64,000 nucleotides of DNA from Pseudoalteromonas luteoviolacea. Its GTDB lineage: Bacteria > Pseudomonadota > Gammaproteobacteria > Enterobacterales > Alteromonadaceae. Shown one piece after another: positions 1-64,000 of this stretch. Each line of letters opens with the position of its first letter. Within the stretch, counting starts at the first letter, position 1. The stretch covers positions 1 through 64,000 of the forward strand of contig NZ_JAGJEH010000007.1 in NCBI RefSeq assembly GCF_018100925.1, written 5' to 3'. The notes beneath the pieces were generated by a model, which did not search any database, was not told the DNA's origin, and saw only the letters and a program-made list of their open reading frames with translations. Both the position numbers and the translations under genes were made by a program.

Positions 1-3000
1 CCCACTTCTGCGCTACTAAAGGTAAAGGACGCCGCTGTTTTTTCGGTGTTTGAATACGCGCTATCACCAAATGAAACACCGTGACCGCTCGGTGCTTGTG
101 TATCTATAGTTAAAGATAAATTACTTGCCGAATTCGCAGTATTGCCCGCATTGTCGACAGATTGCGCCGAGATGGTATGGCTGCCAGTCTGTAAAGTAGA
201 GGCTGTAATACTCCAGGCGCCACCAGACACAGTAGTACTCCCAATATTACCGTCGAGGCTAGACGACAAGTTAATTGTGTCACCAGTTGTGCCAGTACCT
301 GTGATAGTCGGCGTCGTATCATTGGTAATATTATCTGTATTTGACGTGCCAGAGTCACTACTTGCGGACAGATCCGGCGTACTTGGTGCATTTGGCGCAC
401 TGGTGTCAATGGTTACATTTAGAGCACTAGAAGCACTACTCTCATTACTGCTTGCATCCGTCGCTTTTGCCGTAATGGCATGTGTAGTCGCAGAGAGCGT
501 ACTGGTCGTAATTTGCCAGTTGCCGCCCGTAGCCGTGCCACTTCCGATCACCGTACTGCCAGACTGATCACTATACAGTCTAACAGTGCTGCCAGACTCA
601 GCTGTGCCACTAAATGTTGGCGTTGTATCTGAAGTGACATTATCAGTGTTGGATCCGCCGGTATCTGAAGCAGAATCTAGGTCCGGTGTTGATGGAGCGC
701 TGGGCGCAACATTATCAACCACAGTAACAGTGAACGATTTTTGGAATGTTGTCGTTGCATCATTTGACTGAACACAAACAATGTAATCGCCAGCATTCAG
801 GGCTGCCTGCGTTTGTAAGCTAGAGCCACTGATTTGGAAGCTACCATTGCCTGTGTGTGCAGAACAGGTACCATTTGCACTACTCCCGCTATTTACCAAG
901 GTGTAGCTATGTGTGTTAGCACTATCAACGTCAGTAGTAGATAACGTACCCACATTAGCCCCTGAACTTGTGGCTGATTGATTAATGCTATTGGCTGACA
1001 ACGCAATATCTGTTGGCGCATCATTTTGCGCTGTGATGTTTACTACCGCTTGATTGGAGCCTGTGCTATTGGCGGTACCATCATTAAATGTATAATCAAG
1101 TGTTACACTAGAAGGTGGATCTTCCGATGTATTCCCATAAGAAATAGATTGAATGACCCCATCGACTATAGCCGACGTTGCACTCGCATTAAATGTAAGC
1201 ACCAATGTACCGGCTGAGTTGGTTGTCACAGTACCAACATTTGTGCCGTTGTATGTAAAAGAACTCCCTTGTGTTAGTGTTCCAAGTAAATTCAAGTTCG
1301 CGAAAACATCTTGTGAACTTGCCCCGCCATTTCTGGCTATTGTCAAAGACGCCCCGTTGTAGTTTCCGTTTCCACCATTTAACGCATCTAGTTCTGTATC
1401 AGCAACGGTTGCATCACTATCAATCGCAACTGCCGAACCATTTTCTGTAAACGTAGACAACCCGTTCAATGAACTGAATACCGGAGTATCATTCGCTGCA
1501 ATTAGCGTAATGAGTGTATTGGCACCACTATCGGCAACTGTAAAGTCTAAGCCCGCACCTGGTGCGTTTGACAGCGTCAGTGCAACTTCCACGGCGGCAA
1601 AATCGGTCGCATCCGTATCCACCTGTAAAGTGCTGTTGCCGTTGAAGCGTACATTACTGGTAGTTAGGCCCGTCACACCAGTAATCGTTAGCGTATCACC
1701 AACTGCTAAATCGGCGATTGTATCGCCATTGAGATCCGCAGCAGCACCAATAAAATTATCGTTGCCACCATTACCTGTCATCGTATCGGTACCCGTACCA
1801 GGCCTTATAGTGTCAGCACTATCGCCGCCCGTTAATATATCGTTACCTGTTAAGTCAGTTGCAGCAATCACTAGGCTATCGCCAGCAAGCGCGGAAGCGT
1901 TGATTGTCACGCCAGCACTAATGGCCGCCCCAGACGTATTGCTGACTGTGATACTGCCACCATTGGTGGAGAAGTTATCAGGTATAGTCACAGAGAATAC
2001 ACTGTTAGAGCCAAGTGCAATCGTTTCAATGCTCGACACAGTGGTAGAGGCAAAATTAAATGTGCCACCATTTACCAATTGCAAGCTTTCGCTCCCCGCA
2101 GCACCACTAATCGCTGTTGAAAAGTCGCTGACGTTCTGTGCATCAAGGGTCACTGTAGCACCACTTGCAAGTGACAGCGTGCCAACGCTACTAAAGCTCG
2201 CCCCAGTAGTATCTGCGCCATCACTTGCCAACACAATATCAGCAACCGTCGCTTCACCAGTGAGACTGCCCGTAAAAGTATTTCCAGCGATATTAAAAGT
2301 AACCGCGTCACTAGATGAAGTTGCAGTTGCACTGGTTGTCGCGCCTACATTGACTGTCCTTGTATTTGAGCTGTCATCACCGATTACATAATTCTCAATG
2401 CCCGAAAGCACCGTTATATCTCCATCTCCTGTGATGTTGATCGTTTCGGTGCCAGCAGCCGTGATTGAACCGCTAAAGCTCTGGTTTTGGGACGCAGTCA
2501 TAGTTACCGAGGCACCTGTCACTAAAGACAAATTGGTAATATTTGTTATCGTAGCGCCACTGATGTTGGCACCATTGGACATACTGAGCGTATCTGCAAC
2601 TGTATTATCGCCGGTGAGAGTGCCTGTAAAAGTGAGTGTACCAACGTCAAATGTAATTGCATCACTACTACTTGTTGCGGTTACCGAGTGCCCGGCAGCG
2701 CTAAGCGTGACGGTTCTTGAGTTTGTGGTATCGTCATTGACTGTGTAATTCTCGACCCCCGAAACTGTCGCAATGTTCCCATCCCCACTTATCGACATTG
2801 TTTCTGTGCCTGCCGCCGTTACTGTCCCAGAAAATTGCGATAATTGGGCTGCGGTGAAACTCGCCGATGCCCCGCTAGACAATGTAAGGTTTTCAAAACC
2901 AGATACCGTGGCTGCGGCAATACTACCGCCATTCCCTATAGAAAGCGTATCGGTGCCTGAACCACCAGCAAGCGTTCCTGTCGCAACCAAGGTGCCCACA

Positions 3001-5069
3001 GTAACCGTGTCATTATTCGTACTGCCTGTAACATTTTGGCTCGCAGCACCCAGTGTAAACGAGTTTGCGACTGACAGAATGTAAGATTCAATTGCCGCAT
3101 TACCAGTTAACCCATCTGTCGCCGCAGAGATAGTGATCGTGTCAGTGCCCGAAGCTGTAACAGAGCTAAAACTGTCATGCTGAGCTTCGGTCATAGTGAC
3201 AGAAGCACCGGAGTTAAGCTCTAGCACTTCTGCATTTGATATCGTAGCCCCAGCAATATTTGACCCATTGGAAAGACGCAGCGTATCTCCTGTGCCTCCA
3301 CCTGCGTTAAGTGTGCCTGTTGGGGTTAACGCTGCGACATTTATAACATCATTGGAGCTACTACCCGTTACATTTTGCGATGCGCTGCCCAAACTAAATG
3401 TCATAGCAGCATTTAGCACATATGTTTCAATATCGGGATCACCGGTTAATTCGCCATTGCCATTGGCACTGGAAAGCGTGAATTGGTTTGTGCCATCGCC
3501 ATTGATCGTGGTGAAAGATTCATGCTGGGATTCGCTTAAGGTCAGATTGCCGTTGTTTGCAGCTGATAAAGTCTCAAAATTGGTTAAGGTAGTAAGGCCA
3601 CTGATATCGACACTGTCTGAAACAGCTAGGGTGTCGGTCCCACCGCCGCCATCTGCGGTTGAGCCCGATGCATGGGACGTTTGCGCAATTGTCAGAGTTT
3701 CATTTTCACTGGTAAACAAAATAGCTGGATTTAAGTTGGCACCAGTTGTTGTATTAAATGACGCGCCAGACGATGTCGTCGACGTCACATTCGTGACACT
3801 GACGGTTGAAGTACGTGACACACTATTGTCAGTACCGTCATTTACGACCACAGTCACAGATCTAGCAGTCGTATTAGGCGTTGAAGATGTATTGTTATAA
3901 GTAATCGCATCTAAAAATGTTTGTACTTGAGCAAGCGTCGCGGTTGCCCCAGTAATTGAAATGGTATCTTGCAATGTGACATCTGATTTTCCTGAAATGC
4001 CATTTAAGGCATTTTGAGCGGCTCCAGTTACATTGAGTCCTTCAGAAGCACCATCTTGATCATTGGTCAATGAAACCGTGATTGTCTTAATGGTATCTGA
4101 CTCTGCATCGGTCACGCTGGCGCTATTAGTAATGCCAACTCCGCCACTTCCTTCAGAAAACGCAGAAGATCTATCACTGCCCCCTGCAGCTGAATCTAGA
4201 TCGACAACGGGAGCTGTGTTTGCCGCAGTCACTGTTGCACCCACTTTAAAGGTATATGTGCCTTCATTGGGATCATTGCTGGTTATCGTCACCGTTGCTT
4301 CAGGAGAGCCTACCGTTGTCGGATCAAGTTGAACGACAAAGGTTGTACTCGTTACGCCGTTTAGTGAACTAGACCCCGGTTGGCTCGAAATGGAAAAGTC
4401 ATTTGATGCAGAAATACTGACTAGTGGCGATCCACTTAAAGTTAACGTAGAACTTGCAATCACATTTTCGATGGTAAACGTACGAGTAAAATTACTTGCG
4501 CCAGTTTGATGTGAACCAAAATCCGTGTGGTCACTGGCACTCGGTGTGTTATCCCCAGAGGTAATGGTTTGGTTGTTCCCTCTTAAGTTGATATCAGGAT
4601 CTGGCGCAGCAGCAACGGTACAGTCATCAGTATCAGGAAACCAGACTCCTCCACCGGGGCCAGCCTCACAGCTATCTTTACTGAGATAGGCCGACGTACA
4701 GCCAAATGACACTCTACAAGATGCCGCAAGTTCTTTAGCAATACTGACTTCACCACTGACTTGCGTGGAGTTCATCCCCTCACTACTAAGTAACCCTTGC
4801 TCAGCTAAAAATGCCAGTGTCGCGGCTTTCGCATCTTCTCCATCACGCGATTTTGAACTTGTCTGCTGAGCGATGTTAAACACCTGAATAGGTATTTCAT
4901 TCTCAGCAGAATGAAAGTGTGTATCATCACTCACTTTAATCGTATCTAGCGTCGGCACTTTATGGCTGGATGAAAAATAGCTCTCTGAAATATCTGAAGG
5001 CGGATTCGCAGCAACAAGAGAAGGGATCACGACTCCCAGTATTGAGGTGGTCATATCAAGCTTTTTCAT
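1..5069 (-). CDS. Giant repetitive surface/adhesin-like protein, C-terminus beyond the window
   Basis: I translated the minus strand from the ATG at 5069 and found it open to the left edge (about 1689 codons, no stop), so the gene is truncated by the window. The N-terminus (MKKLDMTTS...) has a short hydrophobic stretch, then a Cys-containing segment, then a choice-of-anchor-D/HYDIN-like domain (about residues 150-270). Next come a cadherin-like domain and several diverged units with the pattern ASVTMT-x-AQ followed by TAAGTETI (roughly 1850-3750). An RTX-like Gly/Asp block ([16 protein letters not shown]) lies near 1770-1850, then further cadherin-like domains, then tandem bacterial Ig-like domains toward the left edge (about 1-750). 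The start overlaps the stop of the upstream gene (ATGA), implying coupled translation. Such proteins are usually secreted adhesins. Export by type I secretion is inference, since the C-terminal signal is not visible. Confidence 0.9.
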
Positions 5070-6253
5070 TTCAATACTTCCTTCGTAAAATCGTACAAGT
5101 GCGCAGAAATAGCATCATCACCACTGACCATTTCGGGAAACGTAGAGTTGGGAATAATGCTCAGATCATAAAGCTGACTTACATCACCTTTAAATTGCAG
5201 TTTTGATAGGGTTTGTCCGTTATGTTTATTTACTATCCATATTCCACACACCGTATCCGTTTGGGTGTGCGCCGCCGTCAATGGGATATCGCTGAAAACC
5301 TTAGATGCGCGAACTTGGCTGGTAGCAACCAGCATTAAGTCACCAAAAAATGACAGTCCGCGGGTAAATCCAGGTAAAGTGCAAACTGTTGACACTTCAC
5401 GGGTATCCGGGTTGTAACTAATAACTTCGCCTAAACCCGAATTACACAAGTAAACAAGTCCATCGTCACATCTAGGTGAGTGCGGCATTGATAATCCACT
5501 TAACAATATTTCATTGCTATCCACATCTATCAACGTACCATTTTGCTCAGTACGCCAAGAATCTTGACTATCTTGTGTATTAAAAGTGGTTACATATTTG
5601 GGACGGCCATTTTGCATCGCCATGCCGTTTAGATGACAGCGATCCTCAGCTTTTAACTCACTGATAAAATGCGGTTTCCATCGCGCTGTAAAGCCAGATT
5701 CAGACGACACTGTGGCAAGACAAGAAAAACTCGAATTCACTACCCACAAGCCTTCATCTCCCCAGGCGATATCATGGGTATTCAGGGTGCCCGTTGTAAG
5801 AGAAGAGCGCTCAGTAAATAATTTATCGCATTGCTTGATTGCACTGATCTGCTCCTCTCTTAATTGCTTAAACGAGGAAGTATCACGCTCTTCGTCTTGC
5901 AGCTTGCTGGCCAGCGAATCCAAATCGTCTAACTCTCCACGGCAAACGCTATCGCGAGACATATCACTCGATTTAAAATTCACAATGCGATTGACTGTGC
6001 TTACTAAAAAGCGATCTTCACTCACACAAATGCCCATTGGCCGAACAAACTTCTTAACGCTACAGCTAAGCGCATCAGCCCGACTGCGAAGCAACATGAC
6101 TGCATGTGATTGGTAGCTTGAAACTACCAACGAAATACCTAATGCTTGAAGAATTTTAGGAAAATTCTCACTGTATTCACTTGCAAAATCAATGTTAACG
6201 AAATCAGATTTATCACCTGCCCTTCCGTAACCCTGTTCCCGATACCCTTGCAT
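5066..6253 (-). CDS. TIGR03032-like (DUF4915) beta-propeller protein
   Basis: A 395-aa protein with the features I associate with the TIGR03032 family: [17 protein letters not shown], a CHLNG motif, MPHSPR followed by LVYLCNSG, and TRGLSF. These are repeated blade-like strands, suggesting a beta-propeller. The chosen start is the ATG at 6253 because a strong AAAGGAG lies just upstream; an in-frame GTG at 6289 would add 12 unlikely residues. The stop overlaps the start of the giant protein gene by four bases, so the two are probably made together. The family's function is not established to my knowledge. Context suggests a helper in producing or processing the giant surface protein, which is inference. 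Confidence 0.8.
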
Positions 6254-6312
6254 GTCTCTACTCCTTTGCGAGCGGCTGGATAACACCACTCAACAATCAA
6301 ACAAGCTTAAAG

Positions 6313-7458
6313 TTAATTATTATTATTGAACCCAATTTCACTGCTCGATAGACCACAGCTAAGCAAGTAGGAGAGCTCCCCTGTTACCAAAGCTGCAGCA
6401 GTGGAAGTACCACTGGCTATAAAACTTGTGTTCTTTTTTTTCAGAGATAATGTCGCAGGCGCATACAGATCAACACACCTGCCAAAATTCGAAAATGGAG
6501 CCAAAGTGCCGTCACCCGACAGCGCTCCGACCGTTGTTACTCCCTTGACTTCAGATAGTTTATTACCGATACATGCATCCTTCCCATGGTTGCCAGCCGA
6601 TACGACCACATAGGCTACGCCACCATGATTTAACCCTTGCTCAATGACCTCTGAAAGCAACTGAGAAACAAAAGGCAAAGTCCAGCTGCTGTTAATAATG
6701 TCTACATTCATTTTCAAAGAGATACTAAACGCCAAAATCATCGCCGAGTTAAGCGTACTCGCTTGTTTAATGGCAACGAGTTCCGCGTCTACTTTCGCCT
6801 TATTTTTTGTTTTAAATTGCAGCTGATGTGCAATAACACTGGCAATCATGTTGCCATGTGTCGCTTCTGATTTTGTTTTGGCAGAAATGATATTTTGGCT
6901 ATCCGCGTCATAGGCAAGTAGAACATTAAAAAGTGAAAATGCGGATTCAGACAAATTAAAGCCATCATCTATGATGGCGATGCGACTGGGTTTTATCGAT
7001 GAATTGCATTGATAATTTCGCAGGCGCTGTAGAGTTTGCGAACTTGCGTGATTATTAACCTTGCGCTTTTGTATTTGGGGAGACCGAACGATGGCAAAGT
7101 CCGGCTGCACAAAAGCGCCCTTCAAGCGGCTGATTGATTCATAAGTCGACAAAAATTCGTCTTGCGTCGGCGTAACAAGTACAATTTCGTTAAGTCGATC
7201 ATTGGCAAGTACCTGCAAACTTAAGATTGATTCTATTCGTTCTAAGTGCTTTTTTTGCTCATTATTTACTTTAACAAGCATTTTTTCATTGAGGTAAAAT
7301 TGCAGTCCAATATTACTGTTGTAAATATTCTTCTGGCTTGTTGAATACAATTGTATTGTTTCATTATTATTTATGAAGTTGATAAAGGGTGCCTTGGAGC
7401 CACTTTTAGCAGTAGCTCCAATACTTAAGAACACCATGAAACAAAATATAAACTTCAC
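6313..7458 (-). CDS. S8 family subtilisin-like serine peptidase, exported
   Basis: A subtilisin-fold protease with its triad visible: Asp in IIDDGF (about residue 164), His in THGNMIAS (about 201) and Ser in SGTSTAAA (about 352). The oxyanion Asn is in SAGNHGKDAC. I chose the GTG at 7458 because it gives a clean signal peptide (MKFIFCFMVFLSIGATAKS). An upstream ATG at 7512 lies inside the preceding gene, has no ribosome site and would bury the signal peptide. The protein ends with a short run of Asn. It sits between three collar proteins and the TIGR03032/giant-protein pair, so processing of an exported partner is plausible but unproven. Confidence 0.85.
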   Translation of the reverse strand: MKFIFCFMVFLSIGATAKSGSKAPFINFINNNETIQLYSTSQKNIYNSNIGLQFYLNEKMLVKVNNEQKKHLERIESILSLQVLANDRLNEIVLVTPTQDEFLSTYESISRLKGAFVQPDFAIVRSPQIQKRKVNNHASSQTLQRLRNYQCNSSIKPSRIAIIDDGFNLSESAFSLFNVLLAYDADSQNIISAKTKSEATHGNMIASVIAHQLQFKTKNKAKVDAELVAIKQASTLNSAMILAFSISLKMNVDIINSSWTLPFVSQLLSEVIEQGLNHGGVAYVVVSAGNHGKDACIGNKLSEVKGVTTVGALSGDGTLAPFSNFGRCVDLYAPATLSLKKKNTSFIASGTSTAAALVTGELSYLLSCGLSSSEIGFNNNN

Positions 7459-7472
7459 TACAAACAGCTCAT

Positions 7473-8021
7473 CTAACTTCGCGGTGGAAAAATACCGTCC
7501 ATACAAAGACAAAACTGTATTGCAAGATACGGTTGTCTATTTTCATGAGCTTGATTTTGGCCATTGCTCAATATTGCTTGAGAATTCAAAGTAATATTTG
7601 AGCCTCCTAAGTCATCAGAAGAATAAACTCGGGCTACACCACCGGTTGTTGCCCTTGCTGCTGACAATAACCCCGTACCATTTGACCTATCAACAAGGCC
7701 ATCTTTAATGGTTTTACCCGCATTTAATTCATGGGTATGAGTAGGCAGTTCGCTTTCCAATAACACCACATCGGGCAACCCAACTCGATTTCCCAAATCG
7801 CCCGGAGATAAACCGGGCCCAGTGCCAAACATGGTTGGCGTTCGACCTTGTAAATCTGGTAACTGCATGTTTGTTTGACCATTGCCACCATAAGTCGTAC
7901 CTATCACAGCAAACAACGCCTGATTTTGAGATATATCGACAAATTGGCCATCACAAAACGCATAGCTAACGGGAGCAAAGGTGTAAGGCAACATATCAAC
8001 CTGACCAATAAATGGATCCAT
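7473..8021 (-). CDS. Phage tail collar domain / microcystin-dependent (MdpB-like) protein, third copy
   Basis: A 182-aa member of the tail-collar family (COG4675 type). Family signatures are MDPFIGQVDMLPYTFAP, FCDGQ, LFAVIGTTYGGNGQTN, LPDLQGRTPTMFG, and the end pattern NRQPYLAIQFCLCMDGIFPPR. In phages this fold closes the base of tail fibres; free-standing bacterial copies have no firmly known role. A strong AAAAGGAG precedes the ATG. It is the last of three tandem paralogues with short spacers, all carrying their own ribosome sites. No phage structural genes are nearby, so I read the trio as a host surface or assembly module rather than a prophage remnant. Confidence 0.88.
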   Translation of the reverse strand: MDPFIGQVDMLPYTFAPVSYAFCDGQFVDISQNQALFAVIGTTYGGNGQTNMQLPDLQGRTPTMFGTGPGLSPGDLGNRVGLPDVVLLESELPTHTHELNAGKTIKDGLVDRSNGTGLLSAARATTGGVARVYSSDDLGGSNITLNSQAILSNGQNQAHENRQPYLAIQFCLCMDGIFPPRS

Positions 8022-8034
8022 TTTAATTCTCCTT

Positions 8035-8562
8035 TTAGTTACGTGACGGATAGAGGCCGTTCATACAAATAATAAAGCCAAGGTAGAGCATTGGCATACG
8101 GTTTTCATGGGACTCGTCTCCACCAGCAGTGCCGATCGCTCTTGCACTAAATGGGTTGGTTTCTAGTCCCGCCGTTGTATCGGGTAAAAAGTGCAGCTCA
8201 CTGCCAATATATGACTGCCCGTCTATTGGTGCTTGTAGCTCTGAAGTGGCACTTGTTACTTGCACTGGGTGGCTATGTGCCGGCAGTTGGCTCTCCGATA
8301 GCACGACTCGCTCAACGCCATACCTCTGTCCCAAAGATCGGTTAGTTAATCCCGGGCCCTGACCATCCCCCACAGGGACCCGCCCACGCATATCGGGTAG
8401 CCCATAAGTGGTACGCCCATCTCCCCCATAATTTGAGCCCAACAAGCTAAACAAAGACTCGTTGTCTGTGATTGCCTGCAACTGTCCGGCACAATAAGAC
8501 CAATGGTAGGGGGAATATACGCCTGCAAACATGCGAATTTCACCTAAATATGCATCACTCAT
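8035..8562 (-). CDS. Phage tail collar domain / MdpB-like protein, second copy
   Basis: A 175-aa collar-family protein. Diagnostic segments are MSDAYLGEIRMFAG, WSYCAGQ, LFSLLGSNYGGDGRTTYG, LPDMRGRVPVG and the C-terminal MPMLYLGFIICMNGLYPSR. It is clearly homologous to the copies on either side but well diverged in its central loop (about residues 95-140), the part that varies most in the family. AAAGGAG precedes the ATG. The spacer to the next copy is 13 bases. Its role is unknown, and co-expression of all three suggests a hetero-oligomer or alternative tips, which is inference. Confidence 0.88.
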   Translation of the reverse strand: MSDAYLGEIRMFAGVYSPYHWSYCAGQLQAITDNESLFSLLGSNYGGDGRTTYGLPDMRGRVPVGDGQGPGLTNRSLGQRYGVERVVLSESQLPAHSHPVQVTSATSELQAPIDGQSYIGSELHFLPDTTAGLETNPFSARAIGTAGGDESHENRMPMLYLGFIICMNGLYPSRN

Positions 8563-8577
8563 ACTCTGCTCCTTTAA

Positions 8578-9126
8578 TTAGTTTCGTGGCGGGTACGCGC
8601 CGTTAAGCGCAATGACAAAGCCAATTACAGTAGACGGCTGTAAATTAGTATGAGGCGCATTTTCACCAACGGTTTGAATACTTTGTGACGACAACGTATC
8701 GAGCCCACCAGAGTTTTGCGCATAAAACTTCTTCACGCCTGTTGGGAATTGCGTATTAGCCGTAGAAATCGTGTATCGAGCAGTTGGATTTGCATTACTG
8801 AAAGGTAAAAAGCTATCGCCTTCTAAGGAATCAACTTGAAAATCGTGACTGTGCCCTGTCTGAGCATTATTGAGCGTAACTTCCTCAAAGCCACCTTTTT
8901 GCCCTTGTTGAAAAATGTCATACTTTCCCGGAAAAACTGGCGTTCGGCCACGCATATCGGGTAACGCAAAATTCGTCCTTGCGTCACCGCCAAATGTATC
9001 TGACAACAAGGAGAACAAGGCGGGATTGTCATTGACTGGTATCAACGCACCATTACACGCCGCCCAATGCACAGGTGGAAAGTTGAAGGCAATCATTTGC
9101 ATCATGCCTAAATAAGGATTAACCAT
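8578..9126 (-). CDS. Phage tail collar domain / MdpB-like protein, first copy
   Basis: A collar-family protein of 182 aa from the ATG at 9126 (MVNPYLGMMQMIAFNF), chosen because AAGGAG lies at proper distance; a GTG nine bases earlier overlaps that site. It has the signatures AACNGALI, LFSLLSDTFGGDARTNF, LPDMRGRTPVFPG and TVIGFVIALNGAYPPR. It is the first of three tandem paralogues transcribed after the DUF6916-like gene. The family is often found as bacterial triplets next to a small DUF6916-type gene, consistent with the arrangement here (from general knowledge, not searched). Confidence 0.88.
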   Translation of the reverse strand: MVNPYLGMMQMIAFNFPPVHWAACNGALIPVNDNPALFSLLSDTFGGDARTNFALPDMRGRTPVFPGKYDIFQQGQKGGFEEVTLNNAQTGHSHDFQVDSLEGDSFLPFSNANPTARYTISTANTQFPTGVKKFYAQNSGGLDTLSSQSIQTVGENAPHTNLQPSTVIGFVIALNGAYPPRN

Positions 9127-9155
9127 AAAAACCACTCCTTAACTTTGACTTGGGT

Positions 9156-9461
9156 TTAACCCACTTCTTGAACACGTCTACGTGAAATAACTATCTGATA
9201 TTTATCTTGATCATAAATACTCATAAACATCGGATATTCACCAAACGCACTATGCTTAAAAAGATAGTTGTCTTGCGGAAGCTGGTTGCTTGGGTCTCCC
9301 TTTAGCGAGATACAAAATGAGGTAAACTCATCAGTGTCTATGCGGCCATCTTCAACATTACTAATCGCTAATTTGCCAACTAACTGCTCGTTTTGTGTTG
9401 AAAACACCTCGACCTCTTCACCAACTAACGAATGCATTAACTCTTGTGTCACTTTTGTCAT
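9156..9461 (-). CDS. DUF6916-like small protein
   Basis: A 101-aa soluble protein. The core FCISLKGD...LPQDNYLFKHSAFGEYPMFM...YQIVISRRR fits the DUF6916 pattern as I recall it: a beta-rich domain with a conserved LPQ-x-x-Y-x-x-x-H centre. It has no signal peptide or membrane segment. It lies 29 bases before the collar trio in the same direction, the usual neighbour of collar genes, so it may be their assembly partner. Function is unknown, and the family assignment is from pattern memory only. Confidence 0.7.
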   Translation of the reverse strand: MTKVTQELMHSLVGEEVEVFSTQNEQLVGKLAISNVEDGRIDTDEFTSFCISLKGDPSNQLPQDNYLFKHSAFGEYPMFMSIYDQDKYQIVISRRRVQEVG

Positions 9462-9526
9462 TGCTTGCTACTCTGCGTCTATTTTTTAAAACTTCTGATC
9501 AACCATAATTGCTGTGATTGCCTGCG

Positions 9527-10039
9527 TTATACACCAACAATGCTTTTCATTGCCGGGGGGTACCAAATGAGCAACTCATGGGGCGTTTGCACTTCCATCA
9601 CTTGAAAGCCAAGCTCTAAATACAAGCGTTTAGCGGCTAAGTTGTGACTTAGAACCGCCAATGTAAGAGGGACAGCCGACTGTGCGGCGCAATGCTGGAA
9701 CGACTGTACAATTGCGCGCCCGAAACCGTGACCTCGCGCAGCAATTAAAAAACCGATATCAATCAACCTGATCTCATTGTGGCCAAAATCCAATGTGGCT
9801 TTGCCAATAGGTTCACCGTGTTTTTCAATAATGAAATACATCGCATTGGGAAACTGAGCACCATAGCCTTGAGTTTGCGCTTTTAGCTGCATCTCGACGA
9901 TTGATTCAATAAAATCACGCTCGCCATCAATACACTGCAAATCCTCTCTTACTTCTCTATGCAGCTTTTCGATAAATGGTTTATCAGTTGCCTTTGATGG
10001 GCGTATGTGTAGCCCTTCTGGTATGGTAAATTGCACCAT
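9527..10039 (-). CDS. GNAT family N-acetyltransferase
   Basis: A 170-aa GNAT protein. The acetyl-CoA pyrophosphate-binding stretch is seen in AARGHGFGRAIVQSF (an R/Q-x-x-G-x-G/A variant), followed by the motif B pattern LAVLSHNLAAKRLYLELGFQVM. GGATAAGGAAA precedes the ATG. It lies in the leftward accessory operon between the hydroxylase and the DUF6916-like gene. The substrate is unknown. Its location would allow a role in modifying a product of this cluster, but GNATs are common passengers. Confidence 0.85.
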   Translation of the reverse strand: MVQFTIPEGLHIRPSKATDKPFIEKLHREVREDLQCIDGERDFIESIVEMQLKAQTQGYGAQFPNAMYFIIEKHGEPIGKATLDFGHNEIRLIDIGFLIAARGHGFGRAIVQSFQHCAAQSAVPLTLAVLSHNLAAKRLYLELGFQVMEVQTPHELLIWYPPAMKSIVGV

Positions 10040-10081
10040 TTTCCTTATCCTCTTTTGTGCACCTATTGAGTATATGCAGCA

Positions 10082-10696
10082 TTAAAACTTTTGCTCGGAA
10101 CTTTCTATTAAATTTTTCAGCCAAACACCTACTTTACAATCAATAACCAAATTGATTCTCGCTTCAGCTCCTAGGTTAGAAACACTGTGTTCTAAATCCG
10201 CATTGAGATACCATACTTCATTGCACTTCATCGGTACGATCCGGTTGTTTACGACAAACTCAACTTGTTCTGCACCGGCGATTGGCACATGTATCCGCGC
10301 CTCTCCATATTCCATCGACAAGTGGTGATCTCTGTGTGGCAAGATATGACTACCAGCCTCTAAACGCATTAACCTTATCGACTTAAACGAGCATTTAAAT
10401 TGGGCTAGGAAGCTTTTCAATATGGGAAGCCTATTCATGATTGGTAAGGGAGCAAATTGAGCGTTCTGTTCTTCAATTGAAAAACACTGGAGGATCGGGT
10501 GTGCATTAACGTGGGCTTGATTGGCATAGAGTGGTAATACGTTCCAATGTCCTGAAAATCCAGAGGAGTTAACATGTGAGTACCAAGTCAGCTCATTTAA
10601 TGCTAATACTTCCTCTTTCAACGCTGTAAAATCGCAGTTTAAAGCTAACTTAGCAAAAGCCACTGGATTATTATGCGTCCCTATATTGGTGCTCAT
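10082..10696 (-). CDS. Aspartyl/asparaginyl beta-hydroxylase domain protein (2-oxoglutarate/Fe(II) dioxygenase)
   Basis: A 204-aa double-stranded beta-helix dioxygenase. The iron facial triad is visible as His121-x-Asp123 in LPHRDHH and His170 in DLEHSVSN, with Arg180 in EARINLVID placed to hold 2-oxoglutarate. The family hydroxylates Asp/Asn residues or related substrates. There is no signal peptide, so it acts in the cytoplasm before export of any target. In this operon, possible targets are the collar proteins or the Asp/Asn-rich giant surface protein (inference). The stop is only six bases from the preceding Tat-propeller gene. Confidence 0.85.
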   Translation of the reverse strand: MSTNIGTHNNPVAFAKLALNCDFTALKEEVLALNELTWYSHVNSSGFSGHWNVLPLYANQAHVNAHPILQCFSIEEQNAQFAPLPIMNRLPILKSFLAQFKCSFKSIRLMRLEAGSHILPHRDHHLSMEYGEARIHVPIAGAEQVEFVVNNRIVPMKCNEVWYLNADLEHSVSNLGAEARINLVIDCKVGVWLKNLIESSEQKF

Positions 10697-10701
10697 TGCA
10701 C

Positions 10702-11409
10702 TTAACCTATAAATCGACCTGAAATATCGAACTTATAGACTGTGTCTGCAAATTTTCCACCCACAACTTCTATAAAATCATAACCATCAATTGAGAGTAA
10801 TTTAGGCCGATTAGTAAAACTTGTTGGCGCATAACTCATCAAATATACGCCTTGGCTGTCAAACTTCTTAATATTATTGGAGTAGGTGTTAAGAATATGG
10901 ATATGACCCGCTTTGTCACATGTTATCGATTTAATGCCACTAAGCTGATGTTTAAGCTCAACGCCAAACTCACCAAAACTACCAAGTATTTCTCCGTTAA
11001 AGTCGAGCGTATATACGGTAAAAGTGGTTTCACCTATAACAAATATACGCTGTCGCTTTTCATCAATTGCAAAATCCTTAACGTGCACCACCAATGGTAT
11101 TTCACTTATTTTTCTGCCATCTTCGTCATACATGTAAATGCTGTTCGAAGATTCAAATAAAATATAGGTCTTGTTTGAGTACCGTCTTGCGACCCTTGGC
11201 TTGAGCCTTACTTTGACGATTTTTTGTTGCGGGTTTTCTACTAAACTTGTGGGGTAATCTAACTTGCTCAATGATAATTTCTGCTCGCTCAATCGTTCAG
11301 TATATCTAAACTCAGAAGCCTTTGAGTGAGCTATAAATGACTTTGAAGTCATCAACATACCAGAGGTGCTCAATAACACAGATGACTTGATAAATGCCCG
11401 ACGTTCCAT
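10702..11409 (-). CDS. Exported six-bladed beta-propeller-like protein with Tat-type signal
   Basis: A 235-aa protein starting MERRAFIKSSVLLSTSG, an RR-x-F-I-K twin-arginine-like signal with a hydrophobic stretch after it. The rest shows repeated blade units (for example DEKRQRIFVIGETTFTVYTLDFNGEILGSFG, broken here at loops, and CDKAGHIHILNTYSNNIKKFDSQGVYL) typical of NHL/6-bladed propellers. It is short for a full six-blade protein, so the propeller may be incomplete or oligomeric. AAAGGACAG precedes the ATG. It is the first gene of the leftward operon, next to the spacer with the C10 tract. Confidence 0.75.
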   Translation of the reverse strand: MERRAFIKSSVLLSTSGMLMTSKSFIAHSKASEFRYTERLSEQKLSLSKLDYPTSLVENPQQKIVKVRLKPRVARRYSNKTYILFESSNSIYMYDEDGRKISEIPLVVHVKDFAIDEKRQRIFVIGETTFTVYTLDFNGEILGSFGEFGVELKHQLSGIKSITCDKAGHIHILNTYSNNIKKFDSQGVYLMSYAPTSFTNRPKLLSIDGYDFIEVVGGKFADTVYKFDISGRFIG

Positions 11410-11898
11410 TTTCTGTCCTTTGTTTCAACGGTAGATGCGATTATTACAGCATTATTAATAATAATAAATTACACGAAATTACATTATTGTAAATATTTGG
11501 GTTGATAAGCCCATACTTATGTCTAGAAACCCCCCCCCCTTTCCAAATAGAGTCGTACATAATTGCTACTACCAACTAAAGAACTAAGAAGCTAACAAAT
11601 TTTTTATTGCAAATTTGTATATTTTGCACAAACCAACAATCCCAATTAATGCAATTATATAGATTAAAAACTAGAATTAGTGCTGTTTTGCGATTCAAAA
11701 AAGCCCATTTAATCCCGAAAAACTGAATAAAAACTTAAGGCAAGCTTTTCTTACTAGGTAAAAAATCGTATGTATTATGGATGTAAAATTAATTATAACT
11801 TGTAATCGTAAACGACTAAAAAACGATGTAATATCTACAACTCAATTGCTGTACCAAACGTTTCTTGGCAAAAATAATTAACTCGAAGAATAAGCATA
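11410..11898. promoter_or_regulatory. Divergent intergenic region between the two accessory operons
   Basis: This 489-base AT-rich spacer separates the leftward surface-protein operon from the rightward kinase operon and must hold both promoters. I see a TTACATTATTGTAA inverted repeat at 11479-11492 and a C10 homopolymer at 11530-11539. No convincing consensus -35/-10 pair or coding sequence could be picked by eye. Confidence 0.6.
11530..11539. repeat. C10 homopolymeric tract in the divergent promoter region
   Basis: Ten consecutive C (ten G on the other strand), 121 bases before the leftward operon and 360 before the kinase gene. In otherwise AT-rich DNA it is conspicuous. Such tracts in other bacteria change length by slippage and tune promoters of surface proteins. 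That role here is inference. Confidence 0.7.
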
Positions 11899-14800
11899 AT
11901 GTCATTAACACATTTTTCTGATCCATATATAGAGAATAACTTTGAATCCTCCCACTATGAGCTGCTTCATAAGATTGGTGAAGGTGGTTTTGGTAAAGTA
12001 TATAAGGCAAGAAACAAAAATACTGAGCAAACTGTTGCAATTAAATTTCTTGCCCTTGAGCCCCATTTAGAAGAGTCAAAAAAGAAACGCTACGTTGAAC
12101 GATTCAAGCGAGAAACCGCGCTGAGTGGGCAGTTAGAGCATCCACATATAGTGCGTCTTCTAGACAAAGGGCAAGTCAATGAACACCTTCTTTATGGTGT
12201 TTTTGAATATATCGAAGGTCTATCTCTACGTGAACATTTGATGCAAGAAGGAGCACTGGATGCTGTCGGTGCCACCGATATCATGCTGCAAGTGCTCGAT
12301 GCGCTTATTCATGCACACAAAAAAGGGATTATTCACCGAGATATCAAACCCGCCAATATCATGCTTACACAAGCGGGGGCGAAAACACATGCCAAAATTC
12401 TAGATTTTGGTATCGGTACCTTGACCCAAGAAAACAGGCATCAAGACTTCTCAACTATCACTTTAACTCAAGAGACGATTGGTACCCCTTCTTATAGTGC
12501 TCCAGAGCAGTTAAGAGGAGAACCGGCTTCAGAAAAAACAGACTTATATGTGTGGGGTCTGGTATTACTAGAATGCCTAACAGGCATGCCAGCGGTGACG
12601 GGGTCGAGTGTAGCCTCGATTTATCACAAGCAGCTCAGTGATGTGCATATTCCCATCCCTAGTGCCTTGCTCGGCCACCCTTTGTCCGGATTACTGCGCA
12701 GAGTTCTACAGAAAAACGCCACTGAACGTGTTATTTCAGGAAAAGAGATATTTTCTGAACTTCACACCATGAACGTCTCCAACTTGGTAGGTATCTTGGC
12801 AGATGTGCAAGCGCAACATGGCTACGATGACCACACGGTTGTTTTGCGTAACGACGATCCGAATAGCCCAGTGTCGCAAGACTATACAACACTCACAGAA
12901 CGTAAGCAGATCACCGTGTTGGCATTGCGCTTGAGTGCAAAAAGGCTGAACGAAAGCGCAAAAGACTTTGACGTTATCGACACCTTATTTAAATCTCAAC
13001 GCAACCACTGTATCGATATAGCAACACGATTTGGGGCATACCATGTCGGCAACCTTGCCGATACAATGTTGTTTTATTTTGGTTATCCCGTAGCAAGCGA
13101 CAATGATACCCGACTGAGTGCTAGAACAGCTTTAGATGTGATCAGTGAACTAGGTAAACGTAATGCACTGATGCAAGAAGCCCACGGGGTTCAACTCAAT
13201 GCTCACATCGGTATACATTCGGGTATTTTCGTAACCTATGCCAACTCGGTACCTGAGGGCAATATTGCCAATATAGCTATGGATCTGGCAAGACTGGCAG
13301 GGGAAAGACAAATTCTCTGCTCAGCAGAGTCTCGAGCTATTTTAGAGCCCTATAGTGACTTCGACTATTTTGACAATATCCAACTTGGTTTATCTTTTGG
13401 GCAACTGTCCATATACAACTTAAAAGGTGAAAAGCGTATCGAAGCGTTTGGCTTTATGCGCGGTACCAAGAGTCACCATAAATTAATTGGTCGACAACTA
13501 GAGCTAGACAAAACACTGTCTGTAATTAATGGCGAAAACAATACCCGCATCGCCCATATCTATGGTGAAGCAGGTATTGGGAAGTCTCGATTACTGCAAG
13601 AAGTTAGGGATAATGCCAGCAAGTATCAACATTTGGTTGCTCAGTGTTTACCAGAACACCAAAACAGTGCTCTGTACCCAGTTCTCAATTTAGTTAAATA
13701 CCTATTCAATACAGACAATCAAACGACAGATAATATCACGCAATTATTCACTGATGTCTTAACCGACTATGGCCAGTCCGATTCAGAAATCAATGCAACC
13801 ATTCCTATCTTAATGGTATGGCTCGCTGTCGAATTACCTGAAGATATGCAACCATCTTCGCAATCACCAGACGAGCAAAAGCAGTTACTGTTTGCAGGTT
13901 TAAGTGCGCTGTTATTATCTCGTCAATCCAGTATCAGCGAATTTAAGCTCTATATCATAGAAGATATTCATTGGTCAGACTCTATCACCTTAGAGTTCTT
14001 ACGCTATTTTGCCGCAAAGCTTCTAGATGGCAACGTTATGATAAGTACTTCAAGGCAAGCATGCCCGAGCAGCTTACATGACCTAACGCTGCTAGAGATC
14101 GAACTTAATAAACTTACTGCACAAGCTACAACAGACTTTATTGAACAGCTGTTCGACAGCAAAAATGTGTCCGACAATGTACGTTCTGTGCTGGTAAAAC
14201 GAACCGATGGCATACCACTGTTTATCGAAGAGCTGGTCGATATGCTCAAAGAAAAGCAGCTCGTTCACGAGTCTGGTGGTGCTATCACATTTATCAGCCC
14301 TGACAGGCTGGAGCAAGTACCAAGCAGCTTACGTGAGTCGCTGCAACAAAAGCTTGATAACCTAGTGCATGCTAAAGAAACAGCTCAGCTTGCCGCCACC
14401 ATTGGTAGAGAGTTTGAATACGAGTTGTTAGTTGCAACGTCTTCACTGAGCGAAGATCAAATTCAAAATGACTTGAACGAGTTACTTGAGCGAGAGTTAA
14501 TCGTTCAACAAAGGCGCGTAAACAGTGATAGCTATGTATTTAAGCACGCCCTAGTCAGAGATGCTGCCTATGACTCACAAACTCATACAGAAGCCACAGC
14601 GAAACACGCACTATTTATAGATGCTTTAAAACGCTTGGATAGGTACACCGATCAACCATTTGTAACTGCATTTCATCTACAAAAAGTAAGTCAATTTGAA
14701 AGCGCTGCAACTTTGATGCTAGACAGCGCAAACGGTGCAAAGCAGCTGTTTGCAATCATGGAGGCCGAGTCATACTTACAAGAGGCTTTAAGAATCTGCC

Positions 14801-15744
14801 AAACAGGTGAACTGAGCGAAACCGAGCTGTACCTTAAAGTTAAAAATGATCTCGCGTCTGTCCGTATTGCAGGAAATGGCTGGGTAGATGAGCAAGCCAG
14901 TGATGCACTACATGAAAACTTTAAAGTGCTAAACGAAAATACAGATGCTAAAGAAAGGTTTACCACGACTCGTGGACTTTGGTTACAACTATACGCCACA
15001 GGCGAAACCGAGCAGGCCCACCAACTCGCATTGGATCTATACCAAAATAGTGAGTGGGTTCCTGACGAATTTAAGCCGGTTATTTATGAAATTCTTATTC
15101 AGACCTTATTCTCCAAAGCCGAGTTCTCAAAGATCATTACCGTACTCGATGAGATGCCAGACAATATATTCAAAAATGACTCCGAGACTATTTCAAATAA
15201 CTTTGGTTTCTGCTCCGAATTAGTTTGTATCGGTTTTAGGGCGTTTGCAGAGCTTTATCTAGATAACCAAGCTCAGGCCGACAAACTGATCACACAACAA
15301 ACAAAACTCGCTCATGAGGTTGGCATTGTCGATGTGCTATCGGCCACACACGGATTCCAAGCAGAATACCAATTAAACAAAGCTCTGTTGGCTGCCGATA
15401 AAACCACTTTTATCCAGTGTGCCGAAGAGGCAAAGCGCTTATCTCAAAAAGGTGTGGACTTGGCGAGAGAAGCAAAAAATGACGGCTGGAAAGGCTATTG
15501 TGAAATGCTGCATTTTATTGCCAGCGTCGATGCGGATATCTCAATTGAACAATTTGAGATGGGTATCAAACAGTTTTCTGGCTACTTGTCACATCGCGCC
15601 TTTTACTATTCCGTATTAGCCAAAATGACCTATTTATTGTGTGGCGAAACCAACACACAATTCCTTGATATTGCAGAAGAGTCTTCCGATGTATCAAGTT
15701 CACTTTATGTAAAACCTCAACTAAATACACTAAGGAAAATTTAG
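11899..15744 (+). CDS. Ser/Thr protein kinase – degenerate adenylate cyclase – AAA ATPase fusion (TOMM-system kinase/cyclase type)
   Basis: A 1281-aa soluble fusion. Residues about 20-280 are an intact Hanks-type kinase: IGEGGFGKV, VAIKF, HRDIKPAN (His146, Asp148), DFG (Asp169) and GTPSYSAPE. Residues about 330-520 follow a class III cyclase pattern (RKQITVLALRL, LFYFGYPVASD, HIGIHSGIF). However, the first metal-binding Asp is replaced (ALRL), the GDG loop reads ADT, and the transition-state Arg position reads Asp (NIAMDLA), so cyclase activity is unlikely. A P-loop (GEAGIGKS, 556-563) and Walker B (LYIIEDIHW, near 684) form a MalT/PknK-type ATPase, followed by TPR-like helices. Length and order match the family described as TOMM system kinase/cyclase fusion (TIGR03903). 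No YcaO gene is in view. It ends directly against the next ATG. Confidence 0.88.
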   Translation: MSLTHFSDPYIENNFESSHYELLHKIGEGGFGKVYKARNKNTEQTVAIKFLALEPHLEESKKKRYVERFKRETALSGQLEHPHIVRLLDKGQVNEHLLYGVFEYIEGLSLREHLMQEGALDAVGATDIMLQVLDALIHAHKKGIIHRDIKPANIMLTQAGAKTHAKILDFGIGTLTQENRHQDFSTITLTQETIGTPSYSAPEQLRGEPASEKTDLYVWGLVLLECLTGMPAVTGSSVASIYHKQLSDVHIPIPSALLGHPLSGLLRRVLQKNATERVISGKEIFSELHTMNVSNLVGILADVQAQHGYDDHTVVLRNDDPNSPVSQDYTTLTERKQITVLALRLSAKRLNESAKDFDVIDTLFKSQRNHCIDIATRFGAYHVGNLADTMLFYFGYPVASDNDTRLSARTALDVISELGKRNALMQEAHGVQLNAHIGIHSGIFVTYANSVPEGNIANIAMDLARLAGERQILCSAESRAILEPYSDFDYFDNIQLGLSFGQLSIYNLKGEKRIEAFGFMRGTKSHHKLIGRQLELDKTLSVINGENNTRIAHIYGEAGIGKSRLLQEVRDNASKYQHLVAQCLPEHQNSALYPVLNLVKYLFNTDNQTTDNITQLFTDVLTDYGQSDSEINATIPILMVWLAVELPEDMQPSSQSPDEQKQLLFAGLSALLLSRQSSISEFKLYIIEDIHWSDSITLEFLRYFAAKLLDGNVMISTSRQACPSSLHDLTLLEIELNKLTAQATTDFIEQLFDSKNVSDNVRSVLVKRTDGIPLFIEELVDMLKEKQLVHESGGAITFISPDRLEQVPSSLRESLQQKLDNLVHAKETAQLAATIGREFEYELLVATSSLSEDQIQNDLNELLERELIVQQRRVNSDSYVFKHALVRDAAYDSQTHTEATAKHALFIDALKRLDRYTDQPFVTAFHLQKVSQFESAATLMLDSANGAKQLFAIMEAESYLQEALRICQTGELSETELYLKVKNDLASVRIAGNGWVDEQASDALHENFKVLNENTDAKERFTTTRGLWLQLYATGETEQAHQLALDLYQNSEWVPDEFKPVIYEILIQTLFSKAEFSKIITVLDEMPDNIFKNDSETISNNFGFCSELVCIGFRAFAELYLDNQAQADKLITQQTKLAHEVGIVDVLSATHGFQAEYQLNKALLAADKTTFIQCAEEAKRLSQKGVDLAREAKNDGWKGYCEMLHFIASVDADISIEQFEMGIKQFSGYLSHRAFYYSVLAKMTYLLCGETNTQFLDIAEESSDVSSSLYVKPQLNTLRKI

Positions 15745-15984
15745 ATGAAAACATATCCTAAAGGGCTACTGTCTTTTACTTATAACGCTGCAAACGATCC
15801 AGAAGTGAGAGAGCTAGTGTTACAAAACCTACCTCAGGCTATGGCGCTTTTCGACCTATCTGAATCACAAACAGAACTGGTACAGAAAGTAGTGAAAGAG
15901 TCATTCTTAACTGATGATCTATGGGCTCAGTACTGCGAAGAGCTTCGTCCAGAAATTGACGACGATATCGCCAAAATCTGGTAA
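15745..15984 (+). CDS. Small LigA-like protein, possible peptide precursor
   Basis: A 79-aa acidic protein starting immediately after the kinase stop (TAGATG). The stretch AANDPEVRELVLQNLPQAMA...FDLSESQTELVQ resembles the small helical domain of the LigA subunit family (DP-x-x-R ... L-x-x-AL ... LT/S-x-x-x), and similar short proteins occur as leader-like parts of peptide systems. The C-terminal third (LWAQYCEELRPEIDDDIAKIW) has one Cys and ends in Trp. A 9-bp hairpin follows at once, an arrangement common after highly expressed small precursor genes. The real function is unknown; precursor status is inference from context with a TOMM-type kinase. Confidence 0.7.
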   Translation: MKTYPKGLLSFTYNAANDPEVRELVLQNLPQAMALFDLSESQTELVQKVVKESFLTDDLWAQYCEELRPEIDDDIAKIW

Positions 15985-15991
15985 TGGAGAC

Positions 15992-16013
15992 ATGCGAGGC
16001 GCTTGCCTCGCAT
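15992..16013 (+). terminator. Perfect 9-bp stem-loop after the 79-aa gene
   Basis: ATGCGAGGC – GCTT – GCCTCGCAT, a perfect 9-bp GC-rich stem with a four-base loop, starting eight bases after the stop. There is no T-tract, so it may act as a partial terminator or RNA-stabilising processing hairpin that sets the ratio between the small protein and downstream genes. Confidence 0.6.
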
Positions 16014-16019
16014 CACACT

Positions 16020-16976
16020 ATGAATAATCTATCTCAACTACATCAGCAATTGTGCCACTCTCATGGCTTGTTAATTAATCAAAACAACCAAGAAGCAACC
16101 AAATATCTTGCTGACAAAATCCCCCAATTTACCAAAGGCGTTTGTTACGAATACCGGGCTGCTGAACTCAATCACCCATGTGACTTTCTCGTCGCCTATG
16201 ACACGTCTGAAGAAACGCTTCTGCAACTTAGAGGTTTGTTTGATTCGATTGAACAACATCAATCCAAACAAATTAATGAATTTTTAGATCTCTATACTCA
16301 GCACCGCTGCCTAAGAGACATACCACTTATTTGGTTGAGCTTTGACTGGAGTAAAACCCACTACCCTATTATTCCGACATTTTATATAAGCACACAACAC
16401 TATAGCTATGTAAAAGGAGAAAAGCTTAACGACACAATTAAGCATGCACTGTCGACATTGGCGCCCAACTCTCTTGCTCTAGGCGAAGCACTTGCCAGGA
16501 AATTAGAATACGGTAAGTTGAATCATATTGGGTTTACTTTTGCCAGAGATAGCCTAAAGACGAAATTCACAATCACATTAGAGTGTGAACACGTTTTGCC
16601 TCAGCTTGCGCTATTTGAGTGGCAAGGTGATGTAGCTCATTTACAAAGCGTATTGAACATTGCGTCTGAACTGAGCCACAAAGTACAAATCAGCATTTCA
16701 TTCACTGATCAATTGAGCACAAAAATAGAAGTTGAGCTGCCTTGGGTGAGGCAGGAAAAAGATAACTATATTAACGACGAGTTTATTGAAAGAGTCATCG
16801 ATATTTGTGACAAAGAGCCTAATTATCACAGGCTGAACGACGTATCTAAATGGCTTGAAAACAATCCAAATAACAAAGCTTTTTATACCAAGTTTTCAAT
16901 CTTCGAAGATGGCAGCTGCAATCTGAAAAGTTATCTACATTCAAGCCCACAACCAAAAAGAAGATTATTCGGATGA
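16020..16976 (+). CDS. Unknown protein with repeated alpha/beta-hairpin pattern (possible ABBA-fold prenyltransferase relative)
   Basis: A 318-aa soluble protein from the ATG at 16020; an alternative ATG at 15984 overlaps the previous stop (TAATG) but would make the hairpin coding and add an atypical N-terminus. I recognise no motif. Reading secondary structure by eye, helical stretches alternate with five paired strands: VCYEYR/CDFLVAYD, IPLIWLSF/IIPTFYIS, HIGFTFAR/KTKFTITLE, VQISISF/TKIEVELP and YTKFSIF/NLKSYLH. Five alpha-alpha-beta-beta units are the layout of ABBA prenyltransferases, including cyanobactin LynF-type enzymes, so I propose a distant relation. It overlaps the next gene by four bases. 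Confidence 0.6.
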   Translation: MNNLSQLHQQLCHSHGLLINQNNQEATKYLADKIPQFTKGVCYEYRAAELNHPCDFLVAYDTSEETLLQLRGLFDSIEQHQSKQINEFLDLYTQHRCLRDIPLIWLSFDWSKTHYPIIPTFYISTQHYSYVKGEKLNDTIKHALSTLAPNSLALGEALARKLEYGKLNHIGFTFARDSLKTKFTITLECEHVLPQLALFEWQGDVAHLQSVLNIASELSHKVQISISFTDQLSTKIEVELPWVRQEKDNYINDEFIERVIDICDKEPNYHRLNDVSKWLENNPNNKAFYTKFSIFEDGSCNLKSYLHSSPQPKRRLFG

Positions 16977-18532
16977 TTAAATCACTTACTCTAATTTCCA
17001 GCGTAACGCTTACAAGCATAATGAGTTTTCAAATAGCTGCCGAGCAACAGTACGCTACATTTCCAGATTGGTTGAGTAAAAACAGCTGTGATTATGAAAA
17101 TCACAGTTTATTTTTACCTGACGATATTACAACACTGCCTTACTTTCCACCTGACGCCTATAACAAAAAAATCTGTAGAACGATAAAACCTCTCACGCCA
17201 AGTGATAGCAGTTACAATAAGAAGCTGGCATTTTTAACCAACCAGTATGACTTATTCTCTTGGGCTCAGTTTATAACTTTGAACCGAGAAGTGGATAAGC
17301 AGTTCAATGTCACGGCGAAGAACTTACAGGTATGCACAGGTGCAAACTGCAATACCCCTATTTGGTTTAACTGGAGAGATACAGACAGCGTTTTTATGGA
17401 AAATGGTTGTACACCAGATGGTTGGGATTTTACTAAAAACGCGTCTGTTAACCCAGCTTTAAAAGCCATTAGTCAAGTTGCCCCACTTGATATGGCAATA
17501 AGCCAAGCCATTTTGGTCGATCAAAACAATGAACCTGTTTATTACCAAAAGCTGCTGTCTCCGAATATATTTAATTTGGTCACGCAATTTGAAAACCAAA
17601 GTGCATTAGTTAAACCATACCAGCTCTATAATATAGATGGGCAAATTGACTATTTAAAAAGTTATGGCCAAGTTATCGCAAACACAGGTGGCTATGTTAA
17701 TTGTCCGGATGATGTCAACAAGATCTGTAATAGCATTCCAGCGCTAGAAAACTATGGTCCGACAGATAATACTGGCGGACTGACCATTAAAGTAGCTTGG
17801 AAAGTGCTAGGTGAAAATGACGACCCGAGCAAGTTCATACATATGCAAAAAAGTGTCAAAGTGTATGAAAACCTGGACAATGGAGAGTATAGTAAGTCTG
17901 CTAAAAACGTCACTAAAACATTAGGTGTCGTCGGTTTTCATATCAGCCATAAAACCGTTTCTTCTCCAAACTGGGTGTTTACAACATTTAGCCACGAAGA
18001 CAACATATCTGGCAGTAATCCATTGTTCAATGATCCCAACTGCCCAACCTGTGCTGTTAATCATGCAAATGGCGGTGAGACAAAAACACAGGTCACTAGA
18101 TTGGAACAAATAGGCCCCATTACAAAACAGGTCAATCAGTTTGTAAAACAAAAGTTAGCTAAAGAAAAGTCTGTCCTTCAATATTACAACTTGGTCGGCA
18201 CGCAGTTTTCAACCGACAGCAGCGATCCTGAGCGTGAAACTTTTCCAGGTAAAATTGCTAACTATTCTGGAGGCGCACCTCATCCGGTATTTCTAACCAA
18301 TGAAGTGCTCGAAACGTTTCTTCAGCTTGGTAATACCCCAGTTGGTAAAGATAATAAGCTATTCTATAAAAGCTCATCATGTATGAACTGCCATGTGAGT
18401 GGTGGCTTTGCGCAGGCCGCAATCAACAATGTGCCAAAAGATCAGCTAAAATCGAGTTACTCCATTTCTCCAACTGACTTTATGTTCATTTTTGAAGATG
18501 CACATTGGCTAAACAGCCAAGCCTGTAAATAA
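16973..18532 (+). CDS. Exported c-type cytochrome-like protein with one C-terminal heme site
   Basis: A 519-aa protein with a signal peptide (MIKSLTLISSVTLTSIMS, cleavage near IAA-EQ). A single heme-binding CMNCH motif lies at residues 470-474, near the C-terminus. The segment DLFSWAQFITLNRE corresponds to the FSWQ-x-F-V-A-LN signature of a family annotated only as cytochrome c family protein. Multiple Cys and a large non-heme N-terminal part suggest a catalytic or binding domain upstream of the heme. Its start overlaps the previous stop (ATGA), so it is coupled to the operon. It acts in the periplasm or outside. The substrate is unknown. Confidence 0.8.
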   Translation: MIKSLTLISSVTLTSIMSFQIAAEQQYATFPDWLSKNSCDYENHSLFLPDDITTLPYFPPDAYNKKICRTIKPLTPSDSSYNKKLAFLTNQYDLFSWAQFITLNREVDKQFNVTAKNLQVCTGANCNTPIWFNWRDTDSVFMENGCTPDGWDFTKNASVNPALKAISQVAPLDMAISQAILVDQNNEPVYYQKLLSPNIFNLVTQFENQSALVKPYQLYNIDGQIDYLKSYGQVIANTGGYVNCPDDVNKICNSIPALENYGPTDNTGGLTIKVAWKVLGENDDPSKFIHMQKSVKVYENLDNGEYSKSAKNVTKTLGVVGFHISHKTVSSPNWVFTTFSHEDNISGSNPLFNDPNCPTCAVNHANGGETKTQVTRLEQIGPITKQVNQFVKQKLAKEKSVLQYYNLVGTQFSTDSSDPERETFPGKIANYSGGAPHPVFLTNEVLETFLQLGNTPVGKDNKLFYKSSSCMNCHVSGGFAQAAINNVPKDQLKSSYSISPTDFMFIFEDAHWLNSQACK

Positions 18533-18542
18533 TCTCGTATAG

Positions 18543-18561
18543 GGCTATTTTTATAATAGCC
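18543..18561. terminator. Probable bidirectional terminator
   Basis: GGCTATT – TTTAT – AATAGCC forms a 7-bp stem just after the cytochrome stop (18532) and just before the stop of a small leftward ORF (18562). The arms are not strong and T-runs are short, so termination would be partial. Confidence 0.5.
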
Positions 18562-18846
18562 TTACTTACAGAAACATAAAAAACTATAAATCGCTGCAAT
18601 ACAAAGCATTGCCAATATTACGTAGCAACAAATTTTCACACCGGCATGTTTGTCCACAGCTCTATTATCAACAAGCCACCTCACGCCGTAACGCCACAAC
18701 ACAAAAAACCAACTAAAAATTAACACTTTCATATTACCTGATGATAAATTAAACAACTCGTATTGTGATATCTCTTGTTGTCTTGCGGCAGTACAAATTT
18801 TCCACCGCACACTAACAAACAATATAAAGTTGTTGTTATTTAGCAT
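18562..18846 (-). CDS. Hypothetical small membrane protein, antisense within the operon gap
   Basis: A leftward ORF of 94 aa in the 378-base gap of the rightward operon. An inner ATG (…NMKVLIFSWF) would give a 56-aa protein with two hydrophobic segments (VLIFSWFFVLWRYGVRWLV and YVILAMLCIAAIYSFL). Its stop coincides with the convergent hairpin, which supports reality. No clear ribosome site precedes either start and I recognise no family. Confidence 0.35.
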   Translation of the reverse strand: MLNNNNFILFVSVRWKICTAARQQEISQYELFNLSSGNMKVLIFSWFFVLWRYGVRWLVDNRAVDKHAGVKICCYVILAMLCIAAIYSFLCFCK

Positions 18847-18910
18847 TAAATATCAAAAGTTTAAGAAGTATTTTTAAATCCATATCTTTTCTAGTTTAAA
18901 AGGGAATTTG

Positions 18911-20251
18911 ATGATTTATAGTGTACTTATCTATTTAACAGCGGTTGCTAGTTCTTCAGTGGATGTTGACCATGCCTATTTGCACCAACTCCCAACCCAG
19001 TGTGATAATTACACTCAATTGGCCAATCAAGGATATCGCATACTGCCCTGCTTCTTTGCTACATTGGGCAACAATCGGACAAACCAGTCAGTCATTCGCG
19101 ATGCTTACCGACAATTTCATGCGTTAAATTGGGATGTATTGGAAGGCCTTCCTGGCGTTGCCGACTATCGCTCTAATTACCTATCTAAAAGAGACACATA
19201 CCCGGTATGGCAATCATGGCCTAACTTAAACTCATTTTCCAAGTTAGATGACACATCTTGGCAAAAAGCCAAGAAAGAAATACCTGATATATGCCACGAT
19301 TTTGTCTCATTTCAAGATCGCGCTTTGTTTGAAAAAAACCATCCAAATATAACCAATTTAAATACACCATTATTACTTGAAACGCTTTTAAACCCTCAAG
19401 GTAACATTCTAATAGATAGCAATGGTAACCCAGTCTACTACTCTATTCACATGAACAAAGTAGCATTTGACTACTTAAAAGATAATGAAACGGCTGACCC
19501 CAAAATATTTCCCGCAGCTGATGCATATGCAAACAAGAGAGGGTCAATTTTTGTTAAAGCCGCATGGCTAATAAGTTCTTTTTCAGATGCAGAAAACTAC
19601 CATCGAGCGGCGGCATTTATCGTTGAAAAAGAGCAACAACAGGTAACAAATTGCAAACTAGCGGTTGTCAGTCTTTCTGCATTACACATAATCAATAAAA
19701 ATAACCCGACGCCACAAGCTTTAGCGCCAGCAGATACAAGTTACAAACTGAATATGTGGAGCTGGGCAACATACCTGCACTCAGGCGCGGTTCCAACTAA
19801 ACAGCAAAATTCAAAATCAGAGGTTGATCTGAATTCAAAGTACCCGCTTTTTAGTGAGCGTTTTATTACGATTAAAGAAAGCTGTTATGATCGGTCTGGC
19901 AATTTAAATACTCAACTTCCTACCTGTAAAATAAATAAGCCCACTTGCTACTCGAATGCTTCAGGTTGTGAACCCAGCGCTCTTTTAGGCCTTCTTTCTA
20001 ATGAAGACAAAGATATCCTAACAATTTATAACGCTAAAACAGCGGAGCTGTTAAAGAGCTCTGTTTGGGGGAATTATCGTATTCTAAATAGTCAATGGTC
20101 AGATATGGGGATCATCAAACCAAAATATTTAGCCAACCCCATTTTAGAGCCATTCGATGGGCTAGATTCGAGCTGCAGCGGATGTCATTCCGATGCAAAT
20201 ACACAGAAATTTAATGACTTTGTATTTTCTACAAACCTAAAACTTAACTAG
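18911..20251 (+). CDS. Second exported c-type cytochrome-like protein with C-terminal CxxCH
   Basis: A 446-aa protein from the ATG at 18911 (AAAAGGGA upstream; a TTG one codon earlier is less likely). It has a short signal peptide (MIYSVLIYLTAVASSS). One heme motif, CSGCH at about residues 422-426, lies 20-odd residues from the C-terminus. Shared features with the 519-aa protein upstream are DVLEGLPGV-type Trp/Leu segments, internal 'GNPVYYS' (compare 'NEPVYYQ') and FVKAAWLISS (compare IKVAWKVLG), so the two are diverged paralogues. It lies 15 bases before the next gene. A periplasmic redox role is probable; the reaction is unknown. Confidence 0.78.
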   Translation: MIYSVLIYLTAVASSSVDVDHAYLHQLPTQCDNYTQLANQGYRILPCFFATLGNNRTNQSVIRDAYRQFHALNWDVLEGLPGVADYRSNYLSKRDTYPVWQSWPNLNSFSKLDDTSWQKAKKEIPDICHDFVSFQDRALFEKNHPNITNLNTPLLLETLLNPQGNILIDSNGNPVYYSIHMNKVAFDYLKDNETADPKIFPAADAYANKRGSIFVKAAWLISSFSDAENYHRAAAFIVEKEQQQVTNCKLAVVSLSALHIINKNNPTPQALAPADTSYKLNMWSWATYLHSGAVPTKQQNSKSEVDLNSKYPLFSERFITIKESCYDRSGNLNTQLPTCKINKPTCYSNASGCEPSALLGLLSNEDKDILTIYNAKTAELLKSSVWGNYRILNSQWSDMGIIKPKYLANPILEPFDGLDSSCSGCHSDANTQKFNDFVFSTNLKLN

Positions 20252-20266
20252 AATAGGGAATCTAAT

Positions 20267-21085
20267 ATGAAAAGAACTTTACTGTTTTCGGGTTTACTAC
20301 TGGCATTTTCGGCTATCTCTGTTGAGGCTGTCGGCTCATCTTCTTATCAATTCAGCAAGCAAAACGCTTCAGTCCACTTAACCAGTCAACAATTATATAA
20401 ATACAAAGACAGCCTTTGTGCCCTCCAAATCGTAAATACTATGGTGCTAGATGGTGATCTGCAGTCTGTTACAAGTACCATGTATCCACTTCTTAACAGT
20501 GATGCGAAAAATGCAGAGTTGCAGAAAGAAAAACTGAAAAATCTATACTACGTACCTTATTCAGAAGTAAGTGCGCAACAAGGCACATCTATTCACTACT
20601 TGATTGAAAAAGCTTATGGTCCCATCACTAAACTTACAAACGTCTATTTAAGCAATGAAATGGCTGACGAATTAGTTGCGCAAACAGCAAGCTACAATGC
20701 CCAAGCAAAATTGACTCTAACATTAGGGAATGCAGCAGTTAGAACGGCACTCACTCCAGATCATGGTGTTGCATATGAAGATGAAACTGAGCTTCACAAT
20801 TATTCTGGAGACAGGAGCTTCATCTTAAACTCCCAAGATCAAAAAAACTTAGCGCTACTTTTGTTCTCAATTGCAAACAACAAAGCGCAATATGATAAAT
20901 TCCAAGACCTACTTAAAAGTAAGAATATCAAAAAGATTAGCAATAACTTTAAGGCTATTGCACTTCCAAATAAACAATTTATCTCACAGACAGCAGCTGA
21001 CAAACTGGCTTCTCTTACGGTAAAACACGACCATACTGAATTGGTATCTTTTATAGGCACTAATATTTATAAACCTTCTTGGTAA
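20267..21085 (+). CDS. Unknown periplasmic protein
   Basis: A 272-aa protein with a clear signal peptide (MKRTLLFSGLLLAFSAIS, cleavage near VEA-VG). The mature part is mostly helical and has one Cys (DSLCALQ), with no motif I recognise. TAGGGAATCTAAT precedes the ATG, and the spacer to the cytochrome gene is only 15 bases, so it is the last gene of that operon before the terminator at 21127. It could be a partner of the two heme proteins; this is inference from position alone. Confidence 0.7.
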   Translation: MKRTLLFSGLLLAFSAISVEAVGSSSYQFSKQNASVHLTSQQLYKYKDSLCALQIVNTMVLDGDLQSVTSTMYPLLNSDAKNAELQKEKLKNLYYVPYSEVSAQQGTSIHYLIEKAYGPITKLTNVYLSNEMADELVAQTASYNAQAKLTLTLGNAAVRTALTPDHGVAYEDETELHNYSGDRSFILNSQDQKNLALLLFSIANNKAQYDKFQDLLKSKNIKKISNNFKAIALPNKQFISQTAADKLASLTVKHDHTELVSFIGTNIYKPSW

Positions 21086-21126
21086 AGAGAGCGAATGTTC
21101 ACCGTTTTAATTCGTAGATAACATTC

Positions 21127-21157
21127 AACCTTGAGTGACTGGATGTCACTCAAGGTT
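21127..21157 (+). terminator. Strong Rho-independent terminator closing the kinase/cytochrome operon
   Basis: AACCTTGAGTGAC – TGGAT – GTCACTCAAGGTT, a perfect 13-bp stem with a five-base loop followed by a T/A-rich tail. It lies 41 bases after the last gene. The flanking 21158-21371 holds only the promoter area of the next gene; I saw nothing else in it. Confidence 0.85.
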
Positions 21158-21371
21158 TTAAAATTTGACTTAGATTTATTTGCTTTATGCATAAGTACTT
21201 CCTCCTTCTAAAAGGCACTTTCGGAACTATGATGCTCGAATATACAAATTTAACCCATCTATACTGTGCTTAAAATAGATCTGATAACACATACAGTTTA
21301 TTTATAACTGCTCTCCAATTATCTAAAAAATTATGCCAAAATATGCCCCAATACGCATAAAAGGATTATGT

Positions 21372-21977
21372 ATGAAAAATATATTCTGCCTCATTACCTC
21401 TGTCGGTTTATTAAGTTCAGCTCAATTCGCACAAGCTGCGGATACCGGCTTTGGAGTATCCGTCTTCGGAGGACACTCTATCAATCACGACTTAACAACC
21501 AGTAAAGACCAAACAATCGACCTTGAAGACAATAGCCACTTCGGTATATCTGTCGATAGACTCATCAACCGAACACGCTATGGCATGTATTACAGCATCA
21601 ATGAAACTGAGTTTGCTGATAACGCCATCGCAAAAGTTGACATGGAGTACTTACTATTTCAAAGCGCCATTGAGCTGCCTATCAATGACAGTTTATCAAG
21701 CTATGTTGGCGCACAGATTGGTGTAAACCGCATCACACCAAACTTTGCCGAAGCGGATGAGTTTTTTGCGTCGGGCTTGTTCACTGGCATCGACTACAAT
21801 ATTGGCGCTGGTTTTCACGCATTTACCGAGCTTAGATGGATGGCAACCATTGTAAAAAACACGTCTCAAGTTGTCTGCGACGATGACCCAAATACACAAG
21901 ACAATTGTATTTGGCACTTCGATGGTGACGTACTAAGTCAGTTCCAATTTAGTGCTGGTCTAAATTACCGTTTTTAG
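21372..21977 (+). CDS. Outer membrane beta-barrel protein (small, OmpW/OmpA-barrel-like)
   Basis: A 201-aa protein from the ATG at 21372, preceded by AAGGA at good distance. An in-frame ATG at 21333 would put 13 residues before the signal peptide and is rejected. The signal peptide MKNIFCLITSVGLLSSAQFAQA is followed by alternating beta strands (FGVSVFGGHS, FGISVDRLI, YGMYYSINE, SYVGAQIGV, AGFHAFTELRW) and ends in Phe after NYR, as expected for a barrel C-terminus. Two Cys in an Asp-rich loop (VVCDDDPN...DNCIW) may form a disulfide. Its 3' end overlaps the convergent LysR gene by 18 bases. Confidence 0.85.
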   Translation: MKNIFCLITSVGLLSSAQFAQAADTGFGVSVFGGHSINHDLTTSKDQTIDLEDNSHFGISVDRLINRTRYGMYYSINETEFADNAIAKVDMEYLLFQSAIELPINDSLSSYVGAQIGVNRITPNFAEADEFFASGLFTGIDYNIGAGFHAFTELRWMATIVKNTSQVVCDDDPNTQDNCIWHFDGDVLSQFQFSAGLNYRF

Positions 21978-22856
21978 TCGCGTTAAACTTTGCTTTAGTT
22001 CATCAATAAAAAGCCTAGTTTTATATGGGGTGAAGCGGGTGTTTGGGTAATAGGCCCACAATTGCTTCACCTCTGATTTCAAATCTGGCAGGACCGGAAT
22101 TAAAACCCCTTGCTTTAGCTCTCTGGCGACATATTGCGGGGAGATAAAAATTAATCCCATCCCCTGAATGGCTGCCTTCATCAATGCATCAAGATGGTCG
22201 GAGACAAAATTGTAGTGACTAAAATCAAATAAGCTGCCGTCTTCTAAAATTATCCCGCCTTTCTTCTGGTAGTAATTACTCAACAACATTTTATGGGCTG
22301 CCAAATCTTCAATGGCCGTTATTTTTTCACATTGTGATAAATAGCTAGGTGCTCCGAATACCGTCATTTGATAGTCAGCCAATCGAATTCCTTTGTGAGC
22401 CGCAGAATCAAACTCTTCATAATAACTGGTGATCACCAGATCATGCTCGAGATCTGGCGGAGAGCCCGGCGTCAATATATTCAAATGAATTGTGAGGTTT
22501 TCATACTTGTCTAAAAATTGCTTAATGACAGGCATTAATAAACTACTGCCTATGGCCTGGGTCGCAGCTATTTTTAGGGTACCTTGCGGCTCAAGCTCAC
22601 TCCCCTGTGCCTGCTCGATCATATCGTCAAACTGCCCTACCCAGTTTCTTGCATAGGACAAAAAGCGAATGCCGTTTTCGTTTAAGCTTACTTGCCTTGT
22701 CGTACGCACAAAAAGTGTTTGACCCAACTGTTTTTCAAGCCAGTCAATTCGCTTGCTCATTGCCGACGCAGACACACCTATGACATCTGCGGCCTTGGTA
22801 AAACTGCCCATATCCGATAATACAACAAAGCTGCGTACAGCACTTAGCCAATCCAT
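21960..22856 (-). CDS. LysR family transcriptional regulator
   Basis: A 298-aa LysR protein: an N-terminal winged helix-turn-helix (AVRSFVVLSDMGSFTKAADVIG, read with ASAMSKRIDWLEKQLGQ) and a periplasmic-binding-like effector domain from about residue 90. Divergent from the MFS efflux gene 103 bases away, the classic regulator-target layout, so it probably controls that gene and itself. Confidence 0.93.
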   Translation of the reverse strand: MDWLSAVRSFVVLSDMGSFTKAADVIGVSASAMSKRIDWLEKQLGQTLFVRTTRQVSLNENGIRFLSYARNWVGQFDDMIEQAQGSELEPQGTLKIAATQAIGSSLLMPVIKQFLDKYENLTIHLNILTPGSPPDLEHDLVITSYYEEFDSAAHKGIRLADYQMTVFGAPSYLSQCEKITAIEDLAAHKMLLSNYYQKKGGIILEDGSLFDFSHYNFVSDHLDALMKAAIQGMGLIFISPQYVARELKQGVLIPVLPDLKSEVKQLWAYYPNTRFTPYKTRLFIDELKQSLTRLKTVI

Positions 22857-22879
22857 ATTATTTCCTATGAAGAAAAAGT

Positions 22880-22915
22880 CTTTTAATTATTACCTTATTT
22901 TTAGGACATTAAAAG
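22880..22915. promoter_or_regulatory. Inverted repeat in the LysR/MFS divergent region
   Basis: CTTTTAAT at 22880-22887 and ATTAAAAG at 22908-22915 are perfect 8-bp inverted arms 20 bases apart, about 25 bases upstream of the LysR start and 45 before the MFS start. The AT-only composition weakens it, but position fits a LysR operator. Confidence 0.4.
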
Positions 22916-22959
22916 CACGTTATAGTAGCGCCTATTGTGCCCCACCATGAGTAACTGCC

Positions 22960-24168
22960 TTGAATAGATATATTGCTTTGGCCGCTTTTTTACTGTCATG
23001 CTCTCAATTGGCCAGTCAAATATTTATGCCCGTATTGCCTGATATCACGCAAAATCTTGCGCTTACTGAGGGAGCAAGTCAGGCAATCATTATTAGCTTC
23101 TTTGTTTCATTGGGGGCTGCACAATTAATTGCCGGTCCGTTATGTGACAAATACGGCAGCCGGCCTATTTTTATCTGCGGACAAATCATTTTAGTACTGG
23201 GTACATTGCTGTGTGCTCTAGCCTCTGATGCCAACACTTTTCTAGCTGGCCGGGTGTTGCAAGGTATTGGTAGCGCAGCCCCTGTACTCGTCAGCCGAGC
23301 AATTTTATACGCGACGTTTAAAGGTAATAAACTAAACAGCTCAATGGGGAATTTAGCCATATCTGCCAGTTTAGTCGCTTTGATCACACCACTGATTTCA
23401 GGCACCCTCGCAGACATGTTTTCATGGCAAGGAATGTCCATTGCACTTATTGTCTATTATGGCTTCGTGATGGTTTTTGGCCTGATTGTATTTCCCACGC
23501 AACAATCCTCAAATATATCATTACGCCCCGCTGCACTTGTAAAGCAATATGTCGATATTTCCCTCAGTCGTTTTTTTGTATCAATGGCTGTATTAAAATG
23601 GGCACCGACATTTTTATATTTAACCATTCAGCTTTACTTCCCCTTTCTTTTAAGGAATCAATTTGGCTTTACCACCGAGCAAATTGGTCAAGCTATGACA
23701 GTGTGTATGGGCGGCCTGCTTATCGGTTCTTCTCTTGCCAAAGCCATGCAAAAACGAGTCTCCCATTTAAAAGTTGTTGTCTATTTATGGCCTGCTTTGC
23801 CAATAAGTGCGCTGACTTTCCTATTTTTTCACGGTTCCGTCTACGCCGTTGTCTTCGCTTATTGCGCCATATTGTTTATTTTTGGTGGGTATTTTCCCAG
23901 CTATATGTACTATGTCGGACACTTCCATACATCGCGTTCCAGTACCGCCAATGCGCTTGTAGGCGCCACCGAACTGCTGATATTTTCAGTAATAGCTTGG
24001 CTTGCTAATCAATATTTAATTAGCGGCCCAGACTCTATTTCAATCATTGTCGCGACAATTTCTATCATCGTATTATTGGCTGCAAAACACCTCTCTTTTG
24101 CAGCAAAATCTAATCACTGTATTCAAGGAGAAGTAACATGCAATTCGAAACCGAACGACTCATTATAA
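22960..24168 (+). CDS. MFS multidrug efflux transporter, Bcr/CflA-like
   Basis: A 402-aa, 12-helix MFS protein. The motif A loop appears as GPLCDKYGSRPIF after helix 2, and helix 1 carries FMPVLPDI as in Bcr/CflA drug-resistance pumps. The start is a TTG at 22960; upstream GAGTAAC is a modest ribosome site and no ATG fits. The C-terminus overlaps the following GNAT by 31 bases. Control by the divergent LysR is likely. Confidence 0.88.
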   Translation: MNRYIALAAFLLSCSQLASQIFMPVLPDITQNLALTEGASQAIIISFFVSLGAAQLIAGPLCDKYGSRPIFICGQIILVLGTLLCALASDANTFLAGRVLQGIGSAAPVLVSRAILYATFKGNKLNSSMGNLAISASLVALITPLISGTLADMFSWQGMSIALIVYYGFVMVFGLIVFPTQQSSNISLRPAALVKQYVDISLSRFFVSMAVLKWAPTFLYLTIQLYFPFLLRNQFGFTTEQIGQAMTVCMGGLLIGSSLAKAMQKRVSHLKVVVYLWPALPISALTFLFFHGSVYAVVFAYCAILFIFGGYFPSYMYYVGHFHTSRSSTANALVGATELLIFSVIAWLANQYLISGPDSISIIVATISIIVLLAAKHLSFAAKSNHCIQGEVTCNSKPNDSL

Positions 24169-24671
24169 GACCTTTACAGTCCACCGATTTGCAAGCTGTT
24201 TATGACTCTCGTCGGAACCAAGAGACATCAAGATATATTGGTAAACCAGAAACCCTAGATGATGTTAAAAAGCGCATTGAAGAAGCCAAACAGCCTTTTC
24301 AAAATCTAGAGGGGCAGAGATTACTGCTTACCTTAGAGTGCAAATCATCGGGTGACTTTATCGGTGAAATGTTATTCAAGCATACCCAATTGGCCAGCCG
24401 CATTGGCGAAATAGGCTACCGATTGAGTCCAGAAAAACAGAAAAAAGGCTATGCTTTTGAAGCGACTAGCGCACTTATTTCGAAGCTTTTCACAGAGTTC
24501 GACCTAAATAAAATCACGGCTATTTGCGCGACTGAAAATACCGCTTCATGGCAACTGATGGAAAAACTCGGAATGAAAAAAGAGGGTTGCTTACGCGAAT
24601 ATATGTTGCTCCAAGACAGGTGTGTAGATAGCTACTTATACTCCATATTGAAAAGAGAGCACGTACGTTAA
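24138..24671 (+). CDS. GNAT family acetyltransferase, RimJ/RimL type
   Basis: A 177-aa acetyltransferase: ETERLIIRPLQSTDLQAVY, IGEIGYRLSPEKQKKGYAFEA (acetyl-CoA loop) and ATENTASWQLMEKLGMKKEG are typical of RimJ/RimL-like enzymes. AGGAGAAGTAAC precedes the ATG, which lies inside the end of the efflux gene, so the two are co-transcribed. Pairing with a drug pump allows a role in toxin or drug modification, but this is inference. Confidence 0.9.
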   Translation: MQFETERLIIRPLQSTDLQAVYDSRRNQETSRYIGKPETLDDVKKRIEEAKQPFQNLEGQRLLLTLECKSSGDFIGEMLFKHTQLASRIGEIGYRLSPEKQKKGYAFEATSALISKLFTEFDLNKITAICATENTASWQLMEKLGMKKEGCLREYMLLQDRCVDSYLYSILKREHVR

Positions 24672-24840
24672 TTATTGACCTTCTTCGAAATGAATGGTGA
24701 ATGGCTTAATAAACGCAATAAATGGCGCTTTTACTTGTCAAATCCTCAACATTGGATTCTGAAATTTTATCTCTTTATTGGCTAACGCAGATATCAATCA
24801 ACATCTATACTGTTTAAAAGCATTGATGTAGGAGTTAGTT

Positions 24841-26802
24841 ATGAGAATGCGCAAAAAGCTCATCAGTAGTTTTGTCCTGACGGTGATAGTTCCAATATTA
24901 GCAATATCTATCATGAGCATTACGCGCACTAAGCAAGAATCTCTCACGCGATTCACCGCTTCATCCGACAGTGAAATACGTCAGGTTGAAAATACCTTCG
25001 TATTATTTTTCGAACAAATGAAAAACAACGCGCGATTTTTAGCACAAAGCCAAGCAGTTGTGAATGTCAGTGACGACACTAGCACATACTTTGGCGCTGA
25101 AAAAATGATGACCCCAGAGACGTCTGGAGACAACGAAGCTGAGATTTTTCGATTATTTGAGAGTTTTGGCGTTACCCACCCTGAACTCTTATTTGTATAC
25201 CTTGGCACCGCTCAAGGTGGCTTTATTCAATACCCAGCTGAACCTCTTGGCGGCTATGATCCCCGCAAGCGCCCTTGGTATCAAGAAATAAGCCAAGCGT
25301 CAGACAAGGTCGTCATTACCGAACCTTATCAGGGTGTCACAGGGCAAGCTATGGTATCGGTTGCCACCGCAATTAAACGCGACAGTGCACTTGTCGGCGT
25401 ACAATCACTGGACGTCACACTGGCAACATTAACTGATATTGTAAGTAGTATTCAGCTAGGAGATACTGGATATCTGATGTTGCTGGACGGTAATGGTACG
25501 ATACTGGCCGATCCGAAGAACCCAGATAGCAACTTCAAAAATGTCGCTGACCTGTCATCACCTAAATACCAAGTAATCAAAAATATGAGCAGTGCACATA
25601 AGGATGCACTTGTCGCCATCGAAGACGCAGAAAAACAGATGATGGCTAAATCATATTACTCCAAAACATTAAACTGGACCTTTGTTGCTTTGATGGATGA
25701 AGACGAAATTCTCTCTTCAGCCTATGCGATGTCTTACAATATCAGTGTTATCGCACTGATTATGTTGGTACTGTTCATCGTCATTGCGATTGTACTTGCC
25801 AATAAAATCGTCTATCCCATTGAAATGGTTTCAGAGGGGCTCAAAGAAATAGCGCAAGGTGAAGGTAATTTGTCAAAACGGCTGCAAATAATTGGCAATG
25901 ATGAGATCAGCGAGCTTGCCTCATGGTTCAACCAATTTTTAAATTCGATCAATGCGCTGGTTATTGATATTAAGAACAATGCCAGTAATTTGAATGAGCA
26001 GGCTCAGCAATCTCACGGCAGTATTGATGAAATTCGGGGACAGTGTCATCACCAAGCCAGCACCTCTCAACAGACAGCTGAGCACACCCATGCCATGGAA
26101 AATATGGCCATGACGGTCAATGATAATTGTACCCAAGCACTGAGTGAAATATCCAATACCGACTCACATGCTCAGCAGGGTAATGAGCTCATTCAAAGCA
26201 CGGTTAAACAAGTTGCCACCTTAAACGATTCACTGGGTAGCTCAGCTCAAGCAATGAGCGAGCTTGAAGATCAGAGCAACAATATTACCAATATTCTCGA
26301 AGTCATTAGAACGATTGCCGAACAGACCAACTTACTGGCTCTCAATGCCGCCATTGAGGCTGCTCGTGCCGGTGAACAAGGGCGAGGCTTTGCAGTAGTT
26401 GCAGATGAAGTGCGTACTTTGGCCCAGCGCTCTCATGATGCGACGAAAGACATTGAAAAAGTACTCACAAAACTCACTGAAAAAACTAGGGCGGTGTCTA
26501 AACATATGACCTTAAGCGTTGAGGAGTCTAAATCAGCCATTGAGCAGTCGGAGCAAGCTCATCAGGCATTTGAAGAAATTGCGGATTCGATTTCGAGGGT
26601 CAAACCCATTATCGCTAACATTTCGCAACAAGCAGAGCAACAAGGCGCGTACTCAAGCGACAGTCGCACTCAAATTGAAGGCGTTAACCAGTCAATCAAA
26701 CAAGTGAGTCAATCTGCGGACACCTTGTATGATGGCGCTAAACAATTGGTCATATTCGCTAACAACCTCAATGAACTCGTTGGCAGATTTAATACTGATT
26801 GA
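24841..26802 (+). CDS. Methyl-accepting chemotaxis protein with dCache sensor
   Basis: A 653-aa chemoreceptor. One membrane helix lies at about residues 8-25, then a periplasmic dCache_1 domain ([11 protein letters not shown]...[29 protein letters not shown]). A second helix lies near 298-322, followed by HAMP ([20 protein letters not shown]) and the signalling hairpin tip [20 protein letters not shown]. The dCache motif DxxxxxWY suggests an amino-acid-like or other small ligand; which is unknown. There is no C-terminal pentapeptide for CheR tethering. The upstream 169-base gap shows no recognisable flagellar sigma-28 promoter. Confidence 0.95.
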
Positions 26803-26819
26803 GGCCGTTTTACACCAAG

Positions 26820-27884
26820 TTATAGAGGGGTTTGCTGCGCCATCCCCTCTAAAAACTGCAAACTTGCACGCTCCTTATCGCTGGGTTTGTATGGCTCTCT
26901 TTTTAAATCTGATAAATCAACTGTGTGCAATGGAATTTCTGTGATTAAACTTTCACCATAACGGGTTCTTTCCCCTGGTACTGACGACATGCGTTCGACA
27001 ATGAAAGTCGTCAATTTGAGGTCATTGCTTAAATTAGGCAATACAGATTGATGAGCTTTCAGCGTGATTTTCTGTTTTCCATTGGCCAGCTTTGACTTTG
27101 TCACCAAGTGCGCCAAAGGCTTTCCACCGTCAAATAAGTTTGCTCTAACCCGATAGATACCCGCATCTTCCACATCTAGCTCTAAAGCAATGATTAAGTC
27201 ACTGCCTTGCACGTCTATGTACTTTAGCCCGACGAGTTTTGCACTCGGCTGTACATATTTAGCCTGTGCCACAATCGCAATAGGATCGCCACCCACATCT
27301 GCCGTCACTTTCAATTGTATATCACCGATAAAAGTGTCTTTGGCAGACAACTTGGTGACCGCTTGTCCCTGCTCAACTCTCAATTCCCTCTCAAGCAGTA
27401 CCTTGCGGTCATCGACTAAACTGACAAGCACTTTCGCTTGTGTAATGCCTTCTCCGGTCAACTGTAATTCAATTGGCTCTGGATAAGTGAAGCGGTATTT
27501 ATTGAGTACCAAAGCAATCGTGCCGCTCAGATCTGAATTCGGAACTGTGACCGGAATAAAGCGATTGGGCTCCAAACGATCAATATCGTGAATGCTTAAG
27601 GGCTGAGAATAAGGTGCAAAACGTAGCGTTTCTCGATAATTGGAAGCGATAGCTTTCGCCGCCTTTTGTGTACTGGTAAGTTGAAATGGCGACATATTAA
27701 TCGCACTCGTAGCTTGCTCTTTGTCTAGCGCAACTACATCGGGCTCTTTTTGTTCCTGAATATCTTCTACTTCTTTGAGTACATTGGGCGATTGCTTCGG
27801 CTGAATGCTGCTATTTGGCGTAATTGCACGCCAAATAACAAGTGCCAATAGGGCACTTGTTATAACGACAAAGATTTTCTTCAT
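26820..27884 (-). CDS. Membrane-anchored periplasmic beta-rich protein next to a lipase
   Basis: A 354-aa protein with one N-terminal membrane anchor (MKKIFVVITSALLALVIW), a charged/variable linker to about residue 60, and a beta-rich periplasmic part with Ig-like stretches (IELQLTGEGITQAKVLVSL, IYRVRANLFDGGKPLA). It starts five bases after the lipase stop and is certainly co-transcribed. The anchor-plus-linker layout is like lipase foldases, but I do not see the foldase signature motif, so that label is not justified. It may be a lipase-associated chaperone or an accessory protein of unknown function. Confidence 0.7.
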   Translation of the reverse strand: MKKIFVVITSALLALVIWRAITPNSSIQPKQSPNVLKEVEDIQEQKEPDVVALDKEQATSAINMSPFQLTSTQKAAKAIASNYRETLRFAPYSQPLSIHDIDRLEPNRFIPVTVPNSDLSGTIALVLNKYRFTYPEPIELQLTGEGITQAKVLVSLVDDRKVLLERELRVEQGQAVTKLSAKDTFIGDIQLKVTADVGGDPIAIVAQAKYVQPSAKLVGLKYIDVQGSDLIIALELDVEDAGIYRVRANLFDGGKPLAHLVTKSKLANGKQKITLKAHQSVLPNLSNDLKLTTFIVERMSSVPGERTRYGESLITEIPLHTVDLSDLKREPYKPSDKERASLQFLEGMAQQTPL

Positions 27885-27889
27885 AATGT

Positions 27890-28945
27890 CTACTCAGGGA
27901 TAGCAGCAAAGAGCAGCGCTGACATGCTGGTGTTCTCAGACTGTCTTACATATCTGTACTTTTTCTTCCACAGCCAAAAGCCTTTCTCTTCCTCATAAGT
28001 AGAGAATGTCACGCGTTTGTTCGGTGCTATATCAATCGAGGATCGAGCTGTCGTTACTCTGCCATTTGCCTGATTTGATATCACCGAGTGATGATCATAG
28101 TTATCACTCATTAACATTGGGTAGTGGTAAGGTAAAAAGTGTCTCACCCCTCCGTCCTGATCAGAGAGCTTTCCGTCCATGCCAATATTTACACTACAAC
28201 TGTCAAATGCCGCTACTTGGTTGGCACCACATGCAGAATGGGCCGCTACAACACTGTCGTCAATCCCAGGTAAAAATAGCTTCGTAGCATTTAGGTACAA
28301 GTCACCATCTGCAACAAATCTGAGTCTAGGAGTACGATCTCCTGGAAAGCTCGCAATTTGACGCGCATTATTCACTTTTAAATCGTTTAAAACTCCGAGC
28401 GTTTGACCCACAGAACGTCCGAGCCAAGCTCTAACAGCGGCTTCGACAACCGGATTTGCTAAACCATTGGCAACATTCACAGCTAGGTCGGCTAATTCAC
28501 TGCCGCCACCAGCGCCTGCAACATCGAAGGTCGCGACGATATTTAATGGCTCAAGCCCTGCATTTTCTAGCCAGTTCGCTTGGTTGTCTATGATGTATCG
28601 AGTGATCAAATCACCCGTTGAATGTGTTAAGAAGATACACCCTGGCTGACAAACACCTTGTTCCGACATAGTGCGTAATTTTGGCCACAAGTAGTCACTT
28701 GCAATTTTGCCTTCTACACGCTCATAAGACGGCCAATCGATGCGTTCATCGGCGAGGACTCCCCAATATTCAGCCCAATATGCTTCGCCATCACTGTCGA
28801 TTTTTCTCGGGTCAATGGCTGTCAACTGTTGAGATTGAAAACCATGAACCAGTACTGTTTTATAGGCCTTAGCGCTAACACTGATACTTGCACCCATAAA
28901 AGTTAACACCAAACTGCTGACTAATATCTGCTTGATTAATTTCAC
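27890..28945 (-). CDS. Exported lipase/esterase, alpha/beta hydrolase
   Basis: A 351-aa secreted hydrolase. YKTVLVHGFQSQQL carries the oxyanion region, and the nucleophile elbow is THSTGD (Ser about residue 109), a T-H-S-x-G variant of GHSxG. I chose the GTG at 28945: GGAG lies nine bases upstream and it yields a clean signal peptide (MKLIKQILVSSLVLTFMG, cleavage near SAKA). Longer in-frame starts at 28969 and 29044 lack a ribosome site. A Gly-rich loop after the elbow (VAGAGGGSELADLAV) and paired Cys (QGVCQPGC; ACGANQ...DSC) suggest disulfide-stabilised extracellular folding. Confidence 0.85.
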   Translation of the reverse strand: MKLIKQILVSSLVLTFMGASISVSAKAYKTVLVHGFQSQQLTAIDPRKIDSDGEAYWAEYWGVLADERIDWPSYERVEGKIASDYLWPKLRTMSEQGVCQPGCIFLTHSTGDLITRYIIDNQANWLENAGLEPLNIVATFDVAGAGGGSELADLAVNVANGLANPVVEAAVRAWLGRSVGQTLGVLNDLKVNNARQIASFPGDRTPRLRFVADGDLYLNATKLFLPGIDDSVVAAHSACGANQVAAFDSCSVNIGMDGKLSDQDGGVRHFLPYHYPMLMSDNYDHHSVISNQANGRVTTARSSIDIAPNKRVTFSTYEEEKGFWLWKKKYRYVRQSENTSMSALLFAAIPE

Positions 28946-29368
28946 TGACGCACGCTCCATTTTATTCATTAAGAAACGTAAACACACCCCAACGACTTCG
29001 TGTTTCACTATTAAATGATTACCAAGTAAATACTCAAAAATCAAACTAAAATATTAATTTATTTTCACACTGTTAACTTTTTAGATCAAAAAACACTCTA
29101 AATATCACTGTTTTAGTCAGGTTACTAAGAGGCTAAAATTAAAATAAATGAGGTTCTAGTTTAAAGGAATATGGAAGGGATCTGCTCGTTATTGTATTGT
29201 TTGAACTCTAAATGCAGAGGTGATGCAAGGGTGTTTTCCCACCTATTTTTATTGAACGTCATAAAATAATGATGAGAAACTCAAAAGAAATGGTCAAAAA
29301 ACAGTGAAGCAGAATAAAAACAGACGAGCTTTAGTTAACCCGCTTAACGAGTTATATTTGCAAGTCGT
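28946..29368. other. Intergenic region between lipase and diguanylate cyclase
   Basis: 423 bases upstream of the lipase start and downstream of the diguanylate cyclase stop. It must hold the lipase promoter. A 32-codon ORF (29171-29269) has its AAGGAA too close to the ATG and is not convincing. I see nothing else. Confidence 0.5.
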
Positions 29369-30412
29369 TTAACCTGCTACTTCTACACGATTTCGGCCAT
29401 GGGATTTGGCAAGGTATAACGCTTTATCCGCGCATTCTACTAGGCTGTGCCAAGTCATTGTCTTACCGAATAATGCAATGCCAAAACTGGCAGTAATATG
29501 TTTCAAAACTTCGCCAGTTTCTTTGTCTTTCAATGACAGTTTAGCGATGTCCTCACGAATACGATTGGAAAACCCAACAGCTTCACTAATGCTGGAAAAG
29601 GAAATTAAAATACAAAACTCTTCACCACCATAACGATAGGCTTGACCTTCGGTGTCGCTGTGCAATTGAAGTTTTTGTGCTACTTTTCTCAAAACATCGT
29701 CGCCACGCTGGTGACCAAACTCATCGTTAAATTGTTTAAAGTGATCAATATCAATAAAGATCAGCACCTTTTGTAACTGGTTATTTTCATCACAAAACTT
29801 GATAATATCGTCGTCAAACTTTCCTCGATTAAGTAAGCCAGTTAATTTATCAGTGCTCGCTTTTTCCTGCGCATCCGTTAAGGTATCTTGCAGTTGCTTT
29901 ATTTCACTGTACGCTACTTCAAGTTTCTTCTGAAAGCACAGAGCATTGTGTTGCATAACAATGGACTCCTGAGTCAGTTTAGAAACATAGTTCAGTACAT
30001 CATTATAGATTTCGGGCCCTGCGTTGGTATTTTGCTTTTTCAGCTGATGTAAACCAACATGGCACTCAGACAACACGGCTGAAAATTCTTCTGAACAACT
30101 CAATGTGTTATTTATCTCTTGTTCAACATTATTAAGTGTGCCTTTTACTAGGTCTGACATCTCATGGAACAGAGCAAGATCTTGCTCACTTAAGAACTCA
30201 TCAAACAACGCTTTAGCTTGATCCGGCGGGCAAGTACCATGCTGCGCAAGGATCTCCTCAAGTTTCCGATTGAGATCGGGCTCTTTTCCTAGAACATAGC
30301 AATACCAAATCGCATAGTTCATAGGCGATAACGGTATTTGGTATTTAACCATAAAAGGTACAGCTTGTTTTAAACAACTTGCAGATTGAGCGAAAGAGCT
30401 ATTTTGTTCCAT
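29369..30412 (-). CDS. Diguanylate cyclase (GGDEF domain, GGEEF active site)
   Basis: A 347-aa cytoplasmic protein making the second messenger c-di-GMP. The N-terminal about 170 residues are helical with a coiled coil. The GGDEF domain starts at STDKLTGLLNRGKFD, with a catalytic YRYGGEEFCIL and LYLAKSHGRNRV at the end. The inhibitory RxxD site expected a few residues before GGEEF is absent (DTEGQAY), so feedback control by product is unlikely. There is no membrane segment. Confidence 0.93.
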   Translation of the reverse strand: MEQNSSFAQSASCLKQAVPFMVKYQIPLSPMNYAIWYCYVLGKEPDLNRKLEEILAQHGTCPPDQAKALFDEFLSEQDLALFHEMSDLVKGTLNNVEQEINNTLSCSEEFSAVLSECHVGLHQLKKQNTNAGPEIYNDVLNYVSKLTQESIVMQHNALCFQKKLEVAYSEIKQLQDTLTDAQEKASTDKLTGLLNRGKFDDDIIKFCDENNQLQKVLIFIDIDHFKQFNDEFGHQRGDDVLRKVAQKLQLHSDTEGQAYRYGGEEFCILISFSSISEAVGFSNRIREDIAKLSLKDKETGEVLKHITASFGIALFGKTMTWHSLVECADKALYLAKSHGRNRVEVAG

Positions 30413-30686
30413 GTAAGACCCATCAAACCACCAATTTCGGCGGCATCATTATTAATTTTTGTTCTGCTTTGAGAGCCAAGAAATACAATACTAAATAATT
30501 AGAAAAAATTAATCAATCTTGATTTTAACACCCTAATAACAACGACTAGCAATGTAAAAAATGCATACGAATTAAGTATAAATAATGTCTTAGGAATAAT
30601 TTATGTAGCCAAACTATCACAAAGTACCCCTATAAGGTATTTTGTAATTGCATTTTAATCAACTTAAAACCGCCTATTTTTCCACT

Positions 30687-31430
30687 TTAGTCGTCTGGAT
30701 CTCGTAACATGCTCTTGAATTGACCTAGCTGCCAAGGCCGCATCGCAAGCAACAACCCTACACCTCTGCGTTTGCTCAGCGGAAGCTTAATATCTTGCTC
30801 GTTTAACTTTGCAATCTCCTTAGTCAGCTGCTGCAGCCTGCGTTTGATGGTCGCTATCGTCGCATCGCTATAGCTACCTCTCAAATAGAATCGGTAGCTG
30901 TCTTCTTGATTAAATTCTCCTTGCAGGAACTTTCCCAATACGTGTTGTTCAATATAAGACTCTAAAGGACCGCCAGGTATCCAGCTAAAATCTTGGGCAA
31001 TAAGCAATTTATATTTATTGTTTGGCAATAGTTGGATCATTTTTAAGCGGTCAAGATGCGCAAATAAACGGACACATTCGAGCGCCTCTATTTGATACTT
31101 AGTGATGATATCTTCAAATTCCCAACCGTCCCGAACACATACCGCAACCAAAAACAGTTTTGGATTGTCCATCAACTCCTGCTCTTGTTGGACGGTCAAC
31201 TGGCTGATCTGTGACTGTTGTGATTGGGATAAAACAAATAAATCACAGAGTGTTACATCCAAAAGTTCGCAGACACTTTCCAACTTTTGTAACGAGAATA
31301 GTTCATTTGCGAACATTCTTTTAATGGTGGCTTCACTTTGCCCTAAGTGATTAGCAACATCCTTATAAGTCAATTTTTGCTGTTTAAGAAGCAGCTTTAT
31401 AGTGTTAGAAACAAGTGGGATTTGGCTCAT
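30687..31430 (-). CDS. XRE-type helix-turn-helix transcriptional regulator
   Basis: A 247-aa regulator with an N-terminal HTH (LTYKDVANHLGQSEATIKRMF, residues about 20-40) and a long C-terminal domain of unknown ligand. Divergent from the DUF2145 operon and directly beside a cluster of AAGTAT half-sites, so it likely controls that operon and itself. The 274-base region between this gene and the diguanylate cyclase shows nothing else. Confidence 0.9.
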   Translation of the reverse strand: MSQIPLVSNTIKLLLKQQKLTYKDVANHLGQSEATIKRMFANELFSLQKLESVCELLDVTLCDLFVLSQSQQSQISQLTVQQEQELMDNPKLFLVAVCVRDGWEFEDIITKYQIEALECVRLFAHLDRLKMIQLLPNNKYKLLIAQDFSWIPGGPLESYIEQHVLGKFLQGEFNQEDSYRFYLRGSYSDATIATIKRRLQQLTKEIAKLNEQDIKLPLSKRRGVGLLLAMRPWQLGQFKSMLRDPDD

Positions 31431-31444
31431 GGTATTAAATTTTA

Positions 31445-31483
31445 ATACTTAAAGTATCTTTTCATAATACAAAGTATAAGTAT
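31445..31483. promoter_or_regulatory. Cluster of ATACTT/AAGTAT half-sites, probable XRE operator
   Basis: An ATACTT-A-AAGTAT inverted repeat at 31445-31457 is followed by AAGTAT at 31472-31477 and 31478-31483. Four half-sites lie within 39 bases, immediately upstream of the XRE start (31430) and about 65 bases before the divergent operon. Confidence 0.6.
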
Positions 31484-31545
31484 GTATACAAGTCCGTCCA
31501 GTTTGTTAATTTAGATAGCAACAAAACAGAACGGAGTGTTTTCAT

Positions 31546-31902
31546 ATGCTAGGACAAACAATTAAAACAGCTTTAATTACCGGCGCCGCATTGGCTTCTT
31601 TAGTTTTTACACCAGCAAGTATCGCGTCAGACAATGCATCAAACGCCAGTCACCATACGAGTCAAGCCATTAAATACAGTGCATTGACTATGGGTGATAG
31701 CGTGGTAGCTGGCGCAGCAATTTCAACCGCTGTAGTTGCTGTGCCCATGGTCATTACGGGTACAGTGGTGTTAAGTGGAGGTATGGCAAGTATCGGGATG
31801 GCAAACGCAGCGCTTGATTCAAAAAGTTCGAAGCCACTACCAATTAGTGATGATGTGATCATTGCAGGACCGCCCCCATCAGCAAAGTTAGAAGGAGAAT
31901 AA
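31546..31902 (+). CDS. Small exported protein of unknown function
   Basis: A 118-aa protein with a signal peptide (MLGQTIKTALITGAALASLVF, cleavage near SIA-SD) and a Gly/Ala/Val-rich hydrophobic mid part (VVAGAAISTAVVAVPMVI) that may insert in a membrane. CGGAGTG precedes the ATG. It starts two bases before... its stop is followed two bases later by the DUF2145 gene, so they are one operon controlled from the XRE-flanked region. I recognise no family. Confidence 0.75.
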   Translation: MLGQTIKTALITGAALASLVFTPASIASDNASNASHHTSQAIKYSALTMGDSVVAGAAISTAVVAVPMVITGTVVLSGGMASIGMANAALDSKSSKPLPISDDVIIAGPPPSAKLEGE

Positions 31903-31904
31903 AC

Positions 31905-32705
31905 ATGGGCATTAAACGATATGCAATCTACTTAACCATCGCTTTGCAAAGTATGAGTGTGGTAGCTGGCAGTGAACGCTCTAGTGAACACCATTTCGAA
32001 CCAAGTGAAATTGCACAATTTGCGAAACACGTTGAGAAATATAGCGCTGCACATCGTGCCCATGTATTTATTATTGGTCGGGTCGGACAGCCGAGCCATA
32101 CATTACCTGAAGGCGTCGAATTTACCCATGTAGCCATTGCCGTCTACTCTCAAATCACCACAAATAATGGCGAAAAGAGGTACGGATACGCTATCCACAA
32201 CCTATATCAACAGGCTAATAATCCTGCAAAAAGTGAATTGGTGATAGACTATCCAACTGACTTCTTTTGGTCGGTCAAAGAACTTAAAGCTGGTATTGCA
32301 ATACCTAAATTGAGTGTACAAAAACAGATCCTTGAAGCCATTAATAACGGCGTTGCAGAGCAGGTTCACAACCCAAAGTATTCGCTCATAGCAAACCCAT
32401 ACAACAATCAAAGACAAAACTGTACTGAGCACACGCTCAATGTGATTAACGCAGCATTGTATAAGACTTCAGATATGGCACAGCTCAAAGCAAACACCAA
32501 AGCTTATTTTAACGCGCAACCTCTGCCAGTGAGTCGCTTCAAGCTGTTTTTTGGTTCCGTGTTTAAAGACGAGATCTACAGAAAAGATCACAGCGGACGT
32601 GTCCGTATCGCCACCTTTACAAGTATTCGTGACTACTTGGAGCAATATGATTTGCTGGCGCATTCCACCGTTATTACACCAAAACAGTCATCTGAGGAGA
32701 TTTAA
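31905..32705 (+). CDS. DUF2145-like exported protein
   Basis: A 266-aa exported protein (signal MGIKRYAIYLTIALQSMSVVAG). HVFIIGRVGQ, FTHVAIAVY, YAIHNLY and QNCTEHTLNVINAALY are the marks of DUF2145. The conserved His and later Cys recall the NlpC/P60-like cysteine hydrolase layout, so an enzymatic role is possible but not shown. AGAAGGAG precedes the ATG. It lies between the small exported protein and yiaA. Confidence 0.75.
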   Translation: MGIKRYAIYLTIALQSMSVVAGSERSSEHHFEPSEIAQFAKHVEKYSAAHRAHVFIIGRVGQPSHTLPEGVEFTHVAIAVYSQITTNNGEKRYGYAIHNLYQQANNPAKSELVIDYPTDFFWSVKELKAGIAIPKLSVQKQILEAINNGVAEQVHNPKYSLIANPYNNQRQNCTEHTLNVINAALYKTSDMAQLKANTKAYFNAQPLPVSRFKLFFGSVFKDEIYRKDHSGRVRIATFTSIRDYLEQYDLLAHSTVITPKQSSEEI

Positions 32706-32707
32706 TT

Positions 32708-33169
32708 ATGGACAATCATCAATCACAGCAAAGCTCGAACAAAGCATTTAATATTGCTTCTATCGTCGTATTGGCCATTGGCATTGTCACCTACTGCATT
32801 GGCCTGTTTAATGCCCAAATGCAGCTAAACGAAAAAGGCTACTATTTAGTTATCCTACTATATGGCCTGTTTAGTGCGATTTCGCTGCAAAAAAGTATCC
32901 GAGATAAGCAAGAAAATATTTCGACATCAAGTATCTATCAATTACTCAGTTTAATCTCGACCGGCGCAGCGATTTTGCTATTAATGATCGGGCTATATAA
33001 CGCAAATTTGTTGCTCAGTGAAAAAGGGTTTTATGGTATTGCCTACCTGATGAGCTTGTACGCTGCAGTAGCTGTACAAAAAAATATCAGAGACAGAGAA
33101 CAGGCAGTTCAATCAGAAATCACACAAATGGAATATGTGCAAACTTCTACCCAACCTGCGGGGGAGTAA
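32708..33169 (+). CDS. yiaA: YiaA-type inner membrane protein (two YiaAB domains)
   Basis: A 153-aa protein with four membrane segments in two repeats: AFNIASIVVLAIGIVTYCIGL...LNEKGYYLVILLYGLFSAISLQKSIRDK and LLSLISTGAAILLLMIGLYNANLLLSEKGFYG...VQKNIRDRE (broken at variable residues). Each repeat has the L-x-EKG-(Y/F)-Y and QK-(S/N)-IRD signatures of the YiaA/B two-helix domain. GAGGAGAT precedes the ATG two bases after the previous stop. The family is known from enterobacteria but its role is unclear. Confidence 0.85.
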   Translation: MDNHQSQQSSNKAFNIASIVVLAIGIVTYCIGLFNAQMQLNEKGYYLVILLYGLFSAISLQKSIRDKQENISTSSIYQLLSLISTGAAILLLMIGLYNANLLLSEKGFYGIAYLMSLYAAVAVQKNIRDREQAVQSEITQMEYVQTSTQPAGE

Positions 33170-33175
33170 TACCAC

Positions 33176-33199
33176 GCAAGCTGACAATGGTCAGCTTGC
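33176..33199. terminator. Bidirectional terminator after yiaA
   Basis: GCAAGCTGAC – AATG – GTCAGCTTGC is a perfect 10-bp stem seven bases after the yiaA stop, and it overlaps the last codons of the convergent GNAT. The position between convergent genes fits shared termination, though the T-run is short. Confidence 0.7.
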
Positions 33200-33625
33200 A
33201 ATTTGAGTTGCCATGATGAGCTTGCTGTCTTTGTTTGCCACAACCTCAAAACCATACTTGTTGTAAAGTGCTACGAGATGCGGCTCGCATTTTAAGTATA
33301 AAGTTTGCCAACCAAGCTCTGATGCTTTTAATTTTGCGTGAGAGACCAACACTTCTGCTACCCCTTTACCCCGAGCACTTTCATCGACATACACACCGTC
33401 TAGCCAACAAGTATCATGACTAAATGTTATTTCCGCTGCCCCAACAAGTTTGTCATGGCAATAGGCAACAAAGCCAGCCCTTTGCTTAGTACAAGATATT
33501 TTATCGACAACGTCTGTCAGTGTTGCATTGGGGTTTTTACTGTCCCACTGCGCAAAGTACCAGCGAGCGACTTGCTCTATGGCTTCGCTACTGTCTGATA
33601 TTGCAATTACTTTGATATTTTTCAC
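33191..33625 (-). CDS. GNAT family N-acetyltransferase
   Basis: A 144-aa acetyltransferase: DGVYVDESARGKGVAEVLV is the acetyl-CoA loop (R-G-K-G), followed by LYLKCEPHLVALYNKYGFEVV. The start is a GTG at 33625 with AAGGTC upstream. The substrate is unknown. It stands alone and converges on yiaA. Confidence 0.87.
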   Translation of the reverse strand: MKNIKVIAISDSSEAIEQVARWYFAQWDSKNPNATLTDVVDKISCTKQRAGFVAYCHDKLVGAAEITFSHDTCWLDGVYVDESARGKGVAEVLVSHAKLKASELGWQTLYLKCEPHLVALYNKYGFEVVANKDSKLIMATQIAS

Positions 33626-33967
33626 GGCTTGACCTTTGTTCTTTTTTTATGCAACCAAACTTCCACTACAACGCAGAACTCAAAGATGTAATTACTTAAA
33701 TCTTACCCTTTACGTATATAAAATTACTCATTTCTAATTACTTTAGCTATTAAGGTGCATGAAGATATAGGTGTTGAGGACCTGAAAATGAATGAAAGCG
33801 CACAAAGCTGTGCGCTCCAAAGACGTGGCGAAGGGGTCTACTCCAAATGCGTGTAAAGCGCTAAAAACCCTTCGATTAAGTAAACGTAGAACAAGGCAAA
33901 TAAGATCACATTGTTTCAAATATAAAATTAAAAAGGCCTATACTCTCCCAAGTCTAAAGCCCCAATT
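33626..33967. other. Intergenic region with a small inverted repeat
   Basis: 342 bases between the GNAT start and the LysR stop. AGCGCACA – AAGC – TGTGCGCT (33797-33816) is a perfect 8-bp stem-loop far from any gene end. A 67-codon rightward ORF across it (33792-33995) has lysine/arginine-rich, low-complexity content and overlaps the LysR gene, so I do not accept it. No other signal seen. Confidence 0.45.
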
Positions 33968-34936
33968 TCAATCACTTTCTGTATTCGCTTGGTGATTCAC
34001 AGTGTGTACTGCCCATGTTTGATATGCGCTTTCGCCTTTTTGCGCTAAGGCTTCGGTTAAAAATTCTATAAATACGCGCACTTTAGTGGGTAAATAGGTG
34101 CGTTTGGGGTAAATGGCAAAAACCCCGTTCTCAATTTCTGGTGGCCTAAAGTGAGGGTAAATGGAGATCAGTTTACCGCTCTCAAGGCCGCTTTTAGCAA
34201 GAAAATGAGGTAGTTGAGCAAACCCTAAGCCATCTTCACACATTGATACCATCATTTCACCATCGTCGGTAATGTGACTAGATTTCAGATCATATAATTG
34301 ATACTCATCTTGTTCATCAGGTAAGTATATTGGCTGAAGTTGTTGCGTCTCTTTGATTCGAAAACCAATCCATTTGTGTACATTAAAATCATGTTGGCAA
34401 CGTGGGGTGCCATGTTGTTGAAGGTAATCTGGCGAAGCGCAGACAAAAAAGTCCATTGGACTGAGGCGCTTGGCAACCAAACGGCTATCTTTAATAAACC
34501 CAGTGCGGATCGCAATATCGACACCACTTTCAATCACATCTGTGTGTAAATCGTTGATTTGGAGTTCTAGCTGAATGGCCGGGTACCTATCGCAAAAAGC
34601 AGCTAAGATTGGACGCAAATACAAGTGTCCATAACAAACAGCAGAATTGATTTTCAACACCCCGTTCGGTGAGTCATTCAGGTGACGAAGTTCATCTTCG
34701 CATGCCAATAAGTCTTGCAGTAATTTGCGAGCCGTTGATAAATACTGATTTCCAGCCTGTGTAATACTGAGTTGCCTAGTAGAGCGCTGCAAAAGCGTTA
34801 CTTGTAATTGCGACTCCAAGCGACTGATGGCTTTACTCACTGTAGATGGGTCGGTATTGCACATCGTTGCAGCTGCGGCAAAACTGCCACTATCACACGC
34901 GGCTATAAACAACTCCAATGCTCTAAGTTTATCCAT
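33968..34936 (-). CDS. LysR family transcriptional regulator
   Basis: A 322-aa LysR protein. ALELFIAACDSGSFAAAATMC and STVSKAISRLESQLQ form the N-terminal HTH, and the substrate-binding domain follows from about residue 90 (GVLKINSAVCYGHLYL). Divergent from an MFS transporter 155 bases away, its probable target. Confidence 0.93.
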   Translation of the reverse strand: MDKLRALELFIAACDSGSFAAAATMCNTDPSTVSKAISRLESQLQVTLLQRSTRQLSITQAGNQYLSTARKLLQDLLACEDELRHLNDSPNGVLKINSAVCYGHLYLRPILAAFCDRYPAIQLELQINDLHTDVIESGVDIAIRTGFIKDSRLVAKRLSPMDFFVCASPDYLQQHGTPRCQHDFNVHKWIGFRIKETQQLQPIYLPDEQDEYQLYDLKSSHITDDGEMMVSMCEDGLGFAQLPHFLAKSGLESGKLISIYPHFRPPEIENGVFAIYPKRTYLPTKVRVFIEFLTEALAQKGESAYQTWAVHTVNHQANTESD

Positions 34937-35091
34937 GTTCTTCGCATTTAACCGTTTCCTACTACTTACTATAACAGCAAAGACTCATGAATTATATTCA
35001 CAGGTGTATGGAATACATGGTTATTTTTCACAGCCTTTTCCCGCCATAAACTATTTGAAGTACACATTCAGATGAGCTTGGAGACTTAGTT

Positions 35092-36291
35092 TTGAAAAAT
35101 ATCACCCCACAACCACCTCGCCAACACAGTATTTGGATATATATTGTGTTCGCTTTCATTGCCATGTCAGGCCTGTCATATATTAATTTTTTGCCTGGCT
35201 TGGTCAATGCGCTTGCTGGCAATATCGGCTACTCAGAGTCTGAAGCGGGACAAATTGTCTCACTTAATGGATACGGCGCTTTATTTGGTACAGCCACGGC
35301 TATTTTTGTTGTTCGTCGTTTCCCATGGAAACCGTTACTCCTAGCTTCATTCGTACCTCTGCTTTTACTGGAAGTATCAACTCCCAGCATCGACGGTTTG
35401 AATGCCATGTTGATAACCCGGTTTTTTTCAGGGTTTACTGGCGGTCTCGCCGTGGGCGTATCATTCTCCATGCTAGCAAGATTGACTAACAGTGATCGCG
35501 CATTTGGCATTTTATTGTTCACCCAATTCACTATAGGTGCCTTGGTGATGTATTGCTTACCTTTACTTGAATCTAACAACAACCACTTTGCAGTATTCTA
35601 TATTATGGCGGCTATTGTGATGGCGGGCTTACTATTGACCCTGTTTATGTCACCTCATACGCTGCCAAAAGCTGCTATCTCGCATATGCAAGCCAATATA
35701 AAATCAATTGCTCATTCCGTTCGTTTGATGCTCACTATCTTGCTTTATATCAGTGCTGCAAGTGCACTATATACCTATGTCGGGGTTATAGGAATTCACG
35801 CCAACTTTGGACAAGAACAAGTCAGCACTGATATCGCATTTACCGGCCTACTAGGCTTAATTGGTGCCATGTTACCTATGTTAAAATCGCGACTCCTTAA
35901 AAGACAACCACTCATAGTTTCCGGTGCGTTGCTGTGCGCGGCTGCTAGCATCATGCTATTGCAACCTGCTCTATCGCACGCCATCTACATAGTGGCGTTA
36001 GCCTTGGTGTTTTTTACTTGGCCTGCTGTACAATCGTATTTGTTCGCTAGCGCTGCCGATTTAGATCCAAGCGGTCGCCTTTCAACTATTGCCTCGCTCA
36101 TAGCTTCTGTTGGTATGGCCTCTGGTCCACTGCTCGCCGCCCTTTTAATTGAACCCGGTAATTACACTTCAATGCTCTATACCTGTAGTGCCTTATTTGC
36201 ACTGAGCACAGTCGTTTTACTGATCCCACTGAAATCTCACAGCAACATAAACTCGCTGCAACCTAACCGTTCTCACTCCGAAATAAGTTAA
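35092..36291 (+). CDS. MFS transporter
   Basis: A 399-aa, 12-helix transporter (YIVFAFIAMSGLSYINFLPGLV, GYGALFGTATAIFVV, FSGFTGGLAVGVSFSMLARL). It starts at a TTG (35092) with GGAG eight bases before; no ATG fits the first helix. The substrate cannot be told. The following AhpD-like gene begins nine bases after its stop, so they form a small operon under the divergent LysR. Confidence 0.87.
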   Translation: MKNITPQPPRQHSIWIYIVFAFIAMSGLSYINFLPGLVNALAGNIGYSESEAGQIVSLNGYGALFGTATAIFVVRRFPWKPLLLASFVPLLLLEVSTPSIDGLNAMLITRFFSGFTGGLAVGVSFSMLARLTNSDRAFGILLFTQFTIGALVMYCLPLLESNNNHFAVFYIMAAIVMAGLLLTLFMSPHTLPKAAISHMQANIKSIAHSVRLMLTILLYISAASALYTYVGVIGIHANFGQEQVSTDIAFTGLLGLIGAMLPMLKSRLLKRQPLIVSGALLCAAASIMLLQPALSHAIYIVALALVFFTWPAVQSYLFASAADLDPSGRLSTIASLIASVGMASGPLLAALLIEPGNYTSMLYTCSALFALSTVVLLIPLKSHSNINSLQPNRSHSEIS

Positions 36292-36300
36292 GAGATAGCC

Positions 36301-36843
36301 ATGATTAAATATTTACTTAATAAACAAATACTCGCCATGAAGAGTCAATATCAATACGATGTGCGCTATATGGAAGACATCATAGCAGCGGATCTACCTG
36401 CCTTTTTAAAATACTGGGGCTTTACAACCATGTCTTCTCATCGGGCCCATGTCCCAATGGCCCCTCTATTTGCTGCACGCATTCGAACACTCATCAGTGA
36501 AGATTGTGGGCCCTGTATACAGCTAGCCATTGACATGGCACTTGAAGCTGGCATCGATACAACAACCATTACACACATTGTCAGCAATCAAAAAGACAAA
36601 GTTTCTGAAGAAGTTGCACTTGCCATGCTCTTTACAGATTTGGTTTTAGCCCATGACCCCGGTGCTGATTTACTAAGAGAGCGTATCGTTCAACTATGGG
36701 GTCAGTCTGGCTTGATCACGCTTGGATTTAGCATTAGTGCATATCGGGTATTCCCAACATTAAAATACGCTTTGGGTTACGGGCAGACCTGCCAGCAGCT
36801 CAAGATAAATGACTCGGCTATTTTACCAAACCATATTAGTTAG
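36301..36843 (+). CDS. Carboxymuconolactone decarboxylase/AhpD-like protein, incomplete redox motif
   Basis: A 180-aa helical protein with RTLISEDCGPCIQLAIDMALE and a second CMD-like half. AhpD-type enzymes have C-x-x-C followed by a His four residues on; here the Cys pair (CGPC) is kept but the His position is Ala. It may be a thiol-reactive or non-catalytic relative. It is co-transcribed with the MFS gene. Function is not known. Confidence 0.65.
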   Translation: MIKYLLNKQILAMKSQYQYDVRYMEDIIAADLPAFLKYWGFTTMSSHRAHVPMAPLFAARIRTLISEDCGPCIQLAIDMALEAGIDTTTITHIVSNQKDKVSEEVALAMLFTDLVLAHDPGADLLRERIVQLWGQSGLITLGFSISAYRVFPTLKYALGYGQTCQQLKINDSAILPNHIS

Positions 36844-36909
36844 CTACCTGTTGTAGCGCATCAGTTAGCCCCCTTACTCTGTTGCGCTCCCAAAAATACA
36901 CACTTGGTA

Positions 36910-37389
36910 TTAAAATACTCCATTACTGTTTTTGATTTTGCCCCCCATAAACAAGCTATATAAACGCATTGAAACATCCAAAGCTTGAATGGCATCCCAA
37001 TGCTCAACAAGCTTGCCGTCTCTCACCGTCCAAGTATCAATAATATTCATGCCTTTTGTGTCATCGCCACGGTGTTTCGCTTTTAAAGTCGCATGTGAGT
37101 GAATAATTACTTGATCACCATCAACAAACATACGCTTGATTTCATAGCTGAATTCAGGAGCCAGTTTAACAAAGTCGCGTAATGTTTCGATTACTCCGGA
37201 AATGCCATCAGCCATATTGCGATTATGCTGCTTATATGGACCTTGACCAAAACGCGTCATCACCTTTTCAAAACTGTGATCGTTCATCAGTAATTGTACA
37301 AATTCTGCGACAATTTTGGCGTTTTTTGTCTCTTGCTCATTCCAATGTAGGCTAATTAGCGCGTCTGTGTTTATTTTTGGGCTATTCAT
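36910..37389 (-). CDS. SnoaL/NTF2-like protein
   Basis: A 159-aa alpha+beta cone-fold protein: VAEFVQLLMNDHSFEKVMTRF, YKQHNRNMADGISGV, RMFVDGDQVIIHSHATL and DTWTVRDGKLVEHWDAIQ are typical of the SnoaL-like polyketide-cyclase family. Many members are small-molecule isomerases or binding proteins. Divergent from an HxlR regulator 133 bases away, so probably its target. Confidence 0.85.
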   Translation of the reverse strand: MNSPKINTDALISLHWNEQETKNAKIVAEFVQLLMNDHSFEKVMTRFGQGPYKQHNRNMADGISGVIETLRDFVKLAPEFSYEIKRMFVDGDQVIIHSHATLKAKHRGDDTKGMNIIDTWTVRDGKLVEHWDAIQALDVSMRLYSLFMGGKIKNSNGVF

Positions 37390-37435
37390 CTTTTGCTCTC
37401 AATTTACGTGTGACACATATAAAAGCGCCACTCAC

Positions 37436-37493
37436 ATTTAACTTTTAAAATGCAAGTTAAATTATTTGATTGCAAAATGCAAGTAAATTATTA
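37436..37493. promoter_or_regulatory. HxlR operator candidates: inverted and direct repeats
   Basis: ATTTAACTT (37436-37444) and AAGTTAAAT (37454-37462) form a perfect 9-bp inverted repeat with a nine-base spacer. A direct repeat beginning AAAATGCAAGT starts at 37447 and again at 37474 (27 bases apart). They lie between the divergent SnoaL-like and HxlR genes. Confidence 0.65.
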
Positions 37494-37522
37494 TAGACCA
37501 AAATTGTTCAAAGAGACCTATC

Positions 37523-37927
37523 ATGACCAAACGTTCTGATTGTCCTATCTCTAATGTTCTTGACCATGTGGGAGACAAGTGGAGCTTGTTGATCATTAGA
37601 GATCTAATGTTTTTCGGCAAACACAGCTACTCAGAGTTACAAAATTCTGATGAAAAAATGGCGACTAATATTCTCTCGAGTCGACTCGAGAAATTAGAAA
37701 AAGAGGGGCTGATATACAAACAGAAAGATAAACAAGATAAAAGAAAAAAAGTATATCGACTAACCGAAGCAGGTATTGATATGCTGCCTATCATGTTGGA
37801 AATGATTGTGTGGAGTGCTAAACATGCGCCTGAGACAAATATCCCCAACCAATTGGTATCGCGAGTTCACACAGACCGAGCAGGCTTAATTCAAGAGTTA
37901 ACAGAGCAGCTCCACCAGCAGCCATAG
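37523..37927 (+). CDS. HxlR family transcriptional regulator
   Basis: A 134-aa winged-helix protein. The family signatures are CPISNVLDHVGDKWSLLIIRDLMF with an early Cys, SYSELQ, NILSSRLEKLEKEGLI and the wing RKKVYRLTEAG. The single early Cys in this family often senses electrophiles or oxidants. It likely controls the divergent SnoaL-like gene and itself through the repeats at 37436-37493. Confidence 0.93.
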   Translation: MTKRSDCPISNVLDHVGDKWSLLIIRDLMFFGKHSYSELQNSDEKMATNILSSRLEKLEKEGLIYKQKDKQDKRKKVYRLTEAGIDMLPIMLEMIVWSAKHAPETNIPNQLVSRVHTDRAGLIQELTEQLHQQP

Positions 37928-37944
37928 ACTGCCAGTTTAGAAAA

Positions 37945-39018
37945 CTAAAAGGAGAGCCGCTCCACAATAGCGGACGTGCCCGTAGCACCCGCTTTGATAG
38001 CGCCACCAAGCAAGTATATTTGATTACCTAGGCTCACCGCTCCCAAACCATGACGTGTCGATGTCATAGTTAGCGACTCTGTAGCCCAGCGCTGTGTGGC
38101 CGGATCATATCGGAAGATCTGGTCAAATGTGCGGGTTTTCATTTCTCGCTTTCCCTTGTCATTTTTAACATAGGTGTACTCTTCACCACCAAATACATAA
38201 ATCTGGCCATTAATTACAGCGCTCGCCAATCCTGCACTTGGCTGTGGCATGGGCGCTAAACTCTGCCAGCGATCTTCCTTAGGATCGTATCGCCAAAGAT
38301 TGTCGAGATTTTTAAAATCGAGTGAGTTTATTCTTCCCCCCATCACATACCACTGCTCATTTATGACTACAGACGTAGCCGAATTACTGGCAATTGGTAA
38401 CGGCGCAGCGCGAGACCAGTGCCCCTTTTTTAACACCCAATGCGCGTCGGTATCAGTCAATTTACCGTCCACCATAGTGCGCCCTCCAGCAACATGGATC
38501 TGGCCGTTAAGCGCCCCATACACGGATTCCCCCATGGGGATCGGTAATTCGGGGCCGACTTGCCACGCTTCGCCTTCGTCCCGCATAACATAAACAGATG
38601 ACTTCACTTGCCATGCATTAGCTTTGGTTGCATCAAACCCGCCAATGGCATATAGCTCATCGCCGCTGGATATCAGCCCTAGATGATGTCGTGATTGAGG
38701 CAACAACGGGCCGCTCAGCCATGCTTGACGCGCATCGTCAAACACATAGGTACTATTCGAAGCGGCTAGGTGTGCCAATGTAGCCATGTTAGAGGAAGTC
38801 TGTTCAAAAGCCCCTGCAACATAAATTTTTCCTTTGAACACAGCGGGGTAAACTTCCTGCAATGGCGTTGGCAACATTTTCACTAGTTGCCATTTAAGCG
38901 CAGCTTGCTCTTGAGGGTTGTCATCTGATAAGTCTGTGGCGCACCCTTGCAGTATGAGGGTGACTATCATAGCGCTGAGTGTAGAAGATACTTTATTTTT
39001 CATGAGCACATTTTGCAT
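37945..39018 (-). CDS. Kelch-repeat lipoprotein
   Basis: A 357-aa beta-propeller lipoprotein. The N-terminus has a lipobox LQGC (MKNKVSSTLSAMIVTLI before it), so it is anchored in the outer or inner membrane by lipid. About six Kelch units follow (ELYAIGGF, IHVAGGRT, WYVMGGRI, IYVFGGEE, IYLLGGAI), each with paired Gly and an aromatic. An alternate ATG at 39003 begins the signal peptide itself. It could be a sialate mutarotase-like or a plain binding protein. It ends 17 bases from the convergent HxlR stop. Confidence 0.87.
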   Translation of the reverse strand: MQNVLMKNKVSSTLSAMIVTLILQGCATDLSDDNPQEQAALKWQLVKMLPTPLQEVYPAVFKGKIYVAGAFEQTSSNMATLAHLAASNSTYVFDDARQAWLSGPLLPQSRHHLGLISSGDELYAIGGFDATKANAWQVKSSVYVMRDEGEAWQVGPELPIPMGESVYGALNGQIHVAGGRTMVDGKLTDTDAHWVLKKGHWSRAAPLPIASNSATSVVINEQWYVMGGRINSLDFKNLDNLWRYDPKEDRWQSLAPMPQPSAGLASAVINGQIYVFGGEEYTYVKNDKGKREMKTRTFDQIFRYDPATQRWATESLTMTSTRHGLGAVSLGNQIYLLGGAIKAGATGTSAIVERLSF

Positions 39019-39269
39019 AAAAACAGGTCATAAAATTAAAGCATGATGGCTTTTAGTTAGCTGTGACTTTTTTCTTAAATTACAATATATAAATAAAAAT
39101 CAAATAGATAAAATTTAACAAAGCAAACATAGTTAATTGTTCGGCCGACGATGCCACGGCGCAAAGAAAAAGTGAACCCCATGACCATTCCGTCTGGGTA
39201 TTCTAATCTTCAACGCCATTAACCCGGCTTAGCATATTGACGTTTTAACTAACCCGTCAGTCGCTTCTT

Positions 39270-39656
39270 TTATCGCCGACACACACCACTTTCGCACCGC
39301 GATTTGCCAGTCAATAAGTATGAGATGCGATAGCGATTTTTTGCAAAAGCCAAATACAATTTATCAGCAACCGGTCTGACGACAGGCCAGCGTAAAGGGG
39401 CGTATAACCACCCCATGCCAACTAGGCGCCACGCGTTGTAGGTCACATCTAACCCAAGTAGCAAGTTTCCGTGCATATCTAGTGCATGCAAAATTAGATT
39501 GGCTTTGTTTGGGTCTATTTCTGGGTAACGTCCAAACTCTTCACTATAGATGTCCACAATTAAAATACGATTCGAGTTATCTCTTTTAGTCAAAGCTGCC
39601 ATTTCTTTAACACACAGAGGGCAGGTGCCATCATAGAAAATTGTCAGTTCTTGCAT
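39270..39656 (-). CDS. DCC family thiol-disulfide-like protein (DUF393)
   Basis: A 128-aa protein with FYDGTCPLC at residues 7-15, the D-x-x-C-x-x-C core of the DCC family (thioredoxin-like fold), plus RWPVVRPVADKLYLAFAKNRYRIS. The family role is unknown, but it is thought to be redox linked. Upstream 39657-39869 (213 bases) and downstream 39019-39269 show no other gene. Confidence 0.9.
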   Translation of the reverse strand: MQELTIFYDGTCPLCVKEMAALTKRDNSNRILIVDIYSEEFGRYPEIDPNKANLILHALDMHGNLLLGLDVTYNAWRLVGMGWLYAPLRWPVVRPVADKLYLAFAKNRYRISYLLTGKSRCESGVCRR

Positions 39657-39869
39657 TTTTATACCCAGATACTTTTTAACTTGTTACGTCAGTAGGGACA
39701 CCCTAGATCACCAAACACAATATCACTCTTTCAAATTTATTGAAGTTTATTGCTCACATTTTATTAAGGATGAGTAGCCGTATTAAAAAAAGACCAAAAA
39801 GTTTTGACCCATCGTCGTCTTTTTTTCTCTTTGCCCGTCTTATGTGTGTACTTAATTTAGGAGGCGTAG

Positions 39870-40613
39870 ATGAAATACCTAGAGACTCAAGCATTTAAAT
39901 TGCAAACACCTGAAACACAACCCAACCTTCATAGCCCAAAGGTTTTAATGTTGTACGGCTCACTAAGGACTAACTCTATTAGTAAAAAAGCCGCGATTGA
40001 AGCGGGCAATATACTCACCTACATGGGTGCAGATGTGAAGTTTTTTAACCCCGAGGGTTTGCCTTTATTTGATAATGGTGACAGTGCGCATCACCCTAAA
40101 GTAAAAGAACTCAGAGACTTAGTTAACTGGTCGGAAGCACAAGTATGGACATCACCCGAGCTGCATGGAAATATGTCTGCTGTGCTAAAAAACCAAATTG
40201 ACTGGATCCCTCTGTCCATGGGCGCAGTGCGGCCTACACAGGGAAAAGTGCTCGCAGTTATGCAAGTGAGTGGTGGCTCACAAAGCTTTAACGCGGTTAA
40301 TAATATGCGTATTTTAGGACGTTGGATGCGTATGCTCACAATTCCGAACCAATCATCCATTGCCAAAGCCTACAACGAATTCAATGAAGACGGCTCTATG
40401 AAAGCGAGTGGTTTTCGAGATAGAGTTGTCGATGTTATGGAAGAACTTATGCGCTTTACCTTTCTCACTAGAGACAACAAAGCATTTTTCGTCGACCGCT
40501 ACAGTGAACGAAAGGATCAACAACAGCAACAAGCAGCATTGACCACAGCGTTGGCTGACATAATTGAAACTGAACCAGCTTCGTCTCCAACAAAAAAGGC
40601 ATCGTGCTGCTAA
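39870..40613 (+). CDS. arsH: ArsH NADPH-dependent FMN reductase/oxidase
   Basis: A 247-aa flavodoxin-fold enzyme: [15 protein letters not shown] binds FMN phosphate, and [18 protein letters not shown] and [21 protein letters not shown] are ArsH signatures. ArsH oxidises trivalent organoarsenicals or acts as a quinone/flavin reductase. The C-terminus adds a tail ending in two Cys. TTAGGAGGCG is a strong ribosome site. No arsRBC genes are near; instead sigZ follows, so the pair may serve a general redox/electrophile response (inference). Confidence 0.92.
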
Positions 40614-40621
40614 GCTAATGT

Positions 40622-40644
40622 AACTGCAGTCATTGACTGCAGTT
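40622..40644. promoter_or_regulatory. 23-base palindrome between arsH and sigZ
   Basis: AACTGCAGTCA – T – TGACTGCAGTT, 11 perfect base pairs per arm. In RNA it gives a 10-bp hairpin with a three-base loop just after the arsH stop and 16 bases before the sigZ start. It may be a processing/attenuation hairpin or a protein-binding site; no T-run follows. Confidence 0.6.
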
Positions 40645-40659
40645 TATATGAGGGTAACT

Positions 40660-41235
40660 ATGACCACAGAGCAAATTTGGAACGAATATAGAAGTAGCTT
40701 GAAAGCTTTTCTTCACAGCAAAGTCGCTAACCCAGCAGACGTAGACGACTTACTACAAGACGTGCTTCTAAAAACACACTTGGCGATGAACAGTTTAAAC
40801 AAACCCAGCAGTATCAAAGCTTGGTTATTTCAAATTGCACACCATACAGTCATCGATTACTACCGAAAAAATGGCTTGGAGAAACAAATTGAGTCGCAAC
40901 CTCTGTGGTATGAGTCTGAGCAGCGTAATGTCAAAATTGAACTAGCAAAATGCATCAAACCCTTTATCCAAGCCTTGCCTGAAAAAAGTGCTCACTTGCT
41001 AGACGAAGTGGAGTTAGAGGGGAAATCGCAAAAGCAACTTGCGCAAGAATTAGAAATCAGCTACTCAACCCTCAAATCACAGGTTCAAAAAGCGCGTACC
41101 GAATTGCACAGTGTTTTTCATGCCTGTTGTGAATATGAACTCGACAAAAATGGCAACTTAATTGAGTATCATCCCAAAGCAGATTTTGATGCCAAGAACA
41201 TATCGGCCTCTAAATGCGGCAAAAAAGCATGTTAA
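40660..41235 (+). CDS. sigZ: RNA polymerase sigma factor SigZ (ECF type)
   Basis: A 191-aa ECF sigma factor from the ATG at 40660, which has GAGGG upstream; a TTG at 40633 lies within the palindrome and is rejected. Region 2 is VDDLLQDVLLKTHLAM...WLFQIAHHTVIDYYRK and region 4 is ELEGKSQKQLAQELEISYSTLKSQVQKARTEL. The Cys-containing end (HACCEYELDKNG...SKCGKKAC) is characteristic of SigZ and could sense redox or metal. There is no anti-sigma gene beside it. Confidence 0.88.
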   Translation: MTTEQIWNEYRSSLKAFLHSKVANPADVDDLLQDVLLKTHLAMNSLNKPSSIKAWLFQIAHHTVIDYYRKNGLEKQIESQPLWYESEQRNVKIELAKCIKPFIQALPEKSAHLLDEVELEGKSQKQLAQELEISYSTLKSQVQKARTELHSVFHACCEYELDKNGNLIEYHPKADFDAKNISASKCGKKAC

Positions 41236-41282
41236 GCCCTTTGACCTGTTAGACCGATACAGCTAAATTGAGAAGTTTATTT

Positions 41283-41456
41283 TTAAGGCACAGACTTCTT
41301 GGCTTTTTTAGGGAATAGTCTAAACCAAAATGCTGCTTCAAAAACAACCCCTAAAACGACAAATGCAAACATCCCACTTGCACTGCCATAGCTATAAGCA
41401 CTCAGTGCAGCAACCAAAAGTATAAAAGCGATCAGTAATCTGTATGCTAATTTCAT
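41283..41456 (-). CDS. Small membrane protein (57 aa), unknown
   Basis: A 57-aa ORF starting MKLAYRLLIAFILLVAALSA with two hydrophobic segments (the second near GMFAFVVLGVVFEAAFWF) and a basic tail (RLFPKKAKKSVP). GGTGAGGATAT gives a ribosome site at correct spacing. The Arg/Lys ends and two-helix pattern look like a real inner-membrane protein rather than chance. I recognise no family. Confidence 0.65.
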   Translation of the reverse strand: MKLAYRLLIAFILLVAALSAYSYGSASGMFAFVVLGVVFEAAFWFRLFPKKAKKSVP

Positions 41457-41525
41457 ATATCCTCACCTATCACGTGTTTAATCCATCAATATTAAAGAAA
41501 ATACTACAAAACTTATCTTGGTGCA

Positions 41526-42875
41526 TCAATGCGCTGATTTTGGGATTGTCAGAACTTGGCCAACTCTAATGACATTGGAACTCAATCCATTTGCCCGCTT
41601 CAGACTTGATAAAGAGACCTGATACCGCTGTGCGATTAAAGACAGAGACTCACCGCGACTCACTTTGTGAGAACGAGCACTATTGGCAGCTATCAAAGTG
41701 CCTTTTGGCGGGTAACGATTGAAATAGTTTTCAATCGCGCGAGTAATAGACTTGGCCAGTTTTTGCTGGTGGGCTGGGTCATTTAAGTTTTTTTCGTCTT
41801 TAGGGTTGGAAATAAACCCTGTCTCGATTAACACTGACGGAATATCGGGCGCGGTCAATACTGCTAAGCTTAACCCTACAGGTTTGCGTTTATGCAACTT
41901 CGTAACCTTTTTCATTTCCTTGAGCACAAACGTTGCGAACTCATAGCTACTTTTTGTTGTGAACTCTTTCGTCATATCAGCCAAAATAACCGCTAAGTTA
42001 TCATCTTGGGTATGTTTAATCGTTTCACCAGCTCCCCCAAGTAATTGGGACTCTTTTTCTCGATTTGCAATCACTTTAGTAAACTCAGAGTTAGCCCGTC
42101 GGGCTGATTGCACCAAAACTGAGGCGCCATTTGGCTGAGCTGAGGTGAATGCATCTGCATGAATTGATATCAGAAGATCTGCCCGGTTTTGGCGTGCCAT
42201 TCTAGGTTTTTTGTCATGGCGTACAAAATAATCACCGGTTCTTATTAACACCGCTTTCATACCTGGCTTTTTATTGAGCAAAGCTGCGAGTTTTTTGGCA
42301 ATCGCCAATGTGACGTGCTTTTCATAGCTTCCTTTGTATCCAATTGACCCTGGATCATCGCCGCCATGCCCCGCCACTATCGCAATAACAACATCCCTAT
42401 TTTCTTCTGGTTGTTTTGGCTTTATTACTCTTTTTGGCTTTTTAGGATCATGTAATTCAACAACAAGACGGTGGCCATATTGCCCAGTAGGGGCGAGAGG
42501 AAAAACCACCAATTTAAATGTGTTTTCTAACTCTAATACAATACGTTTGGTGTGCTTATTTTTAGGAGTGCTTGTGCGGATTTTTTTTATTCGTTGATCA
42601 TTCTTTAGCAGCTTTTTAAAGTTAACTTGCGAGTCGCTATCACTAAAATCAATCACTAATCTGTTTGGTGATTTTAAGCTAAAGTACTTGTAATCAGGCT
42701 TTTGCTTTAAGTCAAAAACTACTCTAGTGCTTTCTGGTGCAGACCATAGTCGTACACCTTCAATGCTATTTGCGGCATAAACCCCCAAGCTACAGAAAAA
42801 ACCGACAATGTAGGTAAGTAACGCAACATACTTGACTGCAAGTTTGATTGACACAAAATAAGCTTTCAACTTCAT
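41526..42875 (-). CDS. N-acetylmuramoyl-L-alanine amidase with AMIN and LysM domains
   Basis: A 449-aa periplasmic cell-wall amidase. An N-terminal membrane/signal segment comes first, then an AMIN domain (about 38-145, binds peptidoglycan septal regions). The Amidase_3 catalytic domain carries zinc ligands His170 (VAGHGGDD), Glu185 (SYEKHV), His239 (SIHADAF) and the catalytic Glu in VLIETGF. A LysM repeat ends the protein (SHKVSRGESLSLIAQRY). This is the AmiB/AmiC type that splits daughter cells. It stands alone here, so it may be a second copy besides one in the usual mutL neighbourhood. Confidence 0.93.
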   Translation of the reverse strand: MKLKAYFVSIKLAVKYVALLTYIVGFFCSLGVYAANSIEGVRLWSAPESTRVVFDLKQKPDYKYFSLKSPNRLVIDFSDSDSQVNFKKLLKNDQRIKKIRTSTPKNKHTKRIVLELENTFKLVVFPLAPTGQYGHRLVVELHDPKKPKRVIKPKQPEENRDVVIAIVAGHGGDDPGSIGYKGSYEKHVTLAIAKKLAALLNKKPGMKAVLIRTGDYFVRHDKKPRMARQNRADLLISIHADAFTSAQPNGASVLVQSARRANSEFTKVIANREKESQLLGGAGETIKHTQDDNLAVILADMTKEFTTKSSYEFATFVLKEMKKVTKLHKRKPVGLSLAVLTAPDIPSVLIETGFISNPKDEKNLNDPAHQQKLAKSITRAIENYFNRYPPKGTLIAANSARSHKVSRGESLSLIAQRYQVSLSSLKRANGLSSNVIRVGQVLTIPKSAH

Positions 42876-43337
42876 CCCTTAGGTACAAAAAACCGAAGAA
42901 ACCACATCTATGTCTTTAATATAGAGTGTATTCAATCAAAAATAACGCAGATGAGATGAAAAATCCATTATATTACAATAATACTGAAATGAAATTATAT
43001 CTATTAAGCTAAACTAAGCTTACCAAATTGAGTTGCCAGCTAATGTTCTTCTAGCTGATTAATGGTAATTTAGCATTTGCCGTTTTTACCAATCACTCCT
43101 CCACTTTTTTGTGTTAAGAAACACTTCACCTTTGCGTTCTCGCAGCCTCCTAAACTAGTTTAATATACAATCTGACTGCCAATTCATCGTAAGTTAGTCA
43201 AATGAAAAATAGATGGATAACATACTTGAGATTGGAACAATGCCGCCTTCTCGATATGATTAAAGATATATACTAAGGGGAATATGCCATTATATTTATC
43301 GAACGGTGGCTATTTAATACAGCCATAAATGACAGAG
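42876..43337. other. Intergenic region upstream of the amidase
   Basis: 462 bases of AT-rich DNA with the amidase promoter. A small CAGCTA/TAGCTG hairpin (43037-43057) and a 24-codon ORF (43203-43277, no ribosome site) were seen and not accepted as genes. Nothing else is clear. Confidence 0.45.
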
Positions 43338-44051
43338 CTAAAACTTGGTTTTCTTTTCAAATAAATAAAATCCATACCCCAAGGTTTCTCTTCCCCACCT
43401 AAGATACGCATCCATCCAAGTATTTAGCTGTTCAATTTTTGCTTGTATATCTGCATCATTTGGACAATCTTTGAGGGCTGCTTGCGCTTGCATTACTCGG
43501 CCCCACTCAAAGTTATCCCACTCCTCTACACTGCTGGTCGTTGCATATAAAGCCTGAAAACCATGCGCTTGTGCCACTTTAACGGTGGTAAAGTGCGACA
43601 GATAGAAGTTTTCGGGTACTCCCAAAAAGTTTAAATAGGCTGTGTCTGGTCGCTGTATCCAAAAACACTCACCCAACAACATCCTTCCATTGGGTTTTAA
43701 AAAGCGAGCCATAGTACCGAGTGCACAAGAAAGATTACCATAGGCGTGTGAGGCTCCGTTACATACAATTAAGTCGTAACTACCATTTGATACCTCCACG
43801 TTTGAAATATCATCACACACAAACTGAAACCTGTCAGTGTTGAAGCGACTTGATGCGAACGCACTCGCCTTCTGGATCAACGTAGCATCTATATCTATGC
43901 CGACAACGCAACTTTCATATGCTTCGAGGATTTTATGTAGAAGACGCCCATTACCACACCCAATTTCTAACACACTTGAGCCTTTTGGTAATTGCAGTAA
44001 GGATATTAAATGTTTTTCTTTGGCACTTCCTAGTGGGCTATTATACTCCAT
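43338..44051 (-). CDS. Class I SAM-dependent methyltransferase
   Basis: A 237-aa methyltransferase with motif I VLEIGCGNGRLLHKI (about residue 30), the acidic SAM-ribose site VVGIDIDATLI, post-I FVCDDISN and motif LIVCNGASHAYG. AAAAGGAG precedes the ATG. The C-terminal half is family-specific (small molecule methylation). The substrate is unknown. Confidence 0.92.
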   Translation of the reverse strand: MEYNSPLGSAKEKHLISLLQLPKGSSVLEIGCGNGRLLHKILEAYESCVVGIDIDATLIQKASAFASSRFNTDRFQFVCDDISNVEVSNGSYDLIVCNGASHAYGNLSCALGTMARFLKPNGRMLLGECFWIQRPDTAYLNFLGVPENFYLSHFTTVKVAQAHGFQALYATTSSVEEWDNFEWGRVMQAQAALKDCPNDADIQAKIEQLNTWMDAYLRWGRETLGYGFYLFEKKTKF

Positions 44052-44185
44052 CGAAACAACTCCTTTTATAATTACAAACTAGATATAACAACCGTGCTAA
44101 GCTGAACACTGTACCTATAATGCAATCGAATCTATCCGTGATTGATATTTAAGCTCAAAGCTTTAGCCAAATGCTCATAAGATTG

Positions 44186-44485
44186 TTATGGGTGTACTGC
44201 CGCACCGCCATATTTTTCTGCAAGGCAGTTAATTATCTCAGTGGGGTCTGTTAAGGTCTCGCCATCCGGCAGCACCAATACTGGTAGCCACTGTTTGTCT
44301 TCACCTAATAACTCAACGAGCACCTTTCGAGGCTTTGGGAAATCGAGCCTATGCATGTCTACTTTCGATTCCCAGTGTTTATTCACCAACAAGGCGCCCT
44401 CTATCATGGCGCAATGCGAACATATCCATGATTTATTTGGCCCATCTTCAAATGGCATCTTTAATACAAACAGTTTTGGTTTCAT
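44186..44485 (-). CDS. DUF3088-like small protein
   Basis: A 99-aa protein. KLFVLKMPFEDG, the Cys pair WICSHCAMIEG, RLDFPKPRK and LPVLVLPDGE agree with DUF3088, a thioredoxin-fold-like family with C-x-x-C. A redox role is probable but not established. The 5' gap of 177 bases to the DoxX gene is empty. Confidence 0.85.
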   Translation of the reverse strand: MKPKLFVLKMPFEDGPNKSWICSHCAMIEGALLVNKHWESKVDMHRLDFPKPRKVLVELLGEDKQWLPVLVLPDGETLTDPTEIINCLAEKYGGAAVHP

Positions 44486-44662
44486 GACATACTTCCTAGC
44501 TTGCTCAATATTGATAAAACAAAATTATACTGAAAACAAGCAGTAATAAAAACACGCAGCTCCCTCAAGCGCCTAAAGAAAACATAAAGCACATGCATAA
44601 ATTTAAGCTCATTTAATTAACAGGTAGTTGGTAAGCACAGCCTAATCAATCAACGTAGGACC

Positions 44663-45142
44663 CTATGTTTTATTCCATTGAACTTGGGTTGGTTTAATGC
44701 ATAAGAAGTAAGCCCAAGAAATTAAAATGACTTGCAAAGGACCCCTAATCAATAGATATATAGGTCCCCATTGATGACCACCAAGGCCTACACCATTGAC
44801 GGCTGCATAAATATTGGCGGGAAAGAAAACGACAAAAACAATCACGGCCAACCGTGCTGCAAAACGCTGAAGTTTAGGAATAAATAACGCAATCCCTATT
44901 GCCAATTCGAGTACACCAGTCAAATAAATCAAAGTTAACCGAAAAGGTACCCAGGGTGGTAGCATTTCAACCATACCTTGCGCTTTAACAAAGTGTCCGA
45001 TGAAAAAGAACAGATAAGCCAACCCTAAACCCCAACAGGCGAACTTTCTAATATTAAGCGGTTGCTTTTGAGTCTTTGAAAATAAATAACTGATTGCTAA
45101 TGGGCCAATTAACAACAATAAAATAATAATAGGCGTTACCAT
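44663..45142 (-). CDS. DoxX-like membrane protein
   Basis: A 159-aa protein with four membrane helices: PIIILLLLIGPLAISYLF, FACWGLGLAYLFFFIGHF, LIYLTGVLELAIGIALFIP and AARLAVIVFVVFFPANIYAAV. The P-W-V-P motif after helix 2 and L-E-x-x-x-G-I-x-L fit the DoxX/DoxD family. Divergent from the MarR regulator with its palindromic operators in between, so likely regulated by it. Confidence 0.85.
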   Translation of the reverse strand: MVTPIIILLLLIGPLAISYLFSKTQKQPLNIRKFACWGLGLAYLFFFIGHFVKAQGMVEMLPPWVPFRLTLIYLTGVLELAIGIALFIPKLQRFAARLAVIVFVVFFPANIYAAVNGVGLGGHQWGPIYLLIRGPLQVILISWAYFLCIKPTQVQWNKT

Positions 45143-45358
45143 AATATTCCTTTTACATCCCTTTCCTTAGCGACTGTTTTCGTTATCACGGTATGCAAAC
45201 TAACCTTGCTCACCCATGCCACATCTCAGCTCTTTAACATTAACTATTTAACTATTTAACTAGAATACTATTTCTATTTCAATCATTCGTGCATTATTCA
45301 AGCAATTACGTGAGCGTAAAATCTAATACACAATCTGCTTTATACCCGAACAAACTAC

Positions 45359-45407
45359 ACAAGTACTTGTATAGTTTCATTTCAGTGCTATTGTACAAGT
45401 ACTTGTA
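45359..45407. promoter_or_regulatory. Two perfect ACAAGTACTTGT palindromes, MarR operator
   Basis: ACAAGTACTTGT occurs at 45359-45370 and 45395-45406, centres 36 bases apart (the second extends to 14 bp as TACAAGTACTTGTA, 45394-45407). They lie 19-67 bases before the MarR start, in the spacer shared with the divergent DoxX-like gene. Autoregulation is expected. Confidence 0.85.
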
Positions 45408-45425
45408 TAAATAGAGTGCACTTTA

Positions 45426-45908
45426 ATGAGTTCTTATTTTGACAACTTGGACAATGCTTTTTTGGCTCACTTTTGTCGGCGACTATCAGACCTAATAATC
45501 GAACAGGGCGCTAAAGTGACTGAAAGTTATGGGATCACCACTCCTAGTACAGCTATTTCAAGCATTTATTTTATTGAACAAAATCATGGTGTGACAGTGG
45601 CAGAGCTAGCATCTGCATTAGAGGTAACACATCAAATGGCAACGCAAAGAATCAATACACTAGAAAGCCTCGATTTGATTTACCGAAAGCCTAACCCACA
45701 AGACAAACGCGCAAAAATGATTCACTTAACGGAGCTGGGAAAACAAGAGGCAGTCAAATTAAAGCCTCTAACAAAAAACATGTCGCAAGTATTTAGTGAA
45801 CTGAATCAACAGATAGAATGCGACATTGTGGCAAAAGTGCGTTTAGCTGAGCAAGCATTGATAGACAAACCTCTTATGCAGCGCCTAAATGAATTACACA
45901 ACCGATGA
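45426..45908 (+). CDS. MarR family transcriptional regulator
   Basis: A 160-aa winged-helix regulator: GVTVAELASALEVTHQMATQRINTLESLDLI is the DNA-recognition helix region, and RKPNPQDKRAKMIHLTELG the wing with the D-x-R-A/R motif. The ATG has no strong ribosome site. The two palindromes immediately upstream are its probable operators, controlling itself, the lipoprotein hydrolase downstream and perhaps the divergent DoxX-like gene. Confidence 0.93.
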   Translation: MSSYFDNLDNAFLAHFCRRLSDLIIEQGAKVTESYGITTPSTAISSIYFIEQNHGVTVAELASALEVTHQMATQRINTLESLDLIYRKPNPQDKRAKMIHLTELGKQEAVKLKPLTKNMSQVFSELNQQIECDIVAKVRLAEQALIDKPLMQRLNELHNR

Positions 45909-45955
45909 AAGCGATGCCTTACTAAAATCACAATTCTCTGTCATAGGGAGCAAAA

Positions 45956-46921
45956 ATGAAAACTTGTGCATTTATTATACTTTTCTTGATAACCGGGTGT
46001 TCCACACATGGAGCACACTTTGTCGATGCCAAACCAATGAGCAATGATTTATTCACCAGTTCAGTGCTAAGTAAGCCAAACTGGCACCATGGCGCAAAAA
46101 ACTGCGCATTTTCACCGCAAGCGCCTCATGATGTTTATCAACATGATGAAAGTACTTTTATAATCAGACAAAATAAATGCTTAACTTTCGAAGCTCCATT
46201 TATTTACGTTTTGGCAGGAAAGAAGTCCGTATTGGTAGTGGATACAGGTGCTCTTGATCAAAGCTCTTCCTACAATCTATATCAAGAGTTGGAAAAGCTG
46301 TTGGGTAAAAAACAGCTATCAAGCAAACAGCTTTTCGTGCTCCACTCCCATGGACACAGCGACCATTACCAAGGAGACTGGTCATTTTCAGGACAGAAAA
46401 ATGTAACTCTAGTCAATCCAGCAAGGCAAGCAGTGCACACATTTTTTCAATTTGAAGATTGGCCAAATGGCCAAAAAACCATCGACTTAGGCGATAGACA
46501 GATAACCGTGCTTCCAACGCCTGGCCACCAAGAAGAAAGCATCAGTTTATATGATGACAAGAATAAATGGCTTCTCACTGGTGACACCTTGTATCCAGGC
46601 TATATCTATATTAAAGATTGGGCATCCTATAAAAAAAGTATTGATAAACTTGCTAAATTTGCTAAAAAACATGAAGTAAAAGCAATATTAGGTGCCCATA
46701 TTGAAATGAAAAACAAGCCAAAGCTCTATTACCCAATTGGCTCTACTTTCCAACCTAATGAGGCCCCATTAGATCTAAATGCCAATCACCTTTATGCACT
46801 TAACAGCGTGCTGAAAGCTCAAAACACACCCAAAGAGCTAATTTTTGATAGGTTTATCATCAAGCCGATGAACCTATTTCAAAGAACACTTAGCGATCTC
46901 ATTCGGTTGTTTAGTACCTAA
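45956..46921 (+). CDS. Metallo-beta-lactamase-fold lipoprotein hydrolase
   Basis: A 321-aa MBL-fold protein. The lipobox LITGC (Cys15) makes it a lipoprotein. Metal ligands are complete: H132-x-H134-x-D136-H137 in HSHGHSDH, His in TPGHQEES, Asp in LLTGDTLY and His in LGAHIEM. There is a helical C-terminal part. Substrate is unknown; lactonase, phosphodiesterase or thioesterase activity are possible. It follows the MarR gene by 47 bases, so probably MarR controlled. Confidence 0.9.
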   Translation: MKTCAFIILFLITGCSTHGAHFVDAKPMSNDLFTSSVLSKPNWHHGAKNCAFSPQAPHDVYQHDESTFIIRQNKCLTFEAPFIYVLAGKKSVLVVDTGALDQSSSYNLYQELEKLLGKKQLSSKQLFVLHSHGHSDHYQGDWSFSGQKNVTLVNPARQAVHTFFQFEDWPNGQKTIDLGDRQITVLPTPGHQEESISLYDDKNKWLLTGDTLYPGYIYIKDWASYKKSIDKLAKFAKKHEVKAILGAHIEMKNKPKLYYPIGSTFQPNEAPLDLNANHLYALNSVLKAQNTPKELIFDRFIIKPMNLFQRTLSDLIRLFST

Positions 46922-46936
46922 AGTGTAAAATTTATC

Positions 46937-46967
46937 GTGAGGGCTGCGGCTAGACCGCTAGCCTCAC
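46937..46967 (+). terminator. Hairpin after the MBL-fold gene, weak terminator
   Basis: GTGAGG (46937-46942) pairs with CCTCAC (46962-46967), and after a 3x3 internal mismatch GCGG pairs with CCGC round a CTAGA loop. It lies 16 bases after the stop. No T-run follows, so efficiency is doubtful. Confidence 0.4.
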
Positions 46968-47120
46968 ATTGAGCTGAAAAAATGCTTGCTATTAACATCG
47001 CGATTGTCGTCGTTATTAAGTCAAAAACAGCATCTAGCTGATAATTATGTCAGCTTCAAGAATACATTAAACCAACCTGCGGTAACTAAATTCCCACTCT
47101 GTTGCAAATACAACCCCAAA

Positions 47121-50100
47121 TCATAGCGTGTGGCCTATTAGATTGTGTGCTGCATTTCCTTTAGTTGTAAAGCCACTGAGTTTTCGTTTCATGTCTCCTG
47201 CCTGCTCAGACATTGATACAGCGGTGGCAGACGCTTCTTCCGCCATTGCTGCATTTTGCTGCGTCATTTCTTCCATCTGTAAAATCGCCTGATTAACTTG
47301 CTTGATTGCGCTGTTTTGCTGATCGGAAATAGTTGCAATTTCAGCGATCATTTCACTAGCGCTCTGTGCCGCATTAACAATTTTACTCAGTGTATCACCT
47401 GACTGATTAACTAACTGTGTCCCTATAGATATTTTGTCAACATTGGCACGGATCAATTCTTTTATTTCTTTGGCTGCTGTTGCAGAACGCTGCGCTAAGG
47501 CTCTTACTTCCCCAGCAACCACGGCAAACCCCTTACCTTGTTTACCCGCCCTCGCAGCTTCTACTGCGGCATTAAGTGCTAATAAATTGGTTTGGAAAGC
47601 AATTTCATCAATCACGCCTATGATGTCAGTGATCCGTTCACTGGCTTGGTTAATTTCATTCATACTATCTACAGCATCCCCAACAACTTTGAAGCCACTT
47701 TCGGCCTGTACTTGGGTATCAGCAGAGAGTTGATTTGCATTTTGTGCTTTGTCGGCGCTACTGACCACAGACTCTGTAAGTTCTCCCATCAAAGAGCGCG
47801 TTTTTTCTAGCGCTGTCGCCTGTTGCTCCGTTCTTTGACTTAAGTTTACCACTGCACTGGACAAGTCATTCGAAGAGTTATCCGTTTGATTTGCACTAGC
47901 CATCACTTGTTCGACAACTGAAGAGAGCCTATTCAGGCTTGTATTTATTGACTGACTTAGTAAAGCAAAGTCACCAGCGTAAACGTCGCCCATTTGCTGA
48001 GATAAATCCCCCTTTGCGACCTGCGTCATGACCGACTTGCAGTCATCCATCGGGGCAACAACAGCCTCTAATAAAGTATTCACACCTGTAATAATCTGTT
48101 GAAAGTCGCCCTGATGTTTTGAGGTGTCTGCTCTGGCTGCTAAATTACCATTACTCGCCGCGTCAGCAAGCGAATTTGCATCATCAATCAATTGACCTAC
48201 TGCATCAATACAGGTGTTTAAGTTTATCTTGAGCAATTCAAAGTCGCCATTATATTGCTCAGTAATATGCCCTGGAATATCTCCGCGTGATATGGCTTCA
48301 ACGACGTTGGCCGCTTTCGTCAATGGCCCGACCATCGCATCCATCATATTGTTGACACCAGTAACAATTTTTCGAAAGTCTCCATTGTGCTGAGTCAGGT
48401 CCACTCGTTTTTTTAAGTCACCAGCTACAGCTGCATTCGCCAAGCCGTTGACATCTTTTATCATCAAACCAACAACTTCAATGCAGGTATTCAAATTGTT
48501 TTTAAGTAACGCAAAATCTCCTTGATATTGCTCATTTATCAATGCGGGCACATCACCTTTGGAGATGAGGTGCACAGCTTCTGCGGTTTTTTTCAAAGGA
48601 CCAACTATTGCCTCTAGCAGTTCATTAATCCCCTCGGCAAGTACTTTCATAAACCCATCAAAATGAGCGCTATCAATACGCGTATTTAGCTCGCCTTTAG
48701 CTGCCGCTTTAATTACTTTTTGGATCTGAGATTCGGCATCTCGTTGCTGAGTGAGATCTTGCCACTCTAGCACGACCCCGAGCTTTATTTGCTCTTTGCT
48801 GACTATAGGGTTGAGCGTTAACTTCAAAGATTTTCTACCCAGTTTTAGTTCTTCGCTGTGAGTTTGACTCAAGTTACTCAACTGTTGTGACAAAGCCGCC
48901 GGAGAAGGATGCAGTTTGCTCGCATCAGACCCAACAATATGTTCCGCGTTAAAGCCTGTGAGTGTTTCTTCAATCGCAGTTTGGCTTTCTGTAAATAAGG
49001 CCTGTGAGGCATTGTTTTGGTAAATAATGGTATTTCGCTCATCGGCAACCATCACATTCGCAGAGACATTATCTAATGCCTGTTTCAGTCGATTATTTTC
49101 AGCGGCTTGAGTACGCTCCAACTCCATTCTTTGTTGCAGCTCTTGTCGCGACTTAAGCAAGCTAGACTGCATACCACCCAACGCTTCTAGCAATTGACCT
49201 GATTCATCTTTGGTATCCGCATTGATTTTATTTTCTAAATTTCCTTTAGAAATCTCTTGAGCAATATTCACCGCATTATTGATGGGGGATGTGATGCGCT
49301 GTAGCACAAAAAATACAAAACCAAGTGTCAGCGATAGGGAAACAACCATAAGCACAACCGCAAAATAAACATCTTGGCTCGCTTGTTCCAATGATTTGTT
49401 TGACAGCGTGGCAAGATTACCAGACAACTTATCTGAAACAGTTTTCAACAAATTTATCTTCGCTGTTTGCATCTTAAACCAATAAGCCGCATCTATGCCA
49501 AAATTACCCTCATTCACTTTTGCAAATGCCGCATCACGCATCTTTTGCGTTTCGGTCACGGCTTCATTCTCCATTGTCGCGAGGTAAAATCGTTTGTTCT
49601 CTTGCGAAGCCAGACTTAAGAACACTTCCATATATGTATCCTGGACCGTGATCAAGTTTCTGAGCTTCTCATACTGCCCTGGCTTAAACTGATTTTCGGC
49701 AAAAACAGCGGTAAATACCGCACGCTCGACACCGGCTCGCTCTTTGCTGTTTAAAAAGTTGCGATAGGCGGTCGCGGCATTCACAATCTCACTTTGTGTA
49801 CTCAATTTTGCCAAAAAAGTGATTGTTGATAAGAAAGCGCCATTGGATCGCGTGTAATAGCCAATGGCATCGCTTGTCGATATAGAAAATCCGCTGATCT
49901 GTTCACGCATGTTTCCTAGTTGCTTTTTCAATGTAAGCGCACTGTTTAGCTGAGTAGCAAATTCCCTACCAAACTCATTTACATCAAACGCCATTAAAAA
50001 ATTATCTAATCGACTGGCTGCTTTGTCTGTGTCTTCTCGTTGCTTAGGTAACACGTCAGAGAACTTAGCGCCTTTACTTCCCAAAAACCCAGCAGTTGCT

Positions 50101-50300
50101 CCGCGCTCTTTTTGCATTTCATGGACAAATTCATTGGCCAATACAGATAATTGAGTCAGCAGTAGTAGCTTGGCATTTTCCCGCTCAAGCTGCTGACTTT
50201 CAAATACTTTGTCTATTGCGAGTGCAACCATAAACACTAAGGGGATTAACGCAATTGAAATTAACTTCCAGCGGAGTTTTAGATTGTTAAAAATACGCAT
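47121..50300 (-). CDS. Methyl-accepting chemotaxis protein with nitrate/nitrite-sensor-like domain and tandem HAMP units
   Basis: A 1059-aa receptor. One membrane helix is near residues 14-30. The periplasmic part (about 45-295) has MQKERGATAGFLGSKG and FRDA-type helices of the NIT domain. A second helix (about 312-334) is followed by HAMP, then a PAS-like domain (ANVMVADERNTIIYQNNASQALF). Then come at least four HAMP-like units in tandem, in which GPLKKTAEAVHLISKGDVP and GDFALLKNNLNTCIE recur nearly verbatim. The signalling domain holds [20 protein letters not shown]. No CheR pentapeptide closes it. The ligand is unknown; nitrate-like anions are the family expectation. Confidence 0.93.
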   Translation of the reverse strand: MRIFNNLKLRWKLISIALIPLVFMVALAIDKVFESQQLERENAKLLLLTQLSVLANEFVHEMQKERGATAGFLGSKGAKFSDVLPKQREDTDKAASRLDNFLMAFDVNEFGREFATQLNSALTLKKQLGNMREQISGFSISTSDAIGYYTRSNGAFLSTITFLAKLSTQSEIVNAATAYRNFLNSKERAGVERAVFTAVFAENQFKPGQYEKLRNLITVQDTYMEVFLSLASQENKRFYLATMENEAVTETQKMRDAAFAKVNEGNFGIDAAYWFKMQTAKINLLKTVSDKLSGNLATLSNKSLEQASQDVYFAVVLMVVSLSLTLGFVFFVLQRITSPINNAVNIAQEISKGNLENKINADTKDESGQLLEALGGMQSSLLKSRQELQQRMELERTQAAENNRLKQALDNVSANVMVADERNTIIYQNNASQALFTESQTAIEETLTGFNAEHIVGSDASKLHPSPAALSQQLSNLSQTHSEELKLGRKSLKLTLNPIVSKEQIKLGVVLEWQDLTQQRDAESQIQKVIKAAAKGELNTRIDSAHFDGFMKVLAEGINELLEAIVGPLKKTAEAVHLISKGDVPALINEQYQGDFALLKNNLNTCIEVVGLMIKDVNGLANAAVAGDLKKRVDLTQHNGDFRKIVTGVNNMMDAMVGPLTKAANVVEAISRGDIPGHITEQYNGDFELLKINLNTCIDAVGQLIDDANSLADAASNGNLAARADTSKHQGDFQQIITGVNTLLEAVVAPMDDCKSVMTQVAKGDLSQQMGDVYAGDFALLSQSINTSLNRLSSVVEQVMASANQTDNSSNDLSSAVVNLSQRTEQQATALEKTRSLMGELTESVVSSADKAQNANQLSADTQVQAESGFKVVGDAVDSMNEINQASERITDIIGVIDEIAFQTNLLALNAAVEAARAGKQGKGFAVVAGEVRALAQRSATAAKEIKELIRANVDKISIGTQLVNQSGDTLSKIVNAAQSASEMIAEIATISDQQNSAIKQVNQAILQMEEMTQQNAAMAEEASATAVSMSEQAGDMKRKLSGFTTKGNAAHNLIGHTL

Positions 50301-50708
50301 ATATCATTCCCTATGCAATCTGAAAAAATATATAACCATGTGAGCGTATTTAGGAGTGTAGTTAGGAATTACGAGTGCTTCAATGCAAGGTAAAAACAGA
50401 GTATTAAAAAAGTGCTAGGCTTGCGTATAAACGGATTACCGCGTCAACAACCATCATATTCGTATATAGCAATCAATTATCATTATTATACAACCCACGC
50501 TTACACTCCTTTTAGTTGTTGACCCCCTCAAATCTGATGCGATTTTTTAAAAAATATAATGGCAATTGTGTAATGTTTATCTCAAAAACCATGTTCACAA
50601 ATGTAGAGATAAATGAAACTCGTTAAATACTAAGGTCTATATTGGCCTTAGACACAGTTGCAGTACAGTTAAAATCGAACAAATTACAGACAAACAAGGA
50701 CAGTAAAA
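50301..50708. other. Intergenic region before the small secreted protein
   Basis: 408 bases between the divergent chemoreceptor and the small secreted protein, so it carries both promoters. A 14-base A+T palindrome ATTTTTTAAAAAAT at 50542-50555 and a TATAAT at 50555-50560 are visible; no -35 at proper distance. No gene seen. Confidence 0.45.
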
Positions 50709-50970
50709 ATGAAAAAAATGATGCTTTCTACGATTGTAAGTGTGGTTGTTGCCATCACTAGTTATTCCGCACATTCTGCTACTACAGTAAGCGCTTGGGG
50801 TGGAGCTGAGCATTTAAATTATGACACTGCAAGAGGGGGGGGCAATACTCAATCTGAAACGTCGCTACCCAAATGTGCGTAATGTACGCGTCACACAATG
50901 CTTTAGAGTTACATACCCACCTGCATACAGAAAAGGGGTCGTGACCTGTGAAGCGGTTGGAGAAATCTAG
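50709..50970 (+). CDS. Small secreted protein interrupted at a G8 tract (frameshifted)
   Basis: AAGGA lies eight bases before the ATG and a signal peptide (MKKMMLSTIVSVVVAITSYS, cleavage near HSA-TT) opens the reading frame. Reading as given, it stops at 50882 (57 aa). At the run of eight G (50835-50842) a one-base shift (seven G) restores a longer frame to the TAG at 50970: it continues AILNLKRRYPNVRNVRV, then TQCF and VVTCEAVGEI, an 86-aa protein with two Cys able to pair. The downstream frame is too protein-like to be chance. So it is a phase-variable gene, a recent pseudogene, or a sequencing slip. I recognise no family. Confidence 0.7.
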
Positions 50971-50990
50971 TAAGTCCAAATGAAAAATAA

Positions 50991-51013
50991 AGGGCGTTAA
51001 TTGTAAACGCCCT
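50991..51013 (+). terminator. Terminator-like hairpin after the small secreted protein
   Basis: AGGGCGTT – AATTGTA – AACGCCCT, an 8-bp stem with seven-base loop 20 bases after the TAG at 50970. Its position supports 50970 as the natural gene end. The tail is A/T-rich without a pure T-run. The rest of 50971-51304 is empty apart from the terminator at 51253. Confidence 0.6.
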
Positions 51014-51252
51014 ATATAAAACATCTGTGTATAAAACAGACAAAACTAACAACATGAAGTCATGTTTAATAGCTACTTTGCTCAGGATAGTTATTTTATA
51101 GTATCCCAAAGCGGGCTTGTGCTGCTGTTAAAAAATAGACAATATAAATTGAAAGCTATATGTGTTTTACAGAAAAAGCTAACACCGTACCAACTGAAAT
51201 ACTTCTCCTCAAGAATTCTATCTAAGCCTTGAAACTCTATTTAGAATAAATT

Positions 51253-51280
51253 AAAAGCGATGCTTAATAGCATCGCTTTT
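51253..51280 (-). terminator. Strong terminator of the PspA/flotillin/ATPase operon
   Basis: AAAAGCGATGCT – TAAT – AGCATCGCTTTT, a perfect 12-bp stem with four-base loop 24 bases after the ATPase stop. On the minus strand a TTTTAATTT tail follows, so it works as an intrinsic terminator in that direction (and perhaps both). Confidence 0.85.
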
Positions 51281-51304
51281 AAAAGGACTGGTAATTAAAC
51301 AAGT

Positions 51305-54300
51305 TTATAGCATATATGGATTATCGCTATTTTGTGATGACCCCTGAGCTTTTGCTGGCAGGCTTTCAATGCGTGCCAGACGCTCTAAAATAACATCAAC
51401 TTTTCGACCCAAGTTTGGATCAATATCACTCGATTTTTCAGCATGCTTCATCAATTCAGGTAAAGTGCTGCTTACTAACTCACTCAAAGCGAGTGCGACC
51501 TCTTCACTGGGAGTTGTATGTTGCTCAGCAATATTTTTAGCACTGAGTTGAGCGATAACTTGGCTCTGCCCTGCTTCAATCGCTGTGCTCAACTGATGAG
51601 CTAAGCTATTTTGCCCTTGCTGGATATTGAGATTCAGATCCGCAAGTGCACCAGCAGTATCAGGCTTCTCTGCAATCGCTTTCAAGGCGCTGTTAATATC
51701 TGCAAGCAGCGCTGACTGTTTACTATTGTGCTCTGCTGAACTTTGCTCCTTAACTGACTCTGCTAAGTCTGTCAATTTCTGTATAAGCCCTTCTGCCAAA
51801 GCCTGCTGCCTAGTTGCTTGTTGCACTACAAACTCTTCTTGAGTTGAGTTTTGCTGAGCCAGCGCAGTGTTTACGTTGGCCAGTTCTAAAGCCAGTTTAG
51901 TAAGCTCCGTACGTTGATCTGACATCGCTTCGAGCTGTAGTTGCGTACAGTGCTCTGTGGAGCGCATATGGCTATCACGCTGGCGGTTCAGAGCTTCAGT
52001 AACTTGCCGCAACTCTTCTGATAACGCAGCTTTCAAATCTTGTTGAGATTTAAGCGAGTTATCGGCATTTATAGTAGCTAGCTGAGCCTGTTCAGATCTT
52101 TGCAGATGCTCTTTATTTAATGACTCGGTTAATTGGCTTATGGCTTGGCTTACTTTGCTTGTTAGCGCTTCATTTGTATCTGCACCGCGCGCATTATGCA
52201 TGTCGATTTGCGCCAGCTTTTGCTGATGTTGCTCTGCTAACTGTGCTGAAAGTTGTGCAAATGACGAAGTAAGCGGTGACTGTTGTGCACTGTGCTCAAT
52301 CACCTTTGCAAGCGCTTGCAGACTGCCCTTTGTATCTTGCTCACCAACTGCGCCATTTAACTTCTCCAATAGCGCTGAGTAATTGTGGCTCAGCTGGTCT
52401 TTGTCTAGTTTCGACGCGATACTGGTTAACGACTCATTTAACTCACCTAGCTGCTCAACCGCGAGTAAAACTGGGCTACCTGCATCATTTGCTCTATTGA
52501 GCAGCGCATAGTCATCTAAAATTTGCTGCCAACGTTTGGCTTCTTGCTCACAAAGCGTGTTGCGAAGTTGCGCCAGTTTAAGTAAGTTTTCCTCACTGCC
52601 TTTACTTAGGGTTTGCGCCTCGCCTCGGTAATGATCTTGAATAAGGTTTTCTAATTCCTCATCATTCATCGCCGCAACAACTTTCTCTGCCATTTTGTTC
52701 ATATTGCGATAGCTACCTTGTAACTTAAATGGCGGCTCAACACGATAGTCATCATCTTGTGCAGCCGACGCAATATATTGAGCATTCACTTTTAATACAG
52801 TGTTTCGGATCTGGATCAGCTTCTGCAACACGGAAATAATTTCATTTGCTTGAGCTTGAGAATAATTGTGCTCAAGTTCATTCAGTGAGATATCTTCTCC
52901 CTCGGCAATGCGGACCAATTTATACAGGTCTTGCATATTGCGATTGGCTAATGGCGCAAGCACGGCATTGGAAGTCAAGGCGTTTTCAATGAAGCTCATC
53001 GCAAACTCTTGCTCACACCCTGATAAGGTATCACCCAAATTGTATATATCAGCACGGTTGGCCAACATGTCTGGTATTTTAAAGCTCTCACCTGATTCGG
53101 TATATGGATTACCGGCCATTACAACTGCAAATTTTTTGCCTCTTAGATCGTAGGTTTTACTGCGGCCATTCCATACCCCATCAATTCGCCTTGACCCGTC
53201 ACAAAGGGAAATAAACTTTTGCAAAAACTCTGGGTTGGTATGTTGAATATCATCCAAATACAACATCACGTTGTTGCCCATTTCAAAGCTCTGGTTGATT
53301 TTTTCGATCTCTTTTGCAGCGGTTGCATTCATTGCTTGCCCGGGATCTAAAGACACCTGATCATGGCCAATTGACGGACAATTCACTTTCACAAAGGTTA
53401 GCCCCAAGCGATTTGCGACATATTCAATTAAAGTCGTTTTACCATAACCTGGGGGAGAAATTAGCAATAACATCCCCATTAAGTCTGTGCGTTTATTATT
53501 GCCTGACGCGCCTATTTGCTTTGCAAGGTTGTCACCAATTATTGGAAAGTAGACTTTATCAATCAACTGGTTTCGAACAAAGGAACTCAAGGGTTTAGGC
53601 TTAAACTCATCCAATTGCAATCGCTCTTTTTGCTCGGCCAAGATCTCCGATTTGATCTCGTGGTAATGACTAAAGCCACTTACATGCGTAGACAAATACG
53701 TCTGCGTCCGAGCAATAAATTCAGCGTAGTCGAGCGTTAAAGTTTGCTCATTAATACGGGTATGTTGGCCTAGCAATCCAGTCACCTGATTTGAAACCGT
53801 GACATCTTGAGGTTCAAATTGCGTCTGTTTTAACTGCTGTAATAATACAACGTTTGCCGTTTCAATCAGTAACTCCGCACTGTATTCATCACTTTGCTGC
53901 TGCCCATAAGCATTCAACCAGCTTGCCATCATAATGGCTTTGTCTTGTAGATGTTCAAGGGCCCCTAGCGTATCTTGCAAAGACGCCGAAAAACCTTTGC
54001 TTCTCGCCATACTATTGAACTGCTCAGCAACTTTTTTAACTTTGCTAGACATCACAAAGCTGAGCTCTTTTTTGCTTTGCGCCAGTTCTTTAATCAAATA
54101 CTCTGCACTCAGTTGTCCCGATAAAGCTGATACATATGGCAAATAGCGACTTAAACTAGATTGCGCAAACCCTGTTATTTCATCACTTAATTGCCCTGCT
54201 AATTGGGCCTTGAAGCGCGTATCTCCCAATACTGTTTCCATTAATTGCGCTTGCTTAGCTTGCTCGGACCACTGTACTAAGGTTCGAGTATCGCATTGGC

Positions 54301-57300
54301 TTGCAAATAATTGCGCAACAACACGCGCTGACGTTGGGTAAATCAATAAACCAAGTGCCTGCTTTTGAGCCAGTAAATTCTGTAGTATTAAGGCTGCATC
54401 ATGATCATGAATGCCTTTTTCATAGCCCTCTTGGTATCTCGGTTCAGCAAACTTTTGCACCAATAAGAGCAATGTATCGTCGGCAATCGCTTGTTCAAGC
54501 TGGCTATGCGTCAGAGCATTTAACGGGTCATTTGCCGCACTCAACACCTGTGCAGCTAAGAATTCACCACGGTAAATATCGGTATTTTCAGAAATTAAAT
54601 TCTGCTGCCAATAAGGTCGATATGACAAAAGCGTGTCACGAATACTTTGCTCTTGGACGGGCTCAAAGTACTCAGTACCGGTGAGGTGAAACATGAGGTC
54701 CTCATCACGAGGTAGCAAAGTGAGATCTAACAGTTGCTTGTTGACACCAAAGTTGTGTTTGCCGATTCTGACCGAATTGCCACCATCGCTATATATATCC
54801 TGTTTGTCTCGCAGTGAGCGGATTCCTTGATCTTTGCAAGCTTTTAGCTTTGCTTGAATATCATCCGCCTTGATCTCATCTCCGAGCTCTTTTAGTTCTT
54901 GGGTCAGCCCTCGCAGCTTACTTATCATCGGATCTGACGCAAAATAGCTGTTGATTTCATCTATCTCGGAGAAGTTTTGCGAACGCCTAGTCACACCTTG
55001 TAAAATGCGTTCTGCGGCATTGGCTAAATTGAGTGCTCTGCGCTGCCTCTCCTCTATCAGCTGCTGCTTATGCGCCTCAAAACTTTCATATACATCATCG
55101 CGTTTGGCCATGATCTCCGCAAGGTACTCGTCATACTCGCTAAACTGAGATTCCAGCTCTTCAAGTTGAATAAGTAACCTTGATAGCTGTTCATCGCATT
55201 GCTCTGGTGTACGAGCATTGTTTAAACTGCTGGTGATACTTTGGCTAAAGAGCTTGAAGCGCGCCGCAAATTCCGCTTTTGCTTCAACACTGCCCAAACT
55301 TTTACGTCGAATTTCAATGCTGGCTTTAGCTCGATTGACCAAACCATACACGCCACTGACATCTTCAAGAATTTGCGTTCTGATCCGACTATCGTCAATT
55401 TCCAGATCAAGCATCGTATGATTGAGCAAGTCCAGTTCACTACCAAGTGCATCCAGCTCTTTCAAAAAGCCAATTAGTTCACTAACGCTTTCGCTTTTTT
55501 CACTCAGCGCTGTCAACTCACTTAATTTGCTTTGATAAGGCGCTAAGGCAGAGTCTTGTTGCAAAAAATGTGCTGTTGCTTGACTCAGGTTTATAAACAG
55601 CTTATCTAGCTCCGTTTGTAATGTAGTGAGCCCTCCAACATCAATATACTTCACTTCTTCAAGGCTGATGATTTTACCTTTTAAAAGCTTGAGGGACTCC
55701 AAGCCTGTAACAAACTCGGTTGCGAGTTTAAAAGCGTCCGGTCGAATATCTTTGGTTGTCGACTTAAATTCAGCGTTAATATCCAATAGGGCTTTTTTCG
55801 CAGTTTCCTGAATTTGGCTGACTTTTTCAAATTCATCTAGCACTTGCTCAGAAGTTTCAAATATTTCGTGTAACTGAGCATTAAGGGGTGAAAAATCCGG
55901 CTCAGTAAGCCAGTGATAGCGATCTAGAATGCTGCGGGTTAACGATATAAGACTTTCATAATGTGAAACATTTGGATTTTGCTCATTAATCGCTTTGCAA
56001 ACACTGTATAAATCAGAAATACCACGTACCAGATCTGGATTGCCAATTTTCCCCAACATACTCGTTGGTGTTGGTGCATTCGCTGCAAATTCTGCGGAGC
56101 AAAAAGGACTTTCCCACACTTGAATTGGATGGACTCGCTGAGCTTCTTCTTTTTCAGCTTTAAAGGTGATGGTGAGTCCATCGTTGTATACCCCATATCC
56201 ATGACAATAAATTGGGTTTTGGAGATTCTTATCGATCAGGTTATAAGCAAATAGCGCATAGCGCCCTTCACTTGGCTCGTAAAAGACGTATAAAACATCT
56301 TCACCATTGGGGGATTTAATTTGTTTGTGGAATTCAAGGTTGTCAATGTGGTCTTCAAAGGAGCGAGTTTGCCCTGATTGTAAATAGTAACCGCCAGGGA
56401 AAATGATACCGTGATCATCTGGTAGTTGAACACATGCATTCGAAATTGCATCTTGGCGGACCACGTTTTCCGTCACGCAGTTGAAAATAAAGTAGCGCCA
56501 TATCTTTTCGCGATAAGGTAGCACCTTAAGTAAGATAATTTCACCCAGTTGGGCATATTCAACATTGCAATCCGCCAAGGACTGGTTTTTGTCATCGACA
56601 GGTTCAGCATATATCCCTTCGCCACTTTCGGTGTTATTTTCAACTTTAATAGTCAGATCGCCACCAACTGTCTCTACAAATACTTTGTCGAGAATATTAA
56701 CGTGGGGATGGCGTCCCTCTACATGGTCACTACGGTCAGTTTTAATCCATTCAAAGTCATAATCTTGGTCGTGATTTAAATCGCGCTCACCACGATTATC
56801 AATGTAATCTAGAGTATTGTCTGGCGCTATTTCCCACCGAAACACACGAACGTCGGACAGTTTATCACCGATTTGAAACAGCGCGTAGAGCTTGCCGTTT
56901 TGTTGAAATAAATGTTGCAGCTTTGATGCTTTGTAATAGGTATAGAGTTCGTCAAAATCTCTTAAGAACCGCTCATTGGTTAAGAATTTCGTTTCGTTTG
57001 GGTAAGGTTCTACTTCGTAATGATCATCTTGGTTTACGAGCTTTTGTACAGTAAATACATCACCTACCTGTGTGTTTTTCTTCAGTCCTAAAAACACATT
57101 GTAGGCAAATATCAGTTTGTCGCCGATAAGTACAATATCTCGTGGTATGCAATTATGCTCGGTTCTTACCCTGGCGCGCCCTTTGACTTTTATTTCAGTA
57201 CTGCCAAAGGTCTCAATTCGGTTTTGATTTAGTGAGTCGATGTCTTTACGTAACTGAGCACCAGAGTTGCTCAAACGACGCTTGATCAGATCATATGATC

Positions 57301-57337
57301 CCTGCTCTAGTGCGACATTATTTTCAGAGTCCGCCAT
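51305..57337 (-). CDS. Giant AAA-family ATPase of the PspA/YqiK cluster
   Basis: A 2010-aa soluble ATPase. Residues 1-450 are beta-rich with repeated strand pairs (propeller-like), 460-900 are coiled-coil helical, and the AAA module holds Walker A LISPPGYGKTTLIEY (about 1290-1305) and Walker B NVMLYLDDIQHTN (about 1355-1368), then RANRADIYNLGDT-type arginine-finger helices. The last 500 residues are long coiled coils rich in Gln/Glu/Ala. Such proteins are annotated as DNA repair ATPase or AAA ATPase, but no DNA-binding motif is seen. Its place as last gene after pspA-like, yqiJ and yqiK suggests a membrane-stress remodelling machine (inference). It follows yqiK by 93 bases. Confidence 0.85.
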   Translation of the reverse strand: MADSENNVALEQGSYDLIKRRLSNSGAQLRKDIDSLNQNRIETFGSTEIKVKGRARVRTEHNCIPRDIVLIGDKLIFAYNVFLGLKKNTQVGDVFTVQKLVNQDDHYEVEPYPNETKFLTNERFLRDFDELYTYYKASKLQHLFQQNGKLYALFQIGDKLSDVRVFRWEIAPDNTLDYIDNRGERDLNHDQDYDFEWIKTDRSDHVEGRHPHVNILDKVFVETVGGDLTIKVENNTESGEGIYAEPVDDKNQSLADCNVEYAQLGEIILLKVLPYREKIWRYFIFNCVTENVVRQDAISNACVQLPDDHGIIFPGGYYLQSGQTRSFEDHIDNLEFHKQIKSPNGEDVLYVFYEPSEGRYALFAYNLIDKNLQNPIYCHGYGVYNDGLTITFKAEKEEAQRVHPIQVWESPFCSAEFAANAPTPTSMLGKIGNPDLVRGISDLYSVCKAINEQNPNVSHYESLISLTRSILDRYHWLTEPDFSPLNAQLHEIFETSEQVLDEFEKVSQIQETAKKALLDINAEFKSTTKDIRPDAFKLATEFVTGLESLKLLKGKIISLEEVKYIDVGGLTTLQTELDKLFINLSQATAHFLQQDSALAPYQSKLSELTALSEKSESVSELIGFLKELDALGSELDLLNHTMLDLEIDDSRIRTQILEDVSGVYGLVNRAKASIEIRRKSLGSVEAKAEFAARFKLFSQSITSSLNNARTPEQCDEQLSRLLIQLEELESQFSEYDEYLAEIMAKRDDVYESFEAHKQQLIEERQRRALNLANAAERILQGVTRRSQNFSEIDEINSYFASDPMISKLRGLTQELKELGDEIKADDIQAKLKACKDQGIRSLRDKQDIYSDGGNSVRIGKHNFGVNKQLLDLTLLPRDEDLMFHLTGTEYFEPVQEQSIRDTLLSYRPYWQQNLISENTDIYRGEFLAAQVLSAANDPLNALTHSQLEQAIADDTLLLLVQKFAEPRYQEGYEKGIHDHDAALILQNLLAQKQALGLLIYPTSARVVAQLFASQCDTRTLVQWSEQAKQAQLMETVLGDTRFKAQLAGQLSDEITGFAQSSLSRYLPYVSALSGQLSAEYLIKELAQSKKELSFVMSSKVKKVAEQFNSMARSKGFSASLQDTLGALEHLQDKAIMMASWLNAYGQQQSDEYSAELLIETANVVLLQQLKQTQFEPQDVTVSNQVTGLLGQHTRINEQTLTLDYAEFIARTQTYLSTHVSGFSHYHEIKSEILAEQKERLQLDEFKPKPLSSFVRNQLIDKVYFPIIGDNLAKQIGASGNNKRTDLMGMLLLISPPGYGKTTLIEYVANRLGLTFVKVNCPSIGHDQVSLDPGQAMNATAAKEIEKINQSFEMGNNVMLYLDDIQHTNPEFLQKFISLCDGSRRIDGVWNGRSKTYDLRGKKFAVVMAGNPYTESGESFKIPDMLANRADIYNLGDTLSGCEQEFAMSFIENALTSNAVLAPLANRNMQDLYKLVRIAEGEDISLNELEHNYSQAQANEIISVLQKLIQIRNTVLKVNAQYIASAAQDDDYRVEPPFKLQGSYRNMNKMAEKVVAAMNDEELENLIQDHYRGEAQTLSKGSEENLLKLAQLRNTLCEQEAKRWQQILDDYALLNRANDAGSPVLLAVEQLGELNESLTSIASKLDKDQLSHNYSALLEKLNGAVGEQDTKGSLQALAKVIEHSAQQSPLTSSFAQLSAQLAEQHQQKLAQIDMHNARGADTNEALTSKVSQAISQLTESLNKEHLQRSEQAQLATINADNSLKSQQDLKAALSEELRQVTEALNRQRDSHMRSTEHCTQLQLEAMSDQRTELTKLALELANVNTALAQQNSTQEEFVVQQATRQQALAEGLIQKLTDLAESVKEQSSAEHNSKQSALLADINSALKAIAEKPDTAGALADLNLNIQQGQNSLAHQLSTAIEAGQSQVIAQLSAKNIAEQHTTPSEEVALALSELVSSTLPELMKHAEKSSDIDPNLGRKVDVILERLARIESLPAKAQGSSQNSDNPYML

Positions 57338-57430
57338 AGTCTACTGTCCTGTGGTTCATGGAGGGTAAATAGAAAGGTATGCTGAATGCACGCCCAATAA
57401 ACGTGCATTCATAGTCTTGTAATAGCGCTG

Positions 57431-59530
57431 TTAGCTTTGCTCGTTTGACTCAACTTGTTTTGCATTGCCGTTAAGCGTACTGCCTAACAAGTTCAAAAGC
57501 TGCTGCTTCTCAGCATCACTACTATTACCTAACTGACTGAAAAATTTGCTCATAGCTACGTTTTTCATGGTCTCTGACGATGCGTTTGCACCACTTAAAA
57601 CCCCTTTAAGGTCATCCATGATATTTCTGTCACCATTTAAGTGATCTTTAAATAAAGTTTGAACCGTATCACTTTCTCCCACTAAACCATCAATAGATTT
57701 TCCGAGCGTGATCGCTTTCATAAATTGATTAAAGAACTGGCCATCGCCACCCATGATGTTGATATCTGCATTACCCAGCGTCTTAGACAGGATTTCTGAT
57801 TGATGAGCCGCAATGTCTTTTTCAGTATCCAGCTTGGCCAGCGTAAGTTCTTTTTGCTGATTAAGTTGAAGCGTAAAGCTTTCGTAATCTCTTGCTGATT
57901 GGTCCATCGCATTGAGTGCTTCAAGCTTTTCTTCAAGACCTTTTGCTTCAGCTGACATACGACGCTCAAGTGTCGATGCTTCTGCTTCCCCTTGCTTTTC
58001 AATTGCCTCGGCCATCGCAGATTGCACTTCTGCCTCAGCAAATCCGATATCACGTTTACCTTGCGCTTCAGCTGCCAGTTTTTGCTGTAGTACTTGCGCT
58101 TCTGTTTCACCCTGTTGCGCATTCGCTTGCGCTTTGGCTTTGATCACTTCCGCTTCAGCAAGGCCAGCTGCTGCTTTTTCAGCGCGCTCAGCTTCGGCTA
58201 ATACCTTTTTCGACTCCGCGGTTTGATTTGCTATACGCAGCTCGGCTTCAGCCATTTTTTCTAGCTCGCGCGCTTTAAATTCTGACGCTTGCTCCTGTGC
58301 TTTAGCTGCTTCAATATCCTTCACCAACGCTTCTTCTGCTTCCGCTTTGGCCTTGATCACAATCGCTTCTTTTTCACGTTCAGCGGCGGCGAGTGTTTGC
58401 ACATCTTTGATGCGCTCCTGCTCTTCGGCAACGGTTTTTTCTACCGCAACGCGATCTCGCTGTACTTCTGCGATTTCTTTGCGTTCAACTTCCAAGGCTT
58501 TTTCTTTATTGATACGCATGATTTCTGTTTCTTTCTCGCGTTCAATCACTTCAATTTCACGAGAGCGCGATACTTTTTCTTCTTCAATGGCGAGCACGCG
58601 CAGGCGGTTTTGCTCCGCAATGTCTATTTCACGCTGTTTATTTTGCTCTGCAATTTCAATGGCTTCATCCGCTTTTAAGCGTGCATCTTCTGCCTTCATA
58701 CGCTCTTCTTGTTTTACGCGTTCAGCTTCTGCGGCTTCTCTGGCACGCACAGTTTCGATTTCTCGTTGTTGCTTCGCTTTGGCATCTTCTTTTTGGCGCT
58801 CAATCTCTAGAGACTTTTCAAGTGCTGCTTGATTTTGGATTTCAATTTGCGCTTGCTCATCACACTTGAGCTGGTTCGTCTGCACATTTTGCTCGGCGGT
58901 TTTCTCCGTAATACGTCGAATCCCTTCGGCATCCAAAATGTTGTTTTCATCTAGCTTGTGAATTGATGTTTGCTCAAGATAGTCAATCGCCACATCTTCG
59001 AGCGTATAGCCGGATAAATCCTGACCAATCACTTCTTTAATTGCATCTCTAAACTGGTTGCGATGGGTAAACAGTTCTTCAAAATTCATTTGTTTACCAA
59101 CAGTTTTAAGGGCTTCCGAGAACTTAGCTTCAAATAGCTCTTGTAGTGTTTCAGGTTGAGAGGCGCGGGCACAGCCAACTTGTTTGGCAACGCGCAAGAT
59201 GTCCTGCTTGTTTTCATTTACACGAATATAAAATGTAATGGCGATATCAGCACGAATATTATCCTTACAGATAAGGCCGCTGTTTTCCCTGCGCTCTAAA
59301 ACCATGCGCTTGGTTGAGATATCCATGACTTCCATTTTATGAATGACAGGGTAAACGATCCCACCTGTTGTGGTTACGTCCGGCTCATTCTTCATTTTGT
59401 TAATTATGAGCGCATGCCCTTGATCCACTTTTCGATAAAACTTACCGATGATTAAAATAATCGCAAATATAACTCCGATAGATACGCCAACGATTGTTAA
59501 AATAGGTCCGAGATTATCTAAAAATTCCAT
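57431..59530 (-). CDS. yqiK: Flotillin-like protein YqiK
   Basis: A 699-aa SPFH/band-7 protein with an N-terminal membrane segment (GPILTIVGVSIGVIFAIILIIGKF, residues about 8-30), the SPFH domain to about residue 210 (VDQGHALIINK, RMVLERRENSG), then a very long charged coiled coil with Glu-Ala-rich heptads (residues about 220-560) typical of flotillins. It assembles membrane microdomains. A Gly-containing C-terminal region follows. It sits after yqiJ and before the giant ATPase, the usual neighbourhood of YqiK proteins. Confidence 0.93.
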   Translation of the reverse strand: MEFLDNLGPILTIVGVSIGVIFAIILIIGKFYRKVDQGHALIINKMKNEPDVTTTGGIVYPVIHKMEVMDISTKRMVLERRENSGLICKDNIRADIAITFYIRVNENKQDILRVAKQVGCARASQPETLQELFEAKFSEALKTVGKQMNFEELFTHRNQFRDAIKEVIGQDLSGYTLEDVAIDYLEQTSIHKLDENNILDAEGIRRITEKTAEQNVQTNQLKCDEQAQIEIQNQAALEKSLEIERQKEDAKAKQQREIETVRAREAAEAERVKQEERMKAEDARLKADEAIEIAEQNKQREIDIAEQNRLRVLAIEEEKVSRSREIEVIEREKETEIMRINKEKALEVERKEIAEVQRDRVAVEKTVAEEQERIKDVQTLAAAEREKEAIVIKAKAEAEEALVKDIEAAKAQEQASEFKARELEKMAEAELRIANQTAESKKVLAEAERAEKAAAGLAEAEVIKAKAQANAQQGETEAQVLQQKLAAEAQGKRDIGFAEAEVQSAMAEAIEKQGEAEASTLERRMSAEAKGLEEKLEALNAMDQSARDYESFTLQLNQQKELTLAKLDTEKDIAAHQSEILSKTLGNADINIMGGDGQFFNQFMKAITLGKSIDGLVGESDTVQTLFKDHLNGDRNIMDDLKGVLSGANASSETMKNVAMSKFFSQLGNSSDAEKQQLLNLLGSTLNGNAKQVESNEQS

Positions 59531-59677
59531 GTGTGTTCCTAACTAATATGATTATTCCAAGCCATGGCTTAATGTTGTTTTCCAGTAGAGCTGCCACAGC
59601 AGTTTTGTGCCATATAAAACTAAGTTATTTTGGCAGTTGTTTATGTGTTAATGATGTATTGTGTTAATGAGGGGGTA

Positions 59678-60286
59678 TTACCAAGGTTTCTCTACAATGA
59701 GGTAGCTATTTTTAGCTACATCATGCTCTATTAATAAACCTGTATCACCTAAGGAAAACATGCCTTCTTCCTCTGAACGCACTTCTATTAGCTGCTCTGT
59801 TCCTTGAAATTGTACTTTTGCTTGCCCAAAATGGGGACTTACTTTACTTGTCGCGATCACACACTCCAAACCGATAAAGTCATTCTTAGAGGCGGTTTCT
59901 TTGCTGTCAAAAAAACGTCTTAAAGGCCTAACTAACATGGCTGTTAACGGGATCGATACAACAAAACACCCCAGCATCATCGCACCACCTAATAGGTAGA
60001 ACATAACTCCATCGCCAAGAGCGTATGCAAACAGTTGATGCGCATAAAAACTTGCTATCCAACTAAGCAGTACAACTAAGCTAATTGATATGGTCAGCGG
60101 TACACCACCAAAGCCCATTTGCATAATGGAGTCACCGCCACCATCAGCCTCTATCTCAACATCTCCTTCCAACATATCAATGTCTGCAAATCCAAGCAGT
60201 GCGATTAGCCAAAAGCCTATGACGATGAGTAACAAAGTGGTGAAAACCACTGTTGGGAAAGTAAAAATAGTATTGAGAAAGTCCAT
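59678..60286 (-). CDS. yqiJ: YqiJ family inner membrane protein with OB-fold-like end
   Basis: A 202-aa protein. It has three or four membrane helices (TVVFTTLLLIVIGFWLIALLG, LTISISLVVLLSWIASFYA, MFYLLGGAMMLGCFVVSIPLT), an acidic cytoplasmic/periplasmic stretch rich in Asp/Glu/Gly between helices 1 and 2, and a C-terminal OB-like domain (IGLECVIATSKVSPHFGQAKVQF). This matches YqiJ, which pairs with YqiK. It lies 147 bases from yqiK; the gap 59531-59677 shows no other gene. Confidence 0.88.
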   Translation of the reverse strand: MDFLNTIFTFPTVVFTTLLLIVIGFWLIALLGFADIDMLEGDVEIEADGGGDSIMQMGFGGVPLTISISLVVLLSWIASFYAHQLFAYALGDGVMFYLLGGAMMLGCFVVSIPLTAMLVRPLRRFFDSKETASKNDFIGLECVIATSKVSPHFGQAKVQFQGTEQLIEVRSEEEGMFSLGDTGLLIEHDVAKNSYLIVEKPW

Positions 60287-60342
60287 AATATTAAATATTC
60301 CTATGCATTAAGGGCCATGCAACTGCAAATACGCTTTAAGGT

Positions 60343-60666
60343 TTAACCACTGGCATCCTTCACGTGTTGAATCAGTAAGTCGGCGACTTTTTGCTTTACT
60401 ACACGCTTGTCAGCATCAGGGATCTCAAACCGTTGTGCTAAAAGTGCAATTTCTTCATCACTTAGGTTAAAACTTAACCTCTGACGGGTCTTTTTTGATT
60501 TAACTTCCAACCCTAAAATCCGCCTTATCATGTCAGACGGTGTGAGCTCTTCATCAATTGCACTTTTTTTAATAAACTTTTGCACTTCAGAGCTGAGGTC
60601 AAAAGCAAGTTGCGTTGCTCGAACTGCTTTTTCTTGCTTTTGCCAAGTATGTTTATTATCACTCAT
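60343..60666 (-). CDS. Small ribbon-helix-helix-like protein of the PspA cluster
   Basis: A 107-aa basic/acidic protein. TQLAFDLSSEVQKFIKKSAIDEELTPSDMIRRILGL has the strand-helix-helix rhythm of RHH proteins. The C-terminal half (FNLSDEEIALLAQRF) is helical. It starts five bases after the pspA-like stop, so it is translated with it. A regulator of the operon or a PspA partner are both possible; no family recognised beyond that. Confidence 0.6.
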   Translation of the reverse strand: MSDNKHTWQKQEKAVRATQLAFDLSSEVQKFIKKSAIDEELTPSDMIRRILGLEVKSKKTRQRLSFNLSDEEIALLAQRFEIPDADKRVVKQKVADLLIQHVKDASG

Positions 60667-60671
60667 CCGTG

Positions 60672-61364
60672 TTACTTATTTTGTTTTGCGCGAATTCGGG
60701 CAAGGATATCAGCGCCTTTGCTAGCATCTTCACCGATACCCGCTTCACGCATCTTGTCGTGAAGAGATTTATCGTTACTCTCATCAGCGAGTTGCTGCGC
60801 AGCATCTAGCTGATCTTGCCTGTCCATTTGACGCTGTTTTATGCGCTCCAATGACTGTTTTGCCGAAGCCATTGCTGAGTCACCAGAGGTCATTGTGTCG
60901 TTGACTGCCATCGTTGCTTTTTGCACACTTTCTGTTGTTTTGACCATGCTCAATTGACGCTGGTTTTCAACGATGGTTTTTTCTGCTTGTTTAATTTGCT
61001 CTTTTAACTTTGAGACGTTAGCAGTAAATGTACTAAGTATTTGCTGCTGCTCTGATTTTTCTTGCTCAAACTCGGCAATTTTCCCTGCGATTTCAAGTGC
61101 GAGTGACTCTTCGTCTTTATCCAGTGCCTGCGTTGCATAGGTTTCATGCTTGTCGATATCATCCTCTAACGCCTTGATAGCACGAGAGGTTTGTATTTCT
61201 TTGGCCATCACTTCTGTAAGGCTACGTTTGGCCTCACTCAATGCATTCTGAGCATCTCTGATTTCCTGTTCAAAAATTCGAATAGCATTCGCATCTACAA
61301 TACCTTCACCCACCTCATTCACACCGCCTTTTACCGCAGTAAACAACTTCTTTAATATACTCAT
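60672..61364 (-). CDS. PspA/IM30 family membrane-stress protein
   Basis: A 230-aa all-helical coiled-coil protein of the PspA/Vipp1 family: MSILKKLFTAVKGGVNEVGEG is the amphipathic membrane-binding start, and the long helices have EIQTSRAIKALEDDIDKHE and KQSLERIKQRQMDRQDQLD. It is the YjfJ type rather than the classic PspA of pspABC. It senses and stabilises damaged inner membrane, forming rods. It lies 15 bases after the DUF2170 gene and begins the core of the operon. Confidence 0.92.
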   Translation of the reverse strand: MSILKKLFTAVKGGVNEVGEGIVDANAIRIFEQEIRDAQNALSEAKRSLTEVMAKEIQTSRAIKALEDDIDKHETYATQALDKDEESLALEIAGKIAEFEQEKSEQQQILSTFTANVSKLKEQIKQAEKTIVENQRQLSMVKTTESVQKATMAVNDTMTSGDSAMASAKQSLERIKQRQMDRQDQLDAAQQLADESNDKSLHDKMREAGIGEDASKGADILARIRAKQNK

Positions 61365-61379
61365 AATTAATACTCCTTG

Positions 61380-61790
61380 TTATTCAGTCAAATAATCACT
61401 TATCGCGTCCAAAGCATCAATTGAATTGGCAGATAAGGTGACAATTTCATGGCCTAATTGTTCTAGGGTAGAACTGGTAGAAAGCGCACCAAAAATTGCG
61501 TATTTATTGTCAATCTTAGCGAATGCACTTAAGGGCATGGGGACATTCAAACGTAATAGCGTATCGTTTAGCTCTGCGTGTTTGTCGGCATTTATTTCTT
61601 GCTCTGTAAACAAGTAACAAATACACAGTACCTGCTCTTCTGTGCGTGTTACAAAAATAGGAAGCTCATCGTTTCCATCAACGATTACTTGTAGGACTTC
61701 TTGTCCAACATTGTTGATAAAAAACGACTCAAAACTGGCACCTTCAGTTTCATATTGTGAGAGTTTAATTGAAAGCTCATTTAATTCCAT
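61380..61790 (-). CDS. DUF2170 (YjfI-like) protein
   Basis: A 136-aa protein. ELSIKLSQYETEGASFESFFINNVGQEVLQV, PIFVTRTEEQVLCICYLF and VPMPLSAFAKIDNKYAIFGALSTSS match the YjfI/DUF2170 family, which in enterobacteria precedes the PspA-like yjfJ. It is the first gene of the six-gene leftward operon. The function is not known; it likely works with PspA. Confidence 0.85.
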   Translation of the reverse strand: MELNELSIKLSQYETEGASFESFFINNVGQEVLQVIVDGNDELPIFVTRTEEQVLCICYLFTEQEINADKHAELNDTLLRLNVPMPLSAFAKIDNKYAIFGALSTSSTLEQLGHEIVTLSANSIDALDAISDYLTE

Positions 61791-61878
61791 GTAACAGATT
61801 CCTTATGTCAAATTGGCATTTATCTAGTAGATAAAGCCTGCCTGTTTGTATGAGTTACGTACTTAGATTTGCACGCCA

Positions 61879-61894
61879 TGACATATTATGTCAA
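61879..61894 (-). promoter_or_regulatory. Operator-like palindrome over a TTGACA element, promoter of the PspA/flotillin operon
   Basis: TGACATA – T – TATGTCA (61879-61893) is a perfect 7-bp inverted repeat. On the minus strand its end forms TTGACA (61894-61889), a consensus -35, though the -10 downstream is weak. A second half-site TTATGTCA lies at 61803-61810. The arrangement suggests control by a dimeric regulator. Confidence 0.6.
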
Positions 61895-62199
61895 TAGCAT
61901 TTTTGATAAAAACGCAAGTTTATTTGCTCATTTAGCACTCAACTCCCCCGAGAAAAAGCCCTTTAGTATTGCAAAAGTGAATATATGCAACACTTTACAA
62001 CCACCTCAAATTGACTAGATTATTTTGCCTGTCAGCCACTATGACATTGTCCATTCGGCTCATTTTTCATTGCATAGCTGCGGCTAGAAATTGAGAGTAA
62101 AATAGTAAAGGTGGGGAGGTGTAGAACGCAGAAGCACCGACTAAACAAATATCTCGCTTTGCAGTTAATCGACATGAGCGACTAACTGCTCATATCAGA
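61895..62199. other. Intergenic region upstream of the PspA/flotillin operon
   Basis: Beyond the palindrome, this stretch up to the GNAT stop holds only AT-rich DNA and a weak ATGAGC/GCTCAT hairpin at 62174-62193 that may serve the GNAT. No gene seen. Confidence 0.45.
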
Positions 62200-62784
62200 T
62201 TAGTATTTTTCTAATTTTGCCAGCAGATTATTTTTGACCGCTGGCCATTCGTGCGCAAGTATTGAATACACTGCGGTGTCTCGAATTGAACCATCAGGCA
62301 TAATTTGATGACTTCTTAGTACACCATCTAGTTTTGCGCCCAGCCTTTCTATGGCGGTGCGAGAAGCCTGATTGAAAAAGTGGGTTTTAAATTCTAATGA
62401 CATCGCATCACGTGCATCAAAAAGGTGAGACATTAGTAAGTATTTACATTCTGTATTAACTGCTGTTCTTCTGACTGAATTCGAGTACCACGTATAGCCG
62501 ATAGACGCCCGTTTATGGTTTTCTTTGACATCATAGAATCGAGTAGTGCCCACTATTTTATTGTCACTTTTGGTTTTGACTACGTAGGCCATTTCACCAT
62601 GTTCCATATTGGCTAGCGCTTTATCAACATAAGAATACATGTCTTCAGGAGAAGGAACCGACGCATACCAAAGCCGCCAATTTTGTCCATCATTAACTGC
62701 AGCAATTAGATCTTCACAGTGTGAACGTGCGATAGGCTCTAGTAATACAATCTCTCCTTCTATTGTTCCACTTGATAACCACAT
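62200..62784 (-). CDS. GNAT family acetyltransferase, RimJ/RimL type
   Basis: A 194-aa acetyltransferase: EIVLLEPIARSHCEDLIAAV, RASIGYTWYSNSVRRTAVNTECKYLLM and LEFKTHFFNQASRTAIERLGAKLDGVLR match RimL-like enzymes. The acetyl-CoA loop departs from Q/R-x-x-G-x-A (VRRTAVN), as in that subgroup. It is a single gene. The substrate is unknown. Confidence 0.9.
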   Translation of the reverse strand: MWLSSGTIEGEIVLLEPIARSHCEDLIAAVNDGQNWRLWYASVPSPEDMYSYVDKALANMEHGEMAYVVKTKSDNKIVGTTRFYDVKENHKRASIGYTWYSNSVRRTAVNTECKYLLMSHLFDARDAMSLEFKTHFFNQASRTAIERLGAKLDGVLRSHQIMPDGSIRDTAVYSILAHEWPAVKNNLLAKLEKY

Positions 62785-62859
62785 TTTTTATCTCCTTGAC
62801 TCAATAAGTTAAGGAGAATTGTAAAGGAACTTCAAAAAATAAAAAGTGAAGATGTTTAC

Positions 62860-63606
62860 TCAGTCAATTTTTATGATTTTTCTCGTAATTTGCTTTTCTT
62901 GAGATGGTGTCCAAGTGCGATAAACCTGCTCATAGCAGCTTAATTCGCCCTGTTCATTCAATTCATGGCAGGTAAAATGAGCTCCTGTATTTTGATAGCT
63001 TGTTTCGCTTCCTATTGCTGACCATTGATCTGCTAGCAATGAATCAAATTGATCACCTGAAGCGTCGTCTAGTATCCGCTTCATGTCTAATGTCGATACT
63101 CTAACAGCTAAGCTGTTCAACTCTCGCTTGCACAGCTTCACTCGATTTAAATTTTTCTCCAATACCACCTCACCTTCTCCAAGTTCGTGCTTATTTTCTA
63201 GTTCTTTTAAAAGAATGATTGAGAGGTCTCTGACGATGTGTGTCTGTATCAACTGGAACACACTCTCAGTTGAACACGCACCGGCTTTAGAAGCGACGTC
63301 CAAGATATGTAGCAGATCTTTGTCTGGCAGGCTATTTTGCGATAAACACATGCCGTATTGGGCATCATTTATAACCGTAAATTCAACTTTTTCATCATTT
63401 TGAATTGGCAGTGATGGAATTTCAATAGTAGGGAAACAGCTGGCAATGATGAACTGCTCAAAGCCCTCCACAAATGCTACCTGTAAATAACCAGATTCTA
63501 ATTGCTTGATATGTATAATATAGCTAGCCTCAACGTCAGCTCTAGGCTTACCGCATGACGCGTCTAGTTTATCTTTATAGTAAATACTGTATTGACCATC
63601 TTGCAT
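62860..63606 (-). CDS. Hypothetical protein, unknown
   Basis: A 248-aa soluble protein (MQDGQYSIYYKDKLDASCGK) with no signal peptide or membrane part. The N-terminal half is beta-rich (YIIHIKQLESGYLQVAFVE) and the C-terminal half mixed, with several Cys (CGK, MCLSQ, CSTESV, CHEL, CYEQ). I recognise no motif. It stands alone before the 394-base end region. Confidence 0.7.
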   Translation of the reverse strand: MQDGQYSIYYKDKLDASCGKPRADVEASYIIHIKQLESGYLQVAFVEGFEQFIIASCFPTIEIPSLPIQNDEKVEFTVINDAQYGMCLSQNSLPDKDLLHILDVASKAGACSTESVFQLIQTHIVRDLSIILLKELENKHELGEGEVVLEKNLNRVKLCKRELNSLAVRVSTLDMKRILDDASGDQFDSLLADQWSAIGSETSYQNTGAHFTCHELNEQGELSCYEQVYRTWTPSQEKQITRKIIKID

Positions 63607-64000
63607 CGTAATTCCCTACTCATGCAGCCGCCGTCTTCAATATTCAACTCGATAATAATCGACAAAACTTTCCACATCAGAGCGGTGATATTGGCGTTAC
63701 AGAAGCTTCGCACTGATATCACAGTTATTTAACAATTTGAATATGATAGCTGCTGGATGTATTTTTAATTGTTATTGTTTAAGTATTAATCTAAAGCCAA
63801 ACACCTAAAATGTAAATAATCAATTTACATTTTAGTATACTTAACCAGCTTCTAAACTTAGTTCAAGGAAGGATAGCGCACAGTGTATTTCGTTATACCT
63901 CAATCAAAGCAATATAACCTTATCCATTACCTTTTATTCGCAACTTAAACTATACACTCAAACAGCTGAATGCTTCACTCAGTTTAGTAAAGCAAAACGC
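63607..64000. other. Right-end intergenic region
   Basis: 394 bases with no supported gene. It should hold the promoter of the 248-aa gene. CTAAAATGTAAAT – AATCA – ATTTACATTTTAG at 63805-63835 is a perfect 13-bp AT-rich inverted repeat, a possible operator or weak terminator. The last 50 bases are open on the minus strand, which could be the end of a gene beyond the edge, but too short to claim. Confidence 0.5.

Follow-up and report, generated by a model that had tools for sequence, protein, structure and literature searches.

TOMM clusters that combine a kinase/cyclase fusion with BMA_0021-type (NHLP-Burk) precursors were described by Haft et al. (2010, PMC2887384); there the kinase family is TIGR03903 and the precursor gene lies directly behind the kinase, both of which recur in the locus analysed here. 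Similar in organization is the three-gene cluster around PalX of Paenibacillus alvei, an NHLP precursor with a conserved C-terminal Trp that is prenylated by PalQ (PMC10853753). There, the small precursor adjoins a putative modifying enzyme and a kinase, as in our locus, but PalQ belongs to the isoprene-synthase superfamily, with a different fold from that proposed below for our 330-aa protein, PalP is a histidine kinase, and no cytochrome is reported, unlike in our locus. A search of the open-licence literature found no description of the cassette presented here.

The window, the whole 64,000-nucleotide stretch of a Pseudoalteromonas genome that was analysed, contains ten leftward and six rightward genes flanking one 489-bp spacer. 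All sixteen genes were found as laid out in the original prediction, and the right operon ends at 21085, near the 21157 given there. Signal peptides of the window proteins were called by eye, and the giant surface protein is incomplete because the first base of the window is also the first base of the contig. The features are:

3..5069, minus strand: giant Ig-like surface protein (PF19077, Big_13 domains; sub-threshold RTX match)
5066..6289, minus strand: TIGR03032/DUF4915 protein (TIGR03032, 341 bits, cut-off 251.5)
6313..7512, minus strand: S8 subtilisin-type protease (PF00082)
7473..8021, minus strand: collar protein 3 (PF07484)
8035..8562, minus strand: collar protein 2 (PF07484)
8578..9135, minus strand: collar protein 1 (PF07484)
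9156..9461, minus strand: DUF6916 protein (PF21880, 45.7 bits)
9527..10039, minus strand: GNAT acetyltransferase (PF00583)
10082..10696, minus strand: AspH, Asp/Asn hydroxylase (PF05118, 1e-15)
10702..11409, minus strand: propeller-like protein, first leftward gene (Tat-like start judged by eye)
11410..11898, no strand: divergent spacer of both operons (489 bp)
11899..15744, plus strand: KIN, Ser/Thr kinase with degenerate cyclase, AAA, and helical tail (TIGR03903, PF00069, PF13191)
14573..21310, no strand: exchanged segment, kinase tail plus p79-ABBA-hem1-hem2-peri (window vs. sister genome G030)
15745..15984, plus strand: p79, 79-aa putative precursor ending in ...AKIW (family C-termini)
15984..16976, plus strand: ABBA-like putative Trp-modifying enzyme, 330 aa (profile links to same-position families of other cassettes)
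16973..18532, plus strand: hem1, exported single-haem c-type protein (CMNCH at 470)
18908..20251, plus strand: hem2, second exported single-haem c-type protein (CSGCH at 423; same cluster as hem1)
20267..21085, plus strand: peri, 272 aa, ending in ...KPSW, partner of hem2 (signal-peptide-like start)
21333..21977, plus strand: outer-membrane barrel protein (PF13505), a constant gene just past the exchanged segment and outside the cassette

The genes from KIN to hem1 are tightly coupled (gaps of 0, −1, and −4 nt), hem2 follows hem1 after 375 nt, and peri follows hem2 after 15 nt. Rfam gave no matches over positions 1–24000, promoter-like sites did not exceed those of shuffled sequence (23 vs. 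26.5), and terminator-like sites numbered 12 vs. 8.8 in shuffles. The match of the propeller-like protein to ScyF is weak and far below the cut-off.

KIN scores 741.8 bits against TIGR03903 (TOMM kinase/cyclase fusion), above the curated cut-off of 705.75, and contains both the HRD and the DFG motif. Across the phylum, TIGR03903 was detected in 29 of 398 genomes at E 1e-100, with only the window's own genome and G654, where a YcaO gene adjoins the kinase, above the cut-off; a Paraburkholderia locus (PGU19) shows the classical TOMM gene order. Other kinases precede YcaO, TfuA, amidohydrolase, and PhyH genes, and within Pseudoalteromonas YcaO-type cassettes occupy the same upstream contexts as the cassette of the window. 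The latter, in contrast to TOMM clusters, has no YcaO among its right-hand genes, which rules out an azole-forming TOMM cluster, and instead encodes exported cytochromes together with an ABBA-like protein and a small protein that ends in W. We found no match of p79 to any family or to the NCBIfam leader models (NHLP, Nif11, BMA_0021), while its analogue at locus L072 gave a sub-threshold Nif11 hit (17.8 bits, cut-off 23.8) together with NHLP-clan hits. A 79-aa subunit, QhpC, also occurs in quinoproteins, but this identity was dropped for p79, which has a single Cys.

Variability of the right half begins inside the kinase gene itself. Comparison of 61 kinase loci, with 6 of the 66 kinase places in the genus left out, revealed that residues 1 to ~890 of KIN are constant and the tail is cassette-specific; where different cassettes occupy the same type of site, tails reach 0.03 of the maximum similarity vs. 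0.78 for the heads. The nearest kinase tail belongs to the same cassette class at 54 loci and to another at 7, and the cargo behind the kinase (YcaO, PhyH, or the window's type) is swapped jointly with the tail. DNA similarity between the window and G030 ends at 14573 and returns at 21311 with 93%, so that the right half is swapped and the left half kept, and at least eight cassette changes are distributed across the left-core tree (18 loci). As judged from these comparisons, the kinase tail and the genes following it are exchanged as a block behind a constant head. The right half represents a single allele of a RiPP-type cassette that can be exchanged and is headed by a TOMM kinase/cyclase regulator.

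The conserved C-terminal Trp of PalX has a counterpart in the window-type cassettes: all 33 partner proteins in cytochrome cassettes end in Trp, a residue absent from the C-terminus of the 34 precursor-like proteins encoded by other cassettes and present there in 2 of the 816 remaining ORFs. By this count, cytochrome cassettes always encode a predicted protein with a terminal Trp, including all members of the p79 (n = 12) and peri (n = 10) families. The p79 relatives form one cluster, and the families of W-ending proteins are mostly dissimilar to one another. The same four genes as in the window's cassette type are also found in G140, a member of another family.

Conserved Glu, Lys, and Tyr residues have functional roles in ABBA/DMATS prenyltransferases. 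The ~300-aa family to which the 330-aa protein belongs, present at 22 of 28 cytochrome loci, has invariant E56, D67, W117, D121, and H181 and near-invariant K194, K303, K315, and Y317 (13 members), and a crude propensity profile of the protein indicates about five hairpin regions, the fourth of them weak. The apparent repeated β-hairpins and the conserved Glu, Lys, and Tyr resemble cyanobactin and ABBA/DMATS prenyltransferases (PMC13290415, PMC7253389), but the 330-aa protein, unlike these enzymes, is not matched by any family model at the sequence level. Pfam and NCBIfam gave no match for the ABBA-like proteins (PF11468 and PF11991, 0 of 13 members), isoprene-synthase-type matches were found neither in the right-hand genes (E up to 1) nor in the 13 members (E up to 5), and PDB profile searches returned chance-level matches only. 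Genome searches with PF11468 and PF11991 gave no match anywhere, controls included, and hence no reference set. The label "ABBA-like" of the original prediction thus has no family match behind it but keeps an indirect argument, as profiles join the proteins of different cassettes into a superfamily (that of L077 not significantly) with conserved E, K, K, K, and Y. These features suggest a new family, probably of ABBA-barrel enzymes.

Trp residues of partner proteins are the targets of haem enzymes such as MauG and MbnH. The pairing of an exported c-type haem protein with a Trp-bearing protein is similar in the window-type cassettes, although their cytochromes have one CxxCH each (32 of 32) rather than two, and the Trp is terminal. 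A W-ending neighbour, often encoded by an overlapping gene, lies beside all 32 cytochrome genes, and hem-peri units without an ABBA-like gene account for 6 of the 28 cytochrome loci, so that the association of the Trp tail with the cytochrome is no looser than that with the transferase. The cytochromes share fourteen invariant residues apart from the plain haem motif, and PDB profile searches with them gave chance-level matches only. Together with the Sec- or Tat-like starts seen by eye on some W-proteins (p79 of L039; peri of the window, L032, and L046), these observations could be explained if only the exported cytochrome used the terminal Trp, as its substrate or as a docking tag, and the ABBA-like protein had a different function, for example as an escort of the partner. 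We consider this rather unlikely, given the single CxxCH, the presence of the ABBA-like gene at most loci, and fourteen cytochrome relatives outside kinase loci that have no same-strand W-ending neighbour (gene calls are rough on these GC-rich contigs), from which it also follows that the cytochrome as such does not require a W-partner.

We favour a reading in which the probable products of the right half are small proteins whose terminal tryptophan carries a chemical modification. In this model, p79 would be a ribosomal precursor presenting its C-terminal Trp, and the 330-aa protein, as an ABBA-barrel enzyme, would modify this residue while still in the cytoplasm; prenylation is the most likely reaction. 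After export, the mono-haem cytochrome outside would oxidise the Trp tail of the product or use it in some other way. The cytochrome of hem2-peri units may act with a W-tailed partner and no transferase. The kinase would govern output via its cassette-matched tail. Taken as a whole, with separable halves, a Trp-tail cassette, prenylation followed by a cytochrome step, and kinase control, we regard this proposal as evenly poised between right and wrong. Against it speak the hem-peri units that lack an ABBA-like gene, the failure of p79 to match a leader family, the dissimilarity among the W-protein families, and the fact that no signal peptide is visible on most W-proteins, although the cytochrome is exported. 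More tentatively, and with doubt prevailing, the cassettes may represent a new RiPP class in which the C-terminal Trp is prenylated by an unrecognised ABBA family and then oxidised outside the cytoplasm by a mono-haem cytochrome, with cassettes recombining inside the kinase gene and its tail serving as a cassette-specific sensor or docking module.

The left half is a self-standing operon for surface or secreted proteins. It belongs to a group of collar/DUF6916/TIGR03032 operons for which a literature search turned up no functional description, and its core (GNAT, DUF6916, three collars, and TIGR03032) is found at 9 other loci in the genus. Of 108 genus genomes, 28 carry DUF6916, which served as the left-core marker, 50 carry a kinase scoring at least 520 bits, and 22 carry both (Fisher p = 1e-4, uncorrected for phylogeny), with left core and kinase adjacent in 18 genomes. 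The original prediction had suggested that both operons may form one undescribed, jointly regulated surface/peptide programme. Adjacency stands, as does the right half as an undescribed peptide-type operon, and wherever the kinase adjoins the left core (18 loci) the cassette is of the cytochrome/W type, vs. 10 of the 43 other kinase loci (p = 1e-8, uncorrected), despite the repeated exchanges. Joint regulation nevertheless appears unlikely. The left core is kinase-free at 9 of 9 off-site loci (of 10 known), ten cytochrome cassettes sit away from it, and the eighteen loci amount to two groups on the tree; moreover, exchange inside one site's allele pool alone would hold a class together, as for the YcaO cassettes at 11 of 12 loci of upstream class III. 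Counted by hand, the left core is present in 2 of 9 cytochrome genomes without adjacency and in 8 of the 81 remaining genomes. Since the left core occurs elsewhere without the kinase, kinase upstream neighbours differ from the left core at 29 of 61 loci, and the right half was exchanged alone, we conclude that the two halves are separable units. Full independence, however, does not explain the cytochrome cassettes at every left-core kinase locus, and a functional preference of one half for the other is possible.

A further possibility, very improbable, is that the W-protein serves the cytochrome as a dedicated chaperone, inhibitor, or immunity partner and blocks its active site with an unmodified Trp tail. 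The one-to-one pairing and frequent gene overlap would fit this, but the kinase family, neighbours, and positions match those of RiPP precursors, and many W-proteins have no visible signal for export.

The analysis separates two adjacent operons that could easily have been treated as a single object of study. A cytochrome and a W-ending protein behind a TOMM kinase provide a simple signature for genome mining. The predicted change affects one terminal residue and can be tested directly by mass spectrometry. If the favoured reading of a modified Trp tail is true, natural products of ribosomal origin would gain a chemistry of tryptophan tails and a new family of enzymes, and Pseudoalteromonas would diversify such products by combining one kinase head with exchangeable tails and cargoes across several gene contexts.

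The ORF list and the profile scans bore out the original prediction of ten leftward genes facing six rightward ones over a single spacer, which measures 489 bp:

3–11409, minus strand: ten genes, for a propeller-like protein, AspH, GNAT, DUF6916, three collar proteins, an S8 protease, TIGR03032, and a giant surface protein, the last truncated by the contig start
11530–11539: ten consecutive C in the spacer between the two operons, 369 nt upstream of the kinase gene
11899–15744, plus strand: KIN, a kinase fusion of 1281 aa
downstream of KIN, plus strand: p79 (79 aa), ABBA (330-aa ABBA-like protein), hem1 and hem2 (exported single-haem cytochromes), and peri (272 aa)

The window covers the opening 64 kb of contig C65 in a 6.5 Mb genome; among its near relatives, those with a name are Pseudoalteromonas luteoviolacea strains. 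The gaps between KIN, p79, ABBA, and hem1 are 0, −1, and −4 nt, hem2 follows after 375 nt, and peri after 15 nt. The ten-C run may be prone to slippage or may stem from the assembly; none of 38 other loci checked has a C or a G homopolymer of at least 7 nt in the corresponding spacer.

KIN exceeded the cut-off of TIGR03903, the TOMM system kinase/cyclase fusion family, with 741.8 bits vs. 705.75, and this family places the right half among RiPP loci. Kinase matches of at least 520 bits were found at 66 places beyond the window, in 50 of the 108 genus genomes; 60 of these places (~20 kb each, some ending at contig ends) and the window form the 61 loci analysed, whose genes came from a simple calling script and were grouped with BLAST. 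Many loci encode YcaO (PF02624), amidohydrolase, PhyH, or TfuA behind the kinase, together with precursor-like proteins. Of four such proteins tested, two (c46 and c42 type) resemble BMA_0021-family TOMM precursors across the N-terminal part and a third across the C-terminal part, all below cut-off, and the fourth had no family match. A named Paraburkholderia locus has the classical order of FHA protein, kinase, two TOMM precursors, and YcaO-type protein, and by eye a Variovorax locus is ordered similarly; a large Ser/Thr kinase adjoining such precursors is mentioned by Haft et al. 2010 (PMC2887384). Among 369 class genomes, the kinase query (E 1e-70) matched four, namely its own, G140 from another family, and two others that aligned only behind the kinase domain. 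The window genome encodes two further TOMM kinases (L088, G000:C34:323515; L091, G000:C65:133517), one ahead of YcaO and TfuA genes (thioamide type), the other ahead of a precursor-like protein, an amidohydrolase, and YcaO. Another cassette type, at loci L064, L068, L084, and L086, combines a PhyH-like protein with a 153–154-aa protein that matches no family and does not end in Trp. A constant OsmC-YcaO protein (c2) lies on the minus strand downstream of the cassette in L043 and other loci, flanking the site in part of the genus.

The kinase tail and the genes behind it behave as one exchangeable cassette. Site classes were assigned from upstream gene families (I, 32 loci; II, 10; III, 12; IV, 3; V, 2; unclassed, 2), class I having a left-type neighbour by definition, and YcaO, PhyH-c50, p79-ABBA-hem, hem-peri, and hem-W-ABBA-like cassettes are each found in at least two classes. 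Compared to the sister genome G030, the left half is 84–85% identical and the kinase 93–100% up to residue 900, then 12–19% (100-residue windows), while DNA similarity ends at 14573 and returns at 21311 with 93%. Within a site class, loci with different cassettes (441 pairs) have a mean similarity of 0.78 of the maximum in the kinase head and 0.03 in the tail, vs. 0.81 and 0.28 for loci with the same cassette (171 pairs); between sites, the tail mean is only 0.08 for the same cassette (287 pairs) and 0.02 for different ones (931 pairs). With near-duplicates excluded, 54 of 61 loci have their nearest tail in their own cassette class (7 do not) and 33 in their own site class, and the nearest head has the same cassette in 37 of 61. 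In twelve chosen cross-site pairs with common cassette genes, tails are 30–64% identical in eight and 17–27% in four. These tail and head comparisons by site and cassette lend good support to the view that the last third of the kinase moves together with its cargo, likely by recombination within the conserved head.

The small protein beside the cytochrome ends in Trp in 33 of 33 cases (p79 family 12/12, peri 10/10, c45 4/4, c54 3/3, and single proteins in L056, L077, L072, and G140). The same holds for 0 of 34 precursor-like proteins from YcaO or PhyH cassettes (counted over seven families, with a few singletons set aside) and for 2 of 816 other ORFs of at least 100 aa in the 61 loci. A scan for nearby W-ending ORFs of at least 60 aa was positive for 32 of 32 cytochrome genes, although it also caught one 72-aa chance ORF. 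These W families are mostly dissimilar to one another, the exceptions being a link between L056 and G140 (95%, E 5e-8) and a weaker one between p79 and L072 (77%, E 2e-5). G140, with the order kinase, cytochrome, 90-aa protein ending in VYW, and an ABBA-like protein interrupted by the contig end, confirms the rule from outside, and we consider the rule well supported. None of 14 cytochrome relatives in kinase-less loci has a same-strand W-ending neighbour, with gene calls being rough in GC-rich contigs; in L152, an ORF of 559 aa on the opposite strand ends in W. By eye, most W-proteins lack an export-signal-like start, and Sec-like starts are found in peri of the window, L032, and L046. The p79 relative in L039 (oriented 16040–16360) has acquired a Tat-like start (KRRFLK, by eye), which suggests that the product is destined outside the cytoplasm.

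All 32 cytochromes contain one CxxCH. Seventeen aligned members share F100, W134, K273, W276, H323, W334, T338, N363, Y405, E447, C470, C473, H474, and D502, a set that exceeds the needs of a plain haem carrier; with wider relatives added it is smaller but keeps K273, W276, W334, N363, Y405, and E447. Profile matches occur in 8 of 369 class genomes. Relatives elsewhere adjoin LodA and an FAD oxidoreductase (L157), GMC and an FAD-SLDH subunit (L147), or an LPMO (L150), neighbours from which the cytochrome is perhaps a general exported redox partner; L146 and L158 lie beside GH31 or S9 genes, and one tested neighbour in L153 had no match.

ABBA-like genes are found in 22 of 28 cytochrome loci (absent from L037, L038, L040, L041, L060, and L061). 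The window's protein has six clusters of relatives in a large protein set, no family match, and no convincing PDB match. Profile comparison relates families in the same position of other cassettes to it and to one another (95.7%, E 1e-8, for c41+c55 vs. ABBA, and 96.6%, E 6e-10, once u56 and G140 are included; 93.7% for c41+c55 vs. G140); for the L077 protein the relation is not significant (6.7%), yet the motifs are common and in register. Across 13 members (one truncated) with 12–60% identity to the window's, conservation is complete at E56, D67, W117, D121, and H181 and nearly complete at K194, K303, K315, and Y317, and these residues sit on roughly five apparent beta-hairpins in a crude propensity profile. 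In ABBA barrels, Glu serves the indole NH and Lys/Tyr the diphosphate, and such a barrel would show this pattern of residues and hairpins. PalX/PalQ offers a case of an NHLP precursor whose C-terminal Trp can receive a prenyl group from the neighbouring enzyme (PMC10853753), although PalQ has a different fold. We offer the chemistry of the window's cassette as a proposal.

DUF6916 is encoded in 28 of 108 genus genomes and adjoins the kinase in 18. In nine loci examined from the ten genomes without an adjacent kinase (G017 was left out), the left core of GNAT, DUF6916, three collars, and TIGR03032 is complete in 9/9, eight also have a called S8 gene and seven a called AspH gene, and the examined stretch contains no kinase or cassette. 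In our reading, the left half is an operon that stands by itself and encodes surface or secreted proteins. Thirteen further site-I loci carry a related left set (genes for a giant protein, a single collar, and proteins resembling formyl- or methyltransferases, named by eye), and L042 ends at its contig end.

Cytochrome/W cassettes are found beside the left core in 18/18 kinase loci, beside the related left set in 2/13, and elsewhere in 8/30 (18/18 vs. 10/43, p = 1e-8, uncorrected and post hoc), which counts against full INDEPENDENCE of the halves. In a tree built from three left-core proteins, at least 8 switches of cassette type are needed (9 with the split-kinase locus L063 as a class of its own) against a shuffled mean of 9.3; thus, cassettes were swapped freely at left-core loci, yet confined to the cytochrome/W class. 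A site-bound allele pool may account for this preference, as class III holds YcaO cassettes in 11/12 loci, or it may reflect a functional link. That both halves form one regulated programme, as the original prediction had it, is improbable, though the 18/18 result lifts it from a very slim chance. The nine off-site left cores without a kinase speak against a single joint system and the 18/18 association for it: the halves are separable units that show a preference for one another. The right half represents a single allele of an exchangeable cassette with a kinase at its head, and its signature is new and testable.
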